A stretch of 56,920 nt of DNA from a virus. The DNA is taken from the IMG/VR virus record IMGVR_UViG_3300025120_014399, positions 1-56,920 of that record; one strand, 5' to 3'. Within the stretch, counting starts at the first letter, position 1; every line of letters starts with the position of its first letter. The translations under genes and the position numbers were made by a program. This document shows positions 1-56,920 of the stretch, piece after piece. Under the pieces are notes generated by a model. The model worked only from the letters and a program-made list of their open reading frames with translations, was not told the DNA's origin and did not search any database.

Positions 1-1
1 A

Positions 2-373
2 AGAAAACACAAATACTTGTTTGAAAAATGGCTTGACACACCTAGGACATTTAATTCTTATATTGAAGATGATTTACATCACGAGGATATAACTCCAGAC
101 ATGTATATCAGCGGCATAAACGAGAAGTTTATCGATAATTCAATCACAGACTACATTCGTTTTGAAAGCATTAACAAAGACTATGATTTGTTAGCAAGCG
201 AAGTAATGCATGATCATCAAGAAATAAAACCGCTAGCTAGACTTAAAACAAATAAAAGAAAAATTAAAAAACACTATAGTTATTATTACAACAAAAATAT
301 CATAAAAAGAATTGAAAAATATTATCCAAAAACATTGGAAAAATTTAACTATTTGTTTAAAAAAAAGGACTAG
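2..373 (+). CDS. Sulfotransferase family protein, C-terminal part (5' end outside window)
   Basis: The reading frame is open to the left edge, so this is the end of a longer gene; an internal TTG at 17 is not needed as a start. The visible 123 residues resemble the C-terminal third of Sulfotransfer_2-type sulfotransferases, which move sulfate from PAPS to carbohydrates. The pieces that fit are the D-Y-I-R-F-E-S-I-N-K-D-Y stretch near residue 50 (family pattern: R-F-E-x-L-x-x-D-F) and the closing K-K-H-Y-x-x-Y-Y segment followed by a basic tail with F-x-Y-x-F. The PAPS-binding 5' loop lies upstream and cannot be checked. The stop lies 6 bases before clpS. The family call rests on recalled family patterns. 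Confidence 0.5.
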   Translation, partial: RKHKYLFEKWLDTPRTFNSYIEDDLHHEDITPDMYISGINEKFIDNSITDYIRFESINKDYDLLASEVMHDHQEIKPLARLKTNKRKIKKHYSYYYNKNIIKRIEKYYPKTLEKFNYLFKKKD

Positions 374-379
374 TTTAAC

Positions 380-715
380 ATGTCAAAAAAGAAAAAGAAT
401 CCTGTACGCGACGGTGGTACTGACTTACTCGACAAGGAAAAAGCAAAAAACAAAGTCAAGCCTCCGTCAAAATATCAAGTTGTCCTATACAATGATGATT
501 TTACCCCTATGGACTTGGTCGCTGCAATTCTTATAAAGATATTTAGAAAAAGCCAAGACTCAGCATGGGCTATTACCTTAGACGTGCACGAAAAAGGTAG
601 AGGAATTGCAGGAGGCCCGTATAGTAAAGAAATTGCAGAAATGAAAGCATCACAAGCAACTAATCTAGCAAGAACGTTAGGTTATCCGCTATTAGCAAAG
701 GAAGAAAAGGCTTAA
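380..715 (+). CDS. clpS: ClpS-like adaptor of the ClpAP protease
   Basis: This 111-residue protein has a basic N-terminal extension and then the ClpS core. The core shows V-V-L-Y-N-D-D-F-T-P-M-D near residue 35, V-H-E-K-G-R-G near residue 70, and a closing E-I-A-E-x-K-A-x-Q region. In bacteria ClpS binds the ClpA N-domain and delivers proteins with N-terminal Leu, Phe, Tyr or Trp for degradation. The acidic N-D-D motif that contacts the N-degron is kept. No ClpA or ClpP is visible here, so it presumably works with the host protease. The length matches bacterial ClpS (about 105 residues). The next gene starts 3 bases downstream. Confidence 0.9.
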   Translation: MSKKKKNPVRDGGTDLLDKEKAKNKVKPPSKYQVVLYNDDFTPMDLVAAILIKIFRKSQDSAWAITLDVHEKGRGIAGGPYSKEIAEMKASQATNLARTLGYPLLAKEEKA

Positions 716-717
716 CA

Positions 718-1176
718 ATGAAAAAAGAATTACAAGAAAAATTATTTAAAAGCTATCCGGATTTATTTGTTCAAAAAGACTTATCTGTGCAAAAATCAGC
801 CATGTCTTGGGGAATATGTTGTGGTGACGGATGGTACGACATTATAGAATTGTTGTGTGCACATATACAGAACAGAATAGAAAACGTTAACAGACGTATT
901 GATTATAAATTAAAAGAAGACGGTCCTTCCCTTGTTCCATATAACCCGGGTTACTTAAAATGTGAGGTCACGCAAGTTAAAGAAAAATTTGGTGGACTAA
1001 GATTTTATGTTGATTGTAATGATGACTACATTGATGGGTTAATATCACTAGCTGAAGGAATGTCATATAAGACCTGTTCTGAGTGTGGAGAAAAATCTTC
1101 AAATCAAGTCAAACGAGGCTGGATATATACTTTGTGTAGCCCTTGTAGAAATAAAATGACAAATGAAAAAAAATAA
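718..1176 (+). CDS. Conserved phage-type hypothetical protein with C-terminal zinc ribbon
   Basis: This is a 152-residue protein of unknown function. It contains W-G-I-C-C-G-D-G-W-Y-D near residue 31, then Q-V-K-E-K-F-G-G-L-R-F-Y near residue 85, and a four-cysteine zinc-ribbon pattern at the end (C-S-E-C about 28 residues from the C terminus, and C-S-P-C). The G-D-G-W and K-F-G-G-L-R-F blocks recur in small phage proteins of no assigned role. It lies directly after clpS and overlaps the metallophosphoesterase gene by 14 bases, so the genes are likely co-transcribed. The zinc ribbon suggests nucleic acid or protein binding, but that is inference. Confidence 0.7.
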   Translation: MKKELQEKLFKSYPDLFVQKDLSVQKSAMSWGICCGDGWYDIIELLCAHIQNRIENVNRRIDYKLKEDGPSLVPYNPGYLKCEVTQVKEKFGGLRFYVDCNDDYIDGLISLAEGMSYKTCSECGEKSSNQVKRGWIYTLCSPCRNKMTNEKK

Positions 1177-1852
1177 AGACTGGGTAAGATTAATAATTTC
1201 TGACACACATATTGGTGCCGCATACTCAAAAGAGGCAGCATTACAAAAATTTTTAAAGTCTTCGGAGTATGATGAATTAATTTTAGCTGGTGATATTGTC
1301 GAGTTTTTAAGAAAGCCTGAATTTACTATTGACGCTTTTGATATCATAAAACACGTGTTAGACAATGATAAAAAAGTAGTGTATATTGTAGGCAACCATG
1401 ATGATGCACTAGACAAGTTTATCGGAAAAGAATTGTCAGGAGTTGAGTTTGTCAAAAGTTATGAGTTTGATTACGTTGGAAGAAAATATAGAATACAGCA
1501 TGGCGATCAGTATGATACCGGTCTGGTAAAATGGCGCTTTACAATTGAATTTATTTCTTTTATTCAAAATATGATAGAGCGGATATTCAAGATCGATCTA
1601 ACAACTTGGTGGGCAAATAGACAGCTTAAGAAAAGAAGTCTTAAAAGAATATGGGATCTAGTCAAGTGGAATGAAGATGCTGATGTTTTCATTATGGGAC
1701 ATACTCATAATCCAGAAGTACTTATATGGGTTGACAAGAATGAAAGAATAAAAACATATGTCAATACTGGAGACTGGGTTGATAACTGTACGTATGTTAT
1801 AATAAAAGACGGTCAAGTAAGATTAAGGAAATGGGATCACAAACTCGTGTAA
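1163..1852 (+). CDS. Calcineurin-like metallophosphoesterase (LpxH-like group)
   Basis: This 229-residue protein carries the metallophosphoesterase metal ligands in order: S-D-T-H near residue 13, A-G-D near residue 42, G-N-H-D near residue 75, Q-H-G-D near residue 112, and G-H-T-H near residue 178, followed by N-T-G-D-W-V. The spacing and the closing N-T-G-D-W motif resemble UDP-2,3-diacylglucosamine hydrolase-like phosphoesterases. A role in lipid A chemistry cannot be claimed; other members cleave phosphodiesters or nucleotides. The gene starts inside the preceding gene. It is followed by a TATAAT-type promoter and dnaE. Confidence 0.85.
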   Translation: MKKNKDWVRLIISDTHIGAAYSKEAALQKFLKSSEYDELILAGDIVEFLRKPEFTIDAFDIIKHVLDNDKKVVYIVGNHDDALDKFIGKELSGVEFVKSYEFDYVGRKYRIQHGDQYDTGLVKWRFTIEFISFIQNMIERIFKIDLTTWWANRQLKKRSLKRIWDLVKWNEDADVFIMGHTHNPEVLIWVDKNERIKTYVNTGDWVDNCTYVIIKDGQVRLRKWDHKLV

Positions 1853-1869
1853 ACAGTTTTCTTTTATGA

Positions 1870-1875
1870 TATAAT
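1870..1875 (+). promoter_or_regulatory. Putative -10 box (TATAAT) upstream of dnaE
   Basis: A perfect TATAAT lies 19 bases before the dnaE start codon, in the only gap of this part of the cluster. A strong Shine-Dalgarno (AAAGGAG) follows. No TTGACA-like -35 box is seen at normal spacing. The genome is AT-rich, so the call rests on position as well as sequence. Confidence 0.45.
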
Positions 1876-1894
1876 AAAAATAAAAAGGAGCATT

Positions 1895-4800
1895 ATGAGT
1901 TTATTAATACCACCACCCACTAAGTTTGTTGGACTTCATGGTCACACAGGATTTTCGGTCTTTGACGGCTTAGGATATCCATCTGATCATATTGATTTCG
2001 TTCTAGAGAACGGTATGGATGCATGGGGTTTGACTGATCATGGAAACGGATCCGGTCTAGCACACGCACACAAGCATGCAACAAAAATACAAAAAAGCGG
2101 ACGCAAGTACAGACAAATATACGGTTGCGAGTTTTACTTTGTACCTTCGTTAAAAGACTGGAAAGGTGATTACGAACAAGCTAAAATTGACCGAATTGCT
2201 GCAAAGCAAAAAGCAATCAAGGAAGAAGGCGAAGGCGGTCACATTATTGAAAACGAAGAAGAAACAAAGACCTTTGACCTAGGCAAAGACGAATGGAAAC
2301 GACGATATCATCTGGTTATTACTGCACAAAATGCTGAAGGTTTACGCAACCTCTTTACTTTAATTAAACGTGGGTATACTGAAGGCTTCTATAGATACCC
2401 ACGTATTGACTTTGACCTGCTTAAAAAGCACGGGAAGGGTTTAAATGTTTCCACAGCATGTTTAGGTGGCATTTATTCGAATAGAATTATGCGAGGTAAT
2501 GCTTTAAAAATAGGCGACGAAAAGATACAACAACAATTACATTATCTTTCTGATAGATTTGTCGATGCTGTTGGTGAAGATAATTTCTATCTTGAATTAC
2601 AGTTTAACCGACTTAAGCAACAGCATCTTGTAAATCATCATTTACTTCGTCATTCTGATCAAACAGGATTACAGTGTATTTCAACTCCTGACTCTCATTA
2701 CTATGCTCAGGACAAATGGGAAGCCCGCGAGCTATACAAGAAACTTGGCTGGATGGGCAATAATCCTTCCCCTCTGCCAGAATTCGAAGACTTGAAATGC
2801 GAACTATATCCTAAAAACGCTCAACAAATGTGGGCTGAATTTACCAGGCATTATGATGAATACGAAGATACTTACAAAGGCTATGAAGAAAAAGTTAAAC
2901 AATCAATTGAAGTCACATACGACATTGCTTGGGAAAAGTGCGAGGATTGTTGGATTGATACTTCTGTTAAGCTTCCCGATTTCAATAAGCCTGACGCGAC
3001 TGCTTTTCAACAACTGGCAGAAAAGGTCAAGACAGCGCTTGTTAAAGAAGAACTGCATACAAATCAAGAATACGTCGACAGAGCAAAAGCAGAACTCGAA
3101 GACATTAAATTCCTAGGATTTGAAAACTACTTTTTAGTAATGAACGAAGTATTTCATAAAGCTGCTGATCATACGTTGTTTGGTGCAGCACGTGGCTCCG
3201 GCGGCGGATCCTTAGTCAACTTTCTTTTAGGTATAACACAGGTAGATCCGCTTAAGTATGATTTACTATGGGAACGTTTTTTAGGGCGACATCGAACATC
3301 ATGGCCAGATATTGATTCTGATGCTGGCGATCGTGATGCACTTATTAATGCAGCTCGTGAGTTGTATGGTAATGAAGCAGTTATTCCAGTAAGTAACTTT
3401 AATACTCTTAAGTTAAAGTCGTTAGTTAAAGATATCGCAAAGTTCTATAAAATAGATTTTACTGAAGTAAATAAGATGACCGGCCCACTTCAAGATGAGG
3501 TGATGTCGCAAGCACGTGATTCAAACACAGAGAAGTCTGTATTTGTCTTAAAGCACGAAGATTGTATGAAATATTCAAAAGGTTATGGCTCTTTTATGGA
3601 AAAATATCCAAAAGTAAAGGATCATATTGAAGCCTTGTTTATGCAAAACAGATCTGTAGGTCGTCATGCCGGCGGGGTTATTATTGGTCCTCCCAAAGCC
3701 TTAGAGCAATCAATGCCAATTATCGGTGTACGAGGCGAATTGCAAACTCCGTGGACAGAAGGTATGAACTTTCGCAATCTAGAAGACAACGGTTTTATTA
3801 AGTTTGACTTTTTAGGGTTAACACTGTTAAAAGATGTTGAAAACTGTATTAGGCGTATCATGACACGTGAAAACAGCAAAGAGCCGACGTTTTTAGAAAT
3901 CAGAGACTGGTTTGATGATCATCTTAATTGTCGATATGTCGAACAAGACGATCCAGAAGTGTGGAAGCATGTATATCATCAGCGTAGAAAAGTAGGAATA
4001 TTTCAGTTTACTGCCGAAGGTGCTCGGCGTTTTTGTGAAGATGCAAAACCAACAGCAATTATTGAGCTAGCAGCATTAACTGCAATCTATAGACCGGGGC
4101 CTCTTAAAGCAAATGTACATTTAAAATATGTTAAAGATAAAGCGCGTGCTGATGAAATTGTGTATGCGCATCCTATCATTAAGGATGTCTTAGGTCCTAC
4201 ATTTGGTCACGTTACTTTTCAAGAACAGTTCATGGTGCTAGCACAGAGGTTAGGTGGGTTTAGTCCGGCTGAGTCTGATAAGCTTCGAAAGACACTAGTT
4301 AAGAAGTCACTGGATACAATGGGTAAAAAAGGTGGTGAAAGAGAAGCTGCTAGACAAAAGTTTGTTAAGGGCGCAAAAGAAATAAATGATGTGCCTGAAC
4401 ATGTTTCGCAAGAATTGTGGGAACGTATTGAATTTTTCTCTGTATACGGATTTAATAAATCACATGCTGTTGCATATGCACTCGGATCTTACTATGCAGC
4501 ATGGCTTCATACATATCATGAAACAGATTGGTTATCAACAATTCTCGAGTCTGAAAACAACAATCCAAAAAATCTTTCAAAAGCAATATCTGAAATTAAA
4601 GCAATGGGCTATGAAATAAGCACCCATGATGTTAACGAGTCAGGTCTTAGCTGGAATTATTCGGAAAAGAAAAATGCATTTATTCCGCCTCTAAATTCAA
4701 TAAAAGGTCTAGGGATTAATGCAGTTAGAGAAATCATGGCAAATCGACCTTATAGTTCTTTAGACCAGATGCTGTATGATGATACAGGTAAGTGGTACCA

Positions 4801-5410
4801 CTCAAAACTTAATAAGACGGGTTTCGCTGCTCTTTGCAAAGTAGAGGCACTTGATGCACTTGAAGAAATGTGGAAAGGCGATATTAAAAATCATAGGCAG
4901 CTTCATGAAATTATAATTGAAAGCTATGACAAACTTAAAAAATCAAAGTTTGGAATGACGTTGCGTCAAGCAAAGAAATTAGACGCAGATCCATTACTTC
5001 CACTACTTATTGAAAGCACACAAGGCGCAAAAGACTGGTCGCGTGTCGAAAAACTTCAAATGTATCAAGATATGTGCTCAGCAACACGGGATGACCTAGC
5101 TTTTCCAGATGATTTAATGGATAAGATCAAGAACAGCAATGTCAAGTCAGTTCTTAAATTTGATCCACATGAAAAAGGTATTGGATGGTTTTGTGTTGTT
5201 GAGTGGATTAAGAAGATAACACGTAATAAAAAAGTATTTTATCGTGTTAAAATAACAGATGATGAAAGCAACACGGGATGGCTTAGAATATGGGGAGAAA
5301 TACCCGATACAATGCAGCCTTATACAATATGGTTAACAGAAACCAAAAACGATCCAAACTGGGGTTGCTCAACTAGTTCTAGAAAAGTAAGACCCTTGGT
5401 GGTGTCATGA
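1895..5410 (+). CDS. dnaE: DNA polymerase III alpha subunit (DnaE-type replicative polymerase)
   Basis: At 1171 residues this is full length for the DnaE family (E. coli 1160). It begins with a PHP domain: L-H-G-H-T-G-F at residues 14-20 and L-T-D-H-G-N-G near residue 46. The palm follows, with G-A-A-R-G-S-G-G-G near residue 430, the catalytic P-D-I-D-S-D at 471-476, and R-H-A-G-G-V-I-I plus K-F-D-F-L-G for the third aspartate. The fingers and a helix-hairpin-helix segment (I-K-G-L-G-I-N-A-V) follow. A shorter OB-like tail ends the protein. It should be the chain-elongating polymerase of the phage, perhaps with the DnaQ-like exonuclease at 55861. No clamp loader or beta clamp is seen in the window. 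Confidence 0.95.
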   Translation: MSLLIPPPTKFVGLHGHTGFSVFDGLGYPSDHIDFVLENGMDAWGLTDHGNGSGLAHAHKHATKIQKSGRKYRQIYGCEFYFVPSLKDWKGDYEQAKIDRIAAKQKAIKEEGEGGHIIENEEETKTFDLGKDEWKRRYHLVITAQNAEGLRNLFTLIKRGYTEGFYRYPRIDFDLLKKHGKGLNVSTACLGGIYSNRIMRGNALKIGDEKIQQQLHYLSDRFVDAVGEDNFYLELQFNRLKQQHLVNHHLLRHSDQTGLQCISTPDSHYYAQDKWEARELYKKLGWMGNNPSPLPEFEDLKCELYPKNAQQMWAEFTRHYDEYEDTYKGYEEKVKQSIEVTYDIAWEKCEDCWIDTSVKLPDFNKPDATAFQQLAEKVKTALVKEELHTNQEYVDRAKAELEDIKFLGFENYFLVMNEVFHKAADHTLFGAARGSGGGSLVNFLLGITQVDPLKYDLLWERFLGRHRTSWPDIDSDAGDRDALINAARELYGNEAVIPVSNFNTLKLKSLVKDIAKFYKIDFTEVNKMTGPLQDEVMSQARDSNTEKSVFVLKHEDCMKYSKGYGSFMEKYPKVKDHIEALFMQNRSVGRHAGGVIIGPPKALEQSMPIIGVRGELQTPWTEGMNFRNLEDNGFIKFDFLGLTLLKDVENCIRRIMTRENSKEPTFLEIRDWFDDHLNCRYVEQDDPEVWKHVYHQRRKVGIFQFTAEGARRFCEDAKPTAIIELAALTAIYRPGPLKANVHLKYVKDKARADEIVYAHPIIKDVLGPTFGHVTFQEQFMVLAQRLGGFSPAESDKLRKTLVKKSLDTMGKKGGEREAARQKFVKGAKEINDVPEHVSQELWERIEFFSVYGFNKSHAVAYALGSYYAAWLHTYHETDWLSTILESENNNPKNLSKAISEIKAMGYEISTHDVNESGLSWNYSEKKNAFIPPLNSIKGLGINAVREIMANRPYSSLDQMLYDDTGKWYHSKLNKTGFAALCKVEALDALEEMWKGDIKNHRQLHEIIIESYDKLKKSKFGMTLRQAKKLDADPLLPLLIESTQGAKDWSRVEKLQMYQDMCSATRDDLAFPDDLMDKIKNSNVKSVLKFDPHEKGIGWFCVVEWIKKITRNKKVFYRVKITDDESNTGWLRIWGEIPDTMQPYTIWLTETKNDPNWGCSTSSRKVRPLVVS

Positions 5411-5559
5411 AATTTGCTAGTATTGTAAGACATATAAAAACAGGAATGAAAGGCGTGGTAGTAAATATAAAAGAAGAGTACGCAGAAATAATATGGATGA
5501 AAGAAGGCATGTACAATTCCGAATTAGTTTGTATTAAAGAACTGAAGGAGATCAAATGA
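5407..5559 (+). CDS. Small hypothetical protein, SH3-like/KOW-like
   Basis: This 50-residue protein begins with ATG overlapping the dnaE stop (ATGA) and ends overlapping the next start in the same way. It has alternating beta-type segments (M-K-G-V-V-V-N-I, Y-A-E-I-I-W) of the kind found in small SH3-like barrels. It is the first of three such genes in a row. The function is unknown. Tight translational coupling supports it as real. Confidence 0.6.
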   Translation: MKFASIVRHIKTGMKGVVVNIKEEYAEIIWMKEGMYNSELVCIKELKEIK

Positions 5560-5717
5560 AAGACGGAACAGTAATTGAATATTTCTCCCCATGGGAAAAG
5601 AAGATATATATAGGAATGGTAATAAAAAAAGCGTCAAGTGGTTGGTGGGTTCTGTGGGAAGATGGTACACACAAAATTTTACTTAAAAGACTGAAAAAAC
5701 ATACAAAAATCATATGA
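5556..5717 (+). CDS. Small hypothetical protein, SH3-like
   Basis: This is a 53-residue protein between two ATGA overlaps. It reads as a small beta barrel: G-T-V-I-E-Y-F, I-G-M-V-I-K-K, then W-W-V-L-W-E-D-G-T-H and a basic end. The W-x-x-L-W-E-D-G pattern matches the T-I-L-L-Q-D-G pattern of the next gene, so the two may be paralogues. The function is unknown. Confidence 0.6.
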   Translation: MKDGTVIEYFSPWEKKIYIGMVIKKASSGWWVLWEDGTHKILLKRLKKHTKII

Positions 5718-5908
5718 AGCCAGGTGATCTAGTAAAGTGGACTTTTGCAAAAACTTCAGACACATATAATCCCAATAATAAATTTTACATTGGTATTCTT
5801 TTAGAGCCTGAAAAATTACCAAAAGGTTCATGGACAATACTTCTTCAAGACGGTGAAAGAGTACATGCAGACATAACAGAAATAGAACTAATTAGAGAAT
5901 GTAAATAG
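5714..5908 (+). CDS. Small SH3-like protein starting with M-K-P-G-D
   Basis: This is a 64-residue protein. The opening M-K-P-G-D-L-V-K-W, a middle I-G-I-L-L segment and W-T-I-L-L-Q-D-G-E-R fit a five-stranded SH3-like barrel. The same P-G-D/V-G-D opening occurs in genes at 26965, 27605, 33018, 43314 and 54450, so it belongs to a scattered family in this phage. The function is unknown; it could be a small host-protein-binding module. Confidence 0.7.
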   Translation: MKPGDLVKWTFAKTSDTYNPNNKFYIGILLEPEKLPKGSWTILLQDGERVHADITEIELIRECK

Positions 5909-5921
5909 GAAATAAAGTGAT

Positions 5922-5927
5922 TATAAT
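5922..5927 (+). promoter_or_regulatory. Putative -10 box (TATAAT) upstream of the nucleotide-kinase gene
   Basis: TATAAT in a T-TATAATA context lies 27 bases before the TTG start at 5955, in a 46-base gap. The Shine-Dalgarno GAGGTG follows. No clear -35 box is seen. Confidence 0.4.
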
Positions 5928-5954
5928 AAAATGTTTGAAACAAAGAGGTGAAAT

Positions 5955-6863
5955 TTGATTAAAAGGCCGATCAATTATATTTTTCTAGAAGGCCCTGACC
6001 TGTCAGGAAAAACAACGATGTATGAAAAAATACATAAACATTCTAACTATAGGTGGAATATTCAAGATCGATCAGCCTTATCAATGCTAGTTCATGCAAA
6101 ATACTATGGAAGGGATACTTTTTCAGCAGTTGAGCAGTTAAGATCAGAAATTTATAATCTAAATAACATAATGATCATATTATTGCCTAAATGGGATGAG
6201 GTTGCCCGACGTTTTAACTTAAGAGGCGATCCAATACAAAACATTACATCATTAAAAAAGCTGTACGATTTGTTTACTGAAGCTGCAGAAGAATTATCTG
6301 CACTACCTAACGTAATAGTAATTAACGGCATCGCAGATGATTACATAGTTAGGTACACGTTGCGAAAATTAGCTGAATATGAAAACACATGCATAAAAGA
6401 CCTTCAAAAAAATTGTATGAATATGTGTTTAGGGCAAGACTCTAAAGAAGCGATTGGAATTAATTTTACTCTTTATGATGACGGTAAATTTGAAGGTATT
6501 GATAAAGATGATCTTTTGTATGAAAAAGAAGTTGAATATTATGACAATATCATCTTGGAAATAAAACAAAAAATAAAAAATGAACTAGCAGGTATCAATC
6601 AGTACAATAGAAAAGAAACTTATGAAAGCCGGCGCTTTATTTATAACTCTGACACGTGCATTTCTTTGGCTCACTTTTTATTAAGAAAGGATTCATTAGA
6701 CTGCAAGTTTTTTTTAAGATCTTCAAATGTCAAAGATACACTTTATTTTGATCTTAACTTTCTTAACCATATCGCCAGTATTGTATACAGTGAGTTAAAT
6801 GCTACAGGAAGATACTGCAAAATGAATTTTGTAATTAATTCCGGCCATGTAATCGAGGACTAA
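5955..6863 (+). CDS. P-loop (deoxy)nucleotide kinase fused to a thymidylate-synthase-like C-terminal domain
   Basis: This 302-residue protein starts with TTG behind GAGGTG. Residues 1-130 look like a thymidylate/deoxynucleoside kinase, with L-E-G-P-D-L-S-G-K-T-T at residues 11-21 and a D-R-S near residue 37. The last 90 residues resemble the C-terminal half of ThyA-type enzymes. F-F-L-R-S-S-N-V is followed by D-L-N-F-L-N-H-I-A, comparable to the R-S-N-D/F-N-I region, and the protein ends with I-N-S-G-H-V-I-E, comparable to the S-A-H-I-Y-E end of ThyA. The ThyA active-site P-C-H is not visible, so this domain may bind nucleotide without synthase activity. Neighbours are dut and tdk. Confidence 0.65.
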   Translation: MIKRPINYIFLEGPDLSGKTTMYEKIHKHSNYRWNIQDRSALSMLVHAKYYGRDTFSAVEQLRSEIYNLNNIMIILLPKWDEVARRFNLRGDPIQNITSLKKLYDLFTEAAEELSALPNVIVINGIADDYIVRYTLRKLAEYENTCIKDLQKNCMNMCLGQDSKEAIGINFTLYDDGKFEGIDKDDLLYEKEVEYYDNIILEIKQKIKNELAGINQYNRKETYESRRFIYNSDTCISLAHFLLRKDSLDCKFFLRSSNVKDTLYFDLNFLNHIASIVYSELNATGRYCKMNFVINSGHVIED

Positions 6864-6865
6864 AG

Positions 6866-7318
6866 ATGATAAGAAATAAAAATGTATTTGAATGTATTTT
6901 CAAAGACGGAAAGATATGGTTCCCTAACTACGTTTTTTGGGGCCCGCCTAGTCATGGACATATGCGAAGATCAACGATTTTTAAGAAATTATTTCCAGAT
7001 GTAGTATCTAGTATTTCTACAAAAGAAACATGGGAAAATCTTAAAAAAAACAGCTGGAAAGACAGACGAGTTTTTAAGTACAATGAAGCTTCGGGTGTTT
7101 TAAAAGAAGTAGACTACAAAAAATTCTTTACAAATTCTTACGGCTTCATTGTTAAGGAAGGGCAAAGATTTAAAATCAGCACTGGAATTTACACAATAGA
7201 TCACTTAGAAGTAATCCGATATGCAGGATTAATTGCAACTTACAACAATAAAAAAGACATTAAAAAAACAAACGTAAGTTCAATGTCTTGGAATGAAAAA
7301 AATAACTATTGGGAGTAG
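6866..7318 (+). CDS. Hypothetical protein
   Basis: This is a 150-residue basic protein with no motif I recognise. It has an aromatic N-terminal half (I-W-F-P-N-Y-V-F-W-G-P-P) and many lysines. It starts 3 bases after the kinase fusion and its stop lies 2 bases before the dUTPase start, so it is part of the nucleotide-metabolism operon. No signal peptide or membrane segment is apparent. Confidence 0.55.
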   Translation: MIRNKNVFECIFKDGKIWFPNYVFWGPPSHGHMRRSTIFKKLFPDVVSSISTKETWENLKKNSWKDRRVFKYNEASGVLKEVDYKKFFTNSYGFIVKEGQRFKISTGIYTIDHLEVIRYAGLIATYNNKKDIKKTNVSSMSWNEKNNYWE

Positions 7319-7320
7319 AA

Positions 7321-7737
7321 ATGAAAATTAAAATAAAAAAATTGAATAACAATGCAATCATACCCACATATGCAAAATCTGGTGACGCGGGCATGGATTT
7401 AACAGCAGCCTGGCAGAAAAAAGAGTTTGACTTGGTTACGTATGGAACAGGATTGGCTGTTGAGATTCCAACCGGATATGTAGGTCTTCTTTTTCCTCGA
7501 TCTTCTGTCTATAAGACTAAAATGTTTTTAACAAATTGTGTAGGAGTAATCGATTCCGGGTATAGAGGCGAAATAATGATGAAGTTTGAAATGATGGATT
7601 CTAATCATATGTACAAAGTGGGCGATAGAATAGGGCAGATTATTGTTCTGCCTTATCCTGAAATTGAATTTGAAGAAGTTGACAGCCTAGATAAGTCTGA
7701 TAGAGGCCTCGGCGGGTTTGGCAGTACCGGGACTTAA
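7321..7737 (+). CDS. dut: dUTP diphosphatase (dUTPase, trimeric type)
   Basis: All five trimeric dUTPase motifs are present in about 138 residues: S-G-D-A-G-M-D-L near residue 20, P-R-S-S near residue 60, G-V-I-D-S-G-Y-R-G-E near residue 75, G-D-R-I-G-Q near residue 102, and the glycine-rich R-G-L-G-G-F-G-S-T-G at the C terminus. The enzyme hydrolyses dUTP to dUMP, which protects DNA from uracil and feeds thymidylate synthesis. I chose the ATG at 7321 because GGGAG lies just upstream; the in-frame TTG at 7309 lies inside the previous gene. Confidence 0.96.
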   Translation: MKIKIKKLNNNAIIPTYAKSGDAGMDLTAAWQKKEFDLVTYGTGLAVEIPTGYVGLLFPRSSVYKTKMFLTNCVGVIDSGYRGEIMMKFEMMDSNHMYKVGDRIGQIIVLPYPEIEFEEVDSLDKSDRGLGGFGSTGT

Positions 7738-7765
7738 ATTTTTTATAAAATCACATATTACAGAT

Positions 7766-7771
7766 TATAAT
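7766..7771 (+). promoter_or_regulatory. Putative -10 box (TATAAT) upstream of the epimerase gene
   Basis: TATAAT within ATTATAATATA lies 19 bases before the start at 7791, in a 53-base AT-rich gap. GGAG lies between it and the ATG. No -35 box is obvious. Confidence 0.45.
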
Positions 7772-7790
7772 ATAAAAAAATGGAGAAAAA

Positions 7791-8792
7791 ATGAAAAAAG
7801 CATTAGTAACAGGTGGCTGCGGATTTATTGGCAGTAATCTTACAAAAGAATTGGTAAATCAAGGATGGCAAGTTGACATTGTTGATGACATGTCAAATGG
7901 TCATCTAGAATTATTAGAAGGTTTAAAGACACGTGTTTTAATGAACGGATCTTTTTATAGCGCATATAGAATGCAAGACTTGGAAAGGGACCAGGATGAA
8001 GTCTTAATAATTCAAGATGATTTTGCCAACGATAACATTTTAAATGGTGTACATCAAGGTGTTTATGATGTTGTTTTTCACCAAGCAGCAATACCGCGGG
8101 TAAGCTACTCTGTTGAGCAACCTTATCACTCATCAAATGTTAACATTGCAAAAACAGTAAGGTTGTTTGAATCTGCCAGAGGCACAGTTGATCGAATTGT
8201 TTGGGCATCTTCATCATCTGTTTACGGTGGCGCTGATATTCTTCCTACAAAAGAGTATACAGCAAAAAACCCCAAATCTCCTTACGCCTGGCAAAAGTCT
8301 GCAATTGAAGATTTTGCAAAAATGTGTTGGGATCTTTATAAGTTAGATGTTATCTGCCTAAGATATTTTAATGTTTTCGGCCCAGGACAATATGGTGACA
8401 GTCCATATTCAACTGCAGTTTCTGCGTGGTGTCATGCAATAAAGCACGGGCTGGAGTGTAGATCAGACGGTGATGGCGAACAATCAAGAGATATGTGCTA
8501 TATTGACAATGTAGTATCAGCAAATATTTTAGCTGCTAATGCTGAGGGTTATTTTGCCGGCAAGCCTTATAATGTTGCATGCGGAGACAGAGTTACAAAT
8601 AATGAAATACTCGCCTATTTAAAAGAAAAATTTGGCAAAAAAGTCAAGGTAAGTAATGCACCCGAACGCCCGGGCGACGTTAAACACACCCAAGCAGACA
8701 TATCCAGTATTTCATCTGATATCGGTTATAGCGTACAAAAAAGATTTTGGCCTGGACTAGAAGAAACAATTAAGTGGTGGGAGATTAAATAA
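7791..8792 (+). CDS. NAD-dependent sugar epimerase/dehydratase (extended SDR family)
   Basis: This is a 333-residue extended short-chain dehydrogenase. The N-terminal T-G-G-C-G-F-I-G-S-N (about residues 7-16) is the NAD-binding loop. S-S-S-V-Y-G-G near residue 142 and Y-A-W-Q-K near residue 163 give the catalytic Ser/Tyr/Lys, and R-Y-F-N-V-F-G-P-G-Q near residue 189 is typical of nucleotide-sugar epimerases. It probably epimerises or dehydrates a UDP- or GDP-sugar for glycan synthesis; the substrate cannot be read from sequence. The gene has its own promoter and ends one base into tdk. Confidence 0.9.
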   Translation: MKKALVTGGCGFIGSNLTKELVNQGWQVDIVDDMSNGHLELLEGLKTRVLMNGSFYSAYRMQDLERDQDEVLIIQDDFANDNILNGVHQGVYDVVFHQAAIPRVSYSVEQPYHSSNVNIAKTVRLFESARGTVDRIVWASSSSVYGGADILPTKEYTAKNPKSPYAWQKSAIEDFAKMCWDLYKLDVICLRYFNVFGPGQYGDSPYSTAVSAWCHAIKHGLECRSDGDGEQSRDMCYIDNVVSANILAANAEGYFAGKPYNVACGDRVTNNEILAYLKEKFGKKVKVSNAPERPGDVKHTQADISSISSDIGYSVQKRFWPGLEETIKWWEIK

Positions 8793-9367
8793 TGAATCAA
8801 ACAAATTTTGTTCTGTATACCGGTCCGATGTTTAGTTCTAAAACAACTAAATTGCTAGAAAGGATCGATAGAAGTAAATATCAAAAAAAGAAAGCTGCAT
8901 CTTTTAAACCCCAAATAGATGATAGATACTCAGTTAGCAATCAAATAGTTACACATAATGATGATCATATACAGAGCTGCAGTGTCAACTCCGGGCAGCA
9001 CATATTAGAAATAGTTGCAGGAAATCAGCCTGTAGATATAATTGCAATAGATGAACTTTTTATGATTCCGGGAGGAGGCAAAGCATGTATTGAATTGTTT
9101 AAAAAAGGATATGATGTATATGTGTCTTCGATTGAGCTAAACTTTTTAGGCGAACCGTTTAATGAGGTAAGCGAAATTATGCCTTATTGTACACAAATAA
9201 TTAAATGTAAAGCTGTTTGTAGCATCTGTCAAGAAGACGCAAGATACACAGCAAGAAAAATTCAAAATAGCTTGTCAAATACAAGTGACGACAGTCAAAT
9301 TCAAGTTGGTGGGTCAGAATTGTACGAACCTAGATGCCAACTTCATCATAATTTTATGCGTTCTTAA
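8792..9367 (+). CDS. tdk: Thymidine kinase (type II)
   Basis: This is a 191-residue TK1-like enzyme. The P-loop G-P-M-F-S-S-K-T lies at residues 11-18, a Walker B-like I-A-I-D-E-L-F near residue 86, and a C-terminal zinc site (C-x-x-C near residue 140 and C-Q-L-H near the end). It phosphorylates thymidine to dTMP in the salvage route. The catalytic Glu is in the D-E-L-F motif. The start overlaps the epimerase stop (TAATG). With dut, dCMP deaminase and ThyX it forms a broad dTTP supply set. Confidence 0.93.
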   Translation: MNQTNFVLYTGPMFSSKTTKLLERIDRSKYQKKKAASFKPQIDDRYSVSNQIVTHNDDHIQSCSVNSGQHILEIVAGNQPVDIIAIDELFMIPGGGKACIELFKKGYDVYVSSIELNFLGEPFNEVSEIMPYCTQIIKCKAVCSICQEDARYTARKIQNSLSNTSDDSQIQVGGSELYEPRCQLHHNFMRS

Positions 9368-9369
9368 TA

Positions 9370-9375
9370 TATAAT
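9370..9375 (+). promoter_or_regulatory. Putative -10 box (TATAAT) upstream of the DHH gene
   Basis: TATAAT in a TATATAATAAG context lies 24 bases before the start at 9400, directly after the tdk stop. AGGAG follows. No -35 box is evident. Confidence 0.4.
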
Positions 9376-9399
9376 AAGTTAACGTAATCAGGAGATAAT

Positions 9400-10242
9400 A
9401 TGTTAGAGCCATCGAGTGTTAATTGCGTCATCTATCATGCAGATTGTACAGACGGATTTGGATCAGCCTACTCGGCATGGAAGTTGCTAGGCAATAGAGC
9501 TGAGTATTATGCATGCAAGCATGGAACCAAGCCACCGAATGTTAAGGGAAAAAACGTTGTTATTTTAGATTTTTCTTTTGATAATAAAACCACAAAAAAA
9601 ATGATAAAAGATGCAAATGAATTATTAGTTATCGATCATCATAAATCAGCAGTCGTTGAATTACATGATATATCTAATACGATATTTGATATGAACAAAT
9701 CAGGAGCAACATTAACATGGGAATTCTTTCACCCGGGAAAAGAAGCACCAAAATTTATTCAGTATATAACAGATAGAGACTTGTGGAAATGGGAACTGCC
9801 CTATTCTAAAGAGTTTTCAGCTGCATTTGACATGGTACCCTTTGAATTTGAAGAATTTGAAAAATTTGAAGACGATAGTGTTTTTGATGATGCTGTAAAG
9901 CGTGGAAGTTATATACTTGCTTATTCTAAAACAGTCGTAAAGAAAGTTTGTGAAAAAGCTTCTTCTAGAAAGATGGATGGAAAAGACATAATGGTTGTAA
10001 ATGCTTCACACTGGATGAGCGAAATCGGGGCTAGACTAAGTCCTGATTGTGACTTTGCAATGATCTGGTATTACGATCATAATGATAAAATAATAAAAGT
10101 AAGTCTAAGAGCTTTTCATGATAGAATCGATGTCTCAGAAATTTCGAAAAAGTTTGGTGGCGGAGGCCACAGAAAAGCCGGCGGTTTTGTGCTTCCAGGC
10201 GATTATAATATTGAAGATCTTTTTGATAAGGCAAAAAAATGA
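9400..10242 (+). CDS. DHH-family phosphoesterase
   Basis: This is a 280-residue protein. The N-terminal DHH domain shows Y-H-A-D-C-T-D-G-F-G-S near residue 10, V-I-L-D-F-S near residue 50 and V-I-D-H-H-K-S near residue 77. The C-terminal DHHA1 substrate-binding domain shows G-G-G-G-H-R-K-A-G-G at about residue 257. Members are Mn-dependent exonucleases, oligoribonucleases or cyclic-dinucleotide phosphodiesterases. The compact size fits the NrnA/DHH-DHHA1 group. A role in recycling short oligonucleotides or removing a signalling nucleotide is plausible but not shown. Confidence 0.88.
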   Translation: MLEPSSVNCVIYHADCTDGFGSAYSAWKLLGNRAEYYACKHGTKPPNVKGKNVVILDFSFDNKTTKKMIKDANELLVIDHHKSAVVELHDISNTIFDMNKSGATLTWEFFHPGKEAPKFIQYITDRDLWKWELPYSKEFSAAFDMVPFEFEEFEKFEDDSVFDDAVKRGSYILAYSKTVVKKVCEKASSRKMDGKDIMVVNASHWMSEIGARLSPDCDFAMIWYYDHNDKIIKVSLRAFHDRIDVSEISKKFGGGGHRKAGGFVLPGDYNIEDLFDKAKK

Positions 10243-10373
10243 AAAAACTCCCGTATATAAGATATTCAGCAAAATTTTTTGGAAAATTTGAAGTTGTAGT
10301 TAATAATAACCATGTCATACCATGTCATAATCTTGCTACTGCTAGATCAATAAAAAAAAGATATGCGAAATAG
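10239..10373 (+). CDS. Small hypothetical protein (44 residues)
   Basis: The ATG overlaps the DHH stop (ATGA). The encoded 44 residues are basic: F-F-G-K-F-E-V-V-V followed by H-N-L-A-T-A-R-S-I-K-K-R. It resembles very small phage proteins with a beta hairpin and a basic helix. The function is unknown. The coupled start and sensible composition support it moderately. Confidence 0.45.
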   Translation: MKKLPYIRYSAKFFGKFEVVVNNNHVIPCHNLATARSIKKRYAK

Positions 10374-10413
10374 TATTAAAGAGCGAATTAATTCCCGAAA
10401 AAGAGGGCTTGAC

Positions 10414-10851
10414 ATGTCAATACAAAAAAAGATTATAAGGCCTGACTGGGATATCATATGGTCAGACTTTGCAGAAAATATTGCAAATCGCTCAGTTGAC
10501 TCTAAATATAAGGTGGGTGCTGTCGTGGTTAACGCTGAGAACACTCAAGTTCTTTCAATAGGTTATAATGGTGATCAAAAGGGTGGGCCTAACAGAAGAC
10601 AATCTCAAGAAACAGGTAAATCAGGATTCATACACGCAGAGATAAACGCACTTATTAAAATGGATTATAATAATCCGTGCGATAAAAAAATGTATCTTAC
10701 ATTATCACCATGCGAAGTTTGTGCAAAAGCTATAGTTAATGCTGATATTAAAGAAGTAATATTTAATGAATTATATGGAGATGGTTGCCCAGGCATTGAT
10801 ATACTTATAGACGCTGGGATAAAAGTAAGAAAGCATAAGGAGGACATGTGA
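10414..10851 (+). CDS. Deoxycytidylate (dCMP) deaminase
   Basis: About 145 residues. The zinc site is complete: H-A-E-I-N-A near residue 76 and S-P-C-E-V-C near residue 98. G-Y-N-G near residue 50 is typical of dCMP deaminases. The enzyme turns dCMP into dUMP, the substrate of ThyX. The frame is open back to an ATG at 10363, but the ATG at 10414 begins the conserved domain. The start choice is not certain. The gene ends overlapping the next GTG start. Confidence 0.9.
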   Translation: MSIQKKIIRPDWDIIWSDFAENIANRSVDSKYKVGAVVVNAENTQVLSIGYNGDQKGGPNRRQSQETGKSGFIHAEINALIKMDYNNPCDKKMYLTLSPCEVCAKAIVNADIKEVIFNELYGDGCPGIDILIDAGIKVRKHKEDM

Positions 10852-11105
10852 GTTTAAAAAAAGTTTTACACAAGCTTCTTTTAGAAAAAGGTGCAAAAAA
10901 GGCTAGTAGCAACAATATGTATTTTTTTCTTTCGCCTACTACATGCATAGTAGACAAAAAAGGCTATAAATATACAATTAGTAAAGTTACATTAGAACCC
11001 GAAGTATTAATTCAATGTTACAGATCAGAACTAGACCCGGATCAAGGCGATAAATTTATTACAATTACAGCAAAAGAATTTGATGATTATTATAGGTTGG
11101 CATAA
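10848..11105 (+). CDS. Hypothetical protein
   Basis: This is an 85-residue protein with a GTG start behind AAGGAG, overlapping the deaminase stop by 4 bases. It is predicted to be alpha plus beta, with a basic N-terminal helix and a C-terminal I-T-I-T-A-K-E-F-D segment. No known family is recognised. It ends overlapping the next gene by one base, so it is co-translated with the SOD-like gene. Confidence 0.6.
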   Translation: MSLKKVLHKLLLEKGAKKASSNNMYFFLSPTTCIVDKKGYKYTISKVTLEPEVLIQCYRSELDPDQGDKFITITAKEFDDYYRLA

Positions 11106-11779
11106 TGAATATATTTGACAAAGAAATTAAAAAAGCTATTAAGGATACTATGAGACTAGACGAATCTTTAGTTGCCCAACAAAAGAAATTTGACATTAGA
11201 ACAGACTTTTTAAGTGATTCAAATATTGGTAATCATATAGAGCTTTATGAGACTTATATTAAAGACTTTAATTTAATAAGCGCAAAATTAGATTCTATAG
11301 ACAAAAAAGAAGTTTCATCAAACCACTCTGATTTTAAAAATTTAAAGCATGATGAAACATACAATTTAAATGCTGCGTATCTTCATGAACTTTACTTCTC
11401 AAATATTGGGGATCCAAATTCTCAAATAACAATGGATTCTTTGTCTTACATGCGATTAGCGCGGGATTTTGGTAGTTTTGATAATTGGCAAAATGATTTT
11501 ATTGCATGCTGCCAGAGTTCAAGATGTGGATGGGCAATCACATATTTAAATACATACACACAGACTTTAATGAATTGCGTAATTGATCTCCATTCTCAAA
11601 ATGTACCTACGGGAATGTATCCTGTTATTGTTATGGACTTATGGCAACATGCGTATTATAAAGATTATCTTAAAGATGCTAAAACATATGTTAACGCAAT
11701 GATGAAGCAGTTTAGATGGCCAGTTATTGAAAAAAGAATTATTAAATCAGACAAAATTGCACAGATATTAAGAGGTTAA
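11105..11779 (+). CDS. Fe/Mn superoxide dismutase-like protein with a tag-like N terminus
   Basis: This is a 224-residue protein. The second half follows the Fe/Mn SOD fold: N-A-A-Y-L-H-E-L-Y-F near residue 96 (compare N-A-A-x-x-x-N-H), F-G-S-F-D-N-W near residue 125, G-W-A-I-T-Y-L near residue 143, and the metal-binding D-L-W-Q-H-A-Y-Y at residues 178-185. The first metal histidine may be the H in G-N-H-I-E-L-Y, but its spacing is off by one from E. coli SodB. Metal binding is therefore likely but activity is unproven. Residues 4-20 form a basic helix ending in L-D-E-S, similar to the tags on neighbouring virion-like proteins. Confidence 0.7.
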   Translation: MNIFDKEIKKAIKDTMRLDESLVAQQKKFDIRTDFLSDSNIGNHIELYETYIKDFNLISAKLDSIDKKEVSSNHSDFKNLKHDETYNLNAAYLHELYFSNIGDPNSQITMDSLSYMRLARDFGSFDNWQNDFIACCQSSRCGWAITYLNTYTQTLMNCVIDLHSQNVPTGMYPVIVMDLWQHAYYKDYLKDAKTYVNAMMKQFRWPVIEKRIIKSDKIAQILRG

Positions 11780-11780
11780 T

Positions 11781-12416
11781 ATGAAAAGAAAAATATACAA
11801 TTTGCTTTTTGAAGCAGAAGACAATATTGATTCTCCTGAATCTAGTATGATAATGACTTCAACAAAAATGAAAGCACGAAAAGCGCTAGATAGCGTTGAT
11901 GATCAAATCGATGCACTGATCTTAAGATACGAAGCTTCATCGATAAGAGAAGAGGAAGAAGAACGAGCAATTGCTAGCCTGAGTGAAAGATCACTAAGCT
12001 TTCTAGTAGAGCAAGAAGAAGAACCTATCGATGAGCCTGTTGATGATACAGGGGGCGGTGATGAAGCTGTACCTGAAGAAGCACCAGAGCCATCCGGTAG
12101 CGAAAAAATGGAAGTAGACGCCCCGGCTGAAGATCAGCAAATTCCTGATCTAGATCTAGACGCATTTGCAGCAAGAACTGTTAGATTGATAAACAATCAT
12201 AGAAGCCTACTCAGAATGGAAGAAGCTATTGGTAATAGAATTAAACATTTTTTAGACGAAAATTATGGTGATAAATTTGTACAAAGATATCTTGAAATTT
12301 TAGATAATCAGTACGGCTTGTCTTTTGATCAATTCGAAGATACAAGAGGCATAAAAGACGAGCCTTTTGCGACAGGTGCTTTTGCAGGTGGTACGGGTGG
12401 CCTAGGCGGTGCTTAA
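11781..12416 (+). CDS. Hypothetical acidic protein, probable virion or assembly component
   Basis: This is a 211-residue protein. It opens with M-K-R-K-I-Y-N-L-L-F-E-A, a short basic start followed by L-F-E-A, a possible T4-gp21-like cleavage site. Residues 70-115 are an acidic, Pro/Glu-rich linker, then comes a helical domain, and the end is glycine-rich. The layout suits an internal head or scaffold-like protein. No homologue is recognised. It follows the SOD-like gene by 1 base. Confidence 0.6.
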   Translation: MKRKIYNLLFEAEDNIDSPESSMIMTSTKMKARKALDSVDDQIDALILRYEASSIREEEEERAIASLSERSLSFLVEQEEEPIDEPVDDTGGGDEAVPEEAPEPSGSEKMEVDAPAEDQQIPDLDLDAFAARTVRLINNHRSLLRMEEAIGNRIKHFLDENYGDKFVQRYLEILDNQYGLSFDQFEDTRGIKDEPFATGAFAGGTGGLGGA

Positions 12417-12681
12417 AAATAAAAAGTCGATACATATAAACATAGATCCGGATGATCATGCAAATTTTAAAGTTCAATGTGTCAAAAGAGATCTTTCAAT
12501 GCAAGAGGTATTTGCTGCATTCGCAAAAAGAGTGGGTATGGAATCTTCAGACATGATGAGATTCCTAGACCAGATTGCAAATAACAAGTCAGTTAATTCA
12601 GTTAAAAAGAAATATACTAAGTCTGATATTGATTCAATTTTTAGTATCATACAAGAAGATAATAGTACAGAAGACAGATAG
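12409..12681 (+). CDS. Small DNA-binding protein, ribbon-helix-helix-like (ParG-like)
   Basis: The GTG start lies inside the end of the previous gene. Of 90 residues, the first 45 fit a ribbon-helix-helix fold: a beta strand I-H-I-N-I-D-P-D, then helix D-D-H-A-N-F-K-V-Q-C, then S-M-Q-E-V-F-A-A-F-A. This is the pattern of ParG or plasmid-type repressors. The rest is lysine-rich and helical. It may be a transcription regulator or a DNA-packaging accessory. The fold is inferred from pattern only. Confidence 0.5.
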   Translation: MLKNKKSIHINIDPDDHANFKVQCVKRDLSMQEVFAAFAKRVGMESSDMMRFLDQIANNKSVNSVKKKYTKSDIDSIFSIIQEDNSTEDR

Positions 12682-12709
12682 TTATCAATATATAGAATAG
12701 GAGACTATG

Positions 12710-12979
12710 ATGTCAATTGAAGAAATTAAAAATGCTGTAAAAAATTTGCCTGACGAAAAAGTGGACCAACTTAAAAAAGATTTGTATCTTACTAGTAAAT
12801 CAAAAGGTGTTTTAGACGCAATACAAGAAAGAGTAGTTTCTAGAAAGCTTTTAGTTTTTGGTGCTTCAACAGCTCTATTTATGTGGTTTGGCTTAGATGC
12901 TGATACCTGGGGCATGATTGCAATGTGCTATATCAGCGGTCAATCAGCAATAGACTTTGCAAAGACTTGGAAAGGATAA
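12710..12979 (+). CDS. Small membrane protein, holin candidate
   Basis: This is an 89-residue protein. A charged N-terminal half (residues 1-45) is followed by two hydrophobic stretches: L-L-V-F-G-A-S-T-A-L-F-M-W-F-G-L, and W-G-M-I-A-M-C-Y-I-S-G, ending in a short basic tail. Size and layout suit a small holin or holin-like protein, but no holin family is recognised. ATG codons lie at 12707 and 12710; AGGAG spacing favours 12710. A second membrane protein follows at 13941 and a spanin-like one at 14891. Confidence 0.5.
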   Translation: MSIEEIKNAVKNLPDEKVDQLKKDLYLTSKSKGVLDAIQERVVSRKLLVFGASTALFMWFGLDADTWGMIAMCYISGQSAIDFAKTWKG

Positions 12980-12983
12980 ACAA

Positions 12984-13397
12984 ATGAAATTAAATAGAAA
13001 TAAATTAAAAAAAATGATTAAAGAATCAGTGCAAAAAATTATTGCTGAATCTGAAATGCAAAAAATGCTAGGCTTGGGTCATCAATTTAGCAATGCTGAG
13101 CTTTATAATGCTGCGATGAATATGCTAAGGCAATATCCAGGCATTAGCGAACATTCAATAGAAGGCGAAATGTTAGAAAAAGCAATAAGAAATAGAATGG
13201 TAAGAGATCAAATAGGCATAAAGAATCCAGACTATGAGAATTTTAGCATGATACTAAACGTCTTGGACAAGGATCGCATGCGAAGAATGAGTTATAGACG
13301 TGGAATTGAAGATGAAATGCGCGATGCTGATCCTACTGGGAGAGAACAAAGGTATGGTGCCATGGCCAGATCAGGCAACACTATAAGACGATTTTAA
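12984..13397 (+). CDS. Tagged hypothetical protein (probable virion protein)
   Basis: About 137 residues. It opens with M-K-L-N-R-N-K-L-K-K-M-I-K-E-S, the recurrent basic tag, followed at residue 20 by I-A-E-S, a possible protease site. The remainder is helical and rich in Met, Arg and Asn, with R-G-I-E-D-E-M-R near the end. The start at 12984 was chosen because it gives the tag; an earlier in-frame codon at 12957 lies in the previous gene. The function is unknown. Confidence 0.65.
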   Translation: MKLNRNKLKKMIKESVQKIIAESEMQKMLGLGHQFSNAELYNAAMNMLRQYPGISEHSIEGEMLEKAIRNRMVRDQIGIKNPDYENFSMILNVLDKDRMRRMSYRRGIEDEMRDADPTGREQRYGAMARSGNTIRRF

Positions 13398-13411
13398 GGA
13401 AATGTATCAAA

Positions 13412-13930
13412 ATGAACATATCAAGAAAACAATTAAGACAGATAATCAAAGAAGCTATAGGCGATGCCGACGGTGATGGAACTTCTGACAAAGAAGAGCT
13501 TATAGCAATTGCATCAAACATTAGCGCAGATAATGCACCATCACATGACGCATCGTGGAAGGAATTGCATGCTTTCTTTAACAAAGATTACTTAAGGAAA
13601 AGTAAAGAAGCCAATCAAAAATATCAAAAATGGCACAATAGAGATCGAACACAAGGTAAATATGGTTGGAATATTTCTAAAGAATGGGAAGATCTACTTA
13701 CTTTAATAGATACCAACAATGTACAGCTTGAATTAGAAGATTTAGGAAGTCTTAAAAACTACATGAACGAATTTTTACCAATACAGAAACTTATCACACA
13801 CAAAATTTTAAAATCACCAGAAGAATCCTCTGTTAGAAAAGCTGGGTATTCTTATCTACGACGCATGACCGGTGCTTCAGATCGACATGCTTCAAAAATG
13901 AGCTCAGGCTATTACGGCAAACTCGACTAA
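13412..13930 (+). CDS. Tagged hypothetical protein with a calcium-binding-like loop
   Basis: This is a 172-residue protein. It opens with M-N-I-S-R-K-Q-L-R-Q-I-I-K-E-A, the tag with a possible cleavage after I-K-E. Straight after it comes D-A-D-G-D-G-T-S-D-K-E-E-L (about residues 18-30), which matches the D-x-D-x-D-G...E calcium-loop pattern of EF-hand or dockerin-like proteins. The rest is helical and aromatic. If the tag is cut off, the calcium loop becomes the new N terminus. The function is unknown; a virion location is inferred. Confidence 0.65.
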   Translation: MNISRKQLRQIIKEAIGDADGDGTSDKEELIAIASNISADNAPSHDASWKELHAFFNKDYLRKSKEANQKYQKWHNRDRTQGKYGWNISKEWEDLLTLIDTNNVQLELEDLGSLKNYMNEFLPIQKLITHKILKSPEESSVRKAGYSYLRRMTGASDRHASKMSSGYYGKLD

Positions 13931-13940
13931 TAAGGACTTT

Positions 13941-14327
13941 ATGACTTTAAGTACAATTAAAATATTTTTTAAGAAATTGTCAGTTTGGTGTATTCAGCAC
14001 TGGCGCTGGCTAGTATTTGGATTAATAGCTTTAATTGCATACCTTTCTGGTAGAAAAAATGCAAAAAATCTATGGCAACAAGCAGAGATAGCGAGGAAAC
14101 ATTACAAGGCAGAAGCTGCAGCAATTGAAAAAGCACACGCTGAAAAAAATAAAAAAATCAAACTAGCAGTACGTGAAGCTGACAAAGTAGTTGTTAAAGC
14201 TGAAAAAGAAAAGACAGTTTTGATTGATAGACTAGAAAAAGAAAAAGAAAAAGTGTTTAAAGAATTATTAAAAGATCAAAGCAAAATAGATCAGTCACTA
14301 AAAGAGTCAGGAATAAACGAGGTATAA
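13941..14327 (+). CDS. Membrane-anchored coiled-coil protein (lysis or envelope candidate)
   Basis: This is a 128-residue protein. One hydrophobic segment, W-L-V-F-G-L-I-A-L-I-A-Y-L (about residues 23-37), follows a basic N terminus. After it comes a long Lys/Glu/Ala-rich coiled coil to the end. N-in membrane anchor plus coiled coil is the layout of inner-membrane spanins, although many other proteins share it. It lies between holin-like and spanin-like genes. Confidence 0.55.
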   Translation: MTLSTIKIFFKKLSVWCIQHWRWLVFGLIALIAYLSGRKNAKNLWQQAEIARKHYKAEAAAIEKAHAEKNKKIKLAVREADKVVVKAEKEKTVLIDRLEKEKEKVFKELLKDQSKIDQSLKESGINEV

Positions 14328-14328
14328 A

Positions 14329-14841
14329 ATGAATAGAAACGACTTGAAAGAATATTATAGAAATCTTAAAAGAGGCCACCAAGCTGCATTTGTCAGCAAA
14401 CAAAGTAGCAAAAGACTTCTTAAGGAAACAAGAGACGTCACAATACAGGAAATTGAAGATGCAGCATATGAATTGCAAACCAGCGATCCAAGCAGAATTG
14501 CAACATATCTAGGCGCACATGAAGATGAAGTTGCTTTATTGATAAAGGACAACGTTGATGCCATGTCTCCAGATCATGATCAGCAGCTTAATATTGGAAT
14601 GTTTTCAAATGAAAACCCACTAGCCGGAGGCGGTTTAGGAAGAGGTCAAGCACTTGCTGAAGAAAATTTAAAAAATGCATTAGCTGATCTTTATCAAGAA
14701 GTTATTGATGCTGAAGAAGATGAAATAGATCCTGCTGATTATAGCTTTGGATCATCAATGGATATGATGGGCAACGCAAATTTTGAAGCTTCTAGATTGA
14801 TCAGATCTATTGTTGAAAACTTTCTTGAAGGCAAAATCTAG
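14329..14841 (+). CDS. Hypothetical protein, probable virion component
   Basis: This is a 170-residue acidic protein with no known family. The N-terminal third is basic (K-R-G-H-Q-A-A-F-V-S-K-Q) and contains R-L-L-K-E-T near residue 30. The middle has a Gly-rich loop (A-G-G-G-L-G-R-G). The C terminus F-E-A-S-R-L-I-R-S-I-V-E-N resembles the C-terminal tag forms at 43560 and 49654. The start follows the previous stop by 1 base. A promoter follows. Confidence 0.6.
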   Translation: MNRNDLKEYYRNLKRGHQAAFVSKQSSKRLLKETRDVTIQEIEDAAYELQTSDPSRIATYLGAHEDEVALLIKDNVDAMSPDHDQQLNIGMFSNENPLAGGGLGRGQALAEENLKNALADLYQEVIDAEEDEIDPADYSFGSSMDMMGNANFEASRLIRSIVENFLEGKI

Positions 14842-14865
14842 ATTTTATATTAGCTTTTTGTAAAG

Positions 14866-14871
14866 TATAAT
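14866..14871 (+). promoter_or_regulatory. Putative -10 box (TATAAT) upstream of the spanin-like gene
   Basis: TATAAT in an AGTATAATAAG context lies 19 bases before the start at 14891. AGGAG follows. CTTTTTG lies upstream but is not a good -35 box. Confidence 0.45.
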
Positions 14872-14890
14872 AAGCCAAACAGGAGAAATT

Positions 14891-15292
14891 ATGTTTTGCT
14901 TATTTTTTTTAGTGTCATCATCAATAGCTGCAGATCCACAATTTACCAAGCTTAAAAAAGGTGAAGCAGCGCCTTGGGATGGAAGGCTTTTTAATGATGA
15001 AGCAGTAGCAAAATTTATAGTTGAAGACAGACTAAAGGTTGATCAATGCGATATCCAAACTAGTTATTTTTTAAAAGTCCAGAAAGCTGAGATCGATCTG
15101 GCTTACAAAAAAGACCTAATCGATCTCAACACTAGCGTCGCAATACTGGAGCAAAAAGTGTCGCTGCGTAATGATAGAATCATAGAATTAGAAAGCCTTA
15201 AAACACCACCTAACCCGCTTTGGTATACAACCGCGGGCTTTCTGCTGGGTTCTGCAGTAACAATTGCAATAACTTATTCAGTAAATCAGTAG
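14891..15292 (+). CDS. Putative lysis-associated membrane protein, spanin-like
   Basis: This is a 133-residue protein. The first 14 residues (C-L-F-F-L-V-S-S-S-I-A-A) look like a short signal peptide. Then comes L-K-K-G-E-A-A-P-W-D-G-R-L-F, a pattern I associate with phage lysis-related proteins. A coiled coil (about residues 55-105) and a C-terminal hydrophobic segment (W-Y-T-T-A-G-F-L-L-G-S-A-V-T-I) follow. A periplasmic coiled coil held at both ends would suit a unimolecular spanin, but this is inference. It has its own promoter. Confidence 0.55.
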   Translation: MFCLFFLVSSSIAADPQFTKLKKGEAAPWDGRLFNDEAVAKFIVEDRLKVDQCDIQTSYFLKVQKAEIDLAYKKDLIDLNTSVAILEQKVSLRNDRIIELESLKTPPNPLWYTTAGFLLGSAVTIAITYSVNQ

Positions 15293-15340
15293 TTTGTTTA
15301 TTTTGAGCATAGTTATATATAAAAGTTTCAGGAGTTATCA

Positions 15341-18271
15341 GTGAAAGTCGTTGTCAAAAAAAATGTACTCTTTAATCTTCTAAAAGCTTCACTTAGTGAA
15401 TCACGCTCCGGTCATTCAGACTTTTATAGTGATGGTAGCTTTTTAGGTAGATTTGAAGAGAAAGAAGAAGAAATAGATTATTTAAATAGTGACGTTCCAC
15501 TGCGGGCTAGCCCGACGTCTTCAACCCAACTGCATATGAAAAATTTTGATGTTTCGGATCCGGAATATTTGCCGGCATCTAAATCCGGATTTCTAGCTGC
15601 TGCAGCTGCTATATTAGAGCATGTTCCAGACAGTCAAATAGAATTTGCATATGAAAGATTACACAAGCTTCTAGATACTATCATAGAAAAAGAAGATGAA
15701 AGAAACTATGGATCGTTAAAAGAAACTTTTAAAAGATTGTTTTTAAATGAATCTAGGGAATATTATTTAAAAAATGCTGCAAAAAAAGTTAGAATGGGTG
15801 AAGATGCTATTGGTATCGCTCAAGATATGATAGACATGTATGCTGAATTTGAAAACGAAGATGCTTTTGAACTAGGGCGAACAATTGAAGACATATCATA
15901 CGCAGACGCAGGATTCGACATGACACAAGCAACAACACCGGCACCGGTGCTACCTGCTGACAATGTAAGAACTGTTGCCTCACGAAGGCCTCGTCGTGTA
16001 ATAACAAAAAAACAATCTGTTCCTGAACAAAAACCCGATCTAGAATATTCTGCTGAATCCCCTACATCTTGGGATGACTATACTTCAAACGACATCACTG
16101 GAGCCGATGGCCGTGCACTAGCTGCAGCAACAAGTAAAGAGGAGTTTGTGTTAGGGTACAATGATGCATCAAAAGATACTACTTCACCAAAAAAAGACAA
16201 AAGAGACATGTCGGGTATGAATCCTGACTACATAGACGGGTATGAACGTGGTTATAAAGAATTCTCCGGTGAAGTAAAGCCATATAGCTTTGAATCAGAA
16301 TCTAGACCTAACCCTAGGGATCTATTAAAACAGCAAGAAGCATCAATAAAAATTAGTAGAGCTAATTTTGGAGATCCTGACTTACCCGCTGTTTTAAAAT
16401 TAATTCCTGAATTATACTTGATTATAAAAGAAATAGGTTTTAAGTTAGAAGTTGATAGATACAACCTTATGATGTCAGGCGATTCTGTGAAACAGGCAGA
16501 TGCTAATATTAGACAAGTATACAATATTAGTCATTTAGAAAGCTTCATATACTGGAATATGATGAAAGCATATTTCAATAAGGATTACGCTTTAAGGAGT
16601 TTTAATAAACACTTTAATGTTATAATGAGTAGTAAGTATGTAACAAACGAAACAAGAATATTTAAAAAAGGATTCTCGCAAGCTTTAAAGACGGACGGTC
16701 TAGATGAAGAACAAGGTATAGAGCTTTTATCACAAAATTTTGTTGCAAAGATTTTAGATGATGTGTCAAGCTACAACTATGAACCTGACAAAGATAAGCA
16801 TTTAAAAATGACACTAAGGAACACATTTTCAACTTTAGTATCTTATTTTCAATCTGGCAAGGGTGTAGATCAAAAAAGTGCAGAAGGAACTAAAAATTAT
16901 CAAGCAAACAATTCTTTTACGTTTGCTAACAATGTTAAAGAAGAATACAGGGAAGATATTATTTCTGATTTTTTAGACGCATTAACAGAAAAATATTTAG
17001 TAAATAATGTATATAAGGTCAAGTCAGGAAGAAAACTACCTAACAATCCAAAGAAAAACGAATATTATGAATACGATCCAATTGAAGTCAATAAAAAAGC
17101 AACGACATATGCTAATGATATTATTGATGATTCATTAAAGGCTCAGGCTGATGGAACGACAGTTGATATATTTAGCGATGAAAAACAAGAAAATGAAGGT
17201 ATACTGGACAACGAAGATTCACCGGACGAAATGACAGATGAAGAGATATCTCAAAAACTTTCAAATACTAGTGATTTTCAGACATTAGCACCGTTCTTTG
17301 GATTTAGCGGAGCTCCAGGCATGAGACAGTGGTTTTTAAAGTTTGCAAAAAGATTTTTTGAAATGGGTATTATTTCAGCAAAATCAGGAGATAGAACACT
17401 TATTAAATTTCACAGTCAAATGGTCGAAGCTGTCCTAGAAACATTAAATGAAAATCTTCCTGAATTAGCAAACTTAATGTTAGACGAAATAAAAGACGTA
17501 TCTAAAGAAACACAAGACTTTGATGAGCAATCCAGGCTTTTGCTTGTTAATGTTTTACTCACTTGCGCAAAACAAATCGATGAAGCATTTCAAACATTTC
17601 TAGACACTGGTGATGAGCTTCATTCGACAATGGTGTCAGGAAAATCTAAAAATGGTGAAGTACAACCAATTCCTTTTTTAGACTCTTTAGGCGGACAATT
17701 AACCAGATCAGTTAACGGTATGTTTTTTAAGAAAGTATTGACTAGATTGGACCGGTCATGGACAGACTATGTAGCTGAGCAGCTGCAAACAAATAAACAA
17801 TTTATAAACTACATAGCTGACAATATTTCTAATTCCGCAAATATTGACGTAAAGGCAGCAAAATCAGTTGCTGAATACTTTATTGGTAAAAAAAATGCAC
17901 CTACAATTTTAACAAACAGGGTTGGGACAAAAACAGAAAGGGTTTATAAAACAGCAGCTAAAGGAAATCCATCAAAAGGTGTTAAGACATTAATGAAGTA
18001 CGGTATTGATGCTGATGCGTATCACATAATAAACATCGAAGCACAAGATTGGTTTGAGGATATGCTAATGACAGACTTTGCAAAAGTACTGGCAGATGGG
18101 GAAGTTTTTAAAGGACAGTACAGAGAGTTGATTGAAAAAGATTACGCAAAACTAAGCAAAAACATTAAGTCATTTAAAACCGTTGTATTGACGGCTTTGC
18201 AAGATGTCATCGTCGGATCAGAAGAAAGAATGGCAATGGATCAGCTAAAAGATTATGAGGTGGAAAGTTAA
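15341..18271 (+). CDS. Large hypothetical protein (976 residues), probable virion or DNA-associated protein
   Basis: The GTG start lies behind AGGAG. The N terminus V-L-F-N-L-L-K-A-S-L-S-E-S looks like a variant of the virion tag with an L-S-E-S cleavage-like site at about residues 18-21. Residues 30-240 are acidic and partly low-complexity. Around residues 268-307 the pattern G-Y-N-D-A ... D-Y-I-D-G-Y-E-R-G-Y recalls ribosome-modulation-factor-like repeats. The remaining part is mostly helical, with F-F-G-F-S-G-A-P-G-M-R-Q-W-F-L-K near residue 655. I do not recognise the family. It ends overlapping the next start (TAATG). Confidence 0.6.
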   Translation: MKVVVKKNVLFNLLKASLSESRSGHSDFYSDGSFLGRFEEKEEEIDYLNSDVPLRASPTSSTQLHMKNFDVSDPEYLPASKSGFLAAAAAILEHVPDSQIEFAYERLHKLLDTIIEKEDERNYGSLKETFKRLFLNESREYYLKNAAKKVRMGEDAIGIAQDMIDMYAEFENEDAFELGRTIEDISYADAGFDMTQATTPAPVLPADNVRTVASRRPRRVITKKQSVPEQKPDLEYSAESPTSWDDYTSNDITGADGRALAAATSKEEFVLGYNDASKDTTSPKKDKRDMSGMNPDYIDGYERGYKEFSGEVKPYSFESESRPNPRDLLKQQEASIKISRANFGDPDLPAVLKLIPELYLIIKEIGFKLEVDRYNLMMSGDSVKQADANIRQVYNISHLESFIYWNMMKAYFNKDYALRSFNKHFNVIMSSKYVTNETRIFKKGFSQALKTDGLDEEQGIELLSQNFVAKILDDVSSYNYEPDKDKHLKMTLRNTFSTLVSYFQSGKGVDQKSAEGTKNYQANNSFTFANNVKEEYREDIISDFLDALTEKYLVNNVYKVKSGRKLPNNPKKNEYYEYDPIEVNKKATTYANDIIDDSLKAQADGTTVDIFSDEKQENEGILDNEDSPDEMTDEEISQKLSNTSDFQTLAPFFGFSGAPGMRQWFLKFAKRFFEMGIISAKSGDRTLIKFHSQMVEAVLETLNENLPELANLMLDEIKDVSKETQDFDEQSRLLLVNVLLTCAKQIDEAFQTFLDTGDELHSTMVSGKSKNGEVQPIPFLDSLGGQLTRSVNGMFFKKVLTRLDRSWTDYVAEQLQTNKQFINYIADNISNSANIDVKAAKSVAEYFIGKKNAPTILTNRVGTKTERVYKTAAKGNPSKGVKTLMKYGIDADAYHIINIEAQDWFEDMLMTDFAKVLADGEVFKGQYRELIEKDYAKLSKNIKSFKTVVLTALQDVIVGSEERMAMDQLKDYEVES

Positions 18272-18681
18272 TGCTAACATCATCTATTTTAAATAGTATT
18301 CTTGGAAAAAACACTTTAAAAGAATCAATCGATATTTACCAAAATGAAGCTTTTGATCAATTAGACTTTATTAATAGACAGATGAAGTTTAGTGACGTAC
18401 CCGTAGAAGCAAAAGAGTCTAGCTGGACTGAATTTGATCACGGAGCCTACACAGCAATTGAAAAACTATATACAATGAAAGACAATGATCATTTAATATA
18501 TTTTATAAACGAAATATTAAAAGAAAGCCAAAGAATTAATCACCACCCTAAAATCATGATCGATCACATGAACGTTGATATATCACTATATACAAAAGAC
18601 ATTAATGATGTGACTGAGTCTGATATTAAATTGTCAAGAATAATTGACGAAGTCTATAATGATATATTTTTTATTGAGTAA
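18271..18681 (+). CDS. Pterin-4a-carbinolamine dehydratase-like protein
   Basis: This is a 136-residue protein. The C-terminal 75 residues fit the PCD/DCoH fold: a helix with F-I-N-E-I-L-K-E-S-Q-R, then I-N-H-H-P-K at residues 89-94 (active-site H-H-P), then a strand N-V-D-I-S-L-Y-T-K-D and a helix D-I-K-L-S-R-I-I-D. The third catalytic histidine of PCD sits in T-H-D; here that position reads T-K-D, so the family dehydratase activity is doubtful. Residues 1-28 are a separate extension containing L-K-E-S, similar to the tags of neighbours. Flanking genes are virion-like, so a structural use is possible. Confidence 0.65.
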   Translation: MLTSSILNSILGKNTLKESIDIYQNEAFDQLDFINRQMKFSDVPVEAKESSWTEFDHGAYTAIEKLYTMKDNDHLIYFINEILKESQRINHHPKIMIDHMNVDISLYTKDINDVTESDIKLSRIIDEVYNDIFFIE

Positions 18682-18684
18682 CTG

Positions 18685-19044
18685 ATGGCATTTTTTGTAA
18701 GCAAAGACTTGGAAGGCAGAGTAGATGAAAATAGTTTAATACCAAATTCTTCAGTAGAAAGAATATCAAAAGAATTTGTTTTACAAGTAGACGAAGTAGA
18801 ATTTCAAATAATAGAAATAAAATTTTTTAATAATGATATATTTGACTATGCTGAAATAGAATGTGAATGTAATATTTATGCTGTTGATTATTTAGCTTTT
18901 TCTAAAGAAAGCGGAAAAATATATTTTAAAAATAACACAATAGAAATAAGTGATTTGCAAATTATTAAAATTTTAAAAAAAGATAATGATATTTATAGTA
19001 TAAGAGTAAATGGATCTATTCCAAGAGGAAAAATCAATGTTTAA
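18685..19044 (+). CDS. Hypothetical beta-rich protein
   Basis: This is a 119-residue acidic protein, mostly beta strands, with no known family. Segments such as F-Q-I-I-E-I-K-F-F and Y-S-I-R-V-N-G-S-I repeat a sandwich-like pattern. It lies 3 bases after the PCD-like gene and overlaps the acidic protein at 19037 by 8 bases. A small virion or assembly protein is one possibility. Confidence 0.55.
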   Translation: MAFFVSKDLEGRVDENSLIPNSSVERISKEFVLQVDEVEFQIIEIKFFNNDIFDYAEIECECNIYAVDYLAFSKESGKIYFKNNTIEISDLQIIKILKKDNDIYSIRVNGSIPRGKINV

Positions 19045-19774
19045 AATAGATAGTGAAAAAGAGCTTTTGTCTTTTTTGAGAATACTTTCAGAAGAGTCAG
19101 TAAAAAAATCAAAAAATACGCTTAGTGAAAAATCATCAGATGAGCTTTCTTCATCCTTTGATAAAAGATTAGAAGATGAAAATGAATTATATGAGCAAGA
19201 GGATGATGCAGATCCTGAATTGGCTGCTGATACTGTTGAAGAAGAAGAAGTTGAAGAAGAAGAAGTTGAAGAAGAAGCTGCGGATGAAGCTGAGCCTGAA
19301 GTGCAGCAGAAACCTGATGAAGAATTACGAGCTAGCTTAGATTCTTTGGAAAGAAATATTAATTCACTTAGAGCAGGTAGGTCACTAAAGGATAGCACAG
19401 TTGAAAGCCAATTAGAAATTTATTTTGATAGACTGGGTGATGATGAAAAATCTTTAATGGTTCTTTTTATAAGAGAGCTTTCAAAAATTCTGTCCGGAAA
19501 AGTTACGGGTGACAATGCTGTTGATCCAAATCAAGAACCTTACAACCTAGATGTAGTTCAATCCGGTGAAGAAGAACCTGCTGAGGCGGAAGTTCCAGCT
19601 GAGTCTGAAAAAAACATTGACGATCTTGCTGACACTTACGCAGAAGAAGAAGAAGAAGTTGAAGAAGAAGAAGTTGAAGAAGACGAAGAAGATAATTCGC
19701 CGCCAATTCAGGTAGGGAAACAACAAAATTTAGCAGAAATAAGAAGAAAAATTCAAAAGCTTATGAGATCATGA
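19037..19774 (+). CDS. Highly acidic repeat protein, possible scaffold or internal head protein
   Basis: About 245 residues. The start at 19037 was chosen for the AGAGGA upstream; an earlier ATG at 19010 is in frame. Two Glu/Val runs built on the E-E-E-V unit lie near residues 67-80 and 200-216. Between them is a helical domain (residues 100-165) with L-E-I-Y-F-D-R-L-G-D-D-E-K. The N terminus has L-L-S-F-L-R-I-L-S-E-E-S, and the C terminus R-R-K-I-Q-K-L-M-R is a short basic helix. Acidic low-complexity arms with a basic end are common in scaffold proteins, but this is not diagnostic. Confidence 0.6.
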   Translation: MFKIDSEKELLSFLRILSEESVKKSKNTLSEKSSDELSSSFDKRLEDENELYEQEDDADPELAADTVEEEEVEEEEVEEEAADEAEPEVQQKPDEELRASLDSLERNINSLRAGRSLKDSTVESQLEIYFDRLGDDEKSLMVLFIRELSKILSGKVTGDNAVDPNQEPYNLDVVQSGEEEPAEAEVPAESEKNIDDLADTYAEEEEEVEEEEVEEDEEDNSPPIQVGKQQNLAEIRRKIQKLMRS

Positions 19775-20703
19775 TGAGGATAAAGGAAGACGATATACGA
19801 AAAATAATTAGGCACGCAATCTTAAATGAGATTACCAGCCCTAGAATGGCAGATATCAGCTCTTTTAAATCAAAAGACTGTCCATACTATCGTGACATAC
19901 CTGCAAAGTTTGCAAAACTTATGGCGTCAGGAACTTTTGGAGAGATGGCAGACACACTTAGCAGAAAATTTCCAAAAATAGCTAGCGACTTGGGCATGAT
20001 TGGTCTAGGAAGTCAGGCAGGGGAGATCAGTACTGGTACATACCACCCGAGTGATATGGCGTCTATAGGTAAAAGCGATAATACAGCACAAATATTGTTT
20101 GGATATATCAATAGTTATGCATATGCTCAAGGCATGGGATGTTTAGAGTTTTATTATCTTGGGCTAGCTCTTGATTTTTTAGATACACTCTTCGGAGGAG
20201 CAGAAGGCAGAGGTAATAACAAGCCACCTGTTAATCCGAGAAATACAATTGTTGAATTTAGAAAAGGTATTGAAGAGAAATCTGTAGAATTAGCTCATGA
20301 CTCTGCTGGGTTCGTCAATAATTATGCATTCTATTCTTTACCTAGACTAGCAGGTAAGGGACCAGAATACAATGAAAGTGATTGTATTGATTTGCTAACT
20401 AAAGACTTGAAAGACTATCAATCAAGAATTGATACTATCAGAAACATAAGAGAGAATAGCATATCTGATGCTTATGAAAAAATTATAGACACATTAGATA
20501 TTGAATCAACTAAGGTTGCTAAAAGTATTGATTTGTCTGCAATAGACAGAGAAGATATTAATCTTTCTGAACAGCTTAAGAAAAATGCTATAGCAGATTT
20601 AATTATAGTGCTGTCTGATGCGAGACTCAATTACAATAATGTAATTAGTTCGAACAAAGATTTTAATATGATATTTAGAAATTTTATTACTTCAAATTCA
20701 TAA
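19771..20703 (+). CDS. Tagged hypothetical protein (310 residues), probable virion protein
   Basis: The start overlaps the previous stop (ATGA). The N terminus M-R-I-K-E-D-D-I-R-K-I-I-R-H-A-I-L-N-E is a form of the recurrent tag. The body has two parts: residues 25-150 are mixed with many Gly and aromatic residues (Y-A-Y-A-Q-G-M-G-C-L-E-F-Y), and residues 150-310 are helical. No family is recognised. A clear TATAAT promoter follows, so this gene likely ends a transcription unit. Confidence 0.6.
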   Translation: MMRIKEDDIRKIIRHAILNEITSPRMADISSFKSKDCPYYRDIPAKFAKLMASGTFGEMADTLSRKFPKIASDLGMIGLGSQAGEISTGTYHPSDMASIGKSDNTAQILFGYINSYAYAQGMGCLEFYYLGLALDFLDTLFGGAEGRGNNKPPVNPRNTIVEFRKGIEEKSVELAHDSAGFVNNYAFYSLPRLAGKGPEYNESDCIDLLTKDLKDYQSRIDTIRNIRENSISDAYEKIIDTLDIESTKVAKSIDLSAIDREDINLSEQLKKNAIADLIIVLSDARLNYNNVISSNKDFNMIFRNFITSNS

Positions 20704-20723
20704 AGTTTTACTTTGAACTTTGT

Positions 20724-20729
20724 TATAAT
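20724..20729 (+). promoter_or_regulatory. Putative -10 box (TATAAT), with TATAAATA 9 bases downstream
   Basis: TATAAT at 20724-20729 lies 36 bases before the start at 20766. TATAAATA, identical to the T4 late -10 sequence, lies at 20739-20746. TTGAAC lies 12 bases upstream of the first box, which is too close for a normal -35. Either box could serve a region-2-only sigma factor. Confidence 0.45.
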
Positions 20730-20765
20730 ATATTGCTATATAAATAGAATATATGAGGAAACGAA

Positions 20766-21116
20766 ATGACAAATAATAACTGGATTCCAGAGATAATGTA
20801 CGAAGAAACCGACGAAGGTTTAAGCTCACACATTCCGTTTATAATGGTTCCCGTCGATCAAGAAATGCCAAAGATGATTTTTGTTTTTGAAAGTAGAGAA
20901 ACAGGCGAACATGAACCAAATCAAGACGGCGATCCTGTACCTATTTTTGAAATGGATCTACACCAATACGCAGACATGCTCCAGCTAAAAAATAAGTTAG
21001 ATGAATCAACATACAATAAGGTTAGAGAGTGTCTAGGACTAGAGCCTTTAAGAGAAGCAGCTGAGAAAGGCTCTGCGATCACTGAATCGATTAGAAAAAA
21101 TTTAGATAATTCTTAA
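20766..21116 (+). CDS. Hypothetical acidic protein
   Basis: This is a 116-residue acidic protein starting behind GAGGA. The first 65 residues are beta-rich (I-P-F-I-M-V-P-V-D and M-I-F-V-F-E-S). The last 45 residues are helical (Y-A-D-M-L-Q-L-K-N-K-L-D). It has its own promoter region. The family is unknown. Confidence 0.6.
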   Translation: MTNNNWIPEIMYEETDEGLSSHIPFIMVPVDQEMPKMIFVFESRETGEHEPNQDGDPVPIFEMDLHQYADMLQLKNKLDESTYNKVRECLGLEPLREAAEKGSAITESIRKNLDNS

Positions 21117-21156
21117 TTTAAGTGATAGTTAGTTAAGTAATGGAGGAGTTATAACC

Positions 21157-21615
21157 ATGAAGATAAACGTAGACAGAATGGCTAGACTAGCCGGTTTAAG
21201 CAAAAATTCTAGTAGATCATCTAAATCTTTAAACGAAGGCATGAGTTACGATCACATGGAAGAAATGGATCATGAAAAGCCTATGGAAGAAATGTATGAA
21301 GAAGATCCTATGGAAGAAATGTATGAAGAAGAATCTGATTTCATGGAAGAGATAATTGAAGTTGATGAAGTTGAGTTGGTTCAAGAACTTCGAAGAGCTA
21401 AAAAAATAATGCTCGAGTCTAAAAAAAGAAAAACAAGTCAGAGTTTGCAAGAATTAAAACTTCAAAAAATAATTGAAGAGGAAGTTCAAAATATTTTTGG
21501 TGAAATGGATTTAAACTTAAATTCAGACTGGGTGTATGGATCAAACAAGCCAAAGCGATCAAAAAAAGGTTATTCACATCAAGGTAGCTTCTTAAAAGGC
21601 ATGGGTTTTAAATAA
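21157..21615 (+). CDS. Acidic protein with M-E-E-M repeats, probable virion or assembly protein
   Basis: This is a 152-residue protein behind GGAGG. It opens with M-K-I-N-V-D-R-M-A-R-L-A-G-L and then S-L-N-E-G, a possible cleavage site near residue 28. Residues 30-65 hold about five copies of a (D/E)-P-M-E-E-M-Y-E-E-like unit. A helical region and a basic Gly/Lys C terminus follow. The repeat codes for a strongly negative arm, as in scaffold or decoy proteins. The function is unknown. Confidence 0.6.
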   Translation: MKINVDRMARLAGLSKNSSRSSKSLNEGMSYDHMEEMDHEKPMEEMYEEDPMEEMYEEESDFMEEIIEVDEVELVQELRRAKKIMLESKKRKTSQSLQELKLQKIIEEEVQNIFGEMDLNLNSDWVYGSNKPKRSKKGYSHQGSFLKGMGFK

Positions 21616-21665
21616 ATCTAAAAAAAATAAGTCAAAAAAACTTATAAATTTGGCCACTTTCGTAT

Positions 21666-21671
21666 TATAAT
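21666..21671 (+). promoter_or_regulatory. Putative -10 box (TATAAT) upstream of gene 21694
   Basis: TATAAT in a GTATTATAATTC context lies 22 bases before the ATG at 21694. TTGGCC lies 15 bases upstream and is a weak -35 candidate. AGGAG follows. Confidence 0.45.
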
Positions 21672-21693
21672 TCTATCAGAACAGGAGTTTGTG

Positions 21694-22119
21694 ATGGAAC
21701 AATATGAAGTTGGTCAAATTTTGTATATGACGAGTAGTAAGTCTTTTAAGATAATACCTATTCAAGTTGTTGAAGAAGTAGTCAGAACAACAATAGCGGG
21801 GAAAGAAAAGACTTACATGATCTGCTTTCCTGACAAAGGCAAAACTATATCTGACATTAAGAAAATAAAAACTGAAATATTTAAAACGGTAGACGCTGTA
21901 GAAGTTTATCTGATTGAAAATACAAAAAAAGCAATAAAACAATTAATTTCAGAAGCAGACATAATTAAAAATGATGCATTCGGTACTGTAAAGAAAATAG
22001 AGCAGCAGGTAGAAAAACCTGTGCAACAAAAAAATCTTGATGATATAATAAAGGTAGATTTAGGAAACGGCCAGGTCGGCAGAATTTCTAAAAAACAAAT
22101 ACCCATATCAGGAGAATAA
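21694..22119 (+). CDS. Conserved phage-type hypothetical protein
   Basis: This is a 141-residue protein. The first 80 residues, V-G-Q-I-L-Y-M-T-S-S-K-S then P-I-Q-V-V-E-E-V-V-R and T-Y-M-I-C-F-P, look like a small beta domain that I associate with phage hypothetical proteins. A Lys-rich linker follows, and a final small domain has V-D-L-G-N-G-Q-V-G-R-I. ATG at 21694 is preferred over GTG at 21691 by spacing from AGGAG. It lies 2 bases before the 5' nuclease gene. Confidence 0.6.
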   Translation: MEQYEVGQILYMTSSKSFKIIPIQVVEEVVRTTIAGKEKTYMICFPDKGKTISDIKKIKTEIFKTVDAVEVYLIENTKKAIKQLISEADIIKNDAFGTVKKIEQQVEKPVQQKNLDDIIKVDLGNGQVGRISKKQIPISGE

Positions 22120-22121
22120 CT

Positions 22122-22919
22122 ATGAAAGTTTTATTTTTAGACGCGTATAATTTAATATATCGAGCTCGTTCCGGATTCACAAAAGGTGATTATGCAGTCA
22201 TATATAACTTTTTCAGAGGTGTAAGACCTTTAATAGAAAAGTTTAATCCTGACAAAGTCTACTTTGTGCTTGAAGGAAATCCTAAGTTTAGAGCTCAATT
22301 AAGTGAAGGAAACTATAAAGCAAATAGAAAATCAGCAGGAGATCTGTTTCACAGGCAAAAAGCATCAATTATAAATATGGTTTCTTCAATGATGCCTTTT
22401 TATGTTGTCAAACACCCAGAACTGGAATGTGATGATACAATTGCAACATTAGTATACAAGCATCATAGAGAAGGTGATGAATCAACAATCATTTCTTCAG
22501 ACTCAGACTTTATTCAGCTTCTTGGAAAGATGAATGTTAAACTATACAACCCAGTAAGAAAAGTCTTTATAGAGGCACCAGAATATGATTATGTTACCTG
22601 GAAAGCATTAAGGGGTGATGCAACAGACAACATACCCGGGATCCCTGGCTGTGGTGATAAAACAGCAACAAAACTTATGACGGGAAGACCCGAACTATTA
22701 AAAGAATATCTATCCCAAAAAGATAGAATGAAGATATTTGAAAGAAATGTTAATTTAATTAGGCTGGTTGATTTTTCAAATGACTTAAGCATGTTACAAT
22801 ATACACATGGTCATCTAGATGCAGAAATGCTTAGAGAGACTTTTTCTGATCTTGGTTTTGACTCAATGATAAAAGAAAAAACGTGGAACAAATACATTAA
22901 AACATTTGAAGGGTTATGA
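22122..22919 (+). CDS. 5'-3' exonuclease / flap endonuclease (T4 RNase H / Pol I N-domain type)
   Basis: This is a 265-residue PIN-like nuclease. Acidic residues sit in F-L-D-A-Y-N near residue 5, E-C-D-D-T-I near residue 104, S-S-D-S-D-F near residue 127, and G-D-A-T-D-N-I-P-G-I-P-G near residue 165, followed by the helix-hairpin-helix G-C-G-D-K-T-A-T-K-L. K-A-N-R-K near residue 66 is the basic pocket. It should remove RNA primers and 5' flaps during replication. The length matches single-domain phage enzymes. Confidence 0.93.
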   Translation: MKVLFLDAYNLIYRARSGFTKGDYAVIYNFFRGVRPLIEKFNPDKVYFVLEGNPKFRAQLSEGNYKANRKSAGDLFHRQKASIINMVSSMMPFYVVKHPELECDDTIATLVYKHHREGDESTIISSDSDFIQLLGKMNVKLYNPVRKVFIEAPEYDYVTWKALRGDATDNIPGIPGCGDKTATKLMTGRPELLKEYLSQKDRMKIFERNVNLIRLVDFSNDLSMLQYTHGHLDAEMLRETFSDLGFDSMIKEKTWNKYIKTFEGL

Positions 22920-23110
22920 TAGTGAGCAATTATTTAAACGAAGACATACAAAAATCGCTGAGAGCATCAGGATTAATTACAGAAAGCGAAGTAGTAACAC
23001 AGCAGGGTGATCTTTATATTGCAGTTGATGTAATAAGTAAAAAGCAGCGAATTATTAATATTGAAAAGTCTGGCCTAAATGAAAACACCCGACGTGTATT
23101 AAAAGGATAA
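22916..23110 (+). CDS. Small hypothetical protein
   Basis: This is a 64-residue protein whose ATG overlaps the nuclease stop (ATGA). It has a helical first third (Y-L-N-E-D-I-Q-K-S-L) and a beta segment (D-L-Y-I-A-V-D-V-I). No family is recognised. It ends 3 bases before groEL, so it may be co-translated with it. It is too short and unlike GroES to be the missing co-chaperonin. Confidence 0.6.
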   Translation: MIVSNYLNEDIQKSLRASGLITESEVVTQQGDLYIAVDVISKKQRIINIEKSGLNENTRRVLKG

Positions 23111-23113
23111 GTT

Positions 23114-24718
23114 ATGCAAAAAAGACATGTTATTTTTGAAGAAGATCTAGCACAAAAGCTTAAACGAGGTGTGGATACTTTGGCAAATGCTGTTAAGACA
23201 ACAATGGGTCCAAAAGGAAAGCTAGTTCTAATTCAGCGTGATCATCATCATCCAACAATTACTAAAGATGGGGTAACAGTTGCTAGATCAATTGAACTTC
23301 CCGATGAATTAGAAAACATGGCGGTTAAGGTTTTAAAAGAAGCTGCGAGTAGAACAGCTGATGACGCCGGCGACGGTACAACCACTTCAACTGTTTTAGC
23401 GCAAGCTATATTTAATGAAGGTCTTAAAATGAAGTCTGCAGGATACCAGATCGACCTTTTAAAAGCCGGTATTGAAAAAGCTGTCAAAGTAGTTATTGAA
23501 GACTTAAGTAAGAATTGCAAAAAAGTTGTTAATGATGATGAGCTAAAACAGGTTGCATTAATATCAGCTAATGGTGAAGAAGAAATTACTAATTTAATTG
23601 TAGAAGCAATCAAAGCTTCTGGTGTCGACGGGTCTGTAATTGTTGAAGAAGCACGCGGTTTTGATTCATCACTTACAATTGTAGATGGATATAGACTAGA
23701 AAGAGGATATTTATCTCCTTATTTTGTATCAAATAAAGAAAAAATGACATGTGAATTCAATAATCCTTTGATTTTCATGGCTGATAGATCATTAAATTCG
23801 ATCAGAGATCTTATGCCTATATTAGAAATGTCTCTCGAGTCTTCTAAGCCTATTGTAATCGTGGCCAACGATATTGAAGGTGAAGCAATGCAAGGGTTGG
23901 TTTTGAATAAAACCAAAGGATCACTTCGTGTATGCGCTATGAAGTCACCTGGTTTTGGTGCATCTAGACATGATCTAATGTTAGATCTTCAAGCTGTTGT
24001 AGGTGGTACAATAGTTGATTCAACATCTGATTTTTCTAAGTTTACAATTGAAGACTTTGGCACAGCAAAAAAAATAATTGTGGGAAGAACTAGTTCTATG
24101 ATTATCGCAAATAGTAAGGATAACGAACAAATAAGCACTAGAATTAATTCAATTAAAGAAAGACAGCTAGAACCTAGTGTTGAAGAGAATGAAAGAGAAC
24201 TGTTAACATACAGACTACAACAACTTTCAGGCGGAATAGCGATACTAAGAGTAGGTGCAGCAACAGAGTCTGAGCTTATAGAAAGATACGATCGTGTTGA
24301 TGATGCTCTGCATGCAACTCGTGCTGCGCTTGAAGAAGGTATACTTCCTGGTGGCGGCATAGCACTAGTTCGTGCACAAAAAATATTATTAACAAAAATT
24401 AAAAAAGAAGAAAATGATGATATTAGGAGTGGAATGATGATTGTAGCTAGGTCTATTGTGGAACCGTTTAAGCAAATCATTAGAAATGGAAAAAACTCAC
24501 CAGACTCATTGCTAAAAGAAGTACAAGATAAGAAAAGTAATGTTGGATATGACACTAGAACAGAAAAGTTTGGAAACATGTTTAAAATAGGCATTCTAGA
24601 TCCATATAAAGTTGTACGTTGTGCCTTAGAAAACGCAGCCTCAGCTGCTGTAATGTTACTTAGCGTAGGGTGTTGTTTGATAGATGTTGAGAACGAAACT
24701 TCGCTAGAGGATAATTAG
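23114..24718 (+). CDS. groEL: GroEL-like chaperonin (Cpn60)
   Basis: This is a 534-residue group I chaperonin, close to the usual 540. T-M-G-P-K-G-K lies near residue 31, T-I-T-K-D-G-V near residue 50, and the ATP-site D-G-T-T-T starts at Asp87, the same number as in E. coli GroEL. I-L-P-G-G-G-I-A-L lies near residue 412. It differs strongly from host GroEL in the apical domain, and the C terminus lacks the Gly-Met tail. It would fold phage proteins such as the capsid. No GroES gene is visible, so it may use a host or unlinked co-chaperonin, or none. Confidence 0.95.
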   Translation: MQKRHVIFEEDLAQKLKRGVDTLANAVKTTMGPKGKLVLIQRDHHHPTITKDGVTVARSIELPDELENMAVKVLKEAASRTADDAGDGTTTSTVLAQAIFNEGLKMKSAGYQIDLLKAGIEKAVKVVIEDLSKNCKKVVNDDELKQVALISANGEEEITNLIVEAIKASGVDGSVIVEEARGFDSSLTIVDGYRLERGYLSPYFVSNKEKMTCEFNNPLIFMADRSLNSIRDLMPILEMSLESSKPIVIVANDIEGEAMQGLVLNKTKGSLRVCAMKSPGFGASRHDLMLDLQAVVGGTIVDSTSDFSKFTIEDFGTAKKIIVGRTSSMIIANSKDNEQISTRINSIKERQLEPSVEENERELLTYRLQQLSGGIAILRVGAATESELIERYDRVDDALHATRAALEEGILPGGGIALVRAQKILLTKIKKEENDDIRSGMMIVARSIVEPFKQIIRNGKNSPDSLLKEVQDKKSNVGYDTRTEKFGNMFKIGILDPYKVVRCALENAASAAVMLLSVGCCLIDVENETSLEDN

Positions 24719-24750
24719 TATTAGATTAATTGCTTAGCTCGAGTTGAAAC

Positions 24751-25110
24751 ATGAAAAATAAAAATACAGACTTGTTTGTAGAATCATTACATAAATTAAA
24801 AAATAAAATTTCTCGAACAGTTATTACTTTAAGATTAGAGAGGGATACACATGTTCCCGATCTTATGACAAGAATTCGAATCCTACCATCTGTTGCTGTT
24901 GTTGGTCAAAAAGAAAAGGTAGACAGATTTATTGACGGTGATGCTAGACTGTCTATTTCTGTTAAGTTTCTACCTAAATCTTCACAAGTATACACGTCAT
25001 TAAAAGAATTGTGCACAATGATAAAAAGACTGCCAGGCGTCATGTCAATATCTGTTGAGTCGTATGATAAAAGAAAGATTACTATGCGCGGTAAAAAATT
25101 AATTTTTTAA
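24751..25110 (+). CDS. Conserved phage-type hypothetical protein, ferredoxin-like fold suspected
   Basis: This is a 119-residue protein. I-T-L-R-L-E-R-D, H-V-P-D-L-M-T-R-I-R, L-P-S-V-A-V-V-G-Q and later L-S-I-S-V-K-F-L, L-K-E-L-C-T-M-I-K and P-G-V-M-S-I-S-V alternate as beta-alpha-beta-beta-alpha-beta. This is compatible with an ACT-like small-molecule domain. No catalytic residues are seen. It lies between groEL and the sigma factor region. The function is unknown. Confidence 0.6.
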   Translation: MKNKNTDLFVESLHKLKNKISRTVITLRLERDTHVPDLMTRIRILPSVAVVGQKEKVDRFIDGDARLSISVKFLPKSSQVYTSLKELCTMIKRLPGVMSISVESYDKRKITMRGKKLIF

Positions 25111-25197
25111 TGTAAAGTTAATCGTTTTATCTGTACTATTAAATTAACTTAAAATTTATTTAATTTGATTAAAAAATGCAATCATGTGAGGTGTTAT

Positions 25198-25377
25198 ATG
25201 CATGAACTTTCAAATGATGAGTTGGCAAAGCTTTCAAATGATGATCTTAGAAAACTATTTCTAGATATAAGATCAGTTATTAATAAGTCTAAGAGAAACA
25301 AAAAAGAATGTATTTCTATTGAAATATATTATTGTTACATAAGCAAGGAGGTAAATACCAGAAATTTTAAATTTTAA
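25198..25377 (+). CDS. Small hypothetical protein
   Basis: This is a 59-residue protein starting at the ATG behind GAGGTG. An earlier in-frame ATG at 25165 has no such site. It contains a short duplicated phrase, E-L-S-N-D-E-L and K-L-S-N-D-D-L, then a basic end. No family is recognised. It sits just upstream of the sigma-factor promoter. Confidence 0.5.
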   Translation: MHELSNDELAKLSNDDLRKLFLDIRSVINKSKRNKKECISIEIYYCYISKEVNTRNFKF

Positions 25378-25405
25378 AATGCGTGCAACGCCGCATAAAA
25401 CGTGT

Positions 25406-25411
25406 TATAAT
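25406..25411 (+). promoter_or_regulatory. Putative -10 box (TATAAT) upstream of the sigma factor
   Basis: TATAAT within CGTGTTATAATAAC lies 51 bases before the TTG start at 25463. It leaves a leader with a strong Shine-Dalgarno (AGGGGG). No -35 box is evident. Confidence 0.5.
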
Positions 25412-25462
25412 AACATTACAAACTAAACATTAAAAACTAACAATACATATAGGGGGTTAACT

Positions 25463-26197
25463 TTGTATAACTCAAACTTAGACAGCTATTTTAAATCAGC
25501 TGCAAAAATTGACTTGCTCACAAGATCAGAAGAGGTTGAACTAGCTAAGAAGATCGAAGCCGGCGACATGCGCGCTCGAGAAAAAATGATCAGCGCAAAC
25601 TTAAGATTAGCAATATCTATTGCAAATAAATATGCAAAATATGGTAACGTAAGCTACGAAGACCTAATCCAGGAAAGCAATATTGGATTAATCAAAGCAG
25701 TAGAAAAATTTGATTGGCGACGAGGTTTTAAGTTCAGCACATATGCATGTTGGTGGATTAAGCAAGCTGTTACTCGTTATTTAACAGCAAACAATTCTAT
25801 TTTAAAAATACCCTCCCATACAGTTGCAAATAGTAGAAAAGTGTGGAATGTAATGAAAGAATATGAAGAAGAGTTTGGTCAGGAAGCTACAATTGAAGAA
25901 CTATCTGATATCATGGGTATTAGTGTTGATCAAGTAAAACAGGCACAAACTGCCGGGAAAGCAAGATATGTCACATCAATTGATAAGCCTATAGGCGATG
26001 AGTCAGGAAGCAGAACGTTGGCAGATATAATTCCTGACAATGCTAGAACTGTAGAAGAAGTATTTGACGGCAAGATTATAAAAGGTGTAATCGTAGAGGC
26101 GCTATCATCGCTTTCCAAAAGAGAAGAAATGGTCTTGCGTCTAAGATTTGGAATAACTGACGTTGCTGAAGAAGATCAAAATATAGTAGAAGTTTAA
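25463..26197 (+). CDS. RNA polymerase sigma-70 family factor lacking region 4.2
   Basis: This is a 244-residue protein with a TTG start behind AGGGGG. Region 1.2 ([12 protein letters not shown]) is at residues 9-20. Region 2 is complete: N-L-R-L-A-I-S-I-A near residue 46, [10 protein letters not shown] near residue 68, and [16 protein letters not shown] in regions 2.3/2.4. Region 3 (residues 119-200) has S-H-T-V-A-N-S. Region 4.1 starts with [13 protein letters not shown] near residue 224, but the protein stops about 15 residues later. The HTH that reads -35 boxes is absent, and I do not see it in another frame nearby. The next gene encodes a small HTH protein. Confidence 0.93.
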
Positions 26198-26200
26198 AAT

Positions 26201-26206
26201 TATAAT
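26201..26206 (+). promoter_or_regulatory. Putative -10 box (TATAAT) between sigma factor and small HTH gene
   Basis: TATAAT begins 4 bases after the sigma stop and lies 29 bases before the start at 26236. AGGAG follows. The two genes could therefore be co-transcribed or expressed separately. Confidence 0.4.
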
Positions 26207-26235
26207 TTAACATATTAAAAATTAGGAGAATAATT

Positions 26236-26526
26236 ATGGCAATGCCAAAAGGGTTTAAATCAAAGAACGGTTACGGAACTACAAAGTCACTAGGCGGTAA
26301 ATCTTATCATGAGATAGCAGATCATATGGTAGGCAGCGGATTTAAAATGAATCATTCAACTGCAAGAAATGTTTTTGTCAATTCTTTAATAAAAATAGCA
26401 GAACAAGTAACATCAGTTTATGACATGAGTTTAGATAAAAAACAAATCAAAGATATCGCAATTAATCCAGAATTTCAAGAAGCGATCGCTGACTTTATGA
26501 AAGATAAAAGGTACCTTAATGAATAA
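26236..26526 (+). CDS. Small HTH protein, candidate detached sigma region 4-like subunit
   Basis: This is a 96-residue protein. After a Gly/Lys-rich start, residues 24-57 read as a helix-turn-helix: S-Y-H-E-I-A-D-H-M, a turn, then N-H-S-T-A-R-N-V-F-V-N-S-L-I-K-I-A. The order E-I-A ... S-T-A-R-N ... L-x-K-I-A is like sigma region 4.2 (E-V-A ... S-R-E-R-I-R-Q-I ... A-L-x-K-L). It follows a sigma factor that lacks this region, as T4 gp33 accompanies gp55. The protein may bind the polymerase flap, DNA, or both. This pairing is inference. Confidence 0.6.
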   Translation: MAMPKGFKSKNGYGTTKSLGGKSYHEIADHMVGSGFKMNHSTARNVFVNSLIKIAEQVTSVYDMSLDKKQIKDIAINPEFQEAIADFMKDKRYLNE

Positions 26527-26788
26527 CAATCACTTACAAAGTATTTTAAACGTAAGATATCAAACAGAGCTTTTAGAATCATTAGACTGGGACGAGCAAA
26601 AAAGATCCCAGCTTTTTGAATATTTAGAAACAGAATTTAATAATTTTAACCTTAAGCGACCAGGTGAACTATTAAATTCTGTTGAACTTCACTTTGGAGA
26701 ATCAACAGCGATGATAATTAAAAAAATATTTGCAGAACAATTTAATGTGATCATACAAAACAATAGTGGAGAAAATAATGAGCATTAG
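26519..26788 (+). CDS. Hypothetical helical protein
   Basis: This is an 89-residue protein starting inside the end of the HTH gene (8-base overlap). It is helical, with W-D-E-Q-K-R-S-Q-L-F-E-Y-L and A-M-I-I-K-K-I-F-A-E-Q-F. No family is recognised. The overlaps on both sides suggest co-translation with the transcription genes. Confidence 0.6.
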   Translation: MNNNHLQSILNVRYQTELLESLDWDEQKRSQLFEYLETEFNNFNLKRPGELLNSVELHFGESTAMIIKKIFAEQFNVIIQNNSGENNEH

Positions 26789-27068
26789 ACTAACTTATTA
26801 TTTAGGCAAAAATAAAACTCACTTAAAAACATTCTGCGAAAGAATGAATCTTAAATCATACGATGAACTTTATTCTTTCTGTAATATAAAAAATATTAAA
26901 TGTGATGTAACAGAAGAAGAATATATAGCTTTGTTTCCTAAAGAAAAGAAAAAGAAAAAGAAAAATGAAGAAAAAATTATTGAAAAGCCAAAAGCTAAAA
27001 CCCGGGGACGTGGTAGAAAATCGAAACCTAAAACAGCCGGGAATTCTGATTCAAAAAACAATTCATGA
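26778..27068 (+). CDS. Hypothetical protein with a basic tail overprinted by the next gene
   Basis: This is a 96-residue protein; ATG 26778 was chosen for GGAG upstream. Residues 1-55 are a small mixed domain (L-T-Y-Y-L-G-K-N-K-T-H). The rest is a lysine-rich tail (P-K-E-K-K-K-K-K-K and R-G-R-G-R-K-S-K). About 100 bases of the tail are shared in another frame with the SH3-like gene at 26965. The tail could bind nucleic acid. The function is unknown. Confidence 0.55.
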   Translation: MSIRLTYYLGKNKTHLKTFCERMNLKSYDELYSFCNIKNIKCDVTEEEYIALFPKEKKKKKKNEEKIIEKPKAKTRGRGRKSKPKTAGNSDSKNNS

Positions 27069-27150
27069 AGATTATTATAAAGTAATTTGCAATGGTAAGA
27101 TGACAGAATGGCACATAAGTAATATATATCTATTATTAGATAAAAATTAA
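26965..27150 (+). CDS. Small SH3-like protein (L-K-P-G-D-V-V family)
   Basis: This is a 61-residue protein in a frame different from the gene it overlaps. K-L-K-P-G-D-V-V-E-N, then P-G-I-L-I-Q-K, Y-Y-K-V-I-C-N-G and W-H-I-S-N-I-Y-L-L give the five-strand pattern seen in the other P-G-D genes of this window. Coding potential is clear in the second half, which does not overlap. The exact start inside the neighbour is uncertain. Confidence 0.6.
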   Translation: MKKKLLKSQKLKPGDVVENRNLKQPGILIQKTIHEDYYKVICNGKMTEWHISNIYLLLDKN

Positions 27151-27163
27151 ATAGGAGACACAT

Positions 27164-27586
27164 ATGTCATTTAATCATCCCAAACCAGGTCCGAATCTAG
27201 TCGGTGCTTATCAAATGAGTGGAATTCCTTTTGTTACAGGTTCAACGGGCGCAGCTGAAACTATTACTAGAAAAGAATTTCCTTTTCCTTTCGTCACTAG
27301 ATTTATTACGCTTTCTAATTCAAATAACGATGCGGCCGAAGAATTACGTATATCATTTTCCGCTGAAGGCGGAATTGGTGGCCCTGGTGCAGTTGAAAAA
27401 TATGAGTTTCTTTGTCCCGTAAATAATGCTGTGACACTAGATGTAAGGTGTAAAACTATATTTGTTACAACATCAGCAGCTATGGAATGGTCACTTTGCG
27501 CTGGGTTGACACCAATTGCTGCAGTTGATTTTCCTGTTCTTACAGGCAGTAAAGGCTTTGCCGGTGTCGGTGGCGCTGCCTTATAA
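27164..27586 (+). CDS. Probable virion protein, beta-sandwich (head decoration or fibre type)
   Basis: This is a 140-residue protein behind AGGAG. It is rich in Gly, Ala, Thr and Phe. G-A-Y-Q-M-S-G-I-P-F-V-T, F-P-F-V-T-R-F-I-T-L-S-N and L-D-V-R-C-K-T-I-F-V-T-T alternate as strands. The composition differs from the Lys/Asn-rich neighbours and fits a small surface or decoration protein of the virion. The name is inference; the ORF itself is solid. Confidence 0.65.
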   Translation: MSFNHPKPGPNLVGAYQMSGIPFVTGSTGAAETITRKEFPFPFVTRFITLSNSNNDAAEELRISFSAEGGIGGPGAVEKYEFLCPVNNAVTLDVRCKTIFVTTSAAMEWSLCAGLTPIAAVDFPVLTGSKGFAGVGGAAL

Positions 27587-27604
27587 TCATTGTAATCTAA
27601 AACT

Positions 27605-27844
27605 ATGCCTAAATACAAATACAATGTTGGTGACGTTGTTAGACTTAATAACGAAGACATAGGATTAATAGTTGGTTTAACAAATGCATGTGAGTATATG
27701 GCAATTGAATCTAATTTAAAAGAAGAATTACTATCGACATTCATGAAAATTGCCATATACAAAGCTGTAATAAATAGTACAATTTCTTATATTGATGAAT
27801 CAAATATAAAGGAATTAGTATTATGTATCAAAGAAAAATTGTAG
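27605..27844 (+). CDS. Small SH3-like protein (V-G-D-V-V family)
   Basis: This is a 79-residue protein. It opens with Y-K-Y-N-V-G-D-V-V-R-L-N-N-E-D-I-G-L-I-V-G-L, the usual first two strands of this small-protein family. The middle is helical, and the end overlaps the nucleotidyltransferase gene by 22 bases. The function is unknown. Confidence 0.6.
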   Translation: MPKYKYNVGDVVRLNNEDIGLIVGLTNACEYMAIESNLKEELLSTFMKIAIYKAVINSTISYIDESNIKELVLCIKEKL

Positions 27845-28245
27845 CTGTTTCAGGTGGATTTGATCCCATACACGTAGGTCACATTAGAATGATACAAGAA
27901 GCAGCCGAACTTGGCAACGTTGTTGTCATAGCTAATTCAGATGATTGGCTGCTTAGAAAGAAAGGGTACGTCTTTATGAAGTATGAAGAACGTCAAGAAA
28001 TCCTTAAATCAATTAAAGGCGTCGTTAATGTTTTTAAAGCAAGTGATGAAGACAATACAGTATGCAGATCTTTAAAGATTATAAAGCCAGATATATTTGC
28101 AAACGGCGGCGATAGAAAAGAAGGTAACGTTCCTGAATACAAAGTTTGCGAAAATCTAGGCATAGAATTAAGATTTGGAATTGGTGGCGATGATAAACCT
28201 CAGTCATCATCATGGCTAGTAGAAAAAGCAAGAGAGTCTAAATGA
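27823..28245 (+). CDS. Cytidylyltransferase-like nucleotidyltransferase (TagD/HldE-C type)
   Basis: This is a 140-residue single-domain enzyme. G-G-F-D-P-I-H-V-G-H at residues 11-20 is the HxGH signature. A-N-S-D-D-W-L near residue 44 and a final S-S-S-W-L-V near residue 128 (compare I-S-S-T) complete the site. Relatives transfer CMP or AMP to glycerol-3-phosphate, heptose phosphate, ethanolamine phosphate or similar. It overlaps the phosphomannomutase-like gene by 4 bases, pointing to joint work on an activated sugar or polyol. Confidence 0.88.
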   Translation: MYQRKIVAVSGGFDPIHVGHIRMIQEAAELGNVVVIANSDDWLLRKKGYVFMKYEERQEILKSIKGVVNVFKASDEDNTVCRSLKIIKPDIFANGGDRKEGNVPEYKVCENLGIELRFGIGGDDKPQSSSWLVEKARESK

Positions 28246-29048
28246 AAACAATTCTATTTGATATGGACGGTACTCTAACACCGGCAAGGGAAAAGATGAC
28301 GCAATTCATGTGCCGGACTTTAGCTAGTCTTCAGAAAGATGGGTATCGTATTGGCATAGTTAGCGGATCAGATATTGATTACATAATTGAACAATGTGAA
28401 GTATTAACAGATATTAATAGATTTGACCATACAGCAATTGATATCTACCCGTGTAATGGTACAAAGCATTATCGTTACACTACACACAGCAATTTAATAA
28501 ACCTATATAAAAATGATTTTAAAAAAAAGGTTGGTAGCGATTTATTTTCAGAACTAGTTTATAGTTTGTTTAGTCTATTAAGCAGTTTCACTAGCAAAAA
28601 TTATAAATATAATATCCCGCTAACTGGCAACTTTATAGATTATCGTGGATCGATGATTAATTTTTCACCAATCGGTAGGAATGCATCCCAAAAAGATCGA
28701 CTAGACTGGATAAAGCTAGACAAAAAGTATGATATCAGAAAAGAATTATTAAATCAGCTAAGAAGTAAATTTAACAATAAAGATATTGAATTTAAACTTG
28801 GTGGTGAAACAAGTATAGACATATGCCCGACAGGTTGGGATAAAACATATGTTTTGAAAAACTTCAAAGACGAAGAAGAAGTTTGGTTTATAGGTGATAG
28901 GTGCGAAGTAAACGGCAATGATAAGGAACTATATGATGCTGTTAAGCTGAGAATTAAAGGAGAGAGCTTTAAAACGACCGGGCCTAGTAAAACTATAGCT
29001 ATTATTAACAATAGGATTCTTCAGCATCCTAATCAACTTAAGAGGTAA
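28242..29048 (+). CDS. Phosphomannomutase-like HAD enzyme (eukaryotic PMM type)
   Basis: This is a 268-residue HAD protein. F-D-M-D-G-T-L-T at residues 6-13 holds the nucleophile Asp7 and acid/base Asp9. G-I-V-S-G-S-D near residue 38 matches the PMM motif. R-G-S-M-I-N-F-S-P-I-G-R near residue 135 matches the phosphomannomutase substrate loop. I-G-D-R-C near residue 223 and the following N-G-N-D form the metal site. The enzyme would interconvert mannose-6-phosphate and mannose-1-phosphate. This PMM type is found mainly in eukaryotes and some bacteria; a phage copy is unusual. Confidence 0.82.
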   Translation: MKTILFDMDGTLTPAREKMTQFMCRTLASLQKDGYRIGIVSGSDIDYIIEQCEVLTDINRFDHTAIDIYPCNGTKHYRYTTHSNLINLYKNDFKKKVGSDLFSELVYSLFSLLSSFTSKNYKYNIPLTGNFIDYRGSMINFSPIGRNASQKDRLDWIKLDKKYDIRKELLNQLRSKFNNKDIEFKLGGETSIDICPTGWDKTYVLKNFKDEEEVWFIGDRCEVNGNDKELYDAVKLRIKGESFKTTGPSKTIAIINNRILQHPNQLKR

Positions 29049-29052
29049 CAAA

Positions 29053-29238
29053 ATGGAAAAACAATTACTAGAAAGCTTAGTCCAGCTAAGGACAGAGCTC
29101 ATTAAAGAATTTGAAAAAATTAGAGATTATAAAAATAATAAAAATGCAATCATGAAAGAAGTAGAGCATGCTAGAGTTGTTCATACAACAATAGCTAGAC
29201 TGGATCTAATTTTAAAAGATCATGTTAAGTTTGAATAA
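29053..29238 (+). CDS. Small helical hypothetical protein
   Basis: This is a 61-residue, almost fully helical, charged protein (L-R-T-E-L-I-K-E-F-E-K-I, H-T-T-I-A-R-L-D-L). It has no known family and no membrane segment. It starts 4 bases after the PMM-like gene. Confidence 0.55.
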   Translation: MEKQLLESLVQLRTELIKEFEKIRDYKNNKNAIMKEVEHARVVHTTIARLDLILKDHVKFE

Positions 29239-29297
29239 TTTTAGGTTCTAAGGAAAATTAGTCTAATATCCCTATATGTATTAATGTGGGGGTTATC

Positions 29298-30863
29298 ATG
29301 ATCAGACTAATTTTATTATGTCTGGTCGCATTTTTAGGCTTGGGTTGTTCTGACAATCTAATATATAAAGTTCAAGAGTCGCGACCAGAAATTGTTGTTT
29401 ATCCTGAAGAAATAGATTTTGGACATCTTACTTCGGGGTTTGAATCAGAAAAGAAAGAAATTATTATAGTTAACACGGGCGATGCAGATTTAGTTCTGAT
29501 ATCGCCCGAATTGTTTGACGGATCGACTCGGTTCGGGATAAACTACGAACAAGACTTGACTATAGAGTCATCAGAAGTATTTGTTATAGAGGTCTTTTAT
29601 ACGCCTGAAACTTACGAGCATAACGGATCTTTCATAAGAATAGAATCAAACGATGAAGATGATCCTGTCATCGACGTTACTGCTGTTGGCATAGGTGATG
29701 CACCTGTCATGACTGTATACCCAGATGACTTTGATTACGGTGATATTAGCATTGGCTGCGACAATGAAGAAAGAATAACAGTAAAAAATGATGGCAATAT
29801 GAATCTCACCATTGATTCAATTGTTCAAATGGTTACACAGCCTGTTGACATACACATGGAATTTGGATCACTTCCTGAGCCTCCATGGGAAATACCTCCC
29901 GGGCAATCATTAGACTTTTTAGTTTCTTATATGCCGAACGACTTAGGCAACGATCAAAGCCAAATAACTATTACGGGAAACGACCCTTATACACCTATTA
30001 TTGAAACATCGCAATACGGCGCGGGAGATGTTGAAAAATGGTTTAGCCAGACACACATTCAAGAAGAAATACCTATTTTAGACGTCTTGTGGGTAGTTGA
30101 TGATAGTGGTTCAATGAATCGATTTCAAACAAATCTATCTAGTAATATTGGCTTATTTGTTAACACATTTATGGCAACAGGTGCTGACTATCATATGTCT
30201 GTTATAACGACGTCAGACTATCATGCTAGTCCGGTTATAACTAGTTCTAGCTCGGATCCGGCTGGTACGCTAGCGTCTGATGTAATGGTTGGAATTACCG
30301 GCAGTGGAATGGAAAAAGGAATTCAAATGGCAGTGAGAGCCCTAGGGTCTTCTAATTCAGCAGGCCATGGGAGTTTATTTTTTAGAGATAGTGCAACACT
30401 AGTTGTTGTTTACGTTTCTGATGAACCTGATCACAGCGATCTAGGCTGGGCTTCTTATATTACGTTTTTTGACTCAATTAAGCCCCCGGGACAGTTTATA
30501 CCATACGGTGTAATTGGAGATTATCCTAGCGGTTGTACAACAAATCCTTTCGGCTCAGCACAATATGGCGCAGGATACTGGGATATGATCGATCATTATG
30601 GCGGAGATTGGTACTCAATTTGTGCATCGGATTGGGGTGTTCAGTTGCAAAATTTAGCAAACGCATTGTCTGCAAAAAGAGCGTATATTTTAGATGAAAA
30701 TGATCCTATTGAAGAAACAATAAGTGTATACGTTAATGGACAATTAACACCAAACTGGGAGTATGACGCGAACACAAATAGTGTAATTTTTCATGAAGAT
30801 TACATACCAGAAGAGGGTCAATCAATAGAAATAGAATACGCAGTATGGGGGTGTTATGAATGA
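29298..30863 (+). CDS. Predicted secreted lipoprotein with ASH-like repeats and a VWA domain
   Basis: This is a 521-residue protein starting at the ATG behind GGGGG. The first 18 residues (L-I-L-L-C-L-V-A-F-L-G-L-G-C) are a signal peptide ending in a Cys. The lipobox is slightly atypical, with Gly at -3. Residues 30-250 hold two repeats of the HYDIN/ASH or choice-of-anchor-D kind, each with I-D-F-G or F-D-Y-G and a late N-D. Residues 262-480 are a VWA domain: the MIDAS D-D-S-G-S starts at residue 268, and Y-V-S-D-E-P-D lies near residue 374. The layout is typical of bacterial envelope proteins and strange for a phage. It overlaps the protease gene by 4 bases. Confidence 0.82.
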   Translation: MIRLILLCLVAFLGLGCSDNLIYKVQESRPEIVVYPEEIDFGHLTSGFESEKKEIIIVNTGDADLVLISPELFDGSTRFGINYEQDLTIESSEVFVIEVFYTPETYEHNGSFIRIESNDEDDPVIDVTAVGIGDAPVMTVYPDDFDYGDISIGCDNEERITVKNDGNMNLTIDSIVQMVTQPVDIHMEFGSLPEPPWEIPPGQSLDFLVSYMPNDLGNDQSQITITGNDPYTPIIETSQYGAGDVEKWFSQTHIQEEIPILDVLWVVDDSGSMNRFQTNLSSNIGLFVNTFMATGADYHMSVITTSDYHASPVITSSSSDPAGTLASDVMVGITGSGMEKGIQMAVRALGSSNSAGHGSLFFRDSATLVVVYVSDEPDHSDLGWASYITFFDSIKPPGQFIPYGVIGDYPSGCTTNPFGSAQYGAGYWDMIDHYGGDWYSICASDWGVQLQNLANALSAKRAYILDENDPIEETISVYVNGQLTPNWEYDANTNSVIFHEDYIPEEGQSIEIEYAVWGCYE

Positions 30864-31360
30864 AAAATTTAATATTTATAATTATTAGTTTTTCACTTGG
30901 ATTTTTGATAGGTTTTTTATCTAAATTTACATACGAACTAAACACTTTTAAACCCTACGACTGGCAAGAACCACCGGTAATAATAAATTGTTATGGAAAG
31001 AAGTTTAGTAAACTACACATAATCAGGGCAATAGAATATTGGACTGTGAGGAATCATAAACTGGGAGGATACATACACAGGCCAAGTTCATATTTATGTG
31101 ATAATGAGTGGCTAGAAGGGTATATTATTCTTCGAGTCGACGAAAAAATGTCTGGCGTAACGCTTGCTAGAACAAAAAGATACACCTCATTAAATAATGT
31201 AGTGGGTGCTGTAATAAGTTTTCAGCCAGACTCTTTCAATCTTTACCTTTTGAATGAGCATGAAATAGGACATGCATTAGGATATTCACACGTCGACGTT
31301 AAAGGTCATGTGATGCACCCAATACATGAATCAATGGGTTTAGATTTTTATATGAAATAG
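30860..31360 (+). CDS. Membrane-anchored or secreted zinc metalloprotease (matrixin-like)
   Basis: This is a 166-residue protein. An N-terminal hydrophobic segment (residues 4-21) is a signal anchor. The zinc motif H-E-I-G-H-A-L-G-Y-S-H lies at residues 134-144, and V-M-H-P about ten residues later fits the Met-turn of metzincins. Residues 85-125 have G-Y-I-I-L-R-V-D. The catalytic Glu is present. Its start overlaps the stop of the VWA lipoprotein (ATGA), so the pair is likely made together. The target may be host surface proteins or the partner itself. Confidence 0.82.
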   Translation: MKNLIFIIISFSLGFLIGFLSKFTYELNTFKPYDWQEPPVIINCYGKKFSKLHIIRAIEYWTVRNHKLGGYIHRPSSYLCDNEWLEGYIILRVDEKMSGVTLARTKRYTSLNNVVGAVISFQPDSFNLYLLNEHEIGHALGYSHVDVKGHVMHPIHESMGLDFYMK

Positions 31361-31367
31361 CTTATTT

Positions 31368-31373
31368 TATAAT
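31368..31373 (+). promoter_or_regulatory. Possible -10 box (TATAAT) upstream of the amidohydrolase
   Basis: TATAAT lies 65 bases before the start at 31439, in a 78-base AT-rich gap. A second AT-rich stretch (TTATATAAGTAT) nearer the gene is an alternative. Low certainty because of base composition. Confidence 0.3.
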
Positions 31374-31438
31374 TTTAAAAATAAAAGTATTCACGAATCA
31401 ATTATTTTTTATATAAGTATAGAGTAAAAGGAAGAATA

Positions 31439-32383
31439 ATGCTGAAACTTTTAAAAGAAAAAATTATAGAATCTGGTGGTTTTGTTAATGCGCATGCTCA
31501 TTTTGATCGATCATACACTTCAGAATCGTTTTCTGATAAAGAAAAGAAACTTCATTTACATGAAAAATGGAAACTAAATGATAGATTTAAAAGTTCAGCT
31601 AGCGTCAAGTGCTATGAAAAGAACATAGAAAGATCTGTACTAAGCCAGATTGATTTTGGTGTTACATCAGCATGTACATTTATAGACATTGATGATATAA
31701 CACAAGCTGCAGCATATACAGCAGCTGCAGCTGTAAAAGAAAAATATAAAAACGTATTTGATTTAAAAATAGCATGCCAGACTATAAAAGGTGTTTTAGA
31801 AGAAAGGCAAAGATATATTTTAGACATGTGGGTACCAGAATTAGATGTTATTGGGTCTTTGCCGGCGGCAGACAATGATATATCTAAACATCTAGATGTT
31901 GTTATGGGATGGTCTAAAAAATACAATAAAAGACTTCATGTGCACGTCGATCAGTTAAATCACCCAGGAGAAAAAGAAACAGAATTACTAGCTAGAAAAA
32001 CAATAGAGTGGGGACTAGAAGGTAGAGTTACAGCAGTGCATGCACTATCACTAGCATGTCATCCAGTATCTTATAGACAAGAAATTTATAAATTATCAAA
32101 AGATGCAGGGTTAAGCTATATAACATGCCCGTCAGCTTGGATCGATCACCCTAGAAGTGAAATTTTAGTACCTTCACATAACGCAATTACACCTGTTGAG
32201 GAACTTCTAGAGCATGATATAGTTGTAGCTATAGGTTCTGACAATATTAATGACATATATAAACCTTACTCGGATGGTGACATGATGTTTGAGTTAAGAC
32301 TTTTACTAGAAGCATGCAAAATATATGATCAATCTTTTTTAGTTAAAATAGCAACAGATAATGGCAAAACAGTTACTTCTTGA
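31439..32383 (+). CDS. Amidohydrolase-superfamily enzyme, cytosine deaminase-like
   Basis: This is a 314-residue protein. N-A-H-A-H-F-D (His19, His21) gives the first metal ligands. H-V-H-V-D-Q-L near residue 176, V-H-A-L-S-L near residue 201, and G-S-D-N-I-N-D near residue 272 supply the others. The order, and the later Y-x-P-Y-S-D-G-D segment, recall CodA-type cytosine/isoguanine deaminases. At 314 residues it is shorter than CodA (about 420), lacking the outer beta-sandwich. Conversion of cytosine to uracil is possible; other amides or cyclic ureides are not excluded. Confidence 0.78.
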   Translation: MLKLLKEKIIESGGFVNAHAHFDRSYTSESFSDKEKKLHLHEKWKLNDRFKSSASVKCYEKNIERSVLSQIDFGVTSACTFIDIDDITQAAAYTAAAAVKEKYKNVFDLKIACQTIKGVLEERQRYILDMWVPELDVIGSLPAADNDISKHLDVVMGWSKKYNKRLHVHVDQLNHPGEKETELLARKTIEWGLEGRVTAVHALSLACHPVSYRQEIYKLSKDAGLSYITCPSAWIDHPRSEILVPSHNAITPVEELLEHDIVVAIGSDNINDIYKPYSDGDMMFELRLLLEACKIYDQSFLVKIATDNGKTVTS

Positions 32384-32522
32384 CTAAAATTATTATATTT
32401 ATAAATATTTTGCAAAAAAATATATTTTTTATTGTACATTTAAAAATTGGTGTTTATATTAAATAAGAGGTGCCTTTAAGGATCTCACTTTAATCAACTC
32501 GCTATTTTTAGGAGAAAATAAA

Positions 32523-32951
32523 ATGACATTTGACACAATACATTATCCAGTCCCAGCAATTATGGGACGATCTATGTTTAACCAGATCTTCGATCAGTTT
32601 TTTGAGGATCCAAAGAGATCTATTAAAAGATCGACTGAAGGTTATCCAGTAACTGACATCTATACAAATGATAATCATGATCAAATTATTGAAATGGCAC
32701 TCGCCGGATTTAAAAAAGAAGATCTAATTATTGATGTAAAAGACAATACAATTACGATTAGCTGCAACAATTCAAAAGAAGAGAAGCATCAAAGACGTAG
32801 AATAGCTAAGCGGAGCTTTGAAAAGACATTTGTTGATTACTACAATCAACTAGATTTTAAAAAGACTGAAGCTGAATTTATAGATGGTTTACTTTCTGTG
32901 ACAATCCCTAAGATTGAAGAAAAGAAGCCGACAACAATTAACATCAAGTAA
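32523..32951 (+). CDS. Small heat-shock protein, Hsp20/alpha-crystallin family
   Basis: This is a 142-residue protein behind AGGAG. The alpha-crystallin domain covers residues 40-135: P-V-T-D-I-Y-T-N near residue 42, M-A-L-A-G-F-K-K-E-D near residue 58, and A-E-F-I-D-G-L-L-S-V-T-I-P near residue 116 (the A-x-x-x-x-G-x-L signature). It holds unfolding proteins for refolding by other chaperones. The 139-base leader upstream is AT-rich and contains TATAAATA at 32400-32407. A clear terminator follows, so this is probably a separate unit. Confidence 0.93.
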   Translation: MTFDTIHYPVPAIMGRSMFNQIFDQFFEDPKRSIKRSTEGYPVTDIYTNDNHDQIIEMALAGFKKEDLIIDVKDNTITISCNNSKEEKHQRRRIAKRSFEKTFVDYYNQLDFKKTEAEFIDGLLSVTIPKIEEKKPTTINIK

Positions 32952-32978
32952 ACAAACTTGAGTTGATTAATTTTTACT

Positions 32979-33006
32979 AGAGGTGGAATTTCCACCTCTT
33001 TTTTTA
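32979..33006 (+). terminator. Rho-independent terminator after hsp20
   Basis: A perfect 9-base inverted repeat, AGAGGTGGA and TCCACCTCT with a 3-base loop, is followed by seven T residues. It lies 28 bases after the hsp20 stop and 12 bases before the next start. It is the clearest intrinsic terminator in the window. Confidence 0.9.
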
Positions 33007-33017
33007 TATGTATATAC

Positions 33018-33440
33018 ATGAGTGAAATATTTGAAAATGACTTAGTGATTATATTCATATCAAAACAAGATAGAAACACAGATGAATATTGTGACTTTAA
33101 AATATGCAAGGTTTTAGCTGTTGGGAAGGATGATCTGCTCTGCGAAATTTCAAGCATGTATAGTAATAAATTATTTAAAATATCAAAAAAACGATGTGTT
33201 AAAATAGATAGAAAAAAATTTAGTTATAAGGATCATCAAACCCACGCTCCACAAATAGGAGACCTAGTAATGTCAATAAGCGATCCTTACAACAAGGAAA
33301 GAGAAACACATACCGGCCTAGTAGAAAACATAACATATGATCCTACTACACAATTTAATCAAGTATATACTATAAGAACTGGCCAAAAAACAATAACTGC
33401 GTATTTAGAAAACATTATTGTACTTGAAACATCCAGGTGA
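33018..33440 (+). CDS. Hypothetical protein with two SH3-like halves
   Basis: This is a 140-residue protein. The first half begins with E-N-D-L-V-I-I-F-I and the second with I-G-D-L-V-M-S-I-S-D-P, each followed by strand-like segments (V-L-A-V-G-K-D-D, G-L-V-E-N-I-T-Y). It may be two fused copies of the small barrel found in this phage. No catalytic motif is seen. It follows the hsp20 terminator and precedes a block of tagged virion-like genes. Confidence 0.6.
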   Translation: MSEIFENDLVIIFISKQDRNTDEYCDFKICKVLAVGKDDLLCEISSMYSNKLFKISKKRCVKIDRKKFSYKDHQTHAPQIGDLVMSISDPYNKERETHTGLVENITYDPTTQFNQVYTIRTGQKTITAYLENIIVLETSR

Positions 33441-33470
33441 TATATATTATAGTAGAAAAGAGAAGTTATA

Positions 33471-35606
33471 GTGAAAATAAAAAAAAATAAATTAAAAAAA
33501 GTGATATCTAAAAGCCTTAAAGATGATTTAATTTTCGAGGCTTCAGAAGACGCATATGCAAGATTTGTATATAATATGGAAAAATTAGCACTTTTTTCCG
33601 GAAAGTCTGCATCTATGAATCTTTACAAAACAGAAAACCCAGAGCTTTTTAAAAGAATGAAAGCTTTAGGGCAAAAAATAGTTAAAAAAATACAAGGTGA
33701 CTTTCCGGGCACAATCGATCTAGATTCAATAAATGCTATTATTGCTTCTGCTAAAGAAGAAAAAAGAAAAGATCCCGGGATAGATTACGGTGCTAAAGTT
33801 ATTGAATATGCGAATGATTATTGGTTTGACAATATCGGTGCAAGTAGATCTGCTGACAGCAGTCATGGTGGTCATTCTTTACTAGCAGCTGATCCTAAGG
33901 CAAGAGGAGTAGTTGCAAAGTCTCTTGATCGTACACTTAAATACGCATGGAAAGAAGAGGCAAATCAACCTGAGAATCAAAAATTCTGGGATGATTTTGA
34001 AGTATGGCATGCTATTGGTGGTATTGTAGGTGAAAGAGGAACAATTGATCATAAAACGATCTTAGGGTTTTTGGAAGCTTTTAAAACATCCAACCCACAT
34101 GAAATGTCTGCGTATGGTTGGCATGGAATGAATGGCACTAAATCAGATTTAAAAAAAATGAATCTTGGAATTACTCAAATAATAAACAGTGAAAGCGGTT
34201 GGAAAGACAAAGTTCATGTAAAGCTTAATGGAGAAATAACTTTTGCTGCTAATTTTGATATTACGACTCAGTGGTTTAGCTATAAAGAAGACGATGCATC
34301 TGACTTTGAAAAGGCTGGCGATTTAAACAAAATGATACAATACGGCAAGCATGGATCAATGATAACCGGACCAAAAGACAAGCTGTTAAGCGGTATGGAT
34401 AAATACAATGAAATTGTAATTAAAGATTCAAAAGTAGCTGCAATTGCATTTCCTGATGCATTCTTTAAAGAAATAAAAGATATGGGTGAGTTTCGAGTTG
34501 CTGGCATGAGTTTACTTTCTGTAGCAAGATTAATTAAAGAAGGCAACATCGATCAAGCAAATAAAGAAATATTAGAAGCAACCGGGAAAACAGGCCTATA
34601 TAGCGGATCAAATTGGTATGCCAGCGCAGTTCATCAGTTAATTGATGCAATGGCTGCAGGAGACAAATCATTAATAACTGATGAAAACAGAATTGTTAAT
34701 GTTTTAAAGTATATTTCTAAATATCTAGAGTATGATATAGAAATTTATCATGTCCGCGGAAAGAGTAAGAAAGATGTCGTGGTTAACTTTGTTAATTCAA
34801 TGAAAATTTGTATTGATTTCATTGAAAATAACCCAGCTTTAAAATCAAGAAAAGAATTAAACTGGTATGAGTGGTTACGCGAAACGAGAAATCCGGTTAT
34901 GAAAGCAGGTATCGATTCGCTAATCAAATATATCAAAGATGACACAATAAAAAAATTCATAATGAGCAAAGAGGGTGATGATTTTTTCTATGAGCTGTTT
35001 AGCAAACTTAAACTAGGATCGTACTACTTTAACCCAAGAGAAAAACCACAATACAAAAAGCTTATTTTTAATCCGGAGTCTCTTTTAAATCAAAAAGTAC
35101 CTTATAGCTACATGCGAAAGGATGCATCTATGCCTGTTAAGTTATATCAGCTTGCGTCGCTGGGAATAGCAATGAACAAGGCCGCACAAGACGGTATACC
35201 TCCTTTTGTTTCATCTTTTCCGACCGTGTCGGCTAATAAACCCATGACGAGTGGCCAAAAAATAATCATGCCACCTTACTTTGTCAGTGTAAGGTGGAAA
35301 GATTCTCCTAGAGGAGAAGAAAAATCTTATCAAGATAATACTCAACAATCATTCGGCCCGGGATATCGTTCTCATCAAAATAATTATAAAGAAATATTTG
35401 ACATGCTTGATGGTATTGTTAAAAAAGGTGGTGAAGTTATTTATTTTGGTATATACGATAAAAGTAAAAAAAGCTTTATAGAAATTAAAAACAAAAATGA
35501 ATTGCAAAAATTAATGGTACCTACGATCCCTACACGAAACATTGCAGAAACAAAACTAACAAGAAGTCATATTAGAAAACTTTTACGGGAACTTATAAAT
35601 CAATGA
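33471..35606 (+). CDS. Large tagged protein (711 residues), tags at both ends, probable virion protein
   Basis: GTG start. The N terminus M-K-I-K-K-N-K-L-K-K-V-I is the recurrent basic tag, and I-F-E-A-S at about residues 22-26 fits a cleavage site. The C terminus L-T-R-S-H-I-R-K-L-L-R-E-L-I is a second copy of the same kind. Between them, residues 30-690 are mixed alpha/beta with D-S-S-H-G-G-H-S near residue 123 and E-V-W-H-A-I-G-G-I near residue 178. I do not recognise a family. The stop overlaps the next start (ATGA). Confidence 0.65.
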   Translation: MKIKKNKLKKVISKSLKDDLIFEASEDAYARFVYNMEKLALFSGKSASMNLYKTENPELFKRMKALGQKIVKKIQGDFPGTIDLDSINAIIASAKEEKRKDPGIDYGAKVIEYANDYWFDNIGASRSADSSHGGHSLLAADPKARGVVAKSLDRTLKYAWKEEANQPENQKFWDDFEVWHAIGGIVGERGTIDHKTILGFLEAFKTSNPHEMSAYGWHGMNGTKSDLKKMNLGITQIINSESGWKDKVHVKLNGEITFAANFDITTQWFSYKEDDASDFEKAGDLNKMIQYGKHGSMITGPKDKLLSGMDKYNEIVIKDSKVAAIAFPDAFFKEIKDMGEFRVAGMSLLSVARLIKEGNIDQANKEILEATGKTGLYSGSNWYASAVHQLIDAMAAGDKSLITDENRIVNVLKYISKYLEYDIEIYHVRGKSKKDVVVNFVNSMKICIDFIENNPALKSRKELNWYEWLRETRNPVMKAGIDSLIKYIKDDTIKKFIMSKEGDDFFYELFSKLKLGSYYFNPREKPQYKKLIFNPESLLNQKVPYSYMRKDASMPVKLYQLASLGIAMNKAAQDGIPPFVSSFPTVSANKPMTSGQKIIMPPYFVSVRWKDSPRGEEKSYQDNTQQSFGPGYRSHQNNYKEIFDMLDGIVKKGGEVIYFGIYDKSKKSFIEIKNKNELQKLMVPTIPTRNIAETKLTRSHIRKLLRELINQ

Positions 35607-36490
35607 ATATTAGTAAGCACAAATTTAGAAAATTAATTTTTGAAAACATAATATTATCAGAAGGTCTACGTTATCATCTAGATAACTCTAAACCTTTAGT
35701 TGAAAACATATATAGACCCGGGTCAGAAAGGTTCTTCTCGTTAATCTGTGAAGCAAGAAAGTGGTATAATTCAGGACACTTATCACTACTATCAGAGGAC
35801 ATAGAAATTATAAATTTAGATACCGGTAATTGGGGCAATTATATGGGCAGAGAAGTTGCACTTGACTTTCCGATATCACAACAAGCAGATGCACTTATTC
35901 AAACATCAGACATGGGATATCATAAATCCAGTAATCTGCTTACAAGAGTTTTTAATAATGAGTTTGGAAATCAAATAGAAGTAGAAGTTAGGGACACAAT
36001 ACCTAGTGATTTTTTAGAAGGTGAAACTTCATATGACGGCGTGTTTATAAGGCTAGTTGGCCCGGATTCAGAATCTGGAAACGTCATGACAAAGAGAGAG
36101 GCACAGACTTTGATGGGTTTGCTTTATGACTATTTTTGTGAAAGAGAATATTGTGAACTTCATGAAGGGAAAAAGAAAAGAAACAAAAAATCTAAAAAGA
36201 AGTCAGGAACACTATACAAGGGCAGAAAAGTCAAGCTTAACAAGCCAAAACGAGGCGGTAAGAAAAAGTTTTATGTCTATGTAAGAAACCCTAAGACAAA
36301 AAAAATAAAAAAAATATCTTTTGGCGCTAAAGGAATGACAACAGGCTTGAGAGATCCTGCAAGAAGAAAATCATTTAAAGCAAGACATAATTGCGAAGAC
36401 AAAAAAGATAAAACAAAACCCGGTTATTGGTCATGCAGAATTGGTAGGCATCCAAAAGTTACGGGTGCTCCTTACACAACTTGGTGGTAA
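35603..36490 (+). CDS. Tagged protein with a conserved basic Cys-containing phage domain
   Basis: This is a 295-residue protein. It opens with M-N-I-S-K-H-K-F-R-K-L-I-F-E-N and then I-L-S-E-G, a likely cleavage site near residue 20. The middle has a small beta domain. After a Lys-rich stretch (residues 192-215), the last 85 residues carry K-F-Y-V-Y-V-R-N-P-K-T, I-S-F-G, D-P-A-R-R-K-S-F-K-A-R-H-N-C and G-Y-W-S-C-R. I recognise this as a recurrent domain in marine phage structural proteins; its role is not known to me. The two Cys may bind metal or form a crosslink. Confidence 0.7.
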   Translation: MNISKHKFRKLIFENIILSEGLRYHLDNSKPLVENIYRPGSERFFSLICEARKWYNSGHLSLLSEDIEIINLDTGNWGNYMGREVALDFPISQQADALIQTSDMGYHKSSNLLTRVFNNEFGNQIEVEVRDTIPSDFLEGETSYDGVFIRLVGPDSESGNVMTKREAQTLMGLLYDYFCEREYCELHEGKKKRNKKSKKKSGTLYKGRKVKLNKPKRGGKKKFYVYVRNPKTKKIKKISFGAKGMTTGLRDPARRKSFKARHNCEDKKDKTKPGYWSCRIGRHPKVTGAPYTTWW

Positions 36491-36492
36491 AT

Positions 36493-37275
36493 ATGAAAAT
36501 AAATAGAAAACAATTAAGAAAGATTATAATCGAAGCAATGTACGATCCAATGCATGGTATTAAAAGTTTAGATGGACCTTATAGAGACAAAATTATGAGT
36601 GTGCTCGACAATCCAGATACATCACCTGAAGATCGCACACAGTTTCATCAGCTTGCTGATACAGTTACAGATTATAAAGATCCGCGTCCTGGCATGCCGG
36701 ATGATTCTATGGCAGGTGTCGATGCCCAGAAGGAACAATACTTGAAGGACGCAGGAAAATATATTGCACCGCACCTACCGGGATTTCTTAATCTTCCTCA
36801 AGCTATAATTGATGCAGTAGTAGAATTTGTTTTCTTATCAAGTAACCCAACTTTACATATACAAATTGATGTCGATGGCCTCGAAGAAGACATAGGCGAA
36901 AACATGTTTTACAGAGCGTCCAACTATCCGGATCGTAATTTACCAGAAAACGCAGATGCAGTGAAAATCGTAGATTCCTATCGAAACAATCCTGAAAGTC
37001 ATGATGCTAAATATTACGAGATTTACGCACCCACTGGTACTTATAAAGGCGTTGATCCGTTTTCAAAGATAGACCCGTACTTTGATCCAAATTCTCAATA
37101 TGCTGCGCATAGGACGGGCGACGGTCAAACTGGTTTTCATGAGGGTTTTAGAGAAGAATACCATAAAGTCACCACAAAACCAGCACATAAGATAGACAGC
37201 TATACAGTTGAGCGCGCTTTTATAGAAATGATGAGAGACTTAAGACCGGATCATAGAGAAACAGTAATTAACTAA
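36493..37275 (+). CDS. Tagged hypothetical protein (260 residues), probable virion protein
   Basis: The start at 36493 gives M-K-I-N-R-K-Q-L-R-K-I-I-I-E-A, a textbook form of the tag with I-I-E-A as cleavage-like site; an upstream TTG at 36481 lies in the previous gene. The mature part is acidic, with D-G-P-Y-R-D-K near residue 28, a hydrophobic helix L-P-Q-A-I-I-D-A-V-V-E-F-V near residue 108, and H-I-Q-I-D-V-D-G-L. No family is recognised. The gene follows the previous one by 2 bases. Confidence 0.65.
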   Translation: MKINRKQLRKIIIEAMYDPMHGIKSLDGPYRDKIMSVLDNPDTSPEDRTQFHQLADTVTDYKDPRPGMPDDSMAGVDAQKEQYLKDAGKYIAPHLPGFLNLPQAIIDAVVEFVFLSSNPTLHIQIDVDGLEEDIGENMFYRASNYPDRNLPENADAVKIVDSYRNNPESHDAKYYEIYAPTGTYKGVDPFSKIDPYFDPNSQYAAHRTGDGQTGFHEGFREEYHKVTTKPAHKIDSYTVERAFIEMMRDLRPDHRETVIN

Positions 37276-37303
37276 AAGGTCATGTTTGCATAAGGTATAA
37301 AAT

Positions 37304-37792
37304 ATGAAAATAACAAGAAAGCAATTAAGAAAGTTACTTTTAAAAGAATTTGACATGTCTGGCATGTCTGGTAGCATCATCGATGATCTTCACGCAGGCG
37401 CCGGCGGACAGCCGCCGGCAAAGCCGCCAGTACATAGAGGCGGCGGCGGCGGAAGAAGACCTAAGAAAGGCCCATGTGAATCAGGTATGCCGCAATTTGA
37501 AACTTCATATGATTTAGTTTTTGAAACTTTCGCTGTATGGGTACAGAACAATGAAAATTTTGGAGGCCCAACCGGAACAGAAAATTTTGAAAATTATTTT
37601 AATCATTTAGTATCTTTAGATATCACCGACGAAGAAGAGGGCATTTCTGACGTCATAAAAGGTATGATGGATGTCTATGCTACCTATTATTGCGCTACTC
37701 GCTCGAGCGATTATCCACCATCAATTGAAACCATCTACAATAATCCTGTCGCTGCAATTAATCACTACTGGAATTCTAGCAATGATGAATAA
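37304..37792 (+). CDS. Tagged hypothetical protein with a GC-rich Gly/Pro linker
   Basis: This is a 162-residue protein. It opens with M-K-I-T-R-K-Q-L-R-K-L-L-L-K-E. Residues 28-55 form a Gly/Pro/Lys linker coded by unusually GC-rich DNA that can fold into an 8-base-pair hairpin (37400-37419). The C-terminal 100 residues are an acidic helical domain with F-E-T-F-A-V-W-V-Q-N-N and two Cys. It overlaps the NUDIX gene by 11 bases. The function is unknown; a virion location is inferred from the tag. Confidence 0.65.
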   Translation: MKITRKQLRKLLLKEFDMSGMSGSIIDDLHAGAGGQPPAKPPVHRGGGGGRRPKKGPCESGMPQFETSYDLVFETFAVWVQNNENFGGPTGTENFENYFNHLVSLDITDEEEGISDVIKGMMDVYATYYCATRSSDYPPSIETIYNNPVAAINHYWNSSNDE

Positions 37793-38234
37793 CTTTTCAG
37801 ATCAAAAATATATTACAGCTGCAGGGTTTATTATATTTAGAATCAAGAATAACAATCCTGAAATTCTTGGGCTTAAGGCTCTACCTAAATTTAGAAAACA
37901 AGCCGGTGGTATATATGATGTACCCAAAGGCAGAATCGATTCCGGTGAGGCTCCAATAGAGGCAGCTCATAGAGAACTGTTTGAAGAATCCGGTCTCAAG
38001 GTAAGAAGAATTATAAATAAGAATCCTATCATTGATAAACCTTTAGCACTTTGGGTCGCAGAAGTTGACGACGCAGATAGTGTTTTAATTGGCAGAAATC
38101 CAGACACAGGGTTAATTGAACATGAAGGATATAAGTGGATGAAGATTGACGAAATGAAAGACGTATGTTTAAAATACTTACGGCCGTCAATAATAGAAGC
38201 AAAGACTATAATTTGGAATTATACTAAAATATAA
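37782..38234 (+). CDS. NUDIX hydrolase
   Basis: About 150 residues. The NUDIX box G-x5-E-x7-R-E-x2-E-E-x-G is intact: G-R-I-D-S-G-E near residue 48, followed by H-R-E-L-F-E-E-S-G. The family cleaves nucleoside diphosphates linked to another group, such as NTPs, ADP-ribose, caps or dinucleotides. I chose the ATG pair at 37782/37785; the longer frame upstream is only the shadow of the previous gene. The substrate is unknown. RNA decapping or cleaning up modified nucleotides are options. Confidence 0.9.
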   Translation: MMNNFSDQKYITAAGFIIFRIKNNNPEILGLKALPKFRKQAGGIYDVPKGRIDSGEAPIEAAHRELFEESGLKVRRIINKNPIIDKPLALWVAEVDDADSVLIGRNPDTGLIEHEGYKWMKIDEMKDVCLKYLRPSIIEAKTIIWNYTKI

Positions 38235-38265
38235 AGATATTTATTTAAATAACAGGGAAGATAAA

Positions 38266-38853
38266 ATGAAGTTAAATAGAAAATTGCTTAAAAAGCTTAT
38301 TCAAGAAGAAATAGAAAACCTTTCTTATGATCGCTCAAAAAATATTGAAAAGTATATAATTGATTTTGACGAGCCCTTTGAAGTTGAAGCTCATGAAGAT
38401 GCATGGGCAGGAGGCAGAAACATCTATAGTAATGCCGATCATTTAAAAGATTACGGATCTAAAGAAAAAAGTATAACAGGTATAGAAAGATTAATTCACA
38501 AAACAGAACTTAAAGAAGCTTCTTCATCAAATCGTGAGCTAAGAACATTGATATATGAAGAAATGAAAAAAGTTTCAGAATTAAAGCAATTTATTAATTC
38601 TCGTGGCGGAAAAAAATTCTTGCAAGCAGGCAGGAAAATAGAATCTGCTGGGACTTCGATTAGAGAGTTAGGTCACGATCACACAGGCATCATGAGAGAG
38701 ACGCTTTATAATGTTTCTGAATTTGTAGAAAAACTAGGCCATTCAATCGGAAGTGTAAATGAGTTAGATGAAGACTCTTCAACAGAAAGTACCTTACCTA
38801 CTGTTGCAGAGCTTAAAAAACTTATTAAGTCAATTAAACGATTGGAAAAATAA
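38266..38853 (+). CDS. Tagged helical protein with a second internal tag-like segment
   Basis: This is a 195-residue protein. It starts M-K-L-N-R-K-L-L-K-K-L-I-Q-E-E. Around residues 87-101 the sequence S-S-N-R-E-L-R-T-L-I-Y-E-E-M-K resembles a second tag. The rest is helical, with G-A-G-type turns rare and a final K-K-L-I-K-S-I-K-R-L-E-K. It may be two fused tagged units. No family is recognised. It ends directly before the cysteine-synthase-like gene. Confidence 0.6.
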   Translation: MKLNRKLLKKLIQEEIENLSYDRSKNIEKYIIDFDEPFEVEAHEDAWAGGRNIYSNADHLKDYGSKEKSITGIERLIHKTELKEASSSNRELRTLIYEEMKKVSELKQFINSRGGKKFLQAGRKIESAGTSIRELGHDHTGIMRETLYNVSEFVEKLGHSIGSVNELDEDSSTESTLPTVAELKKLIKSIKRLEK

Positions 38854-39711
38854 ATGTCTGCCATTACTGGTCAAACGCCTATGATCGCTATAGATGAAGA
38901 TTGCAGAATCTGGGCAAAGCTTGAAACACATAATAGAACCGGTTCTGTCAAAGACAGAATGATTGAATATATATGTGACTTAGCGGTTGCTAACGGATCC
39001 ATAGAGCCTGGAAAAACAATACTAGTCGAAGCAACCAGCGGCAATACTGGAATTGCATTGGCATCTTATGCTGCATCGATGAACTGTCCCTGTAGAATTA
39101 TCATGCCCGAAAATATGTCCCAACAAAGAAAAGACATGATGTTGGCATTTGGTGCAACAATAATGGAAACAGGTTATAATAATTTCAAGGAAGCAATCAG
39201 TATAAGGGATAATTTGTTGTCTAGCTCTAAAAAATATTTTTCACCAATGCAATTTAGTAATCCATTGAACATCCAGTGTCATTATGAAACAACAGCACCT
39301 GAAATACATGGGCATGTCATCACAGAAATGAGACCTTTAAAGTGGGAAGCTTTTATTCACGGTGCCGGAACAGGCGGAACTATGATGGGGATAAAAAACT
39401 ACATAGATAAGGTAGGGTTAGACGTAAAGTGCGTACTGACAACACCCGAAGAATCTGCAGAAACTCATGGTATTCAAGGTATAAATGACGGCGGCGACTA
39501 TCTTCTAGACAAAAGCTTAATGGATGATATTATTTCTATCAAAACTGAAGATGCTATCATACGAATGAAAAAGTTTTGGCAGGACACAGGAATATTAATA
39601 GGCATAAGTAGTGGTGCAAACATTTTAGCTTCAGAAAGATACTTAAAAAAGTACAATCCATCAGGAATTATAATTACAATACTTTGTGATAGAGGAGAAA
39701 GATACTTATGA
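38854..39711 (+). CDS. Cysteine synthase-like PLP enzyme (CysK/CysM family)
   Basis: This is a 285-residue fold-type II PLP enzyme. Lys33 in T-G-S-V-K-D-R is the PLP lysine. T-S-G-N-T-G near residue 68 binds substrate, G-A-G-T-G-G-T near residue 174 binds the PLP phosphate, and G-I-S-S-G-A near residue 251 closes the site. It would make cysteine from O-acetylserine or O-phosphoserine and sulfide, or a related beta-replacement. It is 20-40 residues shorter than host enzymes, mostly at the N terminus. It overlaps the nucleotidyltransferase gene by 4 bases. Confidence 0.9.
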   Translation: MSAITGQTPMIAIDEDCRIWAKLETHNRTGSVKDRMIEYICDLAVANGSIEPGKTILVEATSGNTGIALASYAASMNCPCRIIMPENMSQQRKDMMLAFGATIMETGYNNFKEAISIRDNLLSSSKKYFSPMQFSNPLNIQCHYETTAPEIHGHVITEMRPLKWEAFIHGAGTGGTMMGIKNYIDKVGLDVKCVLTTPEESAETHGIQGINDGGDYLLDKSLMDDIISIKTEDAIIRMKKFWQDTGILIGISSGANILASERYLKKYNPSGIIITILCDRGERYL

Positions 39712-40697
39712 AACTTTATGAAGCAACATACGGTAATATTCCTATAATAGCTGTCTATAACGGTAGATTTCATCCCATGGGACGTCATCACGTACAAACT
39801 TATGAAAGAATAGTTCAGATATTCGGAAAAGACAACACCTATGTGACTACTGCAGATAAGGTAAAACTTCCTAAAAGCCCGCTAAGTTTTTTAGAAAAAG
39901 AGAAGATTGCAATTGCACATGGAATCAATCCGGATAAATTTGTTTTTTGTAGATCTGGATACCAGCCTAATGAATTGCATGCGAAAATCCAAAGAGAGAG
40001 GTCAGTCACAGCAGATGGGTATGTGATAGTTTTCGTAGTTGGAGAAAAAGATATGCGTGATGATCCTAGATTTAGTGATTTAGGCGGCATGACAAAACCG
40101 ACCAAGCGAAACCCAGTTCCGAGACCAAAATATTTAAAAAGCTATGACCCGCAAAACTTACTACCAGCATCAGAGCATGGTTACGTATACACAATACCCA
40201 CAGTTGATATAGTACTACCTGATGGGCGACAAAGTTCGGGTACTAACTTAAGAACATTTCTTTATAATTCTACACCTGAAGAGTTTAAAGCTGCGATGGA
40301 TTTTTTCGATCAAGAGCTATACGACTTACTTAAGGTTAAATTTGATCCTGTAAATCTTTACCCGGGTATTGCTATCAATGAATTAAAAAAAAGACCAAAA
40401 AAGGATACACAGGAGTATTCTACATATCTTGAAGAGCTAATGGACGAATTAAAATATATAAAGTCAGGATATGAGTCTAGAAAAAAGACGGGCCGGCGAT
40501 ATAGAAAAGAAGCAAGCAAAATACAAGATGCATACTCAGAGCTCCGGCGTCTAAGAAACAAAAATAATAAAATACTTAATGCACAAAAAATAAATGAAGT
40601 AATTAATCAGAACAACTATGTCGCAAACATAGAAATAAGTAATGATACAAACTTTAACAAAGACTCAATTAAGAACTTTTTAAAAAAGTTTAAATAG
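39708..40697 (+). CDS. Nucleotidyltransferase-like protein (HIGH superfamily) with helical C-terminal extension
   Basis: This is a 329-residue protein. Residues 12-190 look like a nucleotidylyltransferase: Y-N-G-R-F-H-P-M-G-R-H-H at residues 18-29 is the HxxH-type motif, V-G-E-K-D-M-R near residue 111 the second motif, and S-G-T-N-L-R near residue 171 the third (compare I-S-S-T-x-I-R). NAD or coenzyme synthesis would be typical. Residues 225-329 are a basic coiled-coil tail. The start M-K-L-Y-E-A resembles a minimal (L/I)-x-E-A cleavage site, so it may be a virion cargo. Confidence 0.72.
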   Translation: MKLYEATYGNIPIIAVYNGRFHPMGRHHVQTYERIVQIFGKDNTYVTTADKVKLPKSPLSFLEKEKIAIAHGINPDKFVFCRSGYQPNELHAKIQRERSVTADGYVIVFVVGEKDMRDDPRFSDLGGMTKPTKRNPVPRPKYLKSYDPQNLLPASEHGYVYTIPTVDIVLPDGRQSSGTNLRTFLYNSTPEEFKAAMDFFDQELYDLLKVKFDPVNLYPGIAINELKKRPKKDTQEYSTYLEELMDELKYIKSGYESRKKTGRRYRKEASKIQDAYSELRRLRNKNNKILNAQKINEVINQNNYVANIEISNDTNFNKDSIKNFLKKFK

Positions 40698-40761
40698 GAT
40701 TGATAATTATAAAAAGAGGTAATATTGTGATAGACTTAAGAAAAATACAAACTGGTCTATC

Positions 40762-41235
40762 ATGATATTGCCTGAAACTGCATGGAATGAAGTAAATTCT
40801 TCAAGTATCACTTCAAAAGAGTTGATCAGTATAATGAAAGAATATAGCAAAATGGGCTTAACCTTGTACGTAGGTTCAGATAGTATGCTAAATTCAAATT
40901 ACTGCACTTTTTCATGTATTATCGCAGTGCATTCTAATGATTTGGGAATTGCAAACTATTATTTTCAAAAACAAAATCTATATGAAGAAAGGTACAAACA
41001 GCTCGAAAACAAAATATTAAAAGAAATAGAAATATCAATCATGACAGCAAATTATTTAAAATTACATATACCAAAATCAATTATTGAAGTACACGTAGAC
41101 ATCGGTGACAAAGATCGAAATGCAACCCGGTACTTAGTTGACAATGCAAAAGGCTGGATTTTGGGTATGGGTTATAAAGTAAAAATCAAACCTGACTCTT
41201 GGGCTTCATCGGTTGCGGATTGGCATACAAAATAG
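40762..41235 (+). CDS. RNase H-like nuclease, YkuK (DUF458) family
   Basis: This is a 157-residue protein. Y-V-G-S-D-S-M near residue 38 holds the first acid, E-V-H-V-D-I-G-D near residue 112 further acids, and K-P-D-S-W-A-S-S-V-A-D-W-H-T-K forms the C terminus. This end block (K-P-D-S-x-A-x-S-V-A-D-x-H-T-K) is characteristic of YkuK-like proteins, predicted to have an RNase H fold. The activity is not established for the family. It lies after a 64-base gap and before a small gene. Confidence 0.82.
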   Translation: MILPETAWNEVNSSSITSKELISIMKEYSKMGLTLYVGSDSMLNSNYCTFSCIIAVHSNDLGIANYYFQKQNLYEERYKQLENKILKEIEISIMTANYLKLHIPKSIIEVHVDIGDKDRNATRYLVDNAKGWILGMGYKVKIKPDSWASSVADWHTK

Positions 41236-41244
41236 GATATAAAA

Positions 41245-41634
41245 ATGGCACTAACAGTAAAAAGAAGAAAAAGTGGATTACTAATACCAAAAACACCAAA
41301 ACTAATCATTCCTAGTGTTAACAACATTTTAGGTAAGTCACAAGAAGAAGAAATAGTAGAGTCAGAAATCAAAAGAATTGTTAAGGAAACAATTTCTGTC
41401 AATCATAGAAAAGAAATTAAAAAAATCATGTTTGTACTGATATATCAGCGTGTTTATGGTGAAAAAGAAATTTCAAAAATATATTTAAGATATCCTTCAA
41501 AAGGAATTGAAAAAGTAATCGACGCAGAGGAAATTGAGAACCGCGGAGTCGCATTATTAGAATTTTTTGATTACATAATAACCCATGGCGCAATTGAATT
41601 GCAAGATGCAAAGAAAGCTTTGGAAATTATGTAA
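41245..41634 (+). CDS. Hypothetical protein
   Basis: This is a 129-residue basic protein. A Lys/Pro-rich N terminus (R-R-K-S-G-L-L-I-P-K-T-P-K) leads into a helical domain with E-I-K-R-I-V-K-E-T and later I-S-K-I-Y-L-R-Y-P-S. No family is recognised. It ends before a TATAAT-type promoter that serves the helicase gene. Confidence 0.6.
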   Translation: MALTVKRRKSGLLIPKTPKLIIPSVNNILGKSQEEEIVESEIKRIVKETISVNHRKEIKKIMFVLIYQRVYGEKEISKIYLRYPSKGIEKVIDAEEIENRGVALLEFFDYIITHGAIELQDAKKALEIM

Positions 41635-41652
41635 AATTAATCCATTTTACCT

Positions 41653-41658
41653 TATAAT
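41653..41658 (+). promoter_or_regulatory. Putative -10 box (TATAAT) upstream of the helicase gene
   Basis: TATAAT in a CTTATAATAATA context lies 20 bases before the TTG at 41679 but only 8 bases before the ATG at 41667. A transcript from here would start near 41665. This supports the TTG start, which has GGAGGT in front. Confidence 0.5.
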
Positions 41659-41678
41659 AATAAAAAATGGAGGTAGAA

Positions 41679-43304
41679 TTGAGTAATAGTTTTGATAAAT
41701 ATTTTCCCTACAAGGAACAAAGAGAGCAACAAACTTACGCGATCAAAAAAGCAATTGATGCGTTTATGTCTGAAGATAAGCGATTTGTAATATTAGAAGC
41801 CGGCACAGGTGTTGGAAAGTCCGCGATCGGTCTAACAGTGGCAAGATATATAAATAGAAATTTAGTAACCAATCATGATGATATAGGTGCAGGATCATAT
41901 TTTTTAACAACCCAAAAAATACTTCAAGAACAATACGAAAAAGACTTTGGCGGTAATAAAGGCGACATGTGTTCTTTGTATTCAGCGTCTAATTACAAAT
42001 GTGGATATCATAAAAAGAATGATTGCAAGTCTTCTCAACAGATGCTGAGAACTGAGCAAAAAGGATCAGCATTTTTTAAACATTGCATGACATCTTGCGC
42101 TTATAAAATGAAAAAGAAATCTTTTTTAGAGTCGCCTGAGTCAATTACAAACTTTCCTTACTTTATTACAGAATCAACTTATTCTGGTAAGATAACACCA
42201 AGAAAGACATTAATTGTCGACGAAGCACACAATACGGAGTCTGTGCTTAGTAGTTTTGTTGAAGTAAGCGTAAGTCAATATTTCTGTGACAAGCTTATTA
42301 AATGTGAATGGCCGGAAAAGATTACGCCTATTAACTTTGTAAAATGGGTAAAAAATCAATACTTTCCAGCATTACAAATAAAAGTAACACATTTTGAATC
42401 TCAACTTGAAAAAATGGGACTTAAGTCAAAACTAGCTGAATTAAGAACGCTTTCAATGAAATATGAAATGCTTTCTTCTCATGCCAAGAAGTTGGAAAAG
42501 TTTTTAAAGGATTATTCTTCAGATAACTGGGTTATGGAAGTCCAAGAAACTGAAAAGAGAGGATATAAAAAGGTTGTATATCGAGCAATTGACGTTTCAA
42601 AATTTGCTGAAGAATATCTTTTTAGAATGGGTCACAAGGTTTTACTAATGTCAGCGACAATTCTTGATGCAGACTCTTTTGCTAAGTCTTTAGGTATTAA
42701 AAAAGAAGAATATAGCGTTATCAAGCTTCCATCACCGTTTCCTGTGGAAAATAGGCCTATTTTCCAATCCACAATTGGATCGATGTCATACAAACAAATA
42801 GAGCAGAGTCTGCCTAAGCTTAAAGCTGCCATAGAGGCAATTTTAGAAGAGCACAAAGGCCAGAAAGGTGTAGTACACTGTCATACATATAGAATTGCAA
42901 ACTATCTTAAGAAAAATATTAAGTCAAGAAGACTTTTAATTCATCGCTCAGACAATAGAGATCAAATACTAGAAAAGCATATTCGTGCTAAAAATGACAC
43001 CGTGCTCCTTTCGCCTTCAATGACAGAAGGTGTCGATCTCAAGGGAGATCTTTCTAGATTCCAGATTATATGCAAAATACCGTATCCTTATTTGGGAGAC
43101 CCGATTGTTAAAAAGAGAATGAATAAGAATCAAGGCTGGTATGCTTTACAAACAGCTAAATCTATTGTACAATCTTGTGGTAGGAGTATTAGAAATAAAG
43201 ATGATCAAGCAGTAACTTACATTCTTGATAGTGACTGGCATAACTTCTATAGAAAAAACTCAAGTATATTCCCACTAGACTTTAAGCAAGCAATATTAAA
43301 ATAG
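41679..43304 (+). CDS. DinG/XPD-like superfamily 2 DNA helicase with iron-sulfur cysteines
   Basis: About 541 residues. The Walker A loop E-A-G-T-G-V-G-K-S lies near residue 42 and the DEAH box V-D-E-A-H near residue 182. Between them are spaced cysteines (D-M-C-S-L, Y-K-C-G-Y, N-D-C-K-S, H-C-M-T-S-C) fitting a 4Fe-4S cluster as in XPD and DinG. Motif IV-VI pieces include M-S-A-T-I-L-D, S-P-S-M-T-E-G-V-D-L and Q-S-C-G-R-S-I-R. It should unwind DNA 5' to 3'. The TTG at 41679 has GGAGGT upstream; the ATG at 41667 overlaps that site and would be nearly leaderless. Confidence 0.9.
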   Translation: MSNSFDKYFPYKEQREQQTYAIKKAIDAFMSEDKRFVILEAGTGVGKSAIGLTVARYINRNLVTNHDDIGAGSYFLTTQKILQEQYEKDFGGNKGDMCSLYSASNYKCGYHKKNDCKSSQQMLRTEQKGSAFFKHCMTSCAYKMKKKSFLESPESITNFPYFITESTYSGKITPRKTLIVDEAHNTESVLSSFVEVSVSQYFCDKLIKCEWPEKITPINFVKWVKNQYFPALQIKVTHFESQLEKMGLKSKLAELRTLSMKYEMLSSHAKKLEKFLKDYSSDNWVMEVQETEKRGYKKVVYRAIDVSKFAEEYLFRMGHKVLLMSATILDADSFAKSLGIKKEEYSVIKLPSPFPVENRPIFQSTIGSMSYKQIEQSLPKLKAAIEAILEEHKGQKGVVHCHTYRIANYLKKNIKSRRLLIHRSDNRDQILEKHIRAKNDTVLLSPSMTEGVDLKGDLSRFQIICKIPYPYLGDPIVKKRMNKNQGWYALQTAKSIVQSCGRSIRNKDDQAVTYILDSDWHNFYRKNSSIFPLDFKQAILK

Positions 43305-43313
43305 GTAAAAATC

Positions 43314-43520
43314 ATGTCAAGTAATTTAAGAGTAGGTGATAGAGTTTATATGACGTATCATATGAGCAACAAAGGTGTAATTAATGAAATATTTTTTAAG
43401 CCTGTTCAACACGGAAACGGTGCCGGCCCTTTTTCACAAATAATGTTTGTAAAGTTTTTAAGTGAGCTTACTGGCAAAGAAGTAACAATTAAGCGTCAAG
43501 ATGTAAGAAAAGAAGATTAA
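43314..43520 (+). CDS. Small SH3-like protein (V-G-D-R-V family)
   Basis: This is a 68-residue protein. It opens with N-L-R-V-G-D-R-V-Y-M-T, then K-G-V-I-N-E-I-F and M-F-V-K-F-L-S, the strand pattern of the small barrel family. It lies 9 bases after the helicase. The function is unknown. Confidence 0.6.
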   Translation: MSSNLRVGDRVYMTYHMSNKGVINEIFFKPVQHGNGAGPFSQIMFVKFLSELTGKEVTIKRQDVRKED

Positions 43521-43559
43521 ACGTTATTTTCTAAATAGTTATTGATATACGAGGTAGCT

Positions 43560-43796
43560 ATGGAAAAAAAGAATTCAATTAAGGACTTACATCTAGATAA
43601 GCCGACTAGTCATGGTGGCTGGCCAGATGGACATTCTGGGAGTTATACAGACCCAGACACACCGGTAAACAAACAAATTGCTAAGTATCTCGAGGATATG
43701 GGCTTAATTGATGACTCAAATCCTCGAGCTCGTTTAAGCGAGTCCAAAATTAGAAGTTTAATTAGAGAAGAAATAATTAGAATTTTGTCTGAATAG
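43560..43796 (+). CDS. Small protein with conserved N terminus and C-terminal tag
   Basis: This is a 78-residue protein behind GAGGT; the ATG at 43560 is preferred over an upstream non-ATG start. Residues 9-45 read D-L-H-L-D-K-P-T-S-H-G-G-W-P then V-N-K-Q-I-A-K-Y-L, a block I associate with other phage proteins. The end S-E-S-K-I-R-S-L-I-R-E-E-I-I is the recurrent tag, placed at the C terminus. The function is unknown. It is a compact example of the tag on the opposite end. Confidence 0.65.
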   Translation: MEKKNSIKDLHLDKPTSHGGWPDGHSGSYTDPDTPVNKQIAKYLEDMGLIDDSNPRARLSESKIRSLIREEIIRILSE

Positions 43797-43837
43797 CGCA
43801 TATTTATTATTTGAAAGTGTAAGTGTAGGTTGAGTTT

Positions 43838-44083
43838 ATGTCTAAAAAAATCTGTTATAGTTCTCTATTTGAGCGCATCAATAATCTTAAGAAAATGAGA
43901 TCTAGTCTCAGTGAAAAAGAAAAAGATTGGCATGCAGCTTTTCAAGCTAGCGACTGGGTTGTTGGCCAAATAAAGTGTTTATTAGCATCTGTGGCAAATT
44001 CTGATACAACAAAAGAGGATATTGAAAATAGACTTAAAGACATACTTTGTGTTATCGAAACTGGAGATGAAGATGAGCAGTAA
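43838..44083 (+). CDS. Small hypothetical helical protein
   Basis: This is an 81-residue protein. I-C-Y-S-S-L-F-E-R-I-N-N-L-K-K begins a helical body with W-H-A-A-F-Q-A-S-D-W-V-V-G-Q-I. No membrane segment and no known family. It overlaps the next gene by 11 bases. The L-F-E near residue 10 is a weak tag-like feature. Confidence 0.55.
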   Translation: MSKKICYSSLFERINNLKKMRSSLSEKEKDWHAAFQASDWVVGQIKCLLASVANSDTTKEDIENRLKDILCVIETGDEDEQ

Positions 44084-44396
44084 AGAAGATGGTTGGACTG
44101 AGTACTCAAGATTAGTATTGAAGGAGTTGGAAACGTTGGCAAACGGTATCAAAGAGCTCAATGAAAGCATGAATGAGATGAAGAGAGAAATTACTGAGAT
44201 CAGAGCCAGGGAAGACAAGATCCAGGATCTAACAAAATGGAAAGAGCGAATAGACGAAGTAGCTTCACCAACACAACTTAAAAACTTGCAAGCAGAAGTT
44301 GAAGATTTAAAATTATTCAAAACAAAGGCAGTGACTATTTTCGCAGTTGTACAATTCGCCATGGCTGCAATTGTTTTTGCACAAAGGTTTATGTAG
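44073..44396 (+). CDS. Coiled-coil protein with C-terminal membrane segment
   Basis: This is a 107-residue protein starting behind GGAG at 44063. It reads D-G-W-T-E-Y-S-R-L-V-L-K-E-L-E, then a coiled coil (residues 15-75), then a C-terminal hydrophobic helix F-A-V-V-Q-F-A-M-A-A-I-V-F-A. This tail-anchored coiled-coil layout recurs in phage genomes near structural or lysis genes; a holin-accessory or spanin-like function is only a guess. It ends 1 base before the next start. Confidence 0.6.
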   Translation: MSSKEDGWTEYSRLVLKELETLANGIKELNESMNEMKREITEIRAREDKIQDLTKWKERIDEVASPTQLKNLQAEVEDLKLFKTKAVTIFAVVQFAMAAIVFAQRFM

Positions 44397-44397
44397 A

Positions 44398-46611
44398 ATG
44401 AAAATTTCTAGAAAACAGCTTAGATATCATTTAAATAAAATGTTAAACGAAACGGATGTAACGCTAGATATACTAAGCACAGATTCAAAAGGTGTAAGTT
44501 TGTTAAGCGGGTTAGTTGGTAGATACGATGGAACCGGTGGTTCCGGCCCCAGCAATCGCCGCGGCCAAGATCCAAATGCACCCATAGTGTCGCCAAAAAA
44601 TCCAAAGTTTTCAGATGCTGCAGGCGTGCAAAATGTTGACACAAGATTACCTGTATACACACTTTCTAGACAAAGTAACCCGGGCCAATCTCAATTAGCA
44701 TATGATCAAATGGTAGGTTCGATCGGTAATGGTGAAACACCGGGGTTTCCAGGGGAATACATAACTGCTCAATTGCTTAGTCACGCCGGCCCCTCCTTTG
44801 TAGATAAAATGTCCTGGCCAAACTGGATCGCTTCTCCTCCTGCAATCGGCAATTTCAATACCCCCGAAGGCCTGCTAAATATAGCTTCAACACAATTTCC
44901 TGCTGCTGACGTATATATTGGGAAAAAAGACATTAACGTGACAATGTCTACAAAGGTCGTAGCTAGTAATGAATTAAACTTTTCTGATGACTTTATTGCT
45001 ACTTCTGTAAAAATGTCAGGAAACTCTTCATCCCGGGAAAAAGCTCCATCAATAGGTTTCGCAGGAACAAGAAAAAAAGCAGGTCTACAACCACATCATT
45101 TTAGTGGTGATAATCTAGTAACACTTCCGCTTTTTTTTGGTGCAAAATGGGCAATAACAAATTATCCAGTAGCAACTAATCCATATAAAAAGACAAGTAA
45201 GAAGGGATCCAATTCTTTGGCAGCGTTTTTAATATCCAAAGGTATTAATAAAATAACAATCAAGGTTGCAGGAATAAACATTTGTGCAATACCCTACTTT
45301 AGTGCAGAAACCCGACCGACTGATCCGATTCTTTTTGGAATATACGCAACAGGAGTTAAAACTCATACTATTGTAGCTGATGGTACGGATAAGTTTAAAT
45401 ATGATTCATCATCAGATGCAGAATCTTTAAATTCAACAGGCATTGGAAAGAACCCACATGAGCTAATAGGATTAATTAATGCAGGATCAATTTCTTCATC
45501 CGCTGTTTCAACGGCAGGTGGCAATCCGGCAGCAATGACTCAGAATACTTTAACGTTTGCTGAAGACCCAGCATATCAATCTGCAGTTAATACATTAACA
45601 CGCTCTATTTTTATTCTTAATAATGCAAAACAGTCAATAAAAGAGTATACGAAATCATCCGCATTGACATCAAAAATAAATATTAAACCTTTGACACTAG
45701 ACGAATCTGACAATTATAAGTTTTTAGTATTGCAGATGATCAAGGCCGGCCAAGCTGCTCAAATCCTCAAAGATGTCTTAAGCAGCAGTACAATTTTGAC
45801 AGCTACCGAAGTTCAAAAGGCAACACTCAATTCAGCAATGACGCAACTAGGTAAAATAAAATCTTCTGTTGGTCAGTCAACTTCCCTAGAAACTCAAATA
45901 TCAGAAATGATCAATGTTTTTAAAAAATTAGAAGAAAATTACAAAATAATAAAAGAAACAGCGGAAAAAGCTAATAAATCGATCACCGATAATCCGACGG
46001 ATCCTGCCTCAATTGCAGTAATACAAGATGAAGTTAGTCTATATAATAAGATATTAGCGCAAATAGAATCAATTAAAACAAATGCTAATGCAATTTATGA
46101 TTTTATAGATTTTTTAATTGGCACGAATGTACCGCTTCAAGGAGCTTCAACATTAACCTCCCGTCAATATGAAAAGTCAAGAAAGGCATTCAAAGTGCTT
46201 ACAAGGCTATCCGAGCGCATGATGAGTTCAGCTATTAAAGTAATGCCAGGTTTAAATGACTTTGAAGCAGCCTTAATAATTGCAGCCAACTTTGCAATGC
46301 AATCGTTAACAATTCTAAATGAAATGACAATAGAAATTAAAGAATTTTTAGAATATTCTGCTCCAGTCACAGATTTAAAATTGACAATAGATGATTCAAC
46401 TTTGAATGACAAAAGCGAAGACTCTGAAGAAGAATTATCAAACGTTTATCAGCTTCAAACAAAGACTACAAACAAAAAAGTTCCTTTCGGACAAGAAGAT
46501 AGAACAGCTGCAGCTCTAAATAAAAATAGTAATGAGCCTATTCTTAAACAGGTTGCTGAGACAAAAACATACATGTCTATCCTTCGTGAGTTAATGAAAT
46601 ATTCCAAGTAG
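44398..46611 (+). CDS. Large tagged protein (737 residues), probable virion protein
   Basis: The start at 44398 gives M-K-I-S-R-K-Q-L-R-Y-H-L-N-K-M-L-N-E, the tag with L-N-E-T as possible cleavage site. Residues 20-330 are rich in Ser, Asn, Gly and Pro with beta character (F-P-G-E-Y-I-T-A-Q-L-L, V-T-L-P-L-F-F-G-A-K-W). Residues 380-640 are helical. The first 19 bases of the gene are identical to those of the tagged gene at 53968. No family is recognised. A duplicated 20-base element follows the stop. Confidence 0.65.
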   Translation: MKISRKQLRYHLNKMLNETDVTLDILSTDSKGVSLLSGLVGRYDGTGGSGPSNRRGQDPNAPIVSPKNPKFSDAAGVQNVDTRLPVYTLSRQSNPGQSQLAYDQMVGSIGNGETPGFPGEYITAQLLSHAGPSFVDKMSWPNWIASPPAIGNFNTPEGLLNIASTQFPAADVYIGKKDINVTMSTKVVASNELNFSDDFIATSVKMSGNSSSREKAPSIGFAGTRKKAGLQPHHFSGDNLVTLPLFFGAKWAITNYPVATNPYKKTSKKGSNSLAAFLISKGINKITIKVAGINICAIPYFSAETRPTDPILFGIYATGVKTHTIVADGTDKFKYDSSSDAESLNSTGIGKNPHELIGLINAGSISSSAVSTAGGNPAAMTQNTLTFAEDPAYQSAVNTLTRSIFILNNAKQSIKEYTKSSALTSKINIKPLTLDESDNYKFLVLQMIKAGQAAQILKDVLSSSTILTATEVQKATLNSAMTQLGKIKSSVGQSTSLETQISEMINVFKKLEENYKIIKETAEKANKSITDNPTDPASIAVIQDEVSLYNKILAQIESIKTNANAIYDFIDFLIGTNVPLQGASTLTSRQYEKSRKAFKVLTRLSERMMSSAIKVMPGLNDFEAALIIAANFAMQSLTILNEMTIEIKEFLEYSAPVTDLKLTIDDSTLNDKSEDSEEELSNVYQLQTKTTNKKVPFGQEDRTAAALNKNSNEPILKQVAETKTYMSILRELMKYSK

Positions 46612-46662
46612 CCTTTCCTTTTTATACTCATTAATAAAAACTAGCCTTTTCTTTTTATACTC
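46610..46662 (+). repeat. Two direct repeats of 20 bases (AGCCTTTYCTTTTTATACTC)
   Basis: Copies lie at 46610-46629 and 46643-46662, 33 bases apart, with one mismatch. They fill the gap between the stop of the 737-residue protein and the endonuclease promoter. The spacing is about three turns of B-DNA, so proteins bound at both would face the same side. Each contains TTTTTATACTC, which could also act as a weak -10 box (TATACT). Confidence 0.75.
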
Positions 46663-46685
46663 GTGTAAATACAAGCCTAGCTAGT

Positions 46686-46691
46686 TATAAT
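46686..46691 (+). promoter_or_regulatory. Putative -10 box (TATAAT) upstream of the endonuclease gene
   Basis: TATAAT in an AGTTATAATAAAAG context lies 32 bases before the start at 46724 and 24 bases after the second 20-base repeat. AAAGGGG follows. The repeats sit where an activator or repressor could act. Confidence 0.5.
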
Positions 46692-46723
46692 AAAAGAGTA
46701 ACTTAACAATAAAGGGGTACTTA

Positions 46724-47497
46724 ATGTATTTAACAAAAGAAATGATTCGTGAAGCGCTAACAAACGTCCAGACGTTTGAACATGAACTAGACAATCTTTT
46801 TGCATCTTATGACTATAGTCTTCGTGATAACCTGGGTCGTAGAAATGCGCTATGTTCACAAGCACAGGAAAAAGAACTAGCAAAAGTTCTTGGCAAGACA
46901 TTTAAATCTGTAATACAAGACGGAGCTCCTGGTAAACCGGATATCTTTATTGGTGATATTAATAAGGAACTAGAATGCAAACTCACCTCGGGCAACAGAA
47001 GCAGCTCTGTGTCTTATTCTCTCCAGACTGATTGGGCGACGCTAGAAAAGAAAGAAAAGCTTGACTATCTTTACGTACTTTGTGATGAAGATTTTGAAAA
47101 GTTTTGCGTACTTTACTTTAAAGACTTAACAACAGACGACTTTCACCCACCGGCAAATGGATCAAGAGGTAAGTCACGTATGAGAAAAAGTTCAGCAATG
47201 AAAAAAGCAGTTTGTCTGCATGGTAGCTTTAAAACACAAAACGAAGGCTATATTAATAGCTATACAGAAAAAATAACAGAGAATGTTGATGAATACATTA
47301 AAAAGATTTTATCGCTTCAAGGTAAATACTTGGGAGAAGACGAGACAGAAAATACAATACAGAAATATAATAATGTTAAAAAAGGTGTACAAAACAAACT
47401 TATTAAAAGCATTGATGGATATGTTTGCAAGCTTAATTACTGGAGAGACACAGACCCACGTTATTCATTTAAGCTTCTCCCCTTAAGCGAATTCTAA
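46724..47497 (+). CDS. PD-(D/E)XK endonuclease, type II restriction enzyme-like
   Basis: This is a 257-residue protein. G-K-P-D-I-F at residues 70-75 (Asp73) and E-C-K at residues 84-86 form the PD-(D/E)XK site. L-Y-V-L-C-D-E-D-F-E-K near residue 122 and D-D-F-H-P-P-A-N-G-S-R-G-K-S near residue 143 are further conserved-looking blocks. No methyltransferase gene is in the window. In a phage such an enzyme may cut host or rival DNA while the phage's own DNA is protected some other way. An 18-base inverted repeat lies at codons 13-18. It has its own promoter. Confidence 0.78.
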   Translation: MYLTKEMIREALTNVQTFEHELDNLFASYDYSLRDNLGRRNALCSQAQEKELAKVLGKTFKSVIQDGAPGKPDIFIGDINKELECKLTSGNRSSSVSYSLQTDWATLEKKEKLDYLYVLCDEDFEKFCVLYFKDLTTDDFHPPANGSRGKSRMRKSSAMKKAVCLHGSFKTQNEGYINSYTEKITENVDEYIKKILSLQGKYLGEDETENTIQKYNNVKKGVQNKLIKSIDGYVCKLNYWRDTDPRYSFKLLPLSEF

Positions 47498-47498
47498 A

Positions 47499-47699
47499 AT
47501 GTTTGAGGGCTATGATCCAGAGCGAAAACCGCCTTATTTACATGAGTTTTATTTTGAAAGAAATGGAAATCTTTATAAGACAATCTACTATGTATGTAGG
47601 GGTTATGGAGATTCTATCTCCATTTCCTCAAGCACATCTATCATAGTTAAAAAAGAGGATAAAAATGAAAAATCAGATTACAGGAAGTCTAGACAATGA
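47499..47699 (+). CDS. Small hypothetical protein
   Basis: This is a 66-residue protein starting 1 base after the endonuclease stop. It is beta-rich and aromatic (F-Y-F-E-R-N-G-N-L-Y-K-T-I-Y-Y). An 8-base inverted repeat lies inside (47605-47623) without a T-run. It overlaps the next gene by 35 bases. The function is unknown; co-expression with the endonuclease makes an accessory or inhibitor role conceivable. Confidence 0.5.
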   Translation: MFEGYDPERKPPYLHEFYFERNGNLYKTIYYVCRGYGDSISISSSTSIIVKKEDKNEKSDYRKSRQ

Positions 47700-47961
47700 T
47701 ATTATAGAGTCTTTGGAATTATTACTTTCAAGTTTAATGGAAAGTGAGTTAACAAAAACGCAATATAGTCTTTACCCACCAGATTCAGGATTTGATCATC
47801 ATTGGTTTTTTAATGCAGCAACAAAAAGTTTAGAAAGATTTGACAAAGGTATTCATGTTGAGATAATAGAAGACTATGATGAAGATAGTTATCTATGTTA
47901 TTATAATGGTTCAACGATCATTATAAAGAAATCAAAAATTGGAATAAAGGTAGAACACTAG
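47665..47961 (+). CDS. Small hypothetical protein
   Basis: This is a 98-residue acidic protein behind AGAGGA. It has a helical start (D-N-D-I-I-E-S-L-E-L-L-L) and a beta-rich end (Y-L-C-Y-Y-N-G-S-T-I-I-I). No family is recognised. It ends at a TAGTG overlap with the VOC gene. Confidence 0.55.
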   Translation: MKNQITGSLDNDIIESLELLLSSLMESELTKTQYSLYPPDSGFDHHWFFNAATKSLERFDKGIHVEIIEDYDEDSYLCYYNGSTIIIKKSKIGIKVEH

Positions 47962-48293
47962 TGAAGTTTGATCATATCGCAATACAGGTAAAAAATCAAG
48001 ATATAAAAGGTACTGCTGCTTGGTACAAGAATAACATGTCAGCAAATATTCTTTATCTTGACGATACATGGGCATTATTAGATGTCTTTGATTTAAGACT
48101 CGCGTTAGTATTACCGACACAACATCCTCCACATATTGCGTTTAAAATTAACGAAGCACAATATTTAGATTTTAAGAAAGCTAGTAAAACTTTTAAAAAA
48201 CATCGTGATGGATCTGAATCTTTTTATGAAAAAGATATATCGGGTAATATACTGGAGTTTGTATTTTGGAAAAAGATTGGTCAGGAAAATTAG
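47961..48293 (+). CDS. VOC superfamily (glyoxalase-like) small protein
   Basis: GTG start. This 110-residue protein follows the VOC half-domain pattern: F-D-H-I-A-I-Q-V-K near the start, then T-A-A-W-Y-K-N-N-M, L-D-D-T-W-A-L-L, H-P-P-H-I-A-F-K near residue 54, and D-I-S-G-N-I-L-E-F-V-F near the end. The metal ligands His5 and the late Glu are in place. Members include glyoxalase I, fosfomycin-resistance enzymes and dioxygenases. The substrate is unknown. Confidence 0.78.
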   Translation: MKFDHIAIQVKNQDIKGTAAWYKNNMSANILYLDDTWALLDVFDLRLALVLPTQHPPHIAFKINEAQYLDFKKASKTFKKHRDGSESFYEKDISGNILEFVFWKKIGQEN

Positions 48294-48427
48294 TGAGGTT
48301 TAAATCAGGAAGGATCGGAATTGTATTATCGAGTCAGAAAATTGCTGATAATACTTTTTTAACAGTACACATCCCAGATCTGGGAATTATTAACATAAGG
48401 GCAGAAGATGTTGAAGAAATTAAGTAA
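48293..48427 (+). CDS. Very small SH3-like protein
   Basis: The GTG start overlaps the VOC stop (TAGTG). The 44 residues read R-F-K-S-G-R-I-G-I-V-L-S-S, then F-L-T-V-H-I-P-D-L-G, ending A-E-D-V-E-E-I-K, which fits the small barrel family. A TTG at 48266 would give 9 more residues. The next gene starts inside its end. Confidence 0.45.
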   Translation: MRFKSGRIGIVLSSQKIADNTFLTVHIPDLGIINIRAEDVEEIK

Positions 48428-48629
48428 ATACGTGCAAAAAAACATACACGCGAATTATAATAAAATTGTAAACAAAACAGAAAACTCTCATGAGGACGCT
48501 GCATTTATGACTTTTTTAGATATTGTACATGATATTGCATTATTTATATTTTTTGTATTTTCAGCAATATCATTATTCCTTTTTACAAAGATGGAAATTA
48601 TTCCATTTATATATAAATTAATTTCTTAG
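48408..48629 (+). CDS. Small membrane protein
   Basis: This is a 73-residue protein. A basic N-terminal half is followed by a long hydrophobic stretch (I-A-L-F-I-F-F-V-F-S-A-I-S-L-F-L-F) and a second short one at the end. It is probably a one- or two-pass inner-membrane protein. No family is recognised. Confidence 0.55.
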   Translation: MLKKLSKYVQKNIHANYNKIVNKTENSHEDAAFMTFLDIVHDIALFIFFVFSAISLFLFTKMEIIPFIYKLIS

Positions 48630-48636
48630 GTGAAAC

Positions 48637-48894
48637 ATGTCAAAGATAAAAGATAGTGATATAATTAAAAAGTTTATTAAACTATTAGAAAATAATCTAC
48701 TTTTCAAAGGATCCCCCAAAGGGTATAGCGCATCAACACCTTACCAAAAGCCAACGGTAACTCCGCCAAAAGGTAAGTCTAACTATGATCTAGAAGACTA
48801 TATGGAAGAAGATGATGAAGAAGATCAAAAAAAGAAAGTAGAAGTTGCAAAATATTTTCAAAAGGGAGCGGACGAAATTGATGATGATCAATAA
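48637..48894 (+). CDS. Small acidic hypothetical protein
   Basis: This is an 85-residue protein. The start I-K-D-S-D-I-I-K-K-F-I-K-L-L-E-N-N is a tag-like basic helix. The middle is Pro/Lys/Ser-rich and disordered, and the end is acidic (E-E-D-D-E-E-D-Q). Probably a small virion or assembly peptide; unproven. It overlaps the next gene by 14 bases. Confidence 0.5.
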   Translation: MSKIKDSDIIKKFIKLLENNLLFKGSPKGYSASTPYQKPTVTPPKGKSNYDLEDYMEEDDEEDQKKKVEVAKYFQKGADEIDDDQ

Positions 48895-49141
48895 TAATAC
48901 TTATGTAAAAGAATATGCTGACAATTTTAGCTATAAACAACTAAACTGTCATGGTATATTTAAAAAAGAAACTTATGTCAAATTGGTTGATGACAATTTT
49001 ATTGTAATTGAGTCAATTGAAGAGTCTAAGTATGTTAATTTTTTCTTTAATAAGAAGACAAAAACATTCAAAAAATCTGATTTACTTTTAAGTATTTTAG
49101 AAAACATACCTGTCGCATGGGAGCAAGAAAAATGTCAATAG
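48881..49141 (+). CDS. Small hypothetical protein
   Basis: This is an 86-residue protein starting at one of two ATG codons (48881 or 48884). It is beta-rich (Y-V-K-L-V-D-D-N-F-I-V-I-E, V-N-F-F-F-N-K-K). No family is recognised. It overlaps the next gene by 10 bases. Confidence 0.5.
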   Translation: MMINNNTYVKEYADNFSYKQLNCHGIFKKETYVKLVDDNFIVIESIEESKYVNFFFNKKTKTFKKSDLLLSILENIPVAWEQEKCQ

Positions 49142-49641
49142 CCGAACATGACTTTTCGCATAAAAAACTATATGATCAAAGTACAATGATAGAAGAGGAT
49201 AGATATGTTTTCAGCAGGATGATCGCATGCTCTTATATTTACCCAGGTGCAATATCTAGAAGTACTTCTAGGTGCAGAACAACTGTTATTTATGAAAACA
49301 CAACTGGGGGTATTATAGTTTCGGGAGGTACATTAGAAAAATGGTCTGAAAGTGGATGGACAATAATTGACGAGTACTTTGATTCAAACATACATTTTTC
49401 AGAAGTTGAAGATGCGTTAGATTATATTCTAGAGATGTACAGATCTTTTATTCTAGGTCTTCCAATTAAAGTTAACAATGACATTAAAGATCCTTTTCCA
49501 CCTCCAATTACACCAAATGGACCTAAAAAGCCTAAAATACGTGTTTTATCTTTTAAAGATAAGTATAGCAAAGAAGAAGATAGTTATAAAAAAGACAAAC
49601 CAAATTCAGATGATGATTCACCAGATTTTGACTGGATATAA
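49132..49641 (+). CDS. Hypothetical protein
   Basis: This is a 169-residue protein; ATG 49132 is chosen because GGGAG lies upstream inside the previous gene. The first 110 residues are a mixed domain with T-T-V-I-Y-E-N-T-T-G-G-I-I-V-S-G-G. The last 60 residues are Pro/Lys/Asp-rich and disordered, ending D-F-D-W-I. No family is recognised. Confidence 0.55.
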   Translation: MSIAEHDFSHKKLYDQSTMIEEDRYVFSRMIACSYIYPGAISRSTSRCRTTVIYENTTGGIIVSGGTLEKWSESGWTIIDEYFDSNIHFSEVEDALDYILEMYRSFILGLPIKVNNDIKDPFPPPITPNGPKKPKIRVLSFKDKYSKEEDSYKKDKPNSDDDSPDFDWI

Positions 49642-49653
49642 AGGGGTATAACT

Positions 49654-51186
49654 ATGGGCGGAATAGCAGGACACATGAATCATGTCTATGATAATCTTAA
49701 CTTGACATTTTCAGGATTACTAGATATATTAACACAGGCAGCAGCCGGCAGCTTAAATCCCACAGAAAAAGTTGACGGTCAAAATCTTTATTTTACATAT
49801 GACTTTAGAGATAATCAAGTAAAGTTTGCACGTCGTCCGGCCGAAGCAGCATCTGGTGGGATTACTAAAGAAGCACTTAATTCAGAATTTATTAGAAAAA
49901 GAGATAACAGTACAAACCCGGAAGGATATCAAAGTGTTGTTGATGCTTTTTATTTTGGAATGACTGCAATAGAGATGGGAATTAATTCAGCACAGGAACA
50001 AACAATATTATCTTTGTTTGAACGTGCAAAAGCAGCTGATGTTTCTGATGACACACCTTATGATACTCCGACTGTTTTTATTAATTGTGAAATTATGTAT
50101 TCAGAAAATAGAAATATGATTATGTATGATGGTGACTTTATTGTATTTCATAAATTTGACTTACTAAATGAAAATCTTGAATCATTGTCAAAAGAAGAAC
50201 TTTTAAAGTTAGATAGTTCAATGAGGGAAAAATTTAATTCGCTCGTTGCAGAAGTTGAAAAAAGCGAACAGACTGTCGCAGGACGTCAATGGAAAGTCGT
50301 AGGACCTCAAACAAGGAAATTAAGAAATCTTGACAGTTCATTTATTGAAGAATCGAGAACAAAAATTCAAAATATTGTCCAGAAATATAATATGACTTTG
50401 GATAATAAATTTTCTGACTTTTTAGCTGCGGGTGTTGCTGAGTATGTAAAGGAAGCAGGTTTTACTGTACTAGTTCCAAAAGATGTTGTTACTATTTTAC
50501 AGAAAGCTGTAATTGACCCGGCCGGGTTTTCAAACAACCCAGGTAGGTTAGGAAATACTTTGTTGCCCCAAGGACCAAGAAAAGGGAGTGCAAGGAAAAC
50601 AATAATAAATAACTATATAGGTGGGTCTAAATCAGATGCAGGTTTGCTTTCTAACTTTCTTGCAAAAGGAAAAGCTTTTGCCTTAATGTCTCGCATCTTA
50701 GAGCCATTTGCACAAATTACTCCAGGTTTGACTGCTTCACTTATGAGAGACGTTCCTTCTGCTTTTATGAAAGATAGTGATAAAGGAACAAAAATATTTA
50801 GAAGAACAGTCGAGTTAGCAATACAACATTTAGAAAACATGTTCCGGAACGCGGATCCCGCTGATGAAAAAATTAACAGTCTTAAGAATCGATATAACAA
50901 ACAAATGGCCAGGTTACAGTCTGTTGACAATATTTCTTCAGCAATGGAAGGCGTTGTTTTTGAATATCCGCCAATGTCAAATCAATTTTATAAATTTACA
51001 GGAGGTTTTGCAGCTGCAAATCAGATACTTGGTTATTTGGGCTGGGACGTCAAAGATGATCTAACTCAACAAGCCGCATCAGAAATTAATGCAGAAGTAT
51101 TAAATATTTCTGAAGCAAAACTTAAAAGAATGATAAGAGAATCAATAGCAAAAACTTACCTTGCGATGCTACCGAGATATAAATAG
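49654..51186 (+). CDS. Divergent ligase-like nucleotidyltransferase with C-terminal virion-type tag
   Basis: This is a 510-residue protein. It opens G-G-I-A-G-H-M-N-H-V-Y-D-N, which I associate with a marine phage protein family. E-K-V-D-G-Q-N (Lys39) matches motif I (K-x-D-G) of ATP-dependent DNA/RNA ligases. N-C-E-I-M-Y (Glu146) fits motif III, E-G-V-V-F-E-Y (residue 432) motif IV, and Y-K-F-T-G-G-F (Lys447) motif V. A 280-residue helical insert separates III from IV. The C terminus I-S-E-A-K-L-K-R-M-I-R-E-S-I is the recurrent tag. It may adenylylate a nucleic acid end, but this is unproven. Confidence 0.6.
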   Translation: MGGIAGHMNHVYDNLNLTFSGLLDILTQAAAGSLNPTEKVDGQNLYFTYDFRDNQVKFARRPAEAASGGITKEALNSEFIRKRDNSTNPEGYQSVVDAFYFGMTAIEMGINSAQEQTILSLFERAKAADVSDDTPYDTPTVFINCEIMYSENRNMIMYDGDFIVFHKFDLLNENLESLSKEELLKLDSSMREKFNSLVAEVEKSEQTVAGRQWKVVGPQTRKLRNLDSSFIEESRTKIQNIVQKYNMTLDNKFSDFLAAGVAEYVKEAGFTVLVPKDVVTILQKAVIDPAGFSNNPGRLGNTLLPQGPRKGSARKTIINNYIGGSKSDAGLLSNFLAKGKAFALMSRILEPFAQITPGLTASLMRDVPSAFMKDSDKGTKIFRRTVELAIQHLENMFRNADPADEKINSLKNRYNKQMARLQSVDNISSAMEGVVFEYPPMSNQFYKFTGGFAAANQILGYLGWDVKDDLTQQAASEINAEVLNISEAKLKRMIRESIAKTYLAMLPRYK

Positions 51187-51492
51187 TTATATACTATATG
51201 TAATAGTTTTGCCGGTATTATCGTTTTGAAATTGCCGCTTAGCTATCGTAAGGCCTCTGGAATCAGTAATCATTCCGGCCTGTGATCCAAAAAACTCTTT
51301 TGAGATTGGTTTCTCTTGGTTTCCGTCATCATGTGTTATTAAATGAACTGTTATCTTATTGCCCATCTCTTCATATGAAAATGTGTATGTCCCATACCCA
51401 GATCCGGCATTATACGGCCGACTAGTAGCTTCTAATAGACTTTTAACTTCTCTTAATATGATCTTTCTTAATTGTGATCTAGAAACTTGCAT
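51187..51492 (-). CDS. Tagged small protein (minus strand), probable virion cargo
   Basis: This is a 101-residue protein. It opens M-Q-V-S-R-S-Q-L-R-K-I-I-L-R-E-V and then S-L-L-E-A, so both the basic tag and the (L/I)-x-E-A site are present. The remaining 75 residues form a beta-rich domain (T-Y-T-F-S-Y-E-E, I-T-V-H-L-I-T-H-D-D-G). Its stop abuts the stop of the ligase-like gene on the other strand, with no terminator between. One of only two minus-strand genes. Confidence 0.7.
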   Translation of the reverse strand: MQVSRSQLRKIILREVKSLLEATSRPYNAGSGYGTYTFSYEEMGNKITVHLITHDDGNQEKPISKEFFGSQAGMITDSRGLTIAKRQFQNDNTGKTITYSI

Positions 51493-51534
51493 ACAAACCT
51501 CACTGATAAAAATGCTTTATATCTAATTAGGTAG

Positions 51535-52245
51535 TTACTCTTTAATTTTCAAGTTTTTCATTGCAATAGGCCACAAGTCTGTTGCAATTTTTCTACATGC
51601 ATTTGCAACAACCCTAATCTCTTGCTGTGCACCATCATGAGTTCTAAGGCTAATAAACTTAATAAGGTTGTTTAAATTCACGGTGCCATAATACTCGGTA
51701 TATAAATTTTGAGGAAGTAATCCTCGTGCCTGCTCTCTGCAAACACCTGCTGCTAAAAGACTGTCGTAATATTTTAATGCATCTTTGTGAAAGTTCTCAA
51801 CTAGCTTACTAGATAATATTGACATAGGCTTTGAGCATGCCGGATCATATATTTTCATTAATGGATTAATCATATTCTCTTCGTTACTAGCCTGCCTGTT
51901 AGATTCATGTTGTGTTCTAAAGAGTTTTGGTTCATAGAACTGTAGATTTTCATCTGTGTATCTTCGACTTATTTCATTATAAGACCATGTTCTATGACGA
52001 TGGTGCTGAGACCGTACGAACAGAGGAACACAGAACCTAAAAGTAACAACATTATGCTCCAAAGTCGAAGTGTGCCTGTGCCTAATAAGATATTTAATAA
52101 GTCGTTTATCTTTTCCATCTATTTCATCCTTTTGTTTTCCAAAGCTGACACGAGCAGCATTGACAATTGTAAGATCATCACCCATATGCTGAACATACTC
52201 AACAGAACCAATTTGATCATCGTAAAGATAGATTTTTTCTTTCAT
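51535..52245 (-). CDS. thyX: Flavin-dependent thymidylate synthase
   Basis: About 236 residues. The signature R-H-R-x7-S is present in R-H-R-T-W-S-Y-N-E-I-S, preceded by F-V-R-S-Q-H-H. E-H-N-V-V-T-F-R-F lies upstream, and C-R-E-Q-A-R-G-L-L-P provides the substrate-binding region. The enzyme makes dTMP from dUMP with FAD, NADPH and methylene-THF. I start at the ATG at 52245 because GGAGAAG precedes it; an upstream in-frame ATG extends 15 residues. It completes the dCTP/dUTP-to-dTTP route with dCMP deaminase and dut. Confidence 0.95.
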   Translation of the reverse strand: MKEKIYLYDDQIGSVEYVQHMGDDLTIVNAARVSFGKQKDEIDGKDKRLIKYLIRHRHTSTLEHNVVTFRFCVPLFVRSQHHRHRTWSYNEISRRYTDENLQFYEPKLFRTQHESNRQASNEENMINPLMKIYDPACSKPMSILSSKLVENFHKDALKYYDSLLAAGVCREQARGLLPQNLYTEYYGTVNLNNLIKFISLRTHDGAQQEIRVVANACRKIATDLWPIAMKNLKIKE

Positions 52246-52312
52246 GTTTTCTTCTCCAAGATTACTGTTTATAATACAACATTCAAACAATATTTATAAT
52301 GGAGAATAAAAA
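52246..52312. promoter_or_regulatory. Divergent promoter region between thyX and gene 52313
   Basis: This 67-base gap separates thyX (minus) from a plus-strand gene. On the plus strand TATAAT occurs at 52270-52275 and 52295-52300. On the minus strand TATAAATA, the T4 late-type -10, occurs at 52291-52298. GGAG sites follow in both directions. It is the only divergent intergenic region in the window. Confidence 0.5.
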
Positions 52313-52657
52313 ATGTTTATTCAATATTTTGCTTTAATCTTGATATATCTTTCTTTAACTTTAATAATAAGTCTTTTCTGCCTGGGTTTAAGAGCAATTA
52401 CAGACGTTGGCATGATCGGATATCCAATCCGTCTATTTTTTCAAAAGCATATGCCCTTCTGGGGCAAGCCGATCGTTTTATGTTCGACTTGCATGTCTAG
52501 TTTTTGGGGAACAGCTATTTCTACAACGTTATTTTTTGCGCTCTCCCTTCAAGCTTCTTTTATTCTTTTTCTTATGTGGGTCGGATCAACAATAAGTGCT
52601 GCGTTTATTAATGCAATTTTTTGGGAAGCTTATCAATCATTTTTGAAGACAAGCTGA
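52313..52657 (+). CDS. Small membrane protein with C-S-T-C-M-S-S-F-W-G motif
   Basis: This is a 114-residue protein. Residues 3-28 are the first membrane helix. K-P-I-V-L-C-S-T-C-M-S-S-F-W-G-T near residue 52 resembles a short C-x-x-C-M-x-S-F-W-G segment of small membrane proteins of the DUF1360 kind. Two further hydrophobic stretches follow. The two Cys may bind metal or form a disulfide. The function is unknown. Confidence 0.65.
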   Translation: MFIQYFALILIYLSLTLIISLFCLGLRAITDVGMIGYPIRLFFQKHMPFWGKPIVLCSTCMSSFWGTAISTTLFFALSLQASFILFLMWVGSTISAAFINAIFWEAYQSFLKTS

Positions 52658-52658
52658 T

Positions 52659-52817
52659 ATGTGGGAACCTGCCGGAGCCATGGCTCTTTCAATATTTTTA
52701 ACTGTTTCATTGTTTTTAATTATTTATGGTCTGGCTTTTTTAGGTGTGACGCTATTAATAAAGTCAATAAAAAGCATTAAACAACAAATTTCAGACAGAG
52801 GAACAAATGAAAAATAA
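52659..52817 (+). CDS. Small membrane protein (52 residues)
   Basis: The ATG lies 1 base after the previous stop. One long hydrophobic segment (A-L-S-I-F-L-T-V-S-L-F-L-I-I-Y-G-L-A-F-L) covers residues 9-33, followed by a basic tail. It overlaps the lipoprotein gene by 11 bases. The function is unknown; a holin-like or accessory membrane role is possible. Confidence 0.5.
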   Translation: MWEPAGAMALSIFLTVSLFLIIYGLAFLGVTLLIKSIKSIKQQISDRGTNEK

Positions 52818-53727
52818 ACTACTAATAGCTTTGTTTGCATCATCATGCTCATCAGATGTGTCTATTATGAAAAGATACGATGAAGAAAACAAAGACACAA
52901 ACGAAGTTGTTGTTGTAGAAGAAGACAACACAGAGGCTTCAAGTGAACCTGATGATTCTCCAACCAATGAACCAACGGCTGAACCATCATCAGAAATGTC
53001 TGAGCTGACCATTGGTTACGGCGAAATATATTTTAGACAAATAGCATGCCCTCCTTGCGTAGGTGCTTCTTCAGAATTTGATATCACTGCAACTCTAAAA
53101 CTTCATCAGCCAACTAGTGGTGACTACACAGAATATCTGCAAGAACCCGGCACATGTACAACAAATCTGATTCAGACTCATGTAAGCTCTCAACCTCTGA
53201 CAACTAGTCAGTCGGCAGCATTTAATGGGATGACGTTAAACCCTAACGGGCCCGGAGAATGGTATAATGGTTTTATATATGAGTATCAATATGAACGCAA
53301 TGCCAGCTATTCAGTAACTTCAGAGCACGGTACTATTAATAATGCATTCACAACAATTGAAGGTTTTGACGATATTCAACCCTACACTTTACTGTGGGTC
53401 GATCCTAGCTACGCATATGATGCAGTTATTAGCAAGTCGGGCACTAATTTTTCATGGCAACCTGTTGTAAATAACAGCTTATTCGAGATAATTATAGCTG
53501 TGTATTCATCAGACGGATCACAATTTTTAGGTGCAGTCAGCTGTCTAGAAGAAGATCAAGGCTATATGCATATACCTGGAAGTTATTTTCAGATGTATCC
53601 AACATGGTCAATAGCAGCAGTTCACTTAATTAGACATAAAATAGATAGAGTACCAGCCCAACAATTTAATGGTTACTTTCAGAGTCATATGATTTGGGAA
53701 GTGGTAGGAACAGGACATATAGAATAA
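52807..53727 (+). CDS. Predicted secreted lipoprotein with acidic Glu/Pro/Ser/Thr linker
   Basis: This is a 306-residue protein. Residues 1-14 (L-L-I-A-L-F-A-S-S-C) are a short lipoprotein signal. Residues 20-65 are acidic, with N-E-P-T-A-E-P-S-S-E, as in many envelope lipoproteins of Myxococcota-like bacteria. Residues 70-300 are a beta-rich domain with paired cysteines (A-C-P-P-C, G-T-C-T-T, S-C-L-E). It may be a superinfection-exclusion or cell-surface protein expressed in the host. It overlaps the bS21 start by one base. Confidence 0.7.
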   Translation: MKNKLLIALFASSCSSDVSIMKRYDEENKDTNEVVVVEEDNTEASSEPDDSPTNEPTAEPSSEMSELTIGYGEIYFRQIACPPCVGASSEFDITATLKLHQPTSGDYTEYLQEPGTCTTNLIQTHVSSQPLTTSQSAAFNGMTLNPNGPGEWYNGFIYEYQYERNASYSVTSEHGTINNAFTTIEGFDDIQPYTLLWVDPSYAYDAVISKSGTNFSWQPVVNNSLFEIIIAVYSSDGSQFLGAVSCLEEDQGYMHIPGSYFQMYPTWSIAAVHLIRHKIDRVPAQQFNGYFQSHMIWEVVGTGHIE

Positions 53728-53930
53728 TGGCAACAAATATAAAAGTAAAAGTAAGAAAAGGCGAAGATGTTAATAAGGCAATCCGCAGATTTAAAAAACT
53801 GTATGAAGCAGAAGGAGTGTTAAAAGATATCAAGCGAAAAAGATACTACATGAAGCCCAGCGAGGCAAAGAAGTATAAAAGAGTTATGGCAGCTAAAAAA
53901 AGAAGAAAAGCAGCAAGAAGAAGAAAATAA
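53727..53930 (+). CDS. rpsU: Ribosomal protein bS21
   Basis: This is a 67-residue protein, normal bS21 length. V-K-V-R-K-G-E-D-V-N-K-A-I-R-R-F-K-K near residue 7 and K-R-K-R-Y-Y-M-K-P-S-E near residue 36 match the family, and the C terminus is a run of Lys, Arg and Ala. bS21 sits on the small subunit near the anti-Shine-Dalgarno and helps initiation. Phage copies are known in large phages; they may steer host ribosomes to phage mRNA. The ATG overlaps the previous stop (TAATG). Confidence 0.95.
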   Translation: MATNIKVKVRKGEDVNKAIRRFKKLYEAEGVLKDIKRKRYYMKPSEAKKYKRVMAAKKRRKAARRRK

Positions 53931-53967
53931 TTGTTTTTTTGAAGATATATATTGATAACGGTGTAAT

Positions 53968-54429
53968 ATGAAAATTTCTAGAAAACGTCTTAAATCATTA
54001 ATTGAAAACTATCTTTTTGAACAGGAAGAAGGGCCTGTGTCTAAAGAGATTAGTAAAGACAATAAAAAAGTCAAGGTAAAACCTATGACTAAAGAAGTTG
54101 GACCTAATCATTCTAATCTATCTATTAATAAAACAACGGGGGAAGTGACTTTAAAAGTTACTGGGGGAGAAGTAGAAAAAGAATCATCATTAAAACCATC
54201 AGACATTAAAGGCGAAAGTCAAGCTAAGGCTGATTTTGTTAATTTGGCTTCAGGTTATATTCAGGACCTACGGCGTACTAGTGAAAAAGATGCAGAAGAA
54301 TTTTTAAACAATCTAAAGCCTTTTATTGATTTAACAGACGCAACAGACTACAAGCCTTCAATGGCAAAATTTGATGCTGAATTTAATATTAAAAATCCTG
54401 ATGATATAAATAATTCTAAAATATCCTAA
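53968..54429 (+). CDS. Tagged hypothetical protein, probable virion protein
   Basis: This is a 153-residue protein. The start M-K-I-S-R-K-R-L-K-S-L-I-E-N is the tag, with its first 19 bases identical to gene 44398. The body is Lys/Glu/Thr-rich: a beta segment (L-S-I-N-K-T-T-G-E-V-T-L-K-V) and then helical. No clear (L/I)-x-E-(A/S/G) site is seen after the tag, although L-F-E-Q comes close. The function is unknown. Confidence 0.65.
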   Translation: MKISRKRLKSLIENYLFEQEEGPVSKEISKDNKKVKVKPMTKEVGPNHSNLSINKTTGEVTLKVTGGEVEKESSLKPSDIKGESQAKADFVNLASGYIQDLRRTSEKDAEEFLNNLKPFIDLTDATDYKPSMAKFDAEFNIKNPDDINNSKIS

Positions 54430-54449
54430 ACTTTTAAGTCACAGTAAGC

Positions 54450-54698
54450 GTGACAAAAAATTCTTTTAAAAAACTTGACTTATTTGATCTAGCTGCTGCA
54501 AGAATAAAAAATAGCAGTATTCTTGTAACTGCTAACGTCGGTGATCTAATTGAGATAATCGGACCTTTTGTACCTGAAGAAAATTTTTTAGGAGTTATAA
54601 CAAACATCGACGATAAGAATATATTTGTCTACCACGGTGATATAAGAAAAACAATAATGTGGAATAGATGTGTAAAGTGCATTATTACTAGCATATAA
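54450..54698 (+). CDS. Small SH3-like protein (V-G-D-L-I family)
   Basis: The GTG start has no good Shine-Dalgarno. The 82 residues have a helical start, then T-A-N-V-G-D-L-I-E-I-I-G-P, L-G-V-I-T-N-I-D-D-K and I-F-V-Y-H-G-D-I, matching the small barrel family. W-N-R-C-V-K-C ends it with a C-x-x-C. The function is unknown. Confidence 0.55.
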   Translation: MTKNSFKKLDLFDLAAARIKNSSILVTANVGDLIEIIGPFVPEENFLGVITNIDDKNIFVYHGDIRKTIMWNRCVKCIITSI

Positions 54699-54699
54699 T
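54694..54699 (+). promoter_or_regulatory. Putative -10 box (TATAAT) upstream of gene 54718
   Basis: TATAAT in a GCATATAATAC context overlaps the stop of the preceding gene and lies 18 bases before the start at 54718. AGGAGG follows. Confidence 0.4.
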
Positions 54700-54717
54700 A
54701 CTTCATAGGAGGTATTT

Positions 54718-54993
54718 ATGGCAAGAAAAAAGGTTGAAAAGCCGACCACTAGAATAGAAGATTCAATTGAGGATGCAGAACCGGGGGATTATTGTTATTA
54801 TCTTTCTGCGAGTAATAAACCTACTTTTGCTGAAGTGACAGGCGTCATGGAAGAAAGGGGCATGAAAGTTTTAAAACTTATGTGTCAAGTTGATTTTAAG
54901 TTTATGAACTTACCTGCTATTATATGCGCTTTCGATGAAAAATTGTTAAAAGGTAAAAAGCGACGAGAACTTTGTCCGGAGGTATTTAAGTAA
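54718..54993 (+). CDS. Small hypothetical protein
   Basis: This is a 91-residue protein behind AGGAGG. A Lys-rich start leads into D-A-E-P-G-D-Y-C-Y-Y-L, T-F-A-E-V-T-G-V-M and a basic end. The P-G-D phrase and strands suggest a relative of the small barrel family. It contains three cysteines. It overlaps the next gene by one base. Confidence 0.55.
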   Translation: MARKKVEKPTTRIEDSIEDAEPGDYCYYLSASNKPTFAEVTGVMEERGMKVLKLMCQVDFKFMNLPAIICAFDEKLLKGKKRRELCPEVFK

Positions 54994-55232
54994 TGTCAGA
55001 ATGGTTTTATATACGACAATGGAAAAGTAATAATCAAAAGATATGGTGTTTGATCGATTCTGAAGGTCGTCTATTAATATCTGGCATTGATAAGTTTGAA
55101 GCAGATTTAAAAAAAATAGAACTTGCTAATCAAAACATTAAAGTATATGTTGTAAATAAATATCAAGAAAAGTATAATGATATATTAGCTAAAAAAAGAG
55201 GTAAAGATGAAAATAGTAATACCGAAATATGA
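54993..55232 (+). CDS. Small hypothetical protein
   Basis: This is a 79-residue protein beginning in a TAATG overlap. It has strand-like W-F-Y-I-R-Q-W and I-W-C-L-I-D-S-E-G-R-L-L-I, then a Lys-rich helix. It overlaps thioredoxin by 26 bases. No family is recognised. Confidence 0.5.
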   Translation: MSEWFYIRQWKSNNQKIWCLIDSEGRLLISGIDKFEADLKKIELANQNIKVYVVNKYQEKYNDILAKKRGKDENSNTEI

Positions 55233-55548
55233 ATCTGAAATAGATAAACTTTTTAAAACCGACAGTAACATTATTTTAGACTTTTACGCTGATTGGTGTG
55301 GTCCGTGCAAAGTCATATCTAAAGCTTTTCAAGAAATAAAAGATGAGAATATATTTAAAAATATAACATTGATTAAAATTGATATTGCAAAGTTTACTAA
55401 TCTAGCTCATGTCTATAACGTAAAGTCACTCCCAACAGTTATATACACTTCAGACGCGTCAGGTGAAATTAACGTCTTAAAAACAAAAGTTGGTTCTATG
55501 AACAAAAAAGATCTGATTGAAATGATTGGGAGAGTTTATGACAAGTAG
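55207..55548 (+). CDS. Thioredoxin
   Basis: This is a 113-residue protein with the active site W-C-G-P-C at residues 30-34. F-Y-A-D precedes it, and the cis-proline is in S-L-P-T-V near residue 74. It would reduce disulfides, for example in a ribonucleotide reductase elsewhere in the genome, or serve as a polymerase processivity factor as host thioredoxin does for T7; neither is shown. It starts inside the previous gene and overlaps the next by 11 bases. Confidence 0.93.
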   Translation: MKIVIPKYESEIDKLFKTDSNIILDFYADWCGPCKVISKAFQEIKDENIFKNITLIKIDIAKFTNLAHVYNVKSLPTVIYTSDASGEINVLKTKVGSMNKKDLIEMIGRVYDK

Positions 55549-55849
55549 ATGGAAAGAAGTTGGTTCATGGAATGTAGGCACAGCTGATGGAGGAACTGAA
55601 AAATATTCTTTATCTGAGAATAAAGATACAGGAAATTTCAGAATTAAAAATGAATTTGGGAATATAACAATAGACATGGAACGCATGTCCGGACACAAGT
55701 TTCTTAAAAAAGTTTTAAAAAAAATGGAAGAGATAATATCACCTGGTGTCGACTATGATGATGACCTTTGGGCAAAATCTTTGGGTTTAGACTTCGATGG
55801 TGATGATAGCAATGATAATGACTATAACGACTGTGACCATACAGACTAA
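55538..55849 (+). CDS. Small acidic hypothetical protein
   Basis: This is a 103-residue protein; ATG 55538 is chosen for GGGAG upstream. The first 60 residues are beta-rich (W-K-E-V-G-S-W-N-V-G-T, F-R-I-K-N-E-F-G-N-I). The end is a run of Asp and Asn. No family is recognised. It precedes the exonuclease gene by 11 bases. Confidence 0.55.
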   Translation: MTSRWKEVGSWNVGTADGGTEKYSLSENKDTGNFRIKNEFGNITIDMERMSGHKFLKKVLKKMEEIISPGVDYDDDLWAKSLGLDFDGDDSNDNDYNDCDHTD

Positions 55850-55860
55850 GGGGATAAAAA

Positions 55861-56445
55861 TTGGGTAATATAACAACAGCAAAAGCAATTACGTTTTTAG
55901 ACATCGAGACAACGCACCTAGACGCTTCAAAAAGCGCTATTCTTTCAATCTCAATAATTACTGATTGGGATGGCGGGAAGCAAGATGTATGGACGACAAA
56001 GATAAAGCCAAAAGATATTGAAATGCAGTTTGCTTCTAAGGAAGCACTCGAAGTCTGTATGTATAGCGAAGAAGAATGGGCAGACGCACCGAGCTTTTCA
56101 GAAGTCGCACCTGAAATTGCAAAGCGTCTTATGTGGGGCCCACTGGTTGCACATAATATACAGTTTGACGTAGGTCATATTAGATCTGTCTTTAAAAGGT
56201 ACGGGTATAGAGAGGCACAACGGAACGAAAGAGTTGAAAGCAACAACAAGCTTTATAAAATTGGATATCCTCAAATAGATACATGCGCATTAGCCTACCT
56301 TTTCTTGCCAACTGAGCGCCAAAACTTAGATACACTTAGATCGCATTTCAAGATACCGGCAGGTAGATCACACTCCGCGGATACAGATGCTGAAGATTGC
56401 CGGCATGTTTTTTATAAGATACTGGAATTTATATCACCGGGTTAA
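55861..56445 (+). CDS. DnaQ-like DEDDh 3'-5' exonuclease
   Basis: The TTG start lies behind AAGGGG. This 194-residue protein has Exo I F-L-D-I-E-T-T (Asp14, Glu16), Exo II A-H-N-I-Q-F-D near residue 97, and Exo III H-S-A-D-T-D-A-E-D near residue 170, with the DEDDh His. It is a proofreading-type exonuclease like the epsilon subunit of DNA polymerase III. With dnaE at 1895 it could give the phage polymerase its proofreading. Confidence 0.92.
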   Translation: MGNITTAKAITFLDIETTHLDASKSAILSISIITDWDGGKQDVWTTKIKPKDIEMQFASKEALEVCMYSEEEWADAPSFSEVAPEIAKRLMWGPLVAHNIQFDVGHIRSVFKRYGYREAQRNERVESNNKLYKIGYPQIDTCALAYLFLPTERQNLDTLRSHFKIPAGRSHSADTDAEDCRHVFYKILEFISPG

Positions 56446-56484
56446 TATGTATAGATATAATATTAATCAGGAAGAGTATTAAAT

Positions 56485-56920
56485 ATGTTAGTTAGTAGAA
56501 GAAAAATAAAAAAGCTAATCATTTCAGCTATCTTAGAACAAATTAATCTAAAAAATCATACTGAATGGTCGCTATTAAAAGAAAACATATCCGCAGCTGA
56601 CGGAGAGGCTCTTATAAAAGCTTCACAAAAAGGTGAAAAAGTTTTTAAAAAATTGTTTCGTAAGCTGGCCAGGAAATATCATCCCGATAAACTCCCCGGA
56701 CCTCGGGGTCTTAATGCATTTCAGCAGCTGAATAACGCCAATATCATCGCCAATAAGTCCTTCGACAACAACCGTACGCCCCCCCGATCATCTATCCGGA
56801 ATGGGATAAAAAACGGCCGCATGGATCCCAAAGCGCTAAAGAAAGCGCAAGAGGCATTCACCAAAGCAGCAGCTGAAAAAGCTAAAAAAGAAGCAGCTGA
56901 AAAAGCAGCTAAAGCAGCAG
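56485..56920 (+). CDS. Tagged J-domain protein (3' end outside window)
   Basis: The frame is open to the right edge. It starts M-L-V-S-R-R-K-I-K-K-L-I, the recurrent basic tag. Residues 55-90 are a J-domain core: L-F-R-K-L-A-R-K-Y-H-P-D-K, with the H-P-D that stimulates Hsp70, then helix III-like F-Q-Q-L-N-N-A-N. Bases about 56690-56850 are GC-rich with C-ending codons, unlike the rest of the window. The last visible part is Ala/Lys/Glu repeats (A-A-E-K-A-K-K-E). A virion-carried DnaK co-chaperone is a hypothesis. Confidence 0.65.
   Translation, partial: MLVSRRKIKKLIISAILEQINLKNHTEWSLLKENISAADGEALIKASQKGEKVFKKLFRKLARKYHPDKLPGPRGLNAFQQLNNANIIANKSFDNNRTPPRSSIRNGIKNGRMDPKALKKAQEAFTKAAAEKAKKEAAEKAAKAA

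Follow-up and report, generated by a model that had tools for sequence, protein, structure and literature searches.

The window analysed here, the whole 56,920-nucleotide stretch of IMG/VR virus record IMGVR_UViG_3300025120_014399, carries at the ends of a set of unrelated proteins a short basic tag with the consensus M-K-(I/L)-(T/S/N)-(R/K)-x-x-L-(R/K)-x-(L/I)-I-x-E, accompanied by an (L/I)-x-E site (the arrow below marks its predicted cut). The following genes bear the tag at the N-terminus:

12984..13397, plus strand: tagged gene, leader MKLNRNKLKKMIKE↓SVQKIIAE↓SE, 21.1 bits; orthologue in none of four relatives
13412..13930, plus strand: tagged gene, leader MNISRKQLRQIIKE↓AIGDAD, 32.1 bits; no orthologue in relatives
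19771..20703, plus strand: more weakly tagged gene, leader MMRIKEDDIRKIIRHAILNE↓IT with an LNE site, 7.6 bits from the start codon; no orthologue
33471..35606, plus strand: gene tagged at both ends, N-terminal leader MKIKKNKLKKVISKSLKDDLIFE↓A, GTG start, 11.0 bits
35603..36490, plus strand: tagged gene, leader MNISKHKFRKLIFENIILSE↓GLRYH, 8.1 bits; conserved body begins directly after the site
36493..37275, plus strand: tagged gene, leader MKINRKQLRKIIIE↓AMYD, 30.5 bits; tag HMM E = 1.8e-10
37304..37792, plus strand: tagged gene, leader MKITRKQLRKLLLKE↓FD, 29.1 bits; tag HMM E = 3.6e-8
38266..38853, plus strand: gene bearing an N-terminal and an additional internal tag, N-terminal leader MKLNRKLLKKLIQE↓EIEN, 18.8 bits
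44398..46611, plus strand: tagged gene, leader MKISRKQLRYHLNKMLNE↓TD, 14.0 bits; no orthologue in relatives
51187..51492, minus strand: tagged gene, leader MQVSRSQLRKIILREVKSLLE↓AT, 22.9 bits
53968..54429, plus strand: tagged gene, leader MKISRKRLKSLIENYLFE↓QEE, 18.5 bits
56485..56920, plus strand: tagged gene truncated where the window ends, 9.5 bits from the start codon, leader MLVSRRKIKKLIISAILE↓QI

The tag was scored with an independent profile of 13 columns, trained on tags from the related contigs G002, G004 and G005 only, without sequences of the window or of a further relative, G001. Shuffling the window proteome 300 times gave best scores per shuffle of 6.6 bits on average, with the 95% level at 11.6 and a maximum of 18.5. 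N-terminal tags exceed the 95% level in eight window genes, four more genes score 7.6-11.0 bits at their exact start codons (33471, 56485, 35603 and 19771), and three have C-terminal tags (33471, 43560 and 49654). The top-scoring places of the window are genes listed in a preliminary description of this DNA, which had claimed a shared basic terminal tag on about twenty proteins: some 14 genes stand by the profile, but four looser members (11105, 11781, 15341 and 19037) score -6 to -17 and have other leaders instead. The tag also occurs beyond the window, in G001 and other relatives: window and G001 proteins together give 56 matches scoring at least 14, nearly all N-terminal, versus 0.32 expected from shuffles, and four relatives whose contigs were covered almost in full have 25-42 N-tagged ORFs each; many of the sequences are related, so these counts are not independent. 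A tblastn search of GenBank phages with a 20-residue tag consensus gave no match, although tblastn has low sensitivity for so short a query, and the negative result carries little weight. No match to the tag letters was found in the literature, and the tag pattern had two exact matches among about 85,000 bacterial and archaeal genomes, neither 8-kb stretch exceeding 10 bits by the independent profile.

The (L/I)-x-E site, reported earlier as frequent near the tag, lies just downstream in 150 of 152 N-tags, with the E at offset 11-24, against 74.5 ± 5.7 (maximum 90) in shuffles. The tags for this count were chosen by an 11-column selection without the E column; a first profile, built from E-containing tags and favouring the site, was replaced by this selection and the independent profile. 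Where the core holds no (L/I)-x-E (n = 32), 30 of the 32 tags have a site at 14-26; the motif is short, however, and untagged proteins have one in the same stretch in 30% of cases. The earlier suggestion that A, S, G or T follows the site proved not to be specific: relative to background, A occurs 0.97-fold, S 1.26-fold, G 1.77-fold, T 0.76-fold and E 2.88-fold, while D, L, Y and W are avoided at this position.

Similar helices had been reported at the ends of three proteins, and the profile finds all of them; a fourth protein carries the tag internally:

35550-35603, plus strand: C-terminal helix of 33471, site at 35541-35549, NIAE↓TKLTRSHIRKLLRELINQ, 23.5 bits
43560..43796, plus strand: small protein with C-terminal tag, helix 43743-43793, RLSE↓SKIRSLIREEIIRILSE, 15.5 bits
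49654..51186, plus strand: ligase-like protein with C-terminal tag, helix 51115-51183, NISE↓AKLKRMIRESIAKTYLAMLPRYK, 15.5 bits
38509-38517 (LKE↓A) and about 38533-38571 (RELRTLIYEEMKK), plus strand: site and internal tag of 38266, between domain 1 and domain 2

In 33471, there is a site after the N-terminal helix and another before the C-terminal one. In the families of 43560 and the ligase-like protein the site directly precedes the C-terminal helix, in mirror image of the N-tags, so that a single cleavage would release the tag whichever end it occupies. Relatives of 43560 keep helix and L-x-E (V-N-E in G005), and the tag and site of 49654, whose product has a KVDG motif and a weak RNA_ligase match, are conserved, with SLNE↓A in G001 and EITE↓G in G005. 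An AlphaFold model of the latter protein (pLDDT 52) was set aside. Domain 2 of 38266 is a separate gene in G002 (129087), where it opens with a canonical N-terminal tag. Of the proposal that the tag is movable to either end, what holds is that the same helix occurs at either terminus, its site facing the cargo. The comparison turned up no orthologues that differ in which end is tagged, and end-to-end movement is therefore not demonstrated. The tag is real, and computation shows its site, their excess over chance and the placement at either end.

Genes with other kinds of leader keep a site as well, including the four looser members, which lack the tag, yet retain (L/I/V)-x-E near the start across relatives:

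11105..11779, plus strand: Fe/Mn superoxide dismutase (Pfam 1.6e-18), leader ...TMRLDE↓SLVAQ
11781..12416, plus strand: acidic protein with short leader, MKRKIYNLLFE↓AED
15341..18271, plus strand: large protein, leader ...FNLLKASLSE↓SRS; relatives LNE↓N, LNE↓N and INE↓D at the same place
18271..18681, plus strand: protein with another leader, ...TLKE↓S; relatives IFE, LNE, IRE and IEE
19037..19774, plus strand: acidic protein, leader ...RILSE↓E, C-terminal QNLAE↓IRRKIQKLMRS
21157..21615, plus strand: protein with another leader, RMARLAGL...KSLNE↓G; relatives LNE, LYE and LRE

All five phages compared have E20 of the superoxide dismutase leader, across an indel, while the leader itself has diverged. 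The 11781 family has L-F-E↓A/Q in the window, G001, G005 and G004; in G002 the orthologue starts with a leader that is long and basic and ends in ISE↓Q. At the C-terminus of 19037, L-x-E↓IR(R/K) is kept in G001, G005 and G002; a query for relatives of 15341 found none. The tagged gene 35603 belongs to a family with three different leaders, in which the shared body begins directly behind the site, LSE↓G in the window, LLSE↓G in G005 (KKLLSE↓GLKYH) and LEE↓A in G004 (TLEE↓AILYH). Nine leader or tail families have (L/I)-x-E in nearly all members and V-x-E in the rest. The sites survive while the leaders change.

The genes that bear the tag are accessory. Orthologues in at least three of four relatives were found for 0 of 10 tagged genes versus 34 of 74 others (Fisher p = 0.005), and the alignment of 53968 with the G001 gene that holds the corresponding position in gene order is confined to the tag, residues 1-21 (71%). 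The cargo turns over fast, whereas tag and site stay. Putative SET, LysM and TseH-like matches occur among tagged ORFs; a dCMP deaminase and a matrixin protease were dropped as tagged cargo, being apparently wrongly extended ORFs.

A prohead protease gene was sought and found in relatives: of 24 records searched, 20 encode Peptidase_S77, the T4-type prohead protease family (E = 2.7e-28 in relatives), among them G001, G004, G005 and G006. It was not found in the 57-kb window or in G002, a partial contig rich in tags. The protease gene belongs to a T4-type head operon, in which portal, protease, scaffold position and Gp23 follow in T4-like order; G001 matches Gp23 (9.8e-78), Portal_T4 (1.3e-73) and S77 (2.1e-27) in a region that is absent from the window. 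The window is best read as a fragment of a large marine T4-like (Gp23/Peptidase_S77) phage. Of 77 Gp23-type sequences, 76 have L-x-E at residue 61, as L-R-E↓(A/Q/S), the position that corresponds to the cut of T4 gp23 after E65; LTE↓G at residue 12 is kept as well. The ORF immediately downstream of the protease gene carries a tag-like helix in 34 of 36 loci, mostly with the end I-L-(A/S)-E↓G, which ties the tag helix to the head operon; this gene also has additional (L/I)-x-E sites. The scaffold-position protein of G001 (149456) has a net charge of -51, compared with a mean of +3.4 for the tags.

In phage T4, the internal proteins IPI, IPII and IPIII as well as Alt carry a capsid-targeting sequence (CTS), which is cut by gp21 (Peptidase S77) after (L/I)-x-E. 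Only this leader is common to the T4 internal proteins (PMC12373910, PMC3012670). The tag resembles it as a short N-terminal leader on unrelated, fast-changing proteins with (L/I)-x-E at its end, and T4-type protease, portal and capsid genes occur both in T4 and in the relatives of the window phage. However, the tag is basic and, apart from its end, unrelated in sequence to the CTS (the tag HMM has no match in T4), and it is found N-terminally on 25-42 ORFs per large contig rather than on a handful, and in addition at C-termini and inside fusions. Alt is processed by gp21 at both ends, at ITE-6 and LTE-619 (PMC5694885), which provides a precedent for a C-terminal piece removed after (L/I)-x-E; 33471, too, has sites close to both of its termini. 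Here, the C-terminal piece bears the same helix as the N-terminal tags, whereas the role of the Alt propeptide is open. In the parts of the SPN3US literature considered, many internal proteins of phiKZ-like giant phages are likewise cut by the prohead protease, after A-x-E and mostly with propeptides of more than 100 residues, and the protease itself is inferred to have a targeting region at its C-terminus; these parts describe no short tag on dozens of proteins. The present tag has neither A-x-E sites nor such long propeptides, its sites being (L/I)-x-E with the E 11-26 residues from the tag start. A cultured phage, Flavobacterium phage immuto (L116), has a repeated leader ending L-K-E (NFDLKKFLVENKLTTNSKILKE↓N and NFNLRSFLTENKLTKNAQLLKE↓G) along with an S77 protease and a Gp23-type capsid protein, like the window relatives, but its leaders are of other sequence, with only two tag-HMM matches in the whole genome.

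The analogy with the T4 CTS drawn in the preliminary description is thus strengthened by the S77 gene in a T4-type operon, the capsid L-x-E, the site excess and the cargo swaps. The tag is best read as an analogue of the CTS, unrelated in sequence and used genome-wide, C-terminally and in fused proteins too. We consider it probable (roughly 0.8) that it serves as a removable head address in a T4-like phage. During assembly, the tag would bind the prohead core, probably the very acidic scaffold protein, and bring the attached protein inside the head. Upon maturation, the S77 protease would sever the tag from the cargo by cutting after (L/I)-x-E; the tag would be lost, and the cargo would stay in the head and enter the next cell with the DNA. 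With C-terminal tags, where the site precedes the helix, the same cut would free the cargo, and the products of fused genes with inner tags and sites might be packaged as single chains and then split at those sites.

Alternatively, a basic helix (mean tag charge +3.4) might bind nucleic acid or a cell structure in the infected cell, such as the membrane or a replication compartment, with (L/I)-x-E as an uncut part of the helix, and only the tag end does resemble the T4 leader. This is unlikely, because the site is kept outside the helix and with other kinds of leader, and lies on the cargo side at both ends, and because the head operon carries a similar helix; moreover, no recognisable replication, nucleotide or tail gene with a tag was seen in the window or G001 lists. 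An amphipathic-helix picture is weak and not claimed, the hydrophobic moment (0.92) being hardly higher than in shuffles (0.87 ± 0.035). Less likely still, the tagged proteins could themselves belong to the scaffold or prohead core and be degraded when the head matures, in the manner of T4 gp67/gp68, as the helix and multiple sites of the operon gene after the protease might suggest; but they are many and of very different sizes (median 199 residues), include a kinase-like protein, and are mostly not common to relatives, as core parts should be, while the superoxide dismutase and the ligase-like protein carry equivalent sites. That a recombination or translation-start cassette was copied between genes at the DNA level, the peptide having no role, is highly improbable: 44398 and 53968 are indeed identical in their first 19 bases, as described earlier, and identical codons at the same tag residues are slightly more common than expected from genome usage in G001 (0.50 versus 0.44), but this is close to codon usage, with codons identical only about half the time, and the tag also lies at C-termini and inside proteins.

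If the tag is a head address, a broader but tentative extension is that it serves a general loading and delivery system, in which at least 30 fast-changing proteins per genome would be loaded via one N-terminal, C-terminal or internal peptide, fused chains being cut in the head and injected. To our knowledge, the proteins injected with phage DNA are known for very few models. T4 internal proteins block host defences. If such a general system exists, the tag would list a phage's injected proteins from sequence alone, and tag and cut site together would yield predicted injected-protein lists for uncultured marine phages from metagenomes, nearly all of them without known function and with a turnover like that of the T4 internal proteins. 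It would also bear on a question that T4 Alt has raised, namely whether propeptides at the C-terminus can direct targeting, and an address functional at both termini would be of practical use for packaging proteins in phage heads.

A 13-column profile of the tag, a short basic helix at a protein terminus, yielded 56 matches scoring 14 bits or more among the proteins of the window (a complete virus record of 56,920 bases) and G001, against 0.32 expected from shuffles. Nearly all lay at N-termini, three window matches at C-termini. G001 is a related contig of 236,652 bases, reached via window protein 49654 (window genes are named by coordinate); three further tag-rich contigs, G004 (284 kb), G005 (202 kb) and G002 (135 kb), were obtained in pieces alongside it. 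No close DNA-level relative was found among GenBank phages with the stretch 11000-35999. The tagged genes of the preliminary description took top ranks in the window proteome under an independent profile, built solely from three other contigs; 19771, 35603, 56485 and the 33471 N-terminus scored more weakly, yet their tags start at the start codon. Four genes described as looser bearers (11105, 11781, 15341, 19037) scored far below zero and have leaders of other kinds. The 19 identical bases claimed for two tagged genes are present, and codon choice in the tags is near genome usage, which argues that the peptide is kept rather than the DNA.

The tag is followed by a conserved protease-type site, (L/I)-x-E. 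Because its E belongs to the tag consensus, the tags were chosen anew with columns 1-11 alone; of these, 150 of 152 had the site with E at offset 11-24 (shuffles, 74.5 +/- 5.7). It was missing inside the core in 32 tags, in 30 of which it came a few residues further on. Across five proteomes, 133 of 137 N-terminal tags carried it, and it is also retained behind differing leaders: members of the 35603 family have three different leaders, yet their common body begins right behind LSE, LLSE or LEE. The A, S, G or T thought to follow the site proved to be no specific preference. The tag is a real modular leader.

It had also been proposed that the tag can sit at either end. Helices of the tag kind indeed end the 43560 family (small proteins, six distinct phages) and the ligase-like 49654 family (three phages), with (L/I)-x-E immediately ahead except for a single V-N-E, and 33471 is tagged at both ends; an orthologue pair with tags at opposite ends was not found. 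An inner tag lies behind LKE|A in 38266, whose second half is a separate gene in G002 with a normal N-terminal tag, which indicates that tagged genes fused and the inner tag was retained. At G002 loci L149 and L150, many small tagged genes follow one another on one strand, resembling a cassette array of tagged cargo, and some open frames hold two tags.

The cargo turns over rapidly. Orthologues of the window's housekeeping genes occur in relatives, in G001 mostly in collinear order. Of the N-tagged genes, 0 of 10 had an orthologue in at least three of the four relatives, vs 34 of 74 others, and the G001 gene at the place of 53968 aligns over the first 21 residues only. A small basic protein encoded at 53727-53930 (+) resembles, by eye, ribosomal protein bS21; G001 and G005 have a related gene at the corresponding position. 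Pfam matches were few among 103 tagged proteins of four relatives, the clearest being a candidate injected effector with the leader ...ESLILE|G:

L150 7294-8343 (G002): tagged kinase-like P-loop protein with matches to Zeta_toxin and AAA_33

G001 encodes Portal_T4, Peptidase_S77 and Gp23 in T4-like order. The prohead protease gene that the preliminary description proposed to seek was found, as Peptidase_S77, in 20 of 24 records; in this search none was found in the window fragment. In L066 4535-6226 (G011) and L085 4922-6592 (G015), the Peptidase_S77 match is divided between two segments of a single open frame (~560-570 residues), as if the protease carried a large in-frame insertion, perhaps an intein. 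The gene directly after the protease opens with a tag-like helix, mostly ending I-L-(A/S)-E|G, at 34 of 36 loci (some near-duplicates). Look-alikes (YQMSAIPFVTS) of the 27164-27586 (+) product, a protein with ...YQMSGIPFVTGS, lie between protease and tagged operon gene (e.g., L064, L077, L083), so that this product may be a head protein. Of 77 related capsid proteins, 76 keep L-x-E at residue 61, presumably the cut position of T4 gp23 as judged from the gp23 sequence rather than from an alignment, and LTE|G at residue 12. T4 gp23 is cut behind a 65-residue propeptide (PMC9026906).

In T4 internal proteins, a short N-terminal leader is the only shared part; through it they enter the prohead core, and gp21 cuts it after L/I-x-E (PMC9026906, PMC3012670, PMC12373910). 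T4 Alt is cleaved at each of its ends (PMC5694885). The suggested analogy holds in every testable feature except sequence homology, as T4 gave no match to the tag HMM. The present tag differs in scale, occurs also at C-terminal and inner positions, and has a similar helix opening a conserved head-operon gene. No earlier description of it was found in the open-access literature. In the cultured Flavobacterium phage immuto (L116 7588-8888), two adjacent genes have another leader in common, NF-(D/N)-L-(K/R)-x-F-L-x-E-N-K-L-T-x-N, which has L-K-E at its end and may be the address used in this lineage.

The tag is best explained by packaging into the head, with a probability of roughly 0.8. The tag would direct the attached protein into the head by binding scaffold, the leader would be cleaved at the site, and the cargo would be injected; scaffold binding we infer from net charge (-51 for the scaffold-position protein vs +3.4 on average for the tags). 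A leader of another kind ends in a similar site in one enzyme:

11105-11779, + strand: phage-encoded Fe/Mn superoxide dismutase, leader ending in a protease-like site

This leader has diverged and carries an indel, yet E20 is invariant in five phages, upstream of the homology to solved dismutases, which starts at residue 28 or later. Retention of both gene and leader site in five relatives suggests that the virion carries the dismutase.

Follow-up and report, generated by a model that had tools for sequence, protein, structure and literature searches.

A phage sigma-70-family factor truncated within region 4, its linked helix-turn-helix partner and a separate region 4.2 candidate

A lineage of large uncultivated phages, with contigs of up to 340 kb, encodes a sigma-70-family protein that stops inside region 4 and is followed by a gene for a small helix-turn-helix (HTH) protein, here called MNH. 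The split-sigma reading of this arrangement is well supported, and several separate proteins appear to share the task of reading promoters. In the most economical account, to which we assign a probability of about 0.58, a single multi-part phage sigma factor is made up of a core with regions 1.2 to 4.1, the linked MNH protein and an unlinked protein, Cys-4.2, that carries the second half of region 4; how the parts dock, which of them reads the -35 box, the use of class I promoters (described below) by the holoenzyme and the timing during infection are what we infer within that account. The window analysed here is a 56.9-kb viral record (IMG/VR IMGVR_UViG_3300025120_014399; 56,920 nt) and is a fragment.

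A sigma factor that ends inside region 4

The sigma ORF of the window (25463..26197, plus strand) begins with TTG and encodes 244 aa spanning regions 1.2, 2, 3 and 4.1 and a short tail. Pfam matches to regions 1.2, 2 and 3 (E values of 7e-10, 1e-19 and 9e-10) and a match to profile positions 476-692 of PHROG_351 (E = 1e-63) mark the predicted product as a primary-like member of the sigma-70 family. Pfam found no complete region 4 with the 4.2 HTH in this protein: the Sigma70_r4 match covers positions 1-26 of 50 and corresponds to the 4.1 helix and the tail (26099..26194, plus strand). An initial annotation of this DNA had described a sigma protein with regions 1.2, 2, 3 and the start of 4.1 that then stops, with no 4.2 continuing in another frame, and both statements held on inspection, the next ORF being a separate gene. 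This ORF (26236..26526, plus strand) encodes MNH, a 96-aa protein of the MNH[ST]TARN family, begins 38 nt past the sigma ORF in a different frame and has its own AGGAGA ribosome-binding site. We considered a programmed frameshift or read-through to a full sigma factor, which is ruled out by the TAA stop codon, the 38-nt gap, the other frame and the separate ribosome-binding site. Next come an 89-aa gene 3 (LLESLDWDE; 26519..26788, plus strand), found in the closer relatives of the window, and gene 4 (26778..27068, plus strand), which encodes a protein of the RRK family with an N-terminal Y.LF..RK motif and a Lys/Arg-rich C-terminus. The RRK family is the third conserved member of the cassette and lies downstream of the HTH gene in 106 of 120 HTH-bearing loci; RRK genes also occur in two loci from bacterial genome bins, L126 (8553-8837) and L128 (8323-8622, there after a fused ORF).

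Truncation extends far beyond the one window and is confirmed as a family trait. When IMG/VR was scanned with the sigma sequence, 42 loci were returned, of which we read through 41; 39 of these stop shortly beyond an RLRFGI motif followed by a short tail, and the remaining two, which retain a normal 4.2, are only distantly related. All 92 distinct sigma relatives with a detectable partner have the same stop inside region 4 and an MNH homologue downstream, and 6-36 residues follow the RFG motif in these 92 split sigmas, compared with 43-61 in complete phage sigmas. Despite the loss of 4.2, the 4.1 helix is near-invariant (LS.REE.ILRLRFGI) in the truncated proteins and is therefore still under selection. 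Each of 13 large contigs (13/13) encodes a single Sigma70_r2 protein.

Elsewhere in the window, genes at 380-715, 1895-5410 and 23114-24718 resemble, by eye, those for ClpS, bacterial DnaE polymerase and GroEL. An N-terminal motif like MKI.RKQLRK[LI]I.E is common to some ten proteins that are otherwise dissimilar (at 12957, 13412, 33471, 35603, 36481, 37304, 38266, 44347, 51492 on the minus strand, and 53968), possibly a targeting or scaffold tag. A similar N-terminus is found on a 323-aa protein encoded at 2642-3613 (minus strand) of L304, the contig of L128; besides two KKRGRP motifs, this protein carries a sigma-4.2-like HTH (LHEIAAILGVTTEGARQIVRKA).

A linked HTH protein and an unlinked region 4.2 half

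Scanning for the motif MNH[SA][TS][AV]RN matched 252 related IMG/VR stretches, and a truncated sigma gene lay 5' of the HTH gene at all loci checked (92 distinct sigma sequences). The two genes are separated by -89 to +38 nt in 75 of 91 measured loci and by 150-712 nt in the other 16, all of which belong to one subclade. MNH beside a complete sigma factor, which the initial annotation had named as evidence against its proposal, was also sought and was absent at all 53 complete phage sigmas examined (0/53). Across 89 sequences, N39, H40, R44, F80 and Q81 are invariant, and by this conservation the HTH protein is a real conserved family, with no match among INPHARED phages by tblastn. An AlphaFold2 model of MNH (pLDDT 82) predicts confident helices at 24-33 and 40-61 that are paired as in an HTH, and the invariant residues N39-H40 and R44 fall where the second of them begins.

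The identification of this 96-residue protein as region 4.2, proposed in the initial annotation, fared less well. Searches of Pfam, PHROGs, PDB sequences and PDB folds gave no significant match for MNH, whether to region 4.2 or to any other family; the best Pfam E value to Sigma70_r4 was 0.02, with such matches in 4 of 39 members, and the MNH profile found weak helical matches only among PDB sequences. Alignment with hhalign placed MNH on 4.2 in the expected register, weakly (P 0.02-0.03) though better than almost every decoy, and in a decoy test the full-length sigma profile ranked first among non-family profiles and aligned at 4.2, with a P of 0.024 that does not amount to significance. With MNH alone, Foldseek found nothing in the PDB and, in BFVD, one 72-aa uncharacterised phage protein (probability 1.0, TMt 0.78). 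MNH and Cys-4.2 showed no similarity to each other. Assignment of MNH to region 4.2 is thus not supported by sequence comparison; the part of the split-sigma proposal that stands is the sigma protein without 4.2 and its linked HTH partner, with 100% linkage and one fusion, and the part not borne out as stated is the neighbour as a demonstrable region 4.2.

Two further observations concern the position of MNH relative to the sigma core. We modelled a read-through product from an in-frame relative, L050, with the stop codon read as Gly, and this single-chain model matches sigmaA and sigmaS chains over about 300-340 columns; the alignment length implies that the predicted match spans MNH, but the linker (residues 238-262) has a pLDDT below 50, too low to judge how 4.1 and MNH pack. 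Bacterial genome bins yielded three further cases. In L126 and L127 the sigma and HTH proteins are encoded by separate genes, which overlap in L127, and in L128 both are contained in one 357-aa ORF with the HTH C-terminal to 4.1. The HTH frame of L128 has no ATG, GTG or TTG start between 4.1 and the N-terminal segment of the HTH, and short A-runs lie at the fusion junction. By placing the HTH where 4.2 belongs, the fusion provides strong evidence that, as one metagenomic case, is not conclusive. A search for fused-ORF relatives in viral contigs returned ordinary full-length sigmas only, which were then taken as controls.

A Sigma70_r4 search of the large relatives identified a second small protein, Cys-4.2, of 73-103 aa. 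It has four invariant cysteines followed by TLQQIGDIFGVTRMRICQIEK, the motif after the cysteines being TLQQIGDIFGVTRMRICQ[IL]EK, and at every locus with enough flanking sequence its gene is divergent to phoH. Cys-4.2 matches Sigma70_r4 at positions 18-49 with E values from 4e-10 to 1e-8, which pass the curated cut-off, and the hydrophobic positions canonical for 4.2 are retained; on PHROG_351 it aligns at 693-727, so that it abuts the segment matched by the truncated sigma. These profile matches make Cys-4.2 a clear predicted homologue of region 4.2 and the recognisable missing half of region 4. Its recognition residues are altered and read TRMRICQ, for which we take the sigma-70 counterpart to be TRERIRQ. 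All 10 split-sigma contigs of 236 kb or more (10/10) encode Cys-4.2, as do 2 of 6 of 200-236 kb, and it is missing from every virus contig shorter than 200 kb, these being possibly fragments; about 48-184 kb separate its gene from that of the sigma factor, and fragments therefore miss it. The window, a fragment, has no Cys-4.2, and tblastn found no match to it among INPHARED phages. One of 22 full-sigma phages has the protein (G053, the phage of L047), as a separate Cys-4.2-like 80-aa ORF at 154656-154862.

Lineage-specific promoters and the reading of the parts

The sigma gene of the window is preceded by a promoter (25383..25411, plus strand) with GTGCAA at 25383-25388, a 17-bp spacer and TATAAT at 25406-25411. 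This class I motif, GTGYAA-17-TATAAT, also precedes the sigma genes of many relatives, and GTG[CT]AA stands exactly 17 bp before TATAAT in intergenic regions of the window and three relatives. Counted at spacings of 17-18 bp, class I sites number 7 in the window against about 0.2 expected, 11 in genome G2 and 19 in genome G9 against 0.1 expected in each; TTGACA showed no enrichment at this spacing. Across 33 split-sigma contigs we found 195 GTGYAA-16/18-TATAAT sites versus 5 in reversed controls, and across 22 full-sigma contigs 4 versus 7. The class I promoter, with a real -35 box, is specific to the split-sigma lineage. Within the lineage its form varies: genome G8 has CTGTAAA with a spacer fixed at 19 bp, no class I motif was found in the G12 phage (61% GC), and class I is absent in the L128 phage, which has abundant promoter-like TTGATA-17-TA(G/A)GAT sites in its place. 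The L128 sites often lie inside CAGTTGATATTC. The initial annotation had further proposed that the split factor reads only -10 boxes; the conserved GTGYAA box at 17 bp in the dominant lineage-specific promoter counts against this, for class I only and if the split sigma reads class I.

A second motif, ATANTTA, is enriched 25-50 nt upstream of start codons in genomes G1, G2 and G8, in each of which it has rank 1 of 20 permutations; the structural half of G9 shows enrichment as well. In the window it is not significant by the permutation control, and it is also enriched in full-sigma phages and frequent in a full-sigma control. We treat it as a lead only, a candidate second promoter class (class II) or some other leader element.

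Under the multi-part reading, the 244-aa protein would use regions 1.2-3 to bind RNA polymerase and the -10 element while retaining only helix 1 of region 4 (4.1). MNH, encoded in the same operon, would work with it and take the place of its missing end, probably docking on the 4.1 helix and the beta flap and lying on upstream DNA. Cys-4.2 is the best candidate reader of the GTGYAA -35 box because it is a 4.2 homologue whose recognition residues are altered relative to sigma-70.

The main rival is a late switch like that of phage T4, in which the host holoenzyme would read class I promoters early and in the middle of infection, and the split sigma with gp33-like flap binders would read late promoters that consist only of a -10-like box, with ATANTTA as the candidate. 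In T4, late promoters have no -35 box and gp33 mimics sigma4 (PMC2988020, PMC7892883). The genomic distribution of the motifs fits such a switch: class I in the window precedes replication and metabolic genes (DnaE-like, flap-exonuclease-like and helicase-like) and the sigma gene and hardly occurs in the structural half of G9, candidate class II sites in the window precede other, partly virion-like, genes, and ATANTTA exceeds its permutation controls in three genomes. Against it stand the behaviour of ATANTTA in the window and in full-sigma phages, a class I -35 box that differs from TTGACA and is confined to split-sigma phages, whose hosts presumably differ, and the fixed 19-bp spacer of G8. 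Region 2.4 of the sigma protein also keeps what we take, from a comparison with sigma-70 by eye, to be the canonical -10 residues. On balance we regard the late switch as possible and distinctly less probable than the multi-part sigma.

It is doubtful that Cys-4.2 alone is the missing part and MNH a co-transcribed regulator, such as an anti-sigma factor, an activator or a DNA-binding protein, that is structurally outside the sigma factor. The clear homology of Cys-4.2 to 4.2, its exact continuation of the sigma profile with canonical hydrophobic positions, and the lack of any relationship between MNH and Cys-4.2 speak for that division of roles, whereas the linkage of MNH in every case, its fusion after 4.1 in L128 and the failure to detect Cys-4.2 on the 158-kb L128 contig speak against it. 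A shade less likely still is a core with two exchangeable region-4 modules, in which Cys-4.2 would direct it to class I (nTGYAA-17-TATAAT) and MNH to another class (candidate ATANTTA); were this so, gene sets would be switched by swapping the -35-reading piece and not the whole sigma factor. An assembly error, a sequencing frameshift or a decaying gene, for which a domain missing from a single contig would be the sole argument, is vanishingly improbable and is refuted by the identical end point in 92 distinct relatives, their preserved 4.1 conservation and their open frames.

Comparison with known split sigma factors

The precedents named in the initial annotation, T4 gp55/gp33 (PMC2988020, PMC7892883) and Bacillus subtilis SigO/RsoA (PMC8103513), proved relevant. 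The T4 late system has been described as a split sigma (PMC2988020) and, as in the multi-part sigma proposed here, joins a phage sigma-family core without the -35-reading domain to a small protein of its own that stands in for sigma4. A T4-type partner is defined by binding to the beta flap and the sliding clamp. T4 gp55, however, has only the region 2 homology domain, whereas the window sigma is no sigma2-only core and keeps regions 1.2 to 4.1. T4 gp33 does not resemble sigma factors in sequence and does not recognise specific DNA sequences, and the GTGYAA -35 box of the split-sigma lineage has no equivalent in T4 late promoters. The lineage differs from T4 also in that the break falls inside region 4 and the true 4.2 half is on a third protein.

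Bacillus phage SPO1 gp34/gp33 likewise pairs a sigma gene with a small accessory gene, the two overlapping by 4 nt and being annotated as sigma factor and accessory. SPO1 gp33 belongs to its own family, PF25742 (Phage_Gene33; match 2e-38), outside which MNH falls, and gp34 reaches further into region 4 (positions 4-36, weakly); the gene order in SPO1 is accessory then sigma, whereas in the split-sigma lineage the sigma gene precedes MNH. The phiKZ/AR9 nvRNAP promoter subunits are similar in that giant phages use highly diverged sigma-like promoter recognition (PMC7618050), and differ in being one chain within a phage-encoded RNA polymerase. B. subtilis SigO/RsoA is, like the proposed factor, a two-protein sigma (PMC8103513). 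It is cellular and is cut between the sigma2 and sigma4 domains, whereas the split-sigma lineage is cut within region 4. We know of no third module in SigO/RsoA.

In the open-access literature searched, we found no paper describing a region-4 cut with both halves kept, a linked HTH and a lineage-specific -35 box. Known split sigmas are few and cut between domains, whereas the phage lineage described here is cut within one folded domain, has kept both halves of region 4, has gained a linked HTH protein and bears a recognisable promoter of its own. Its promoter motifs help to annotate expression classes in uncultivated phages, and the lineage is a clean natural setting in which to test whether region 4 can act as a non-covalent, exchangeable module.
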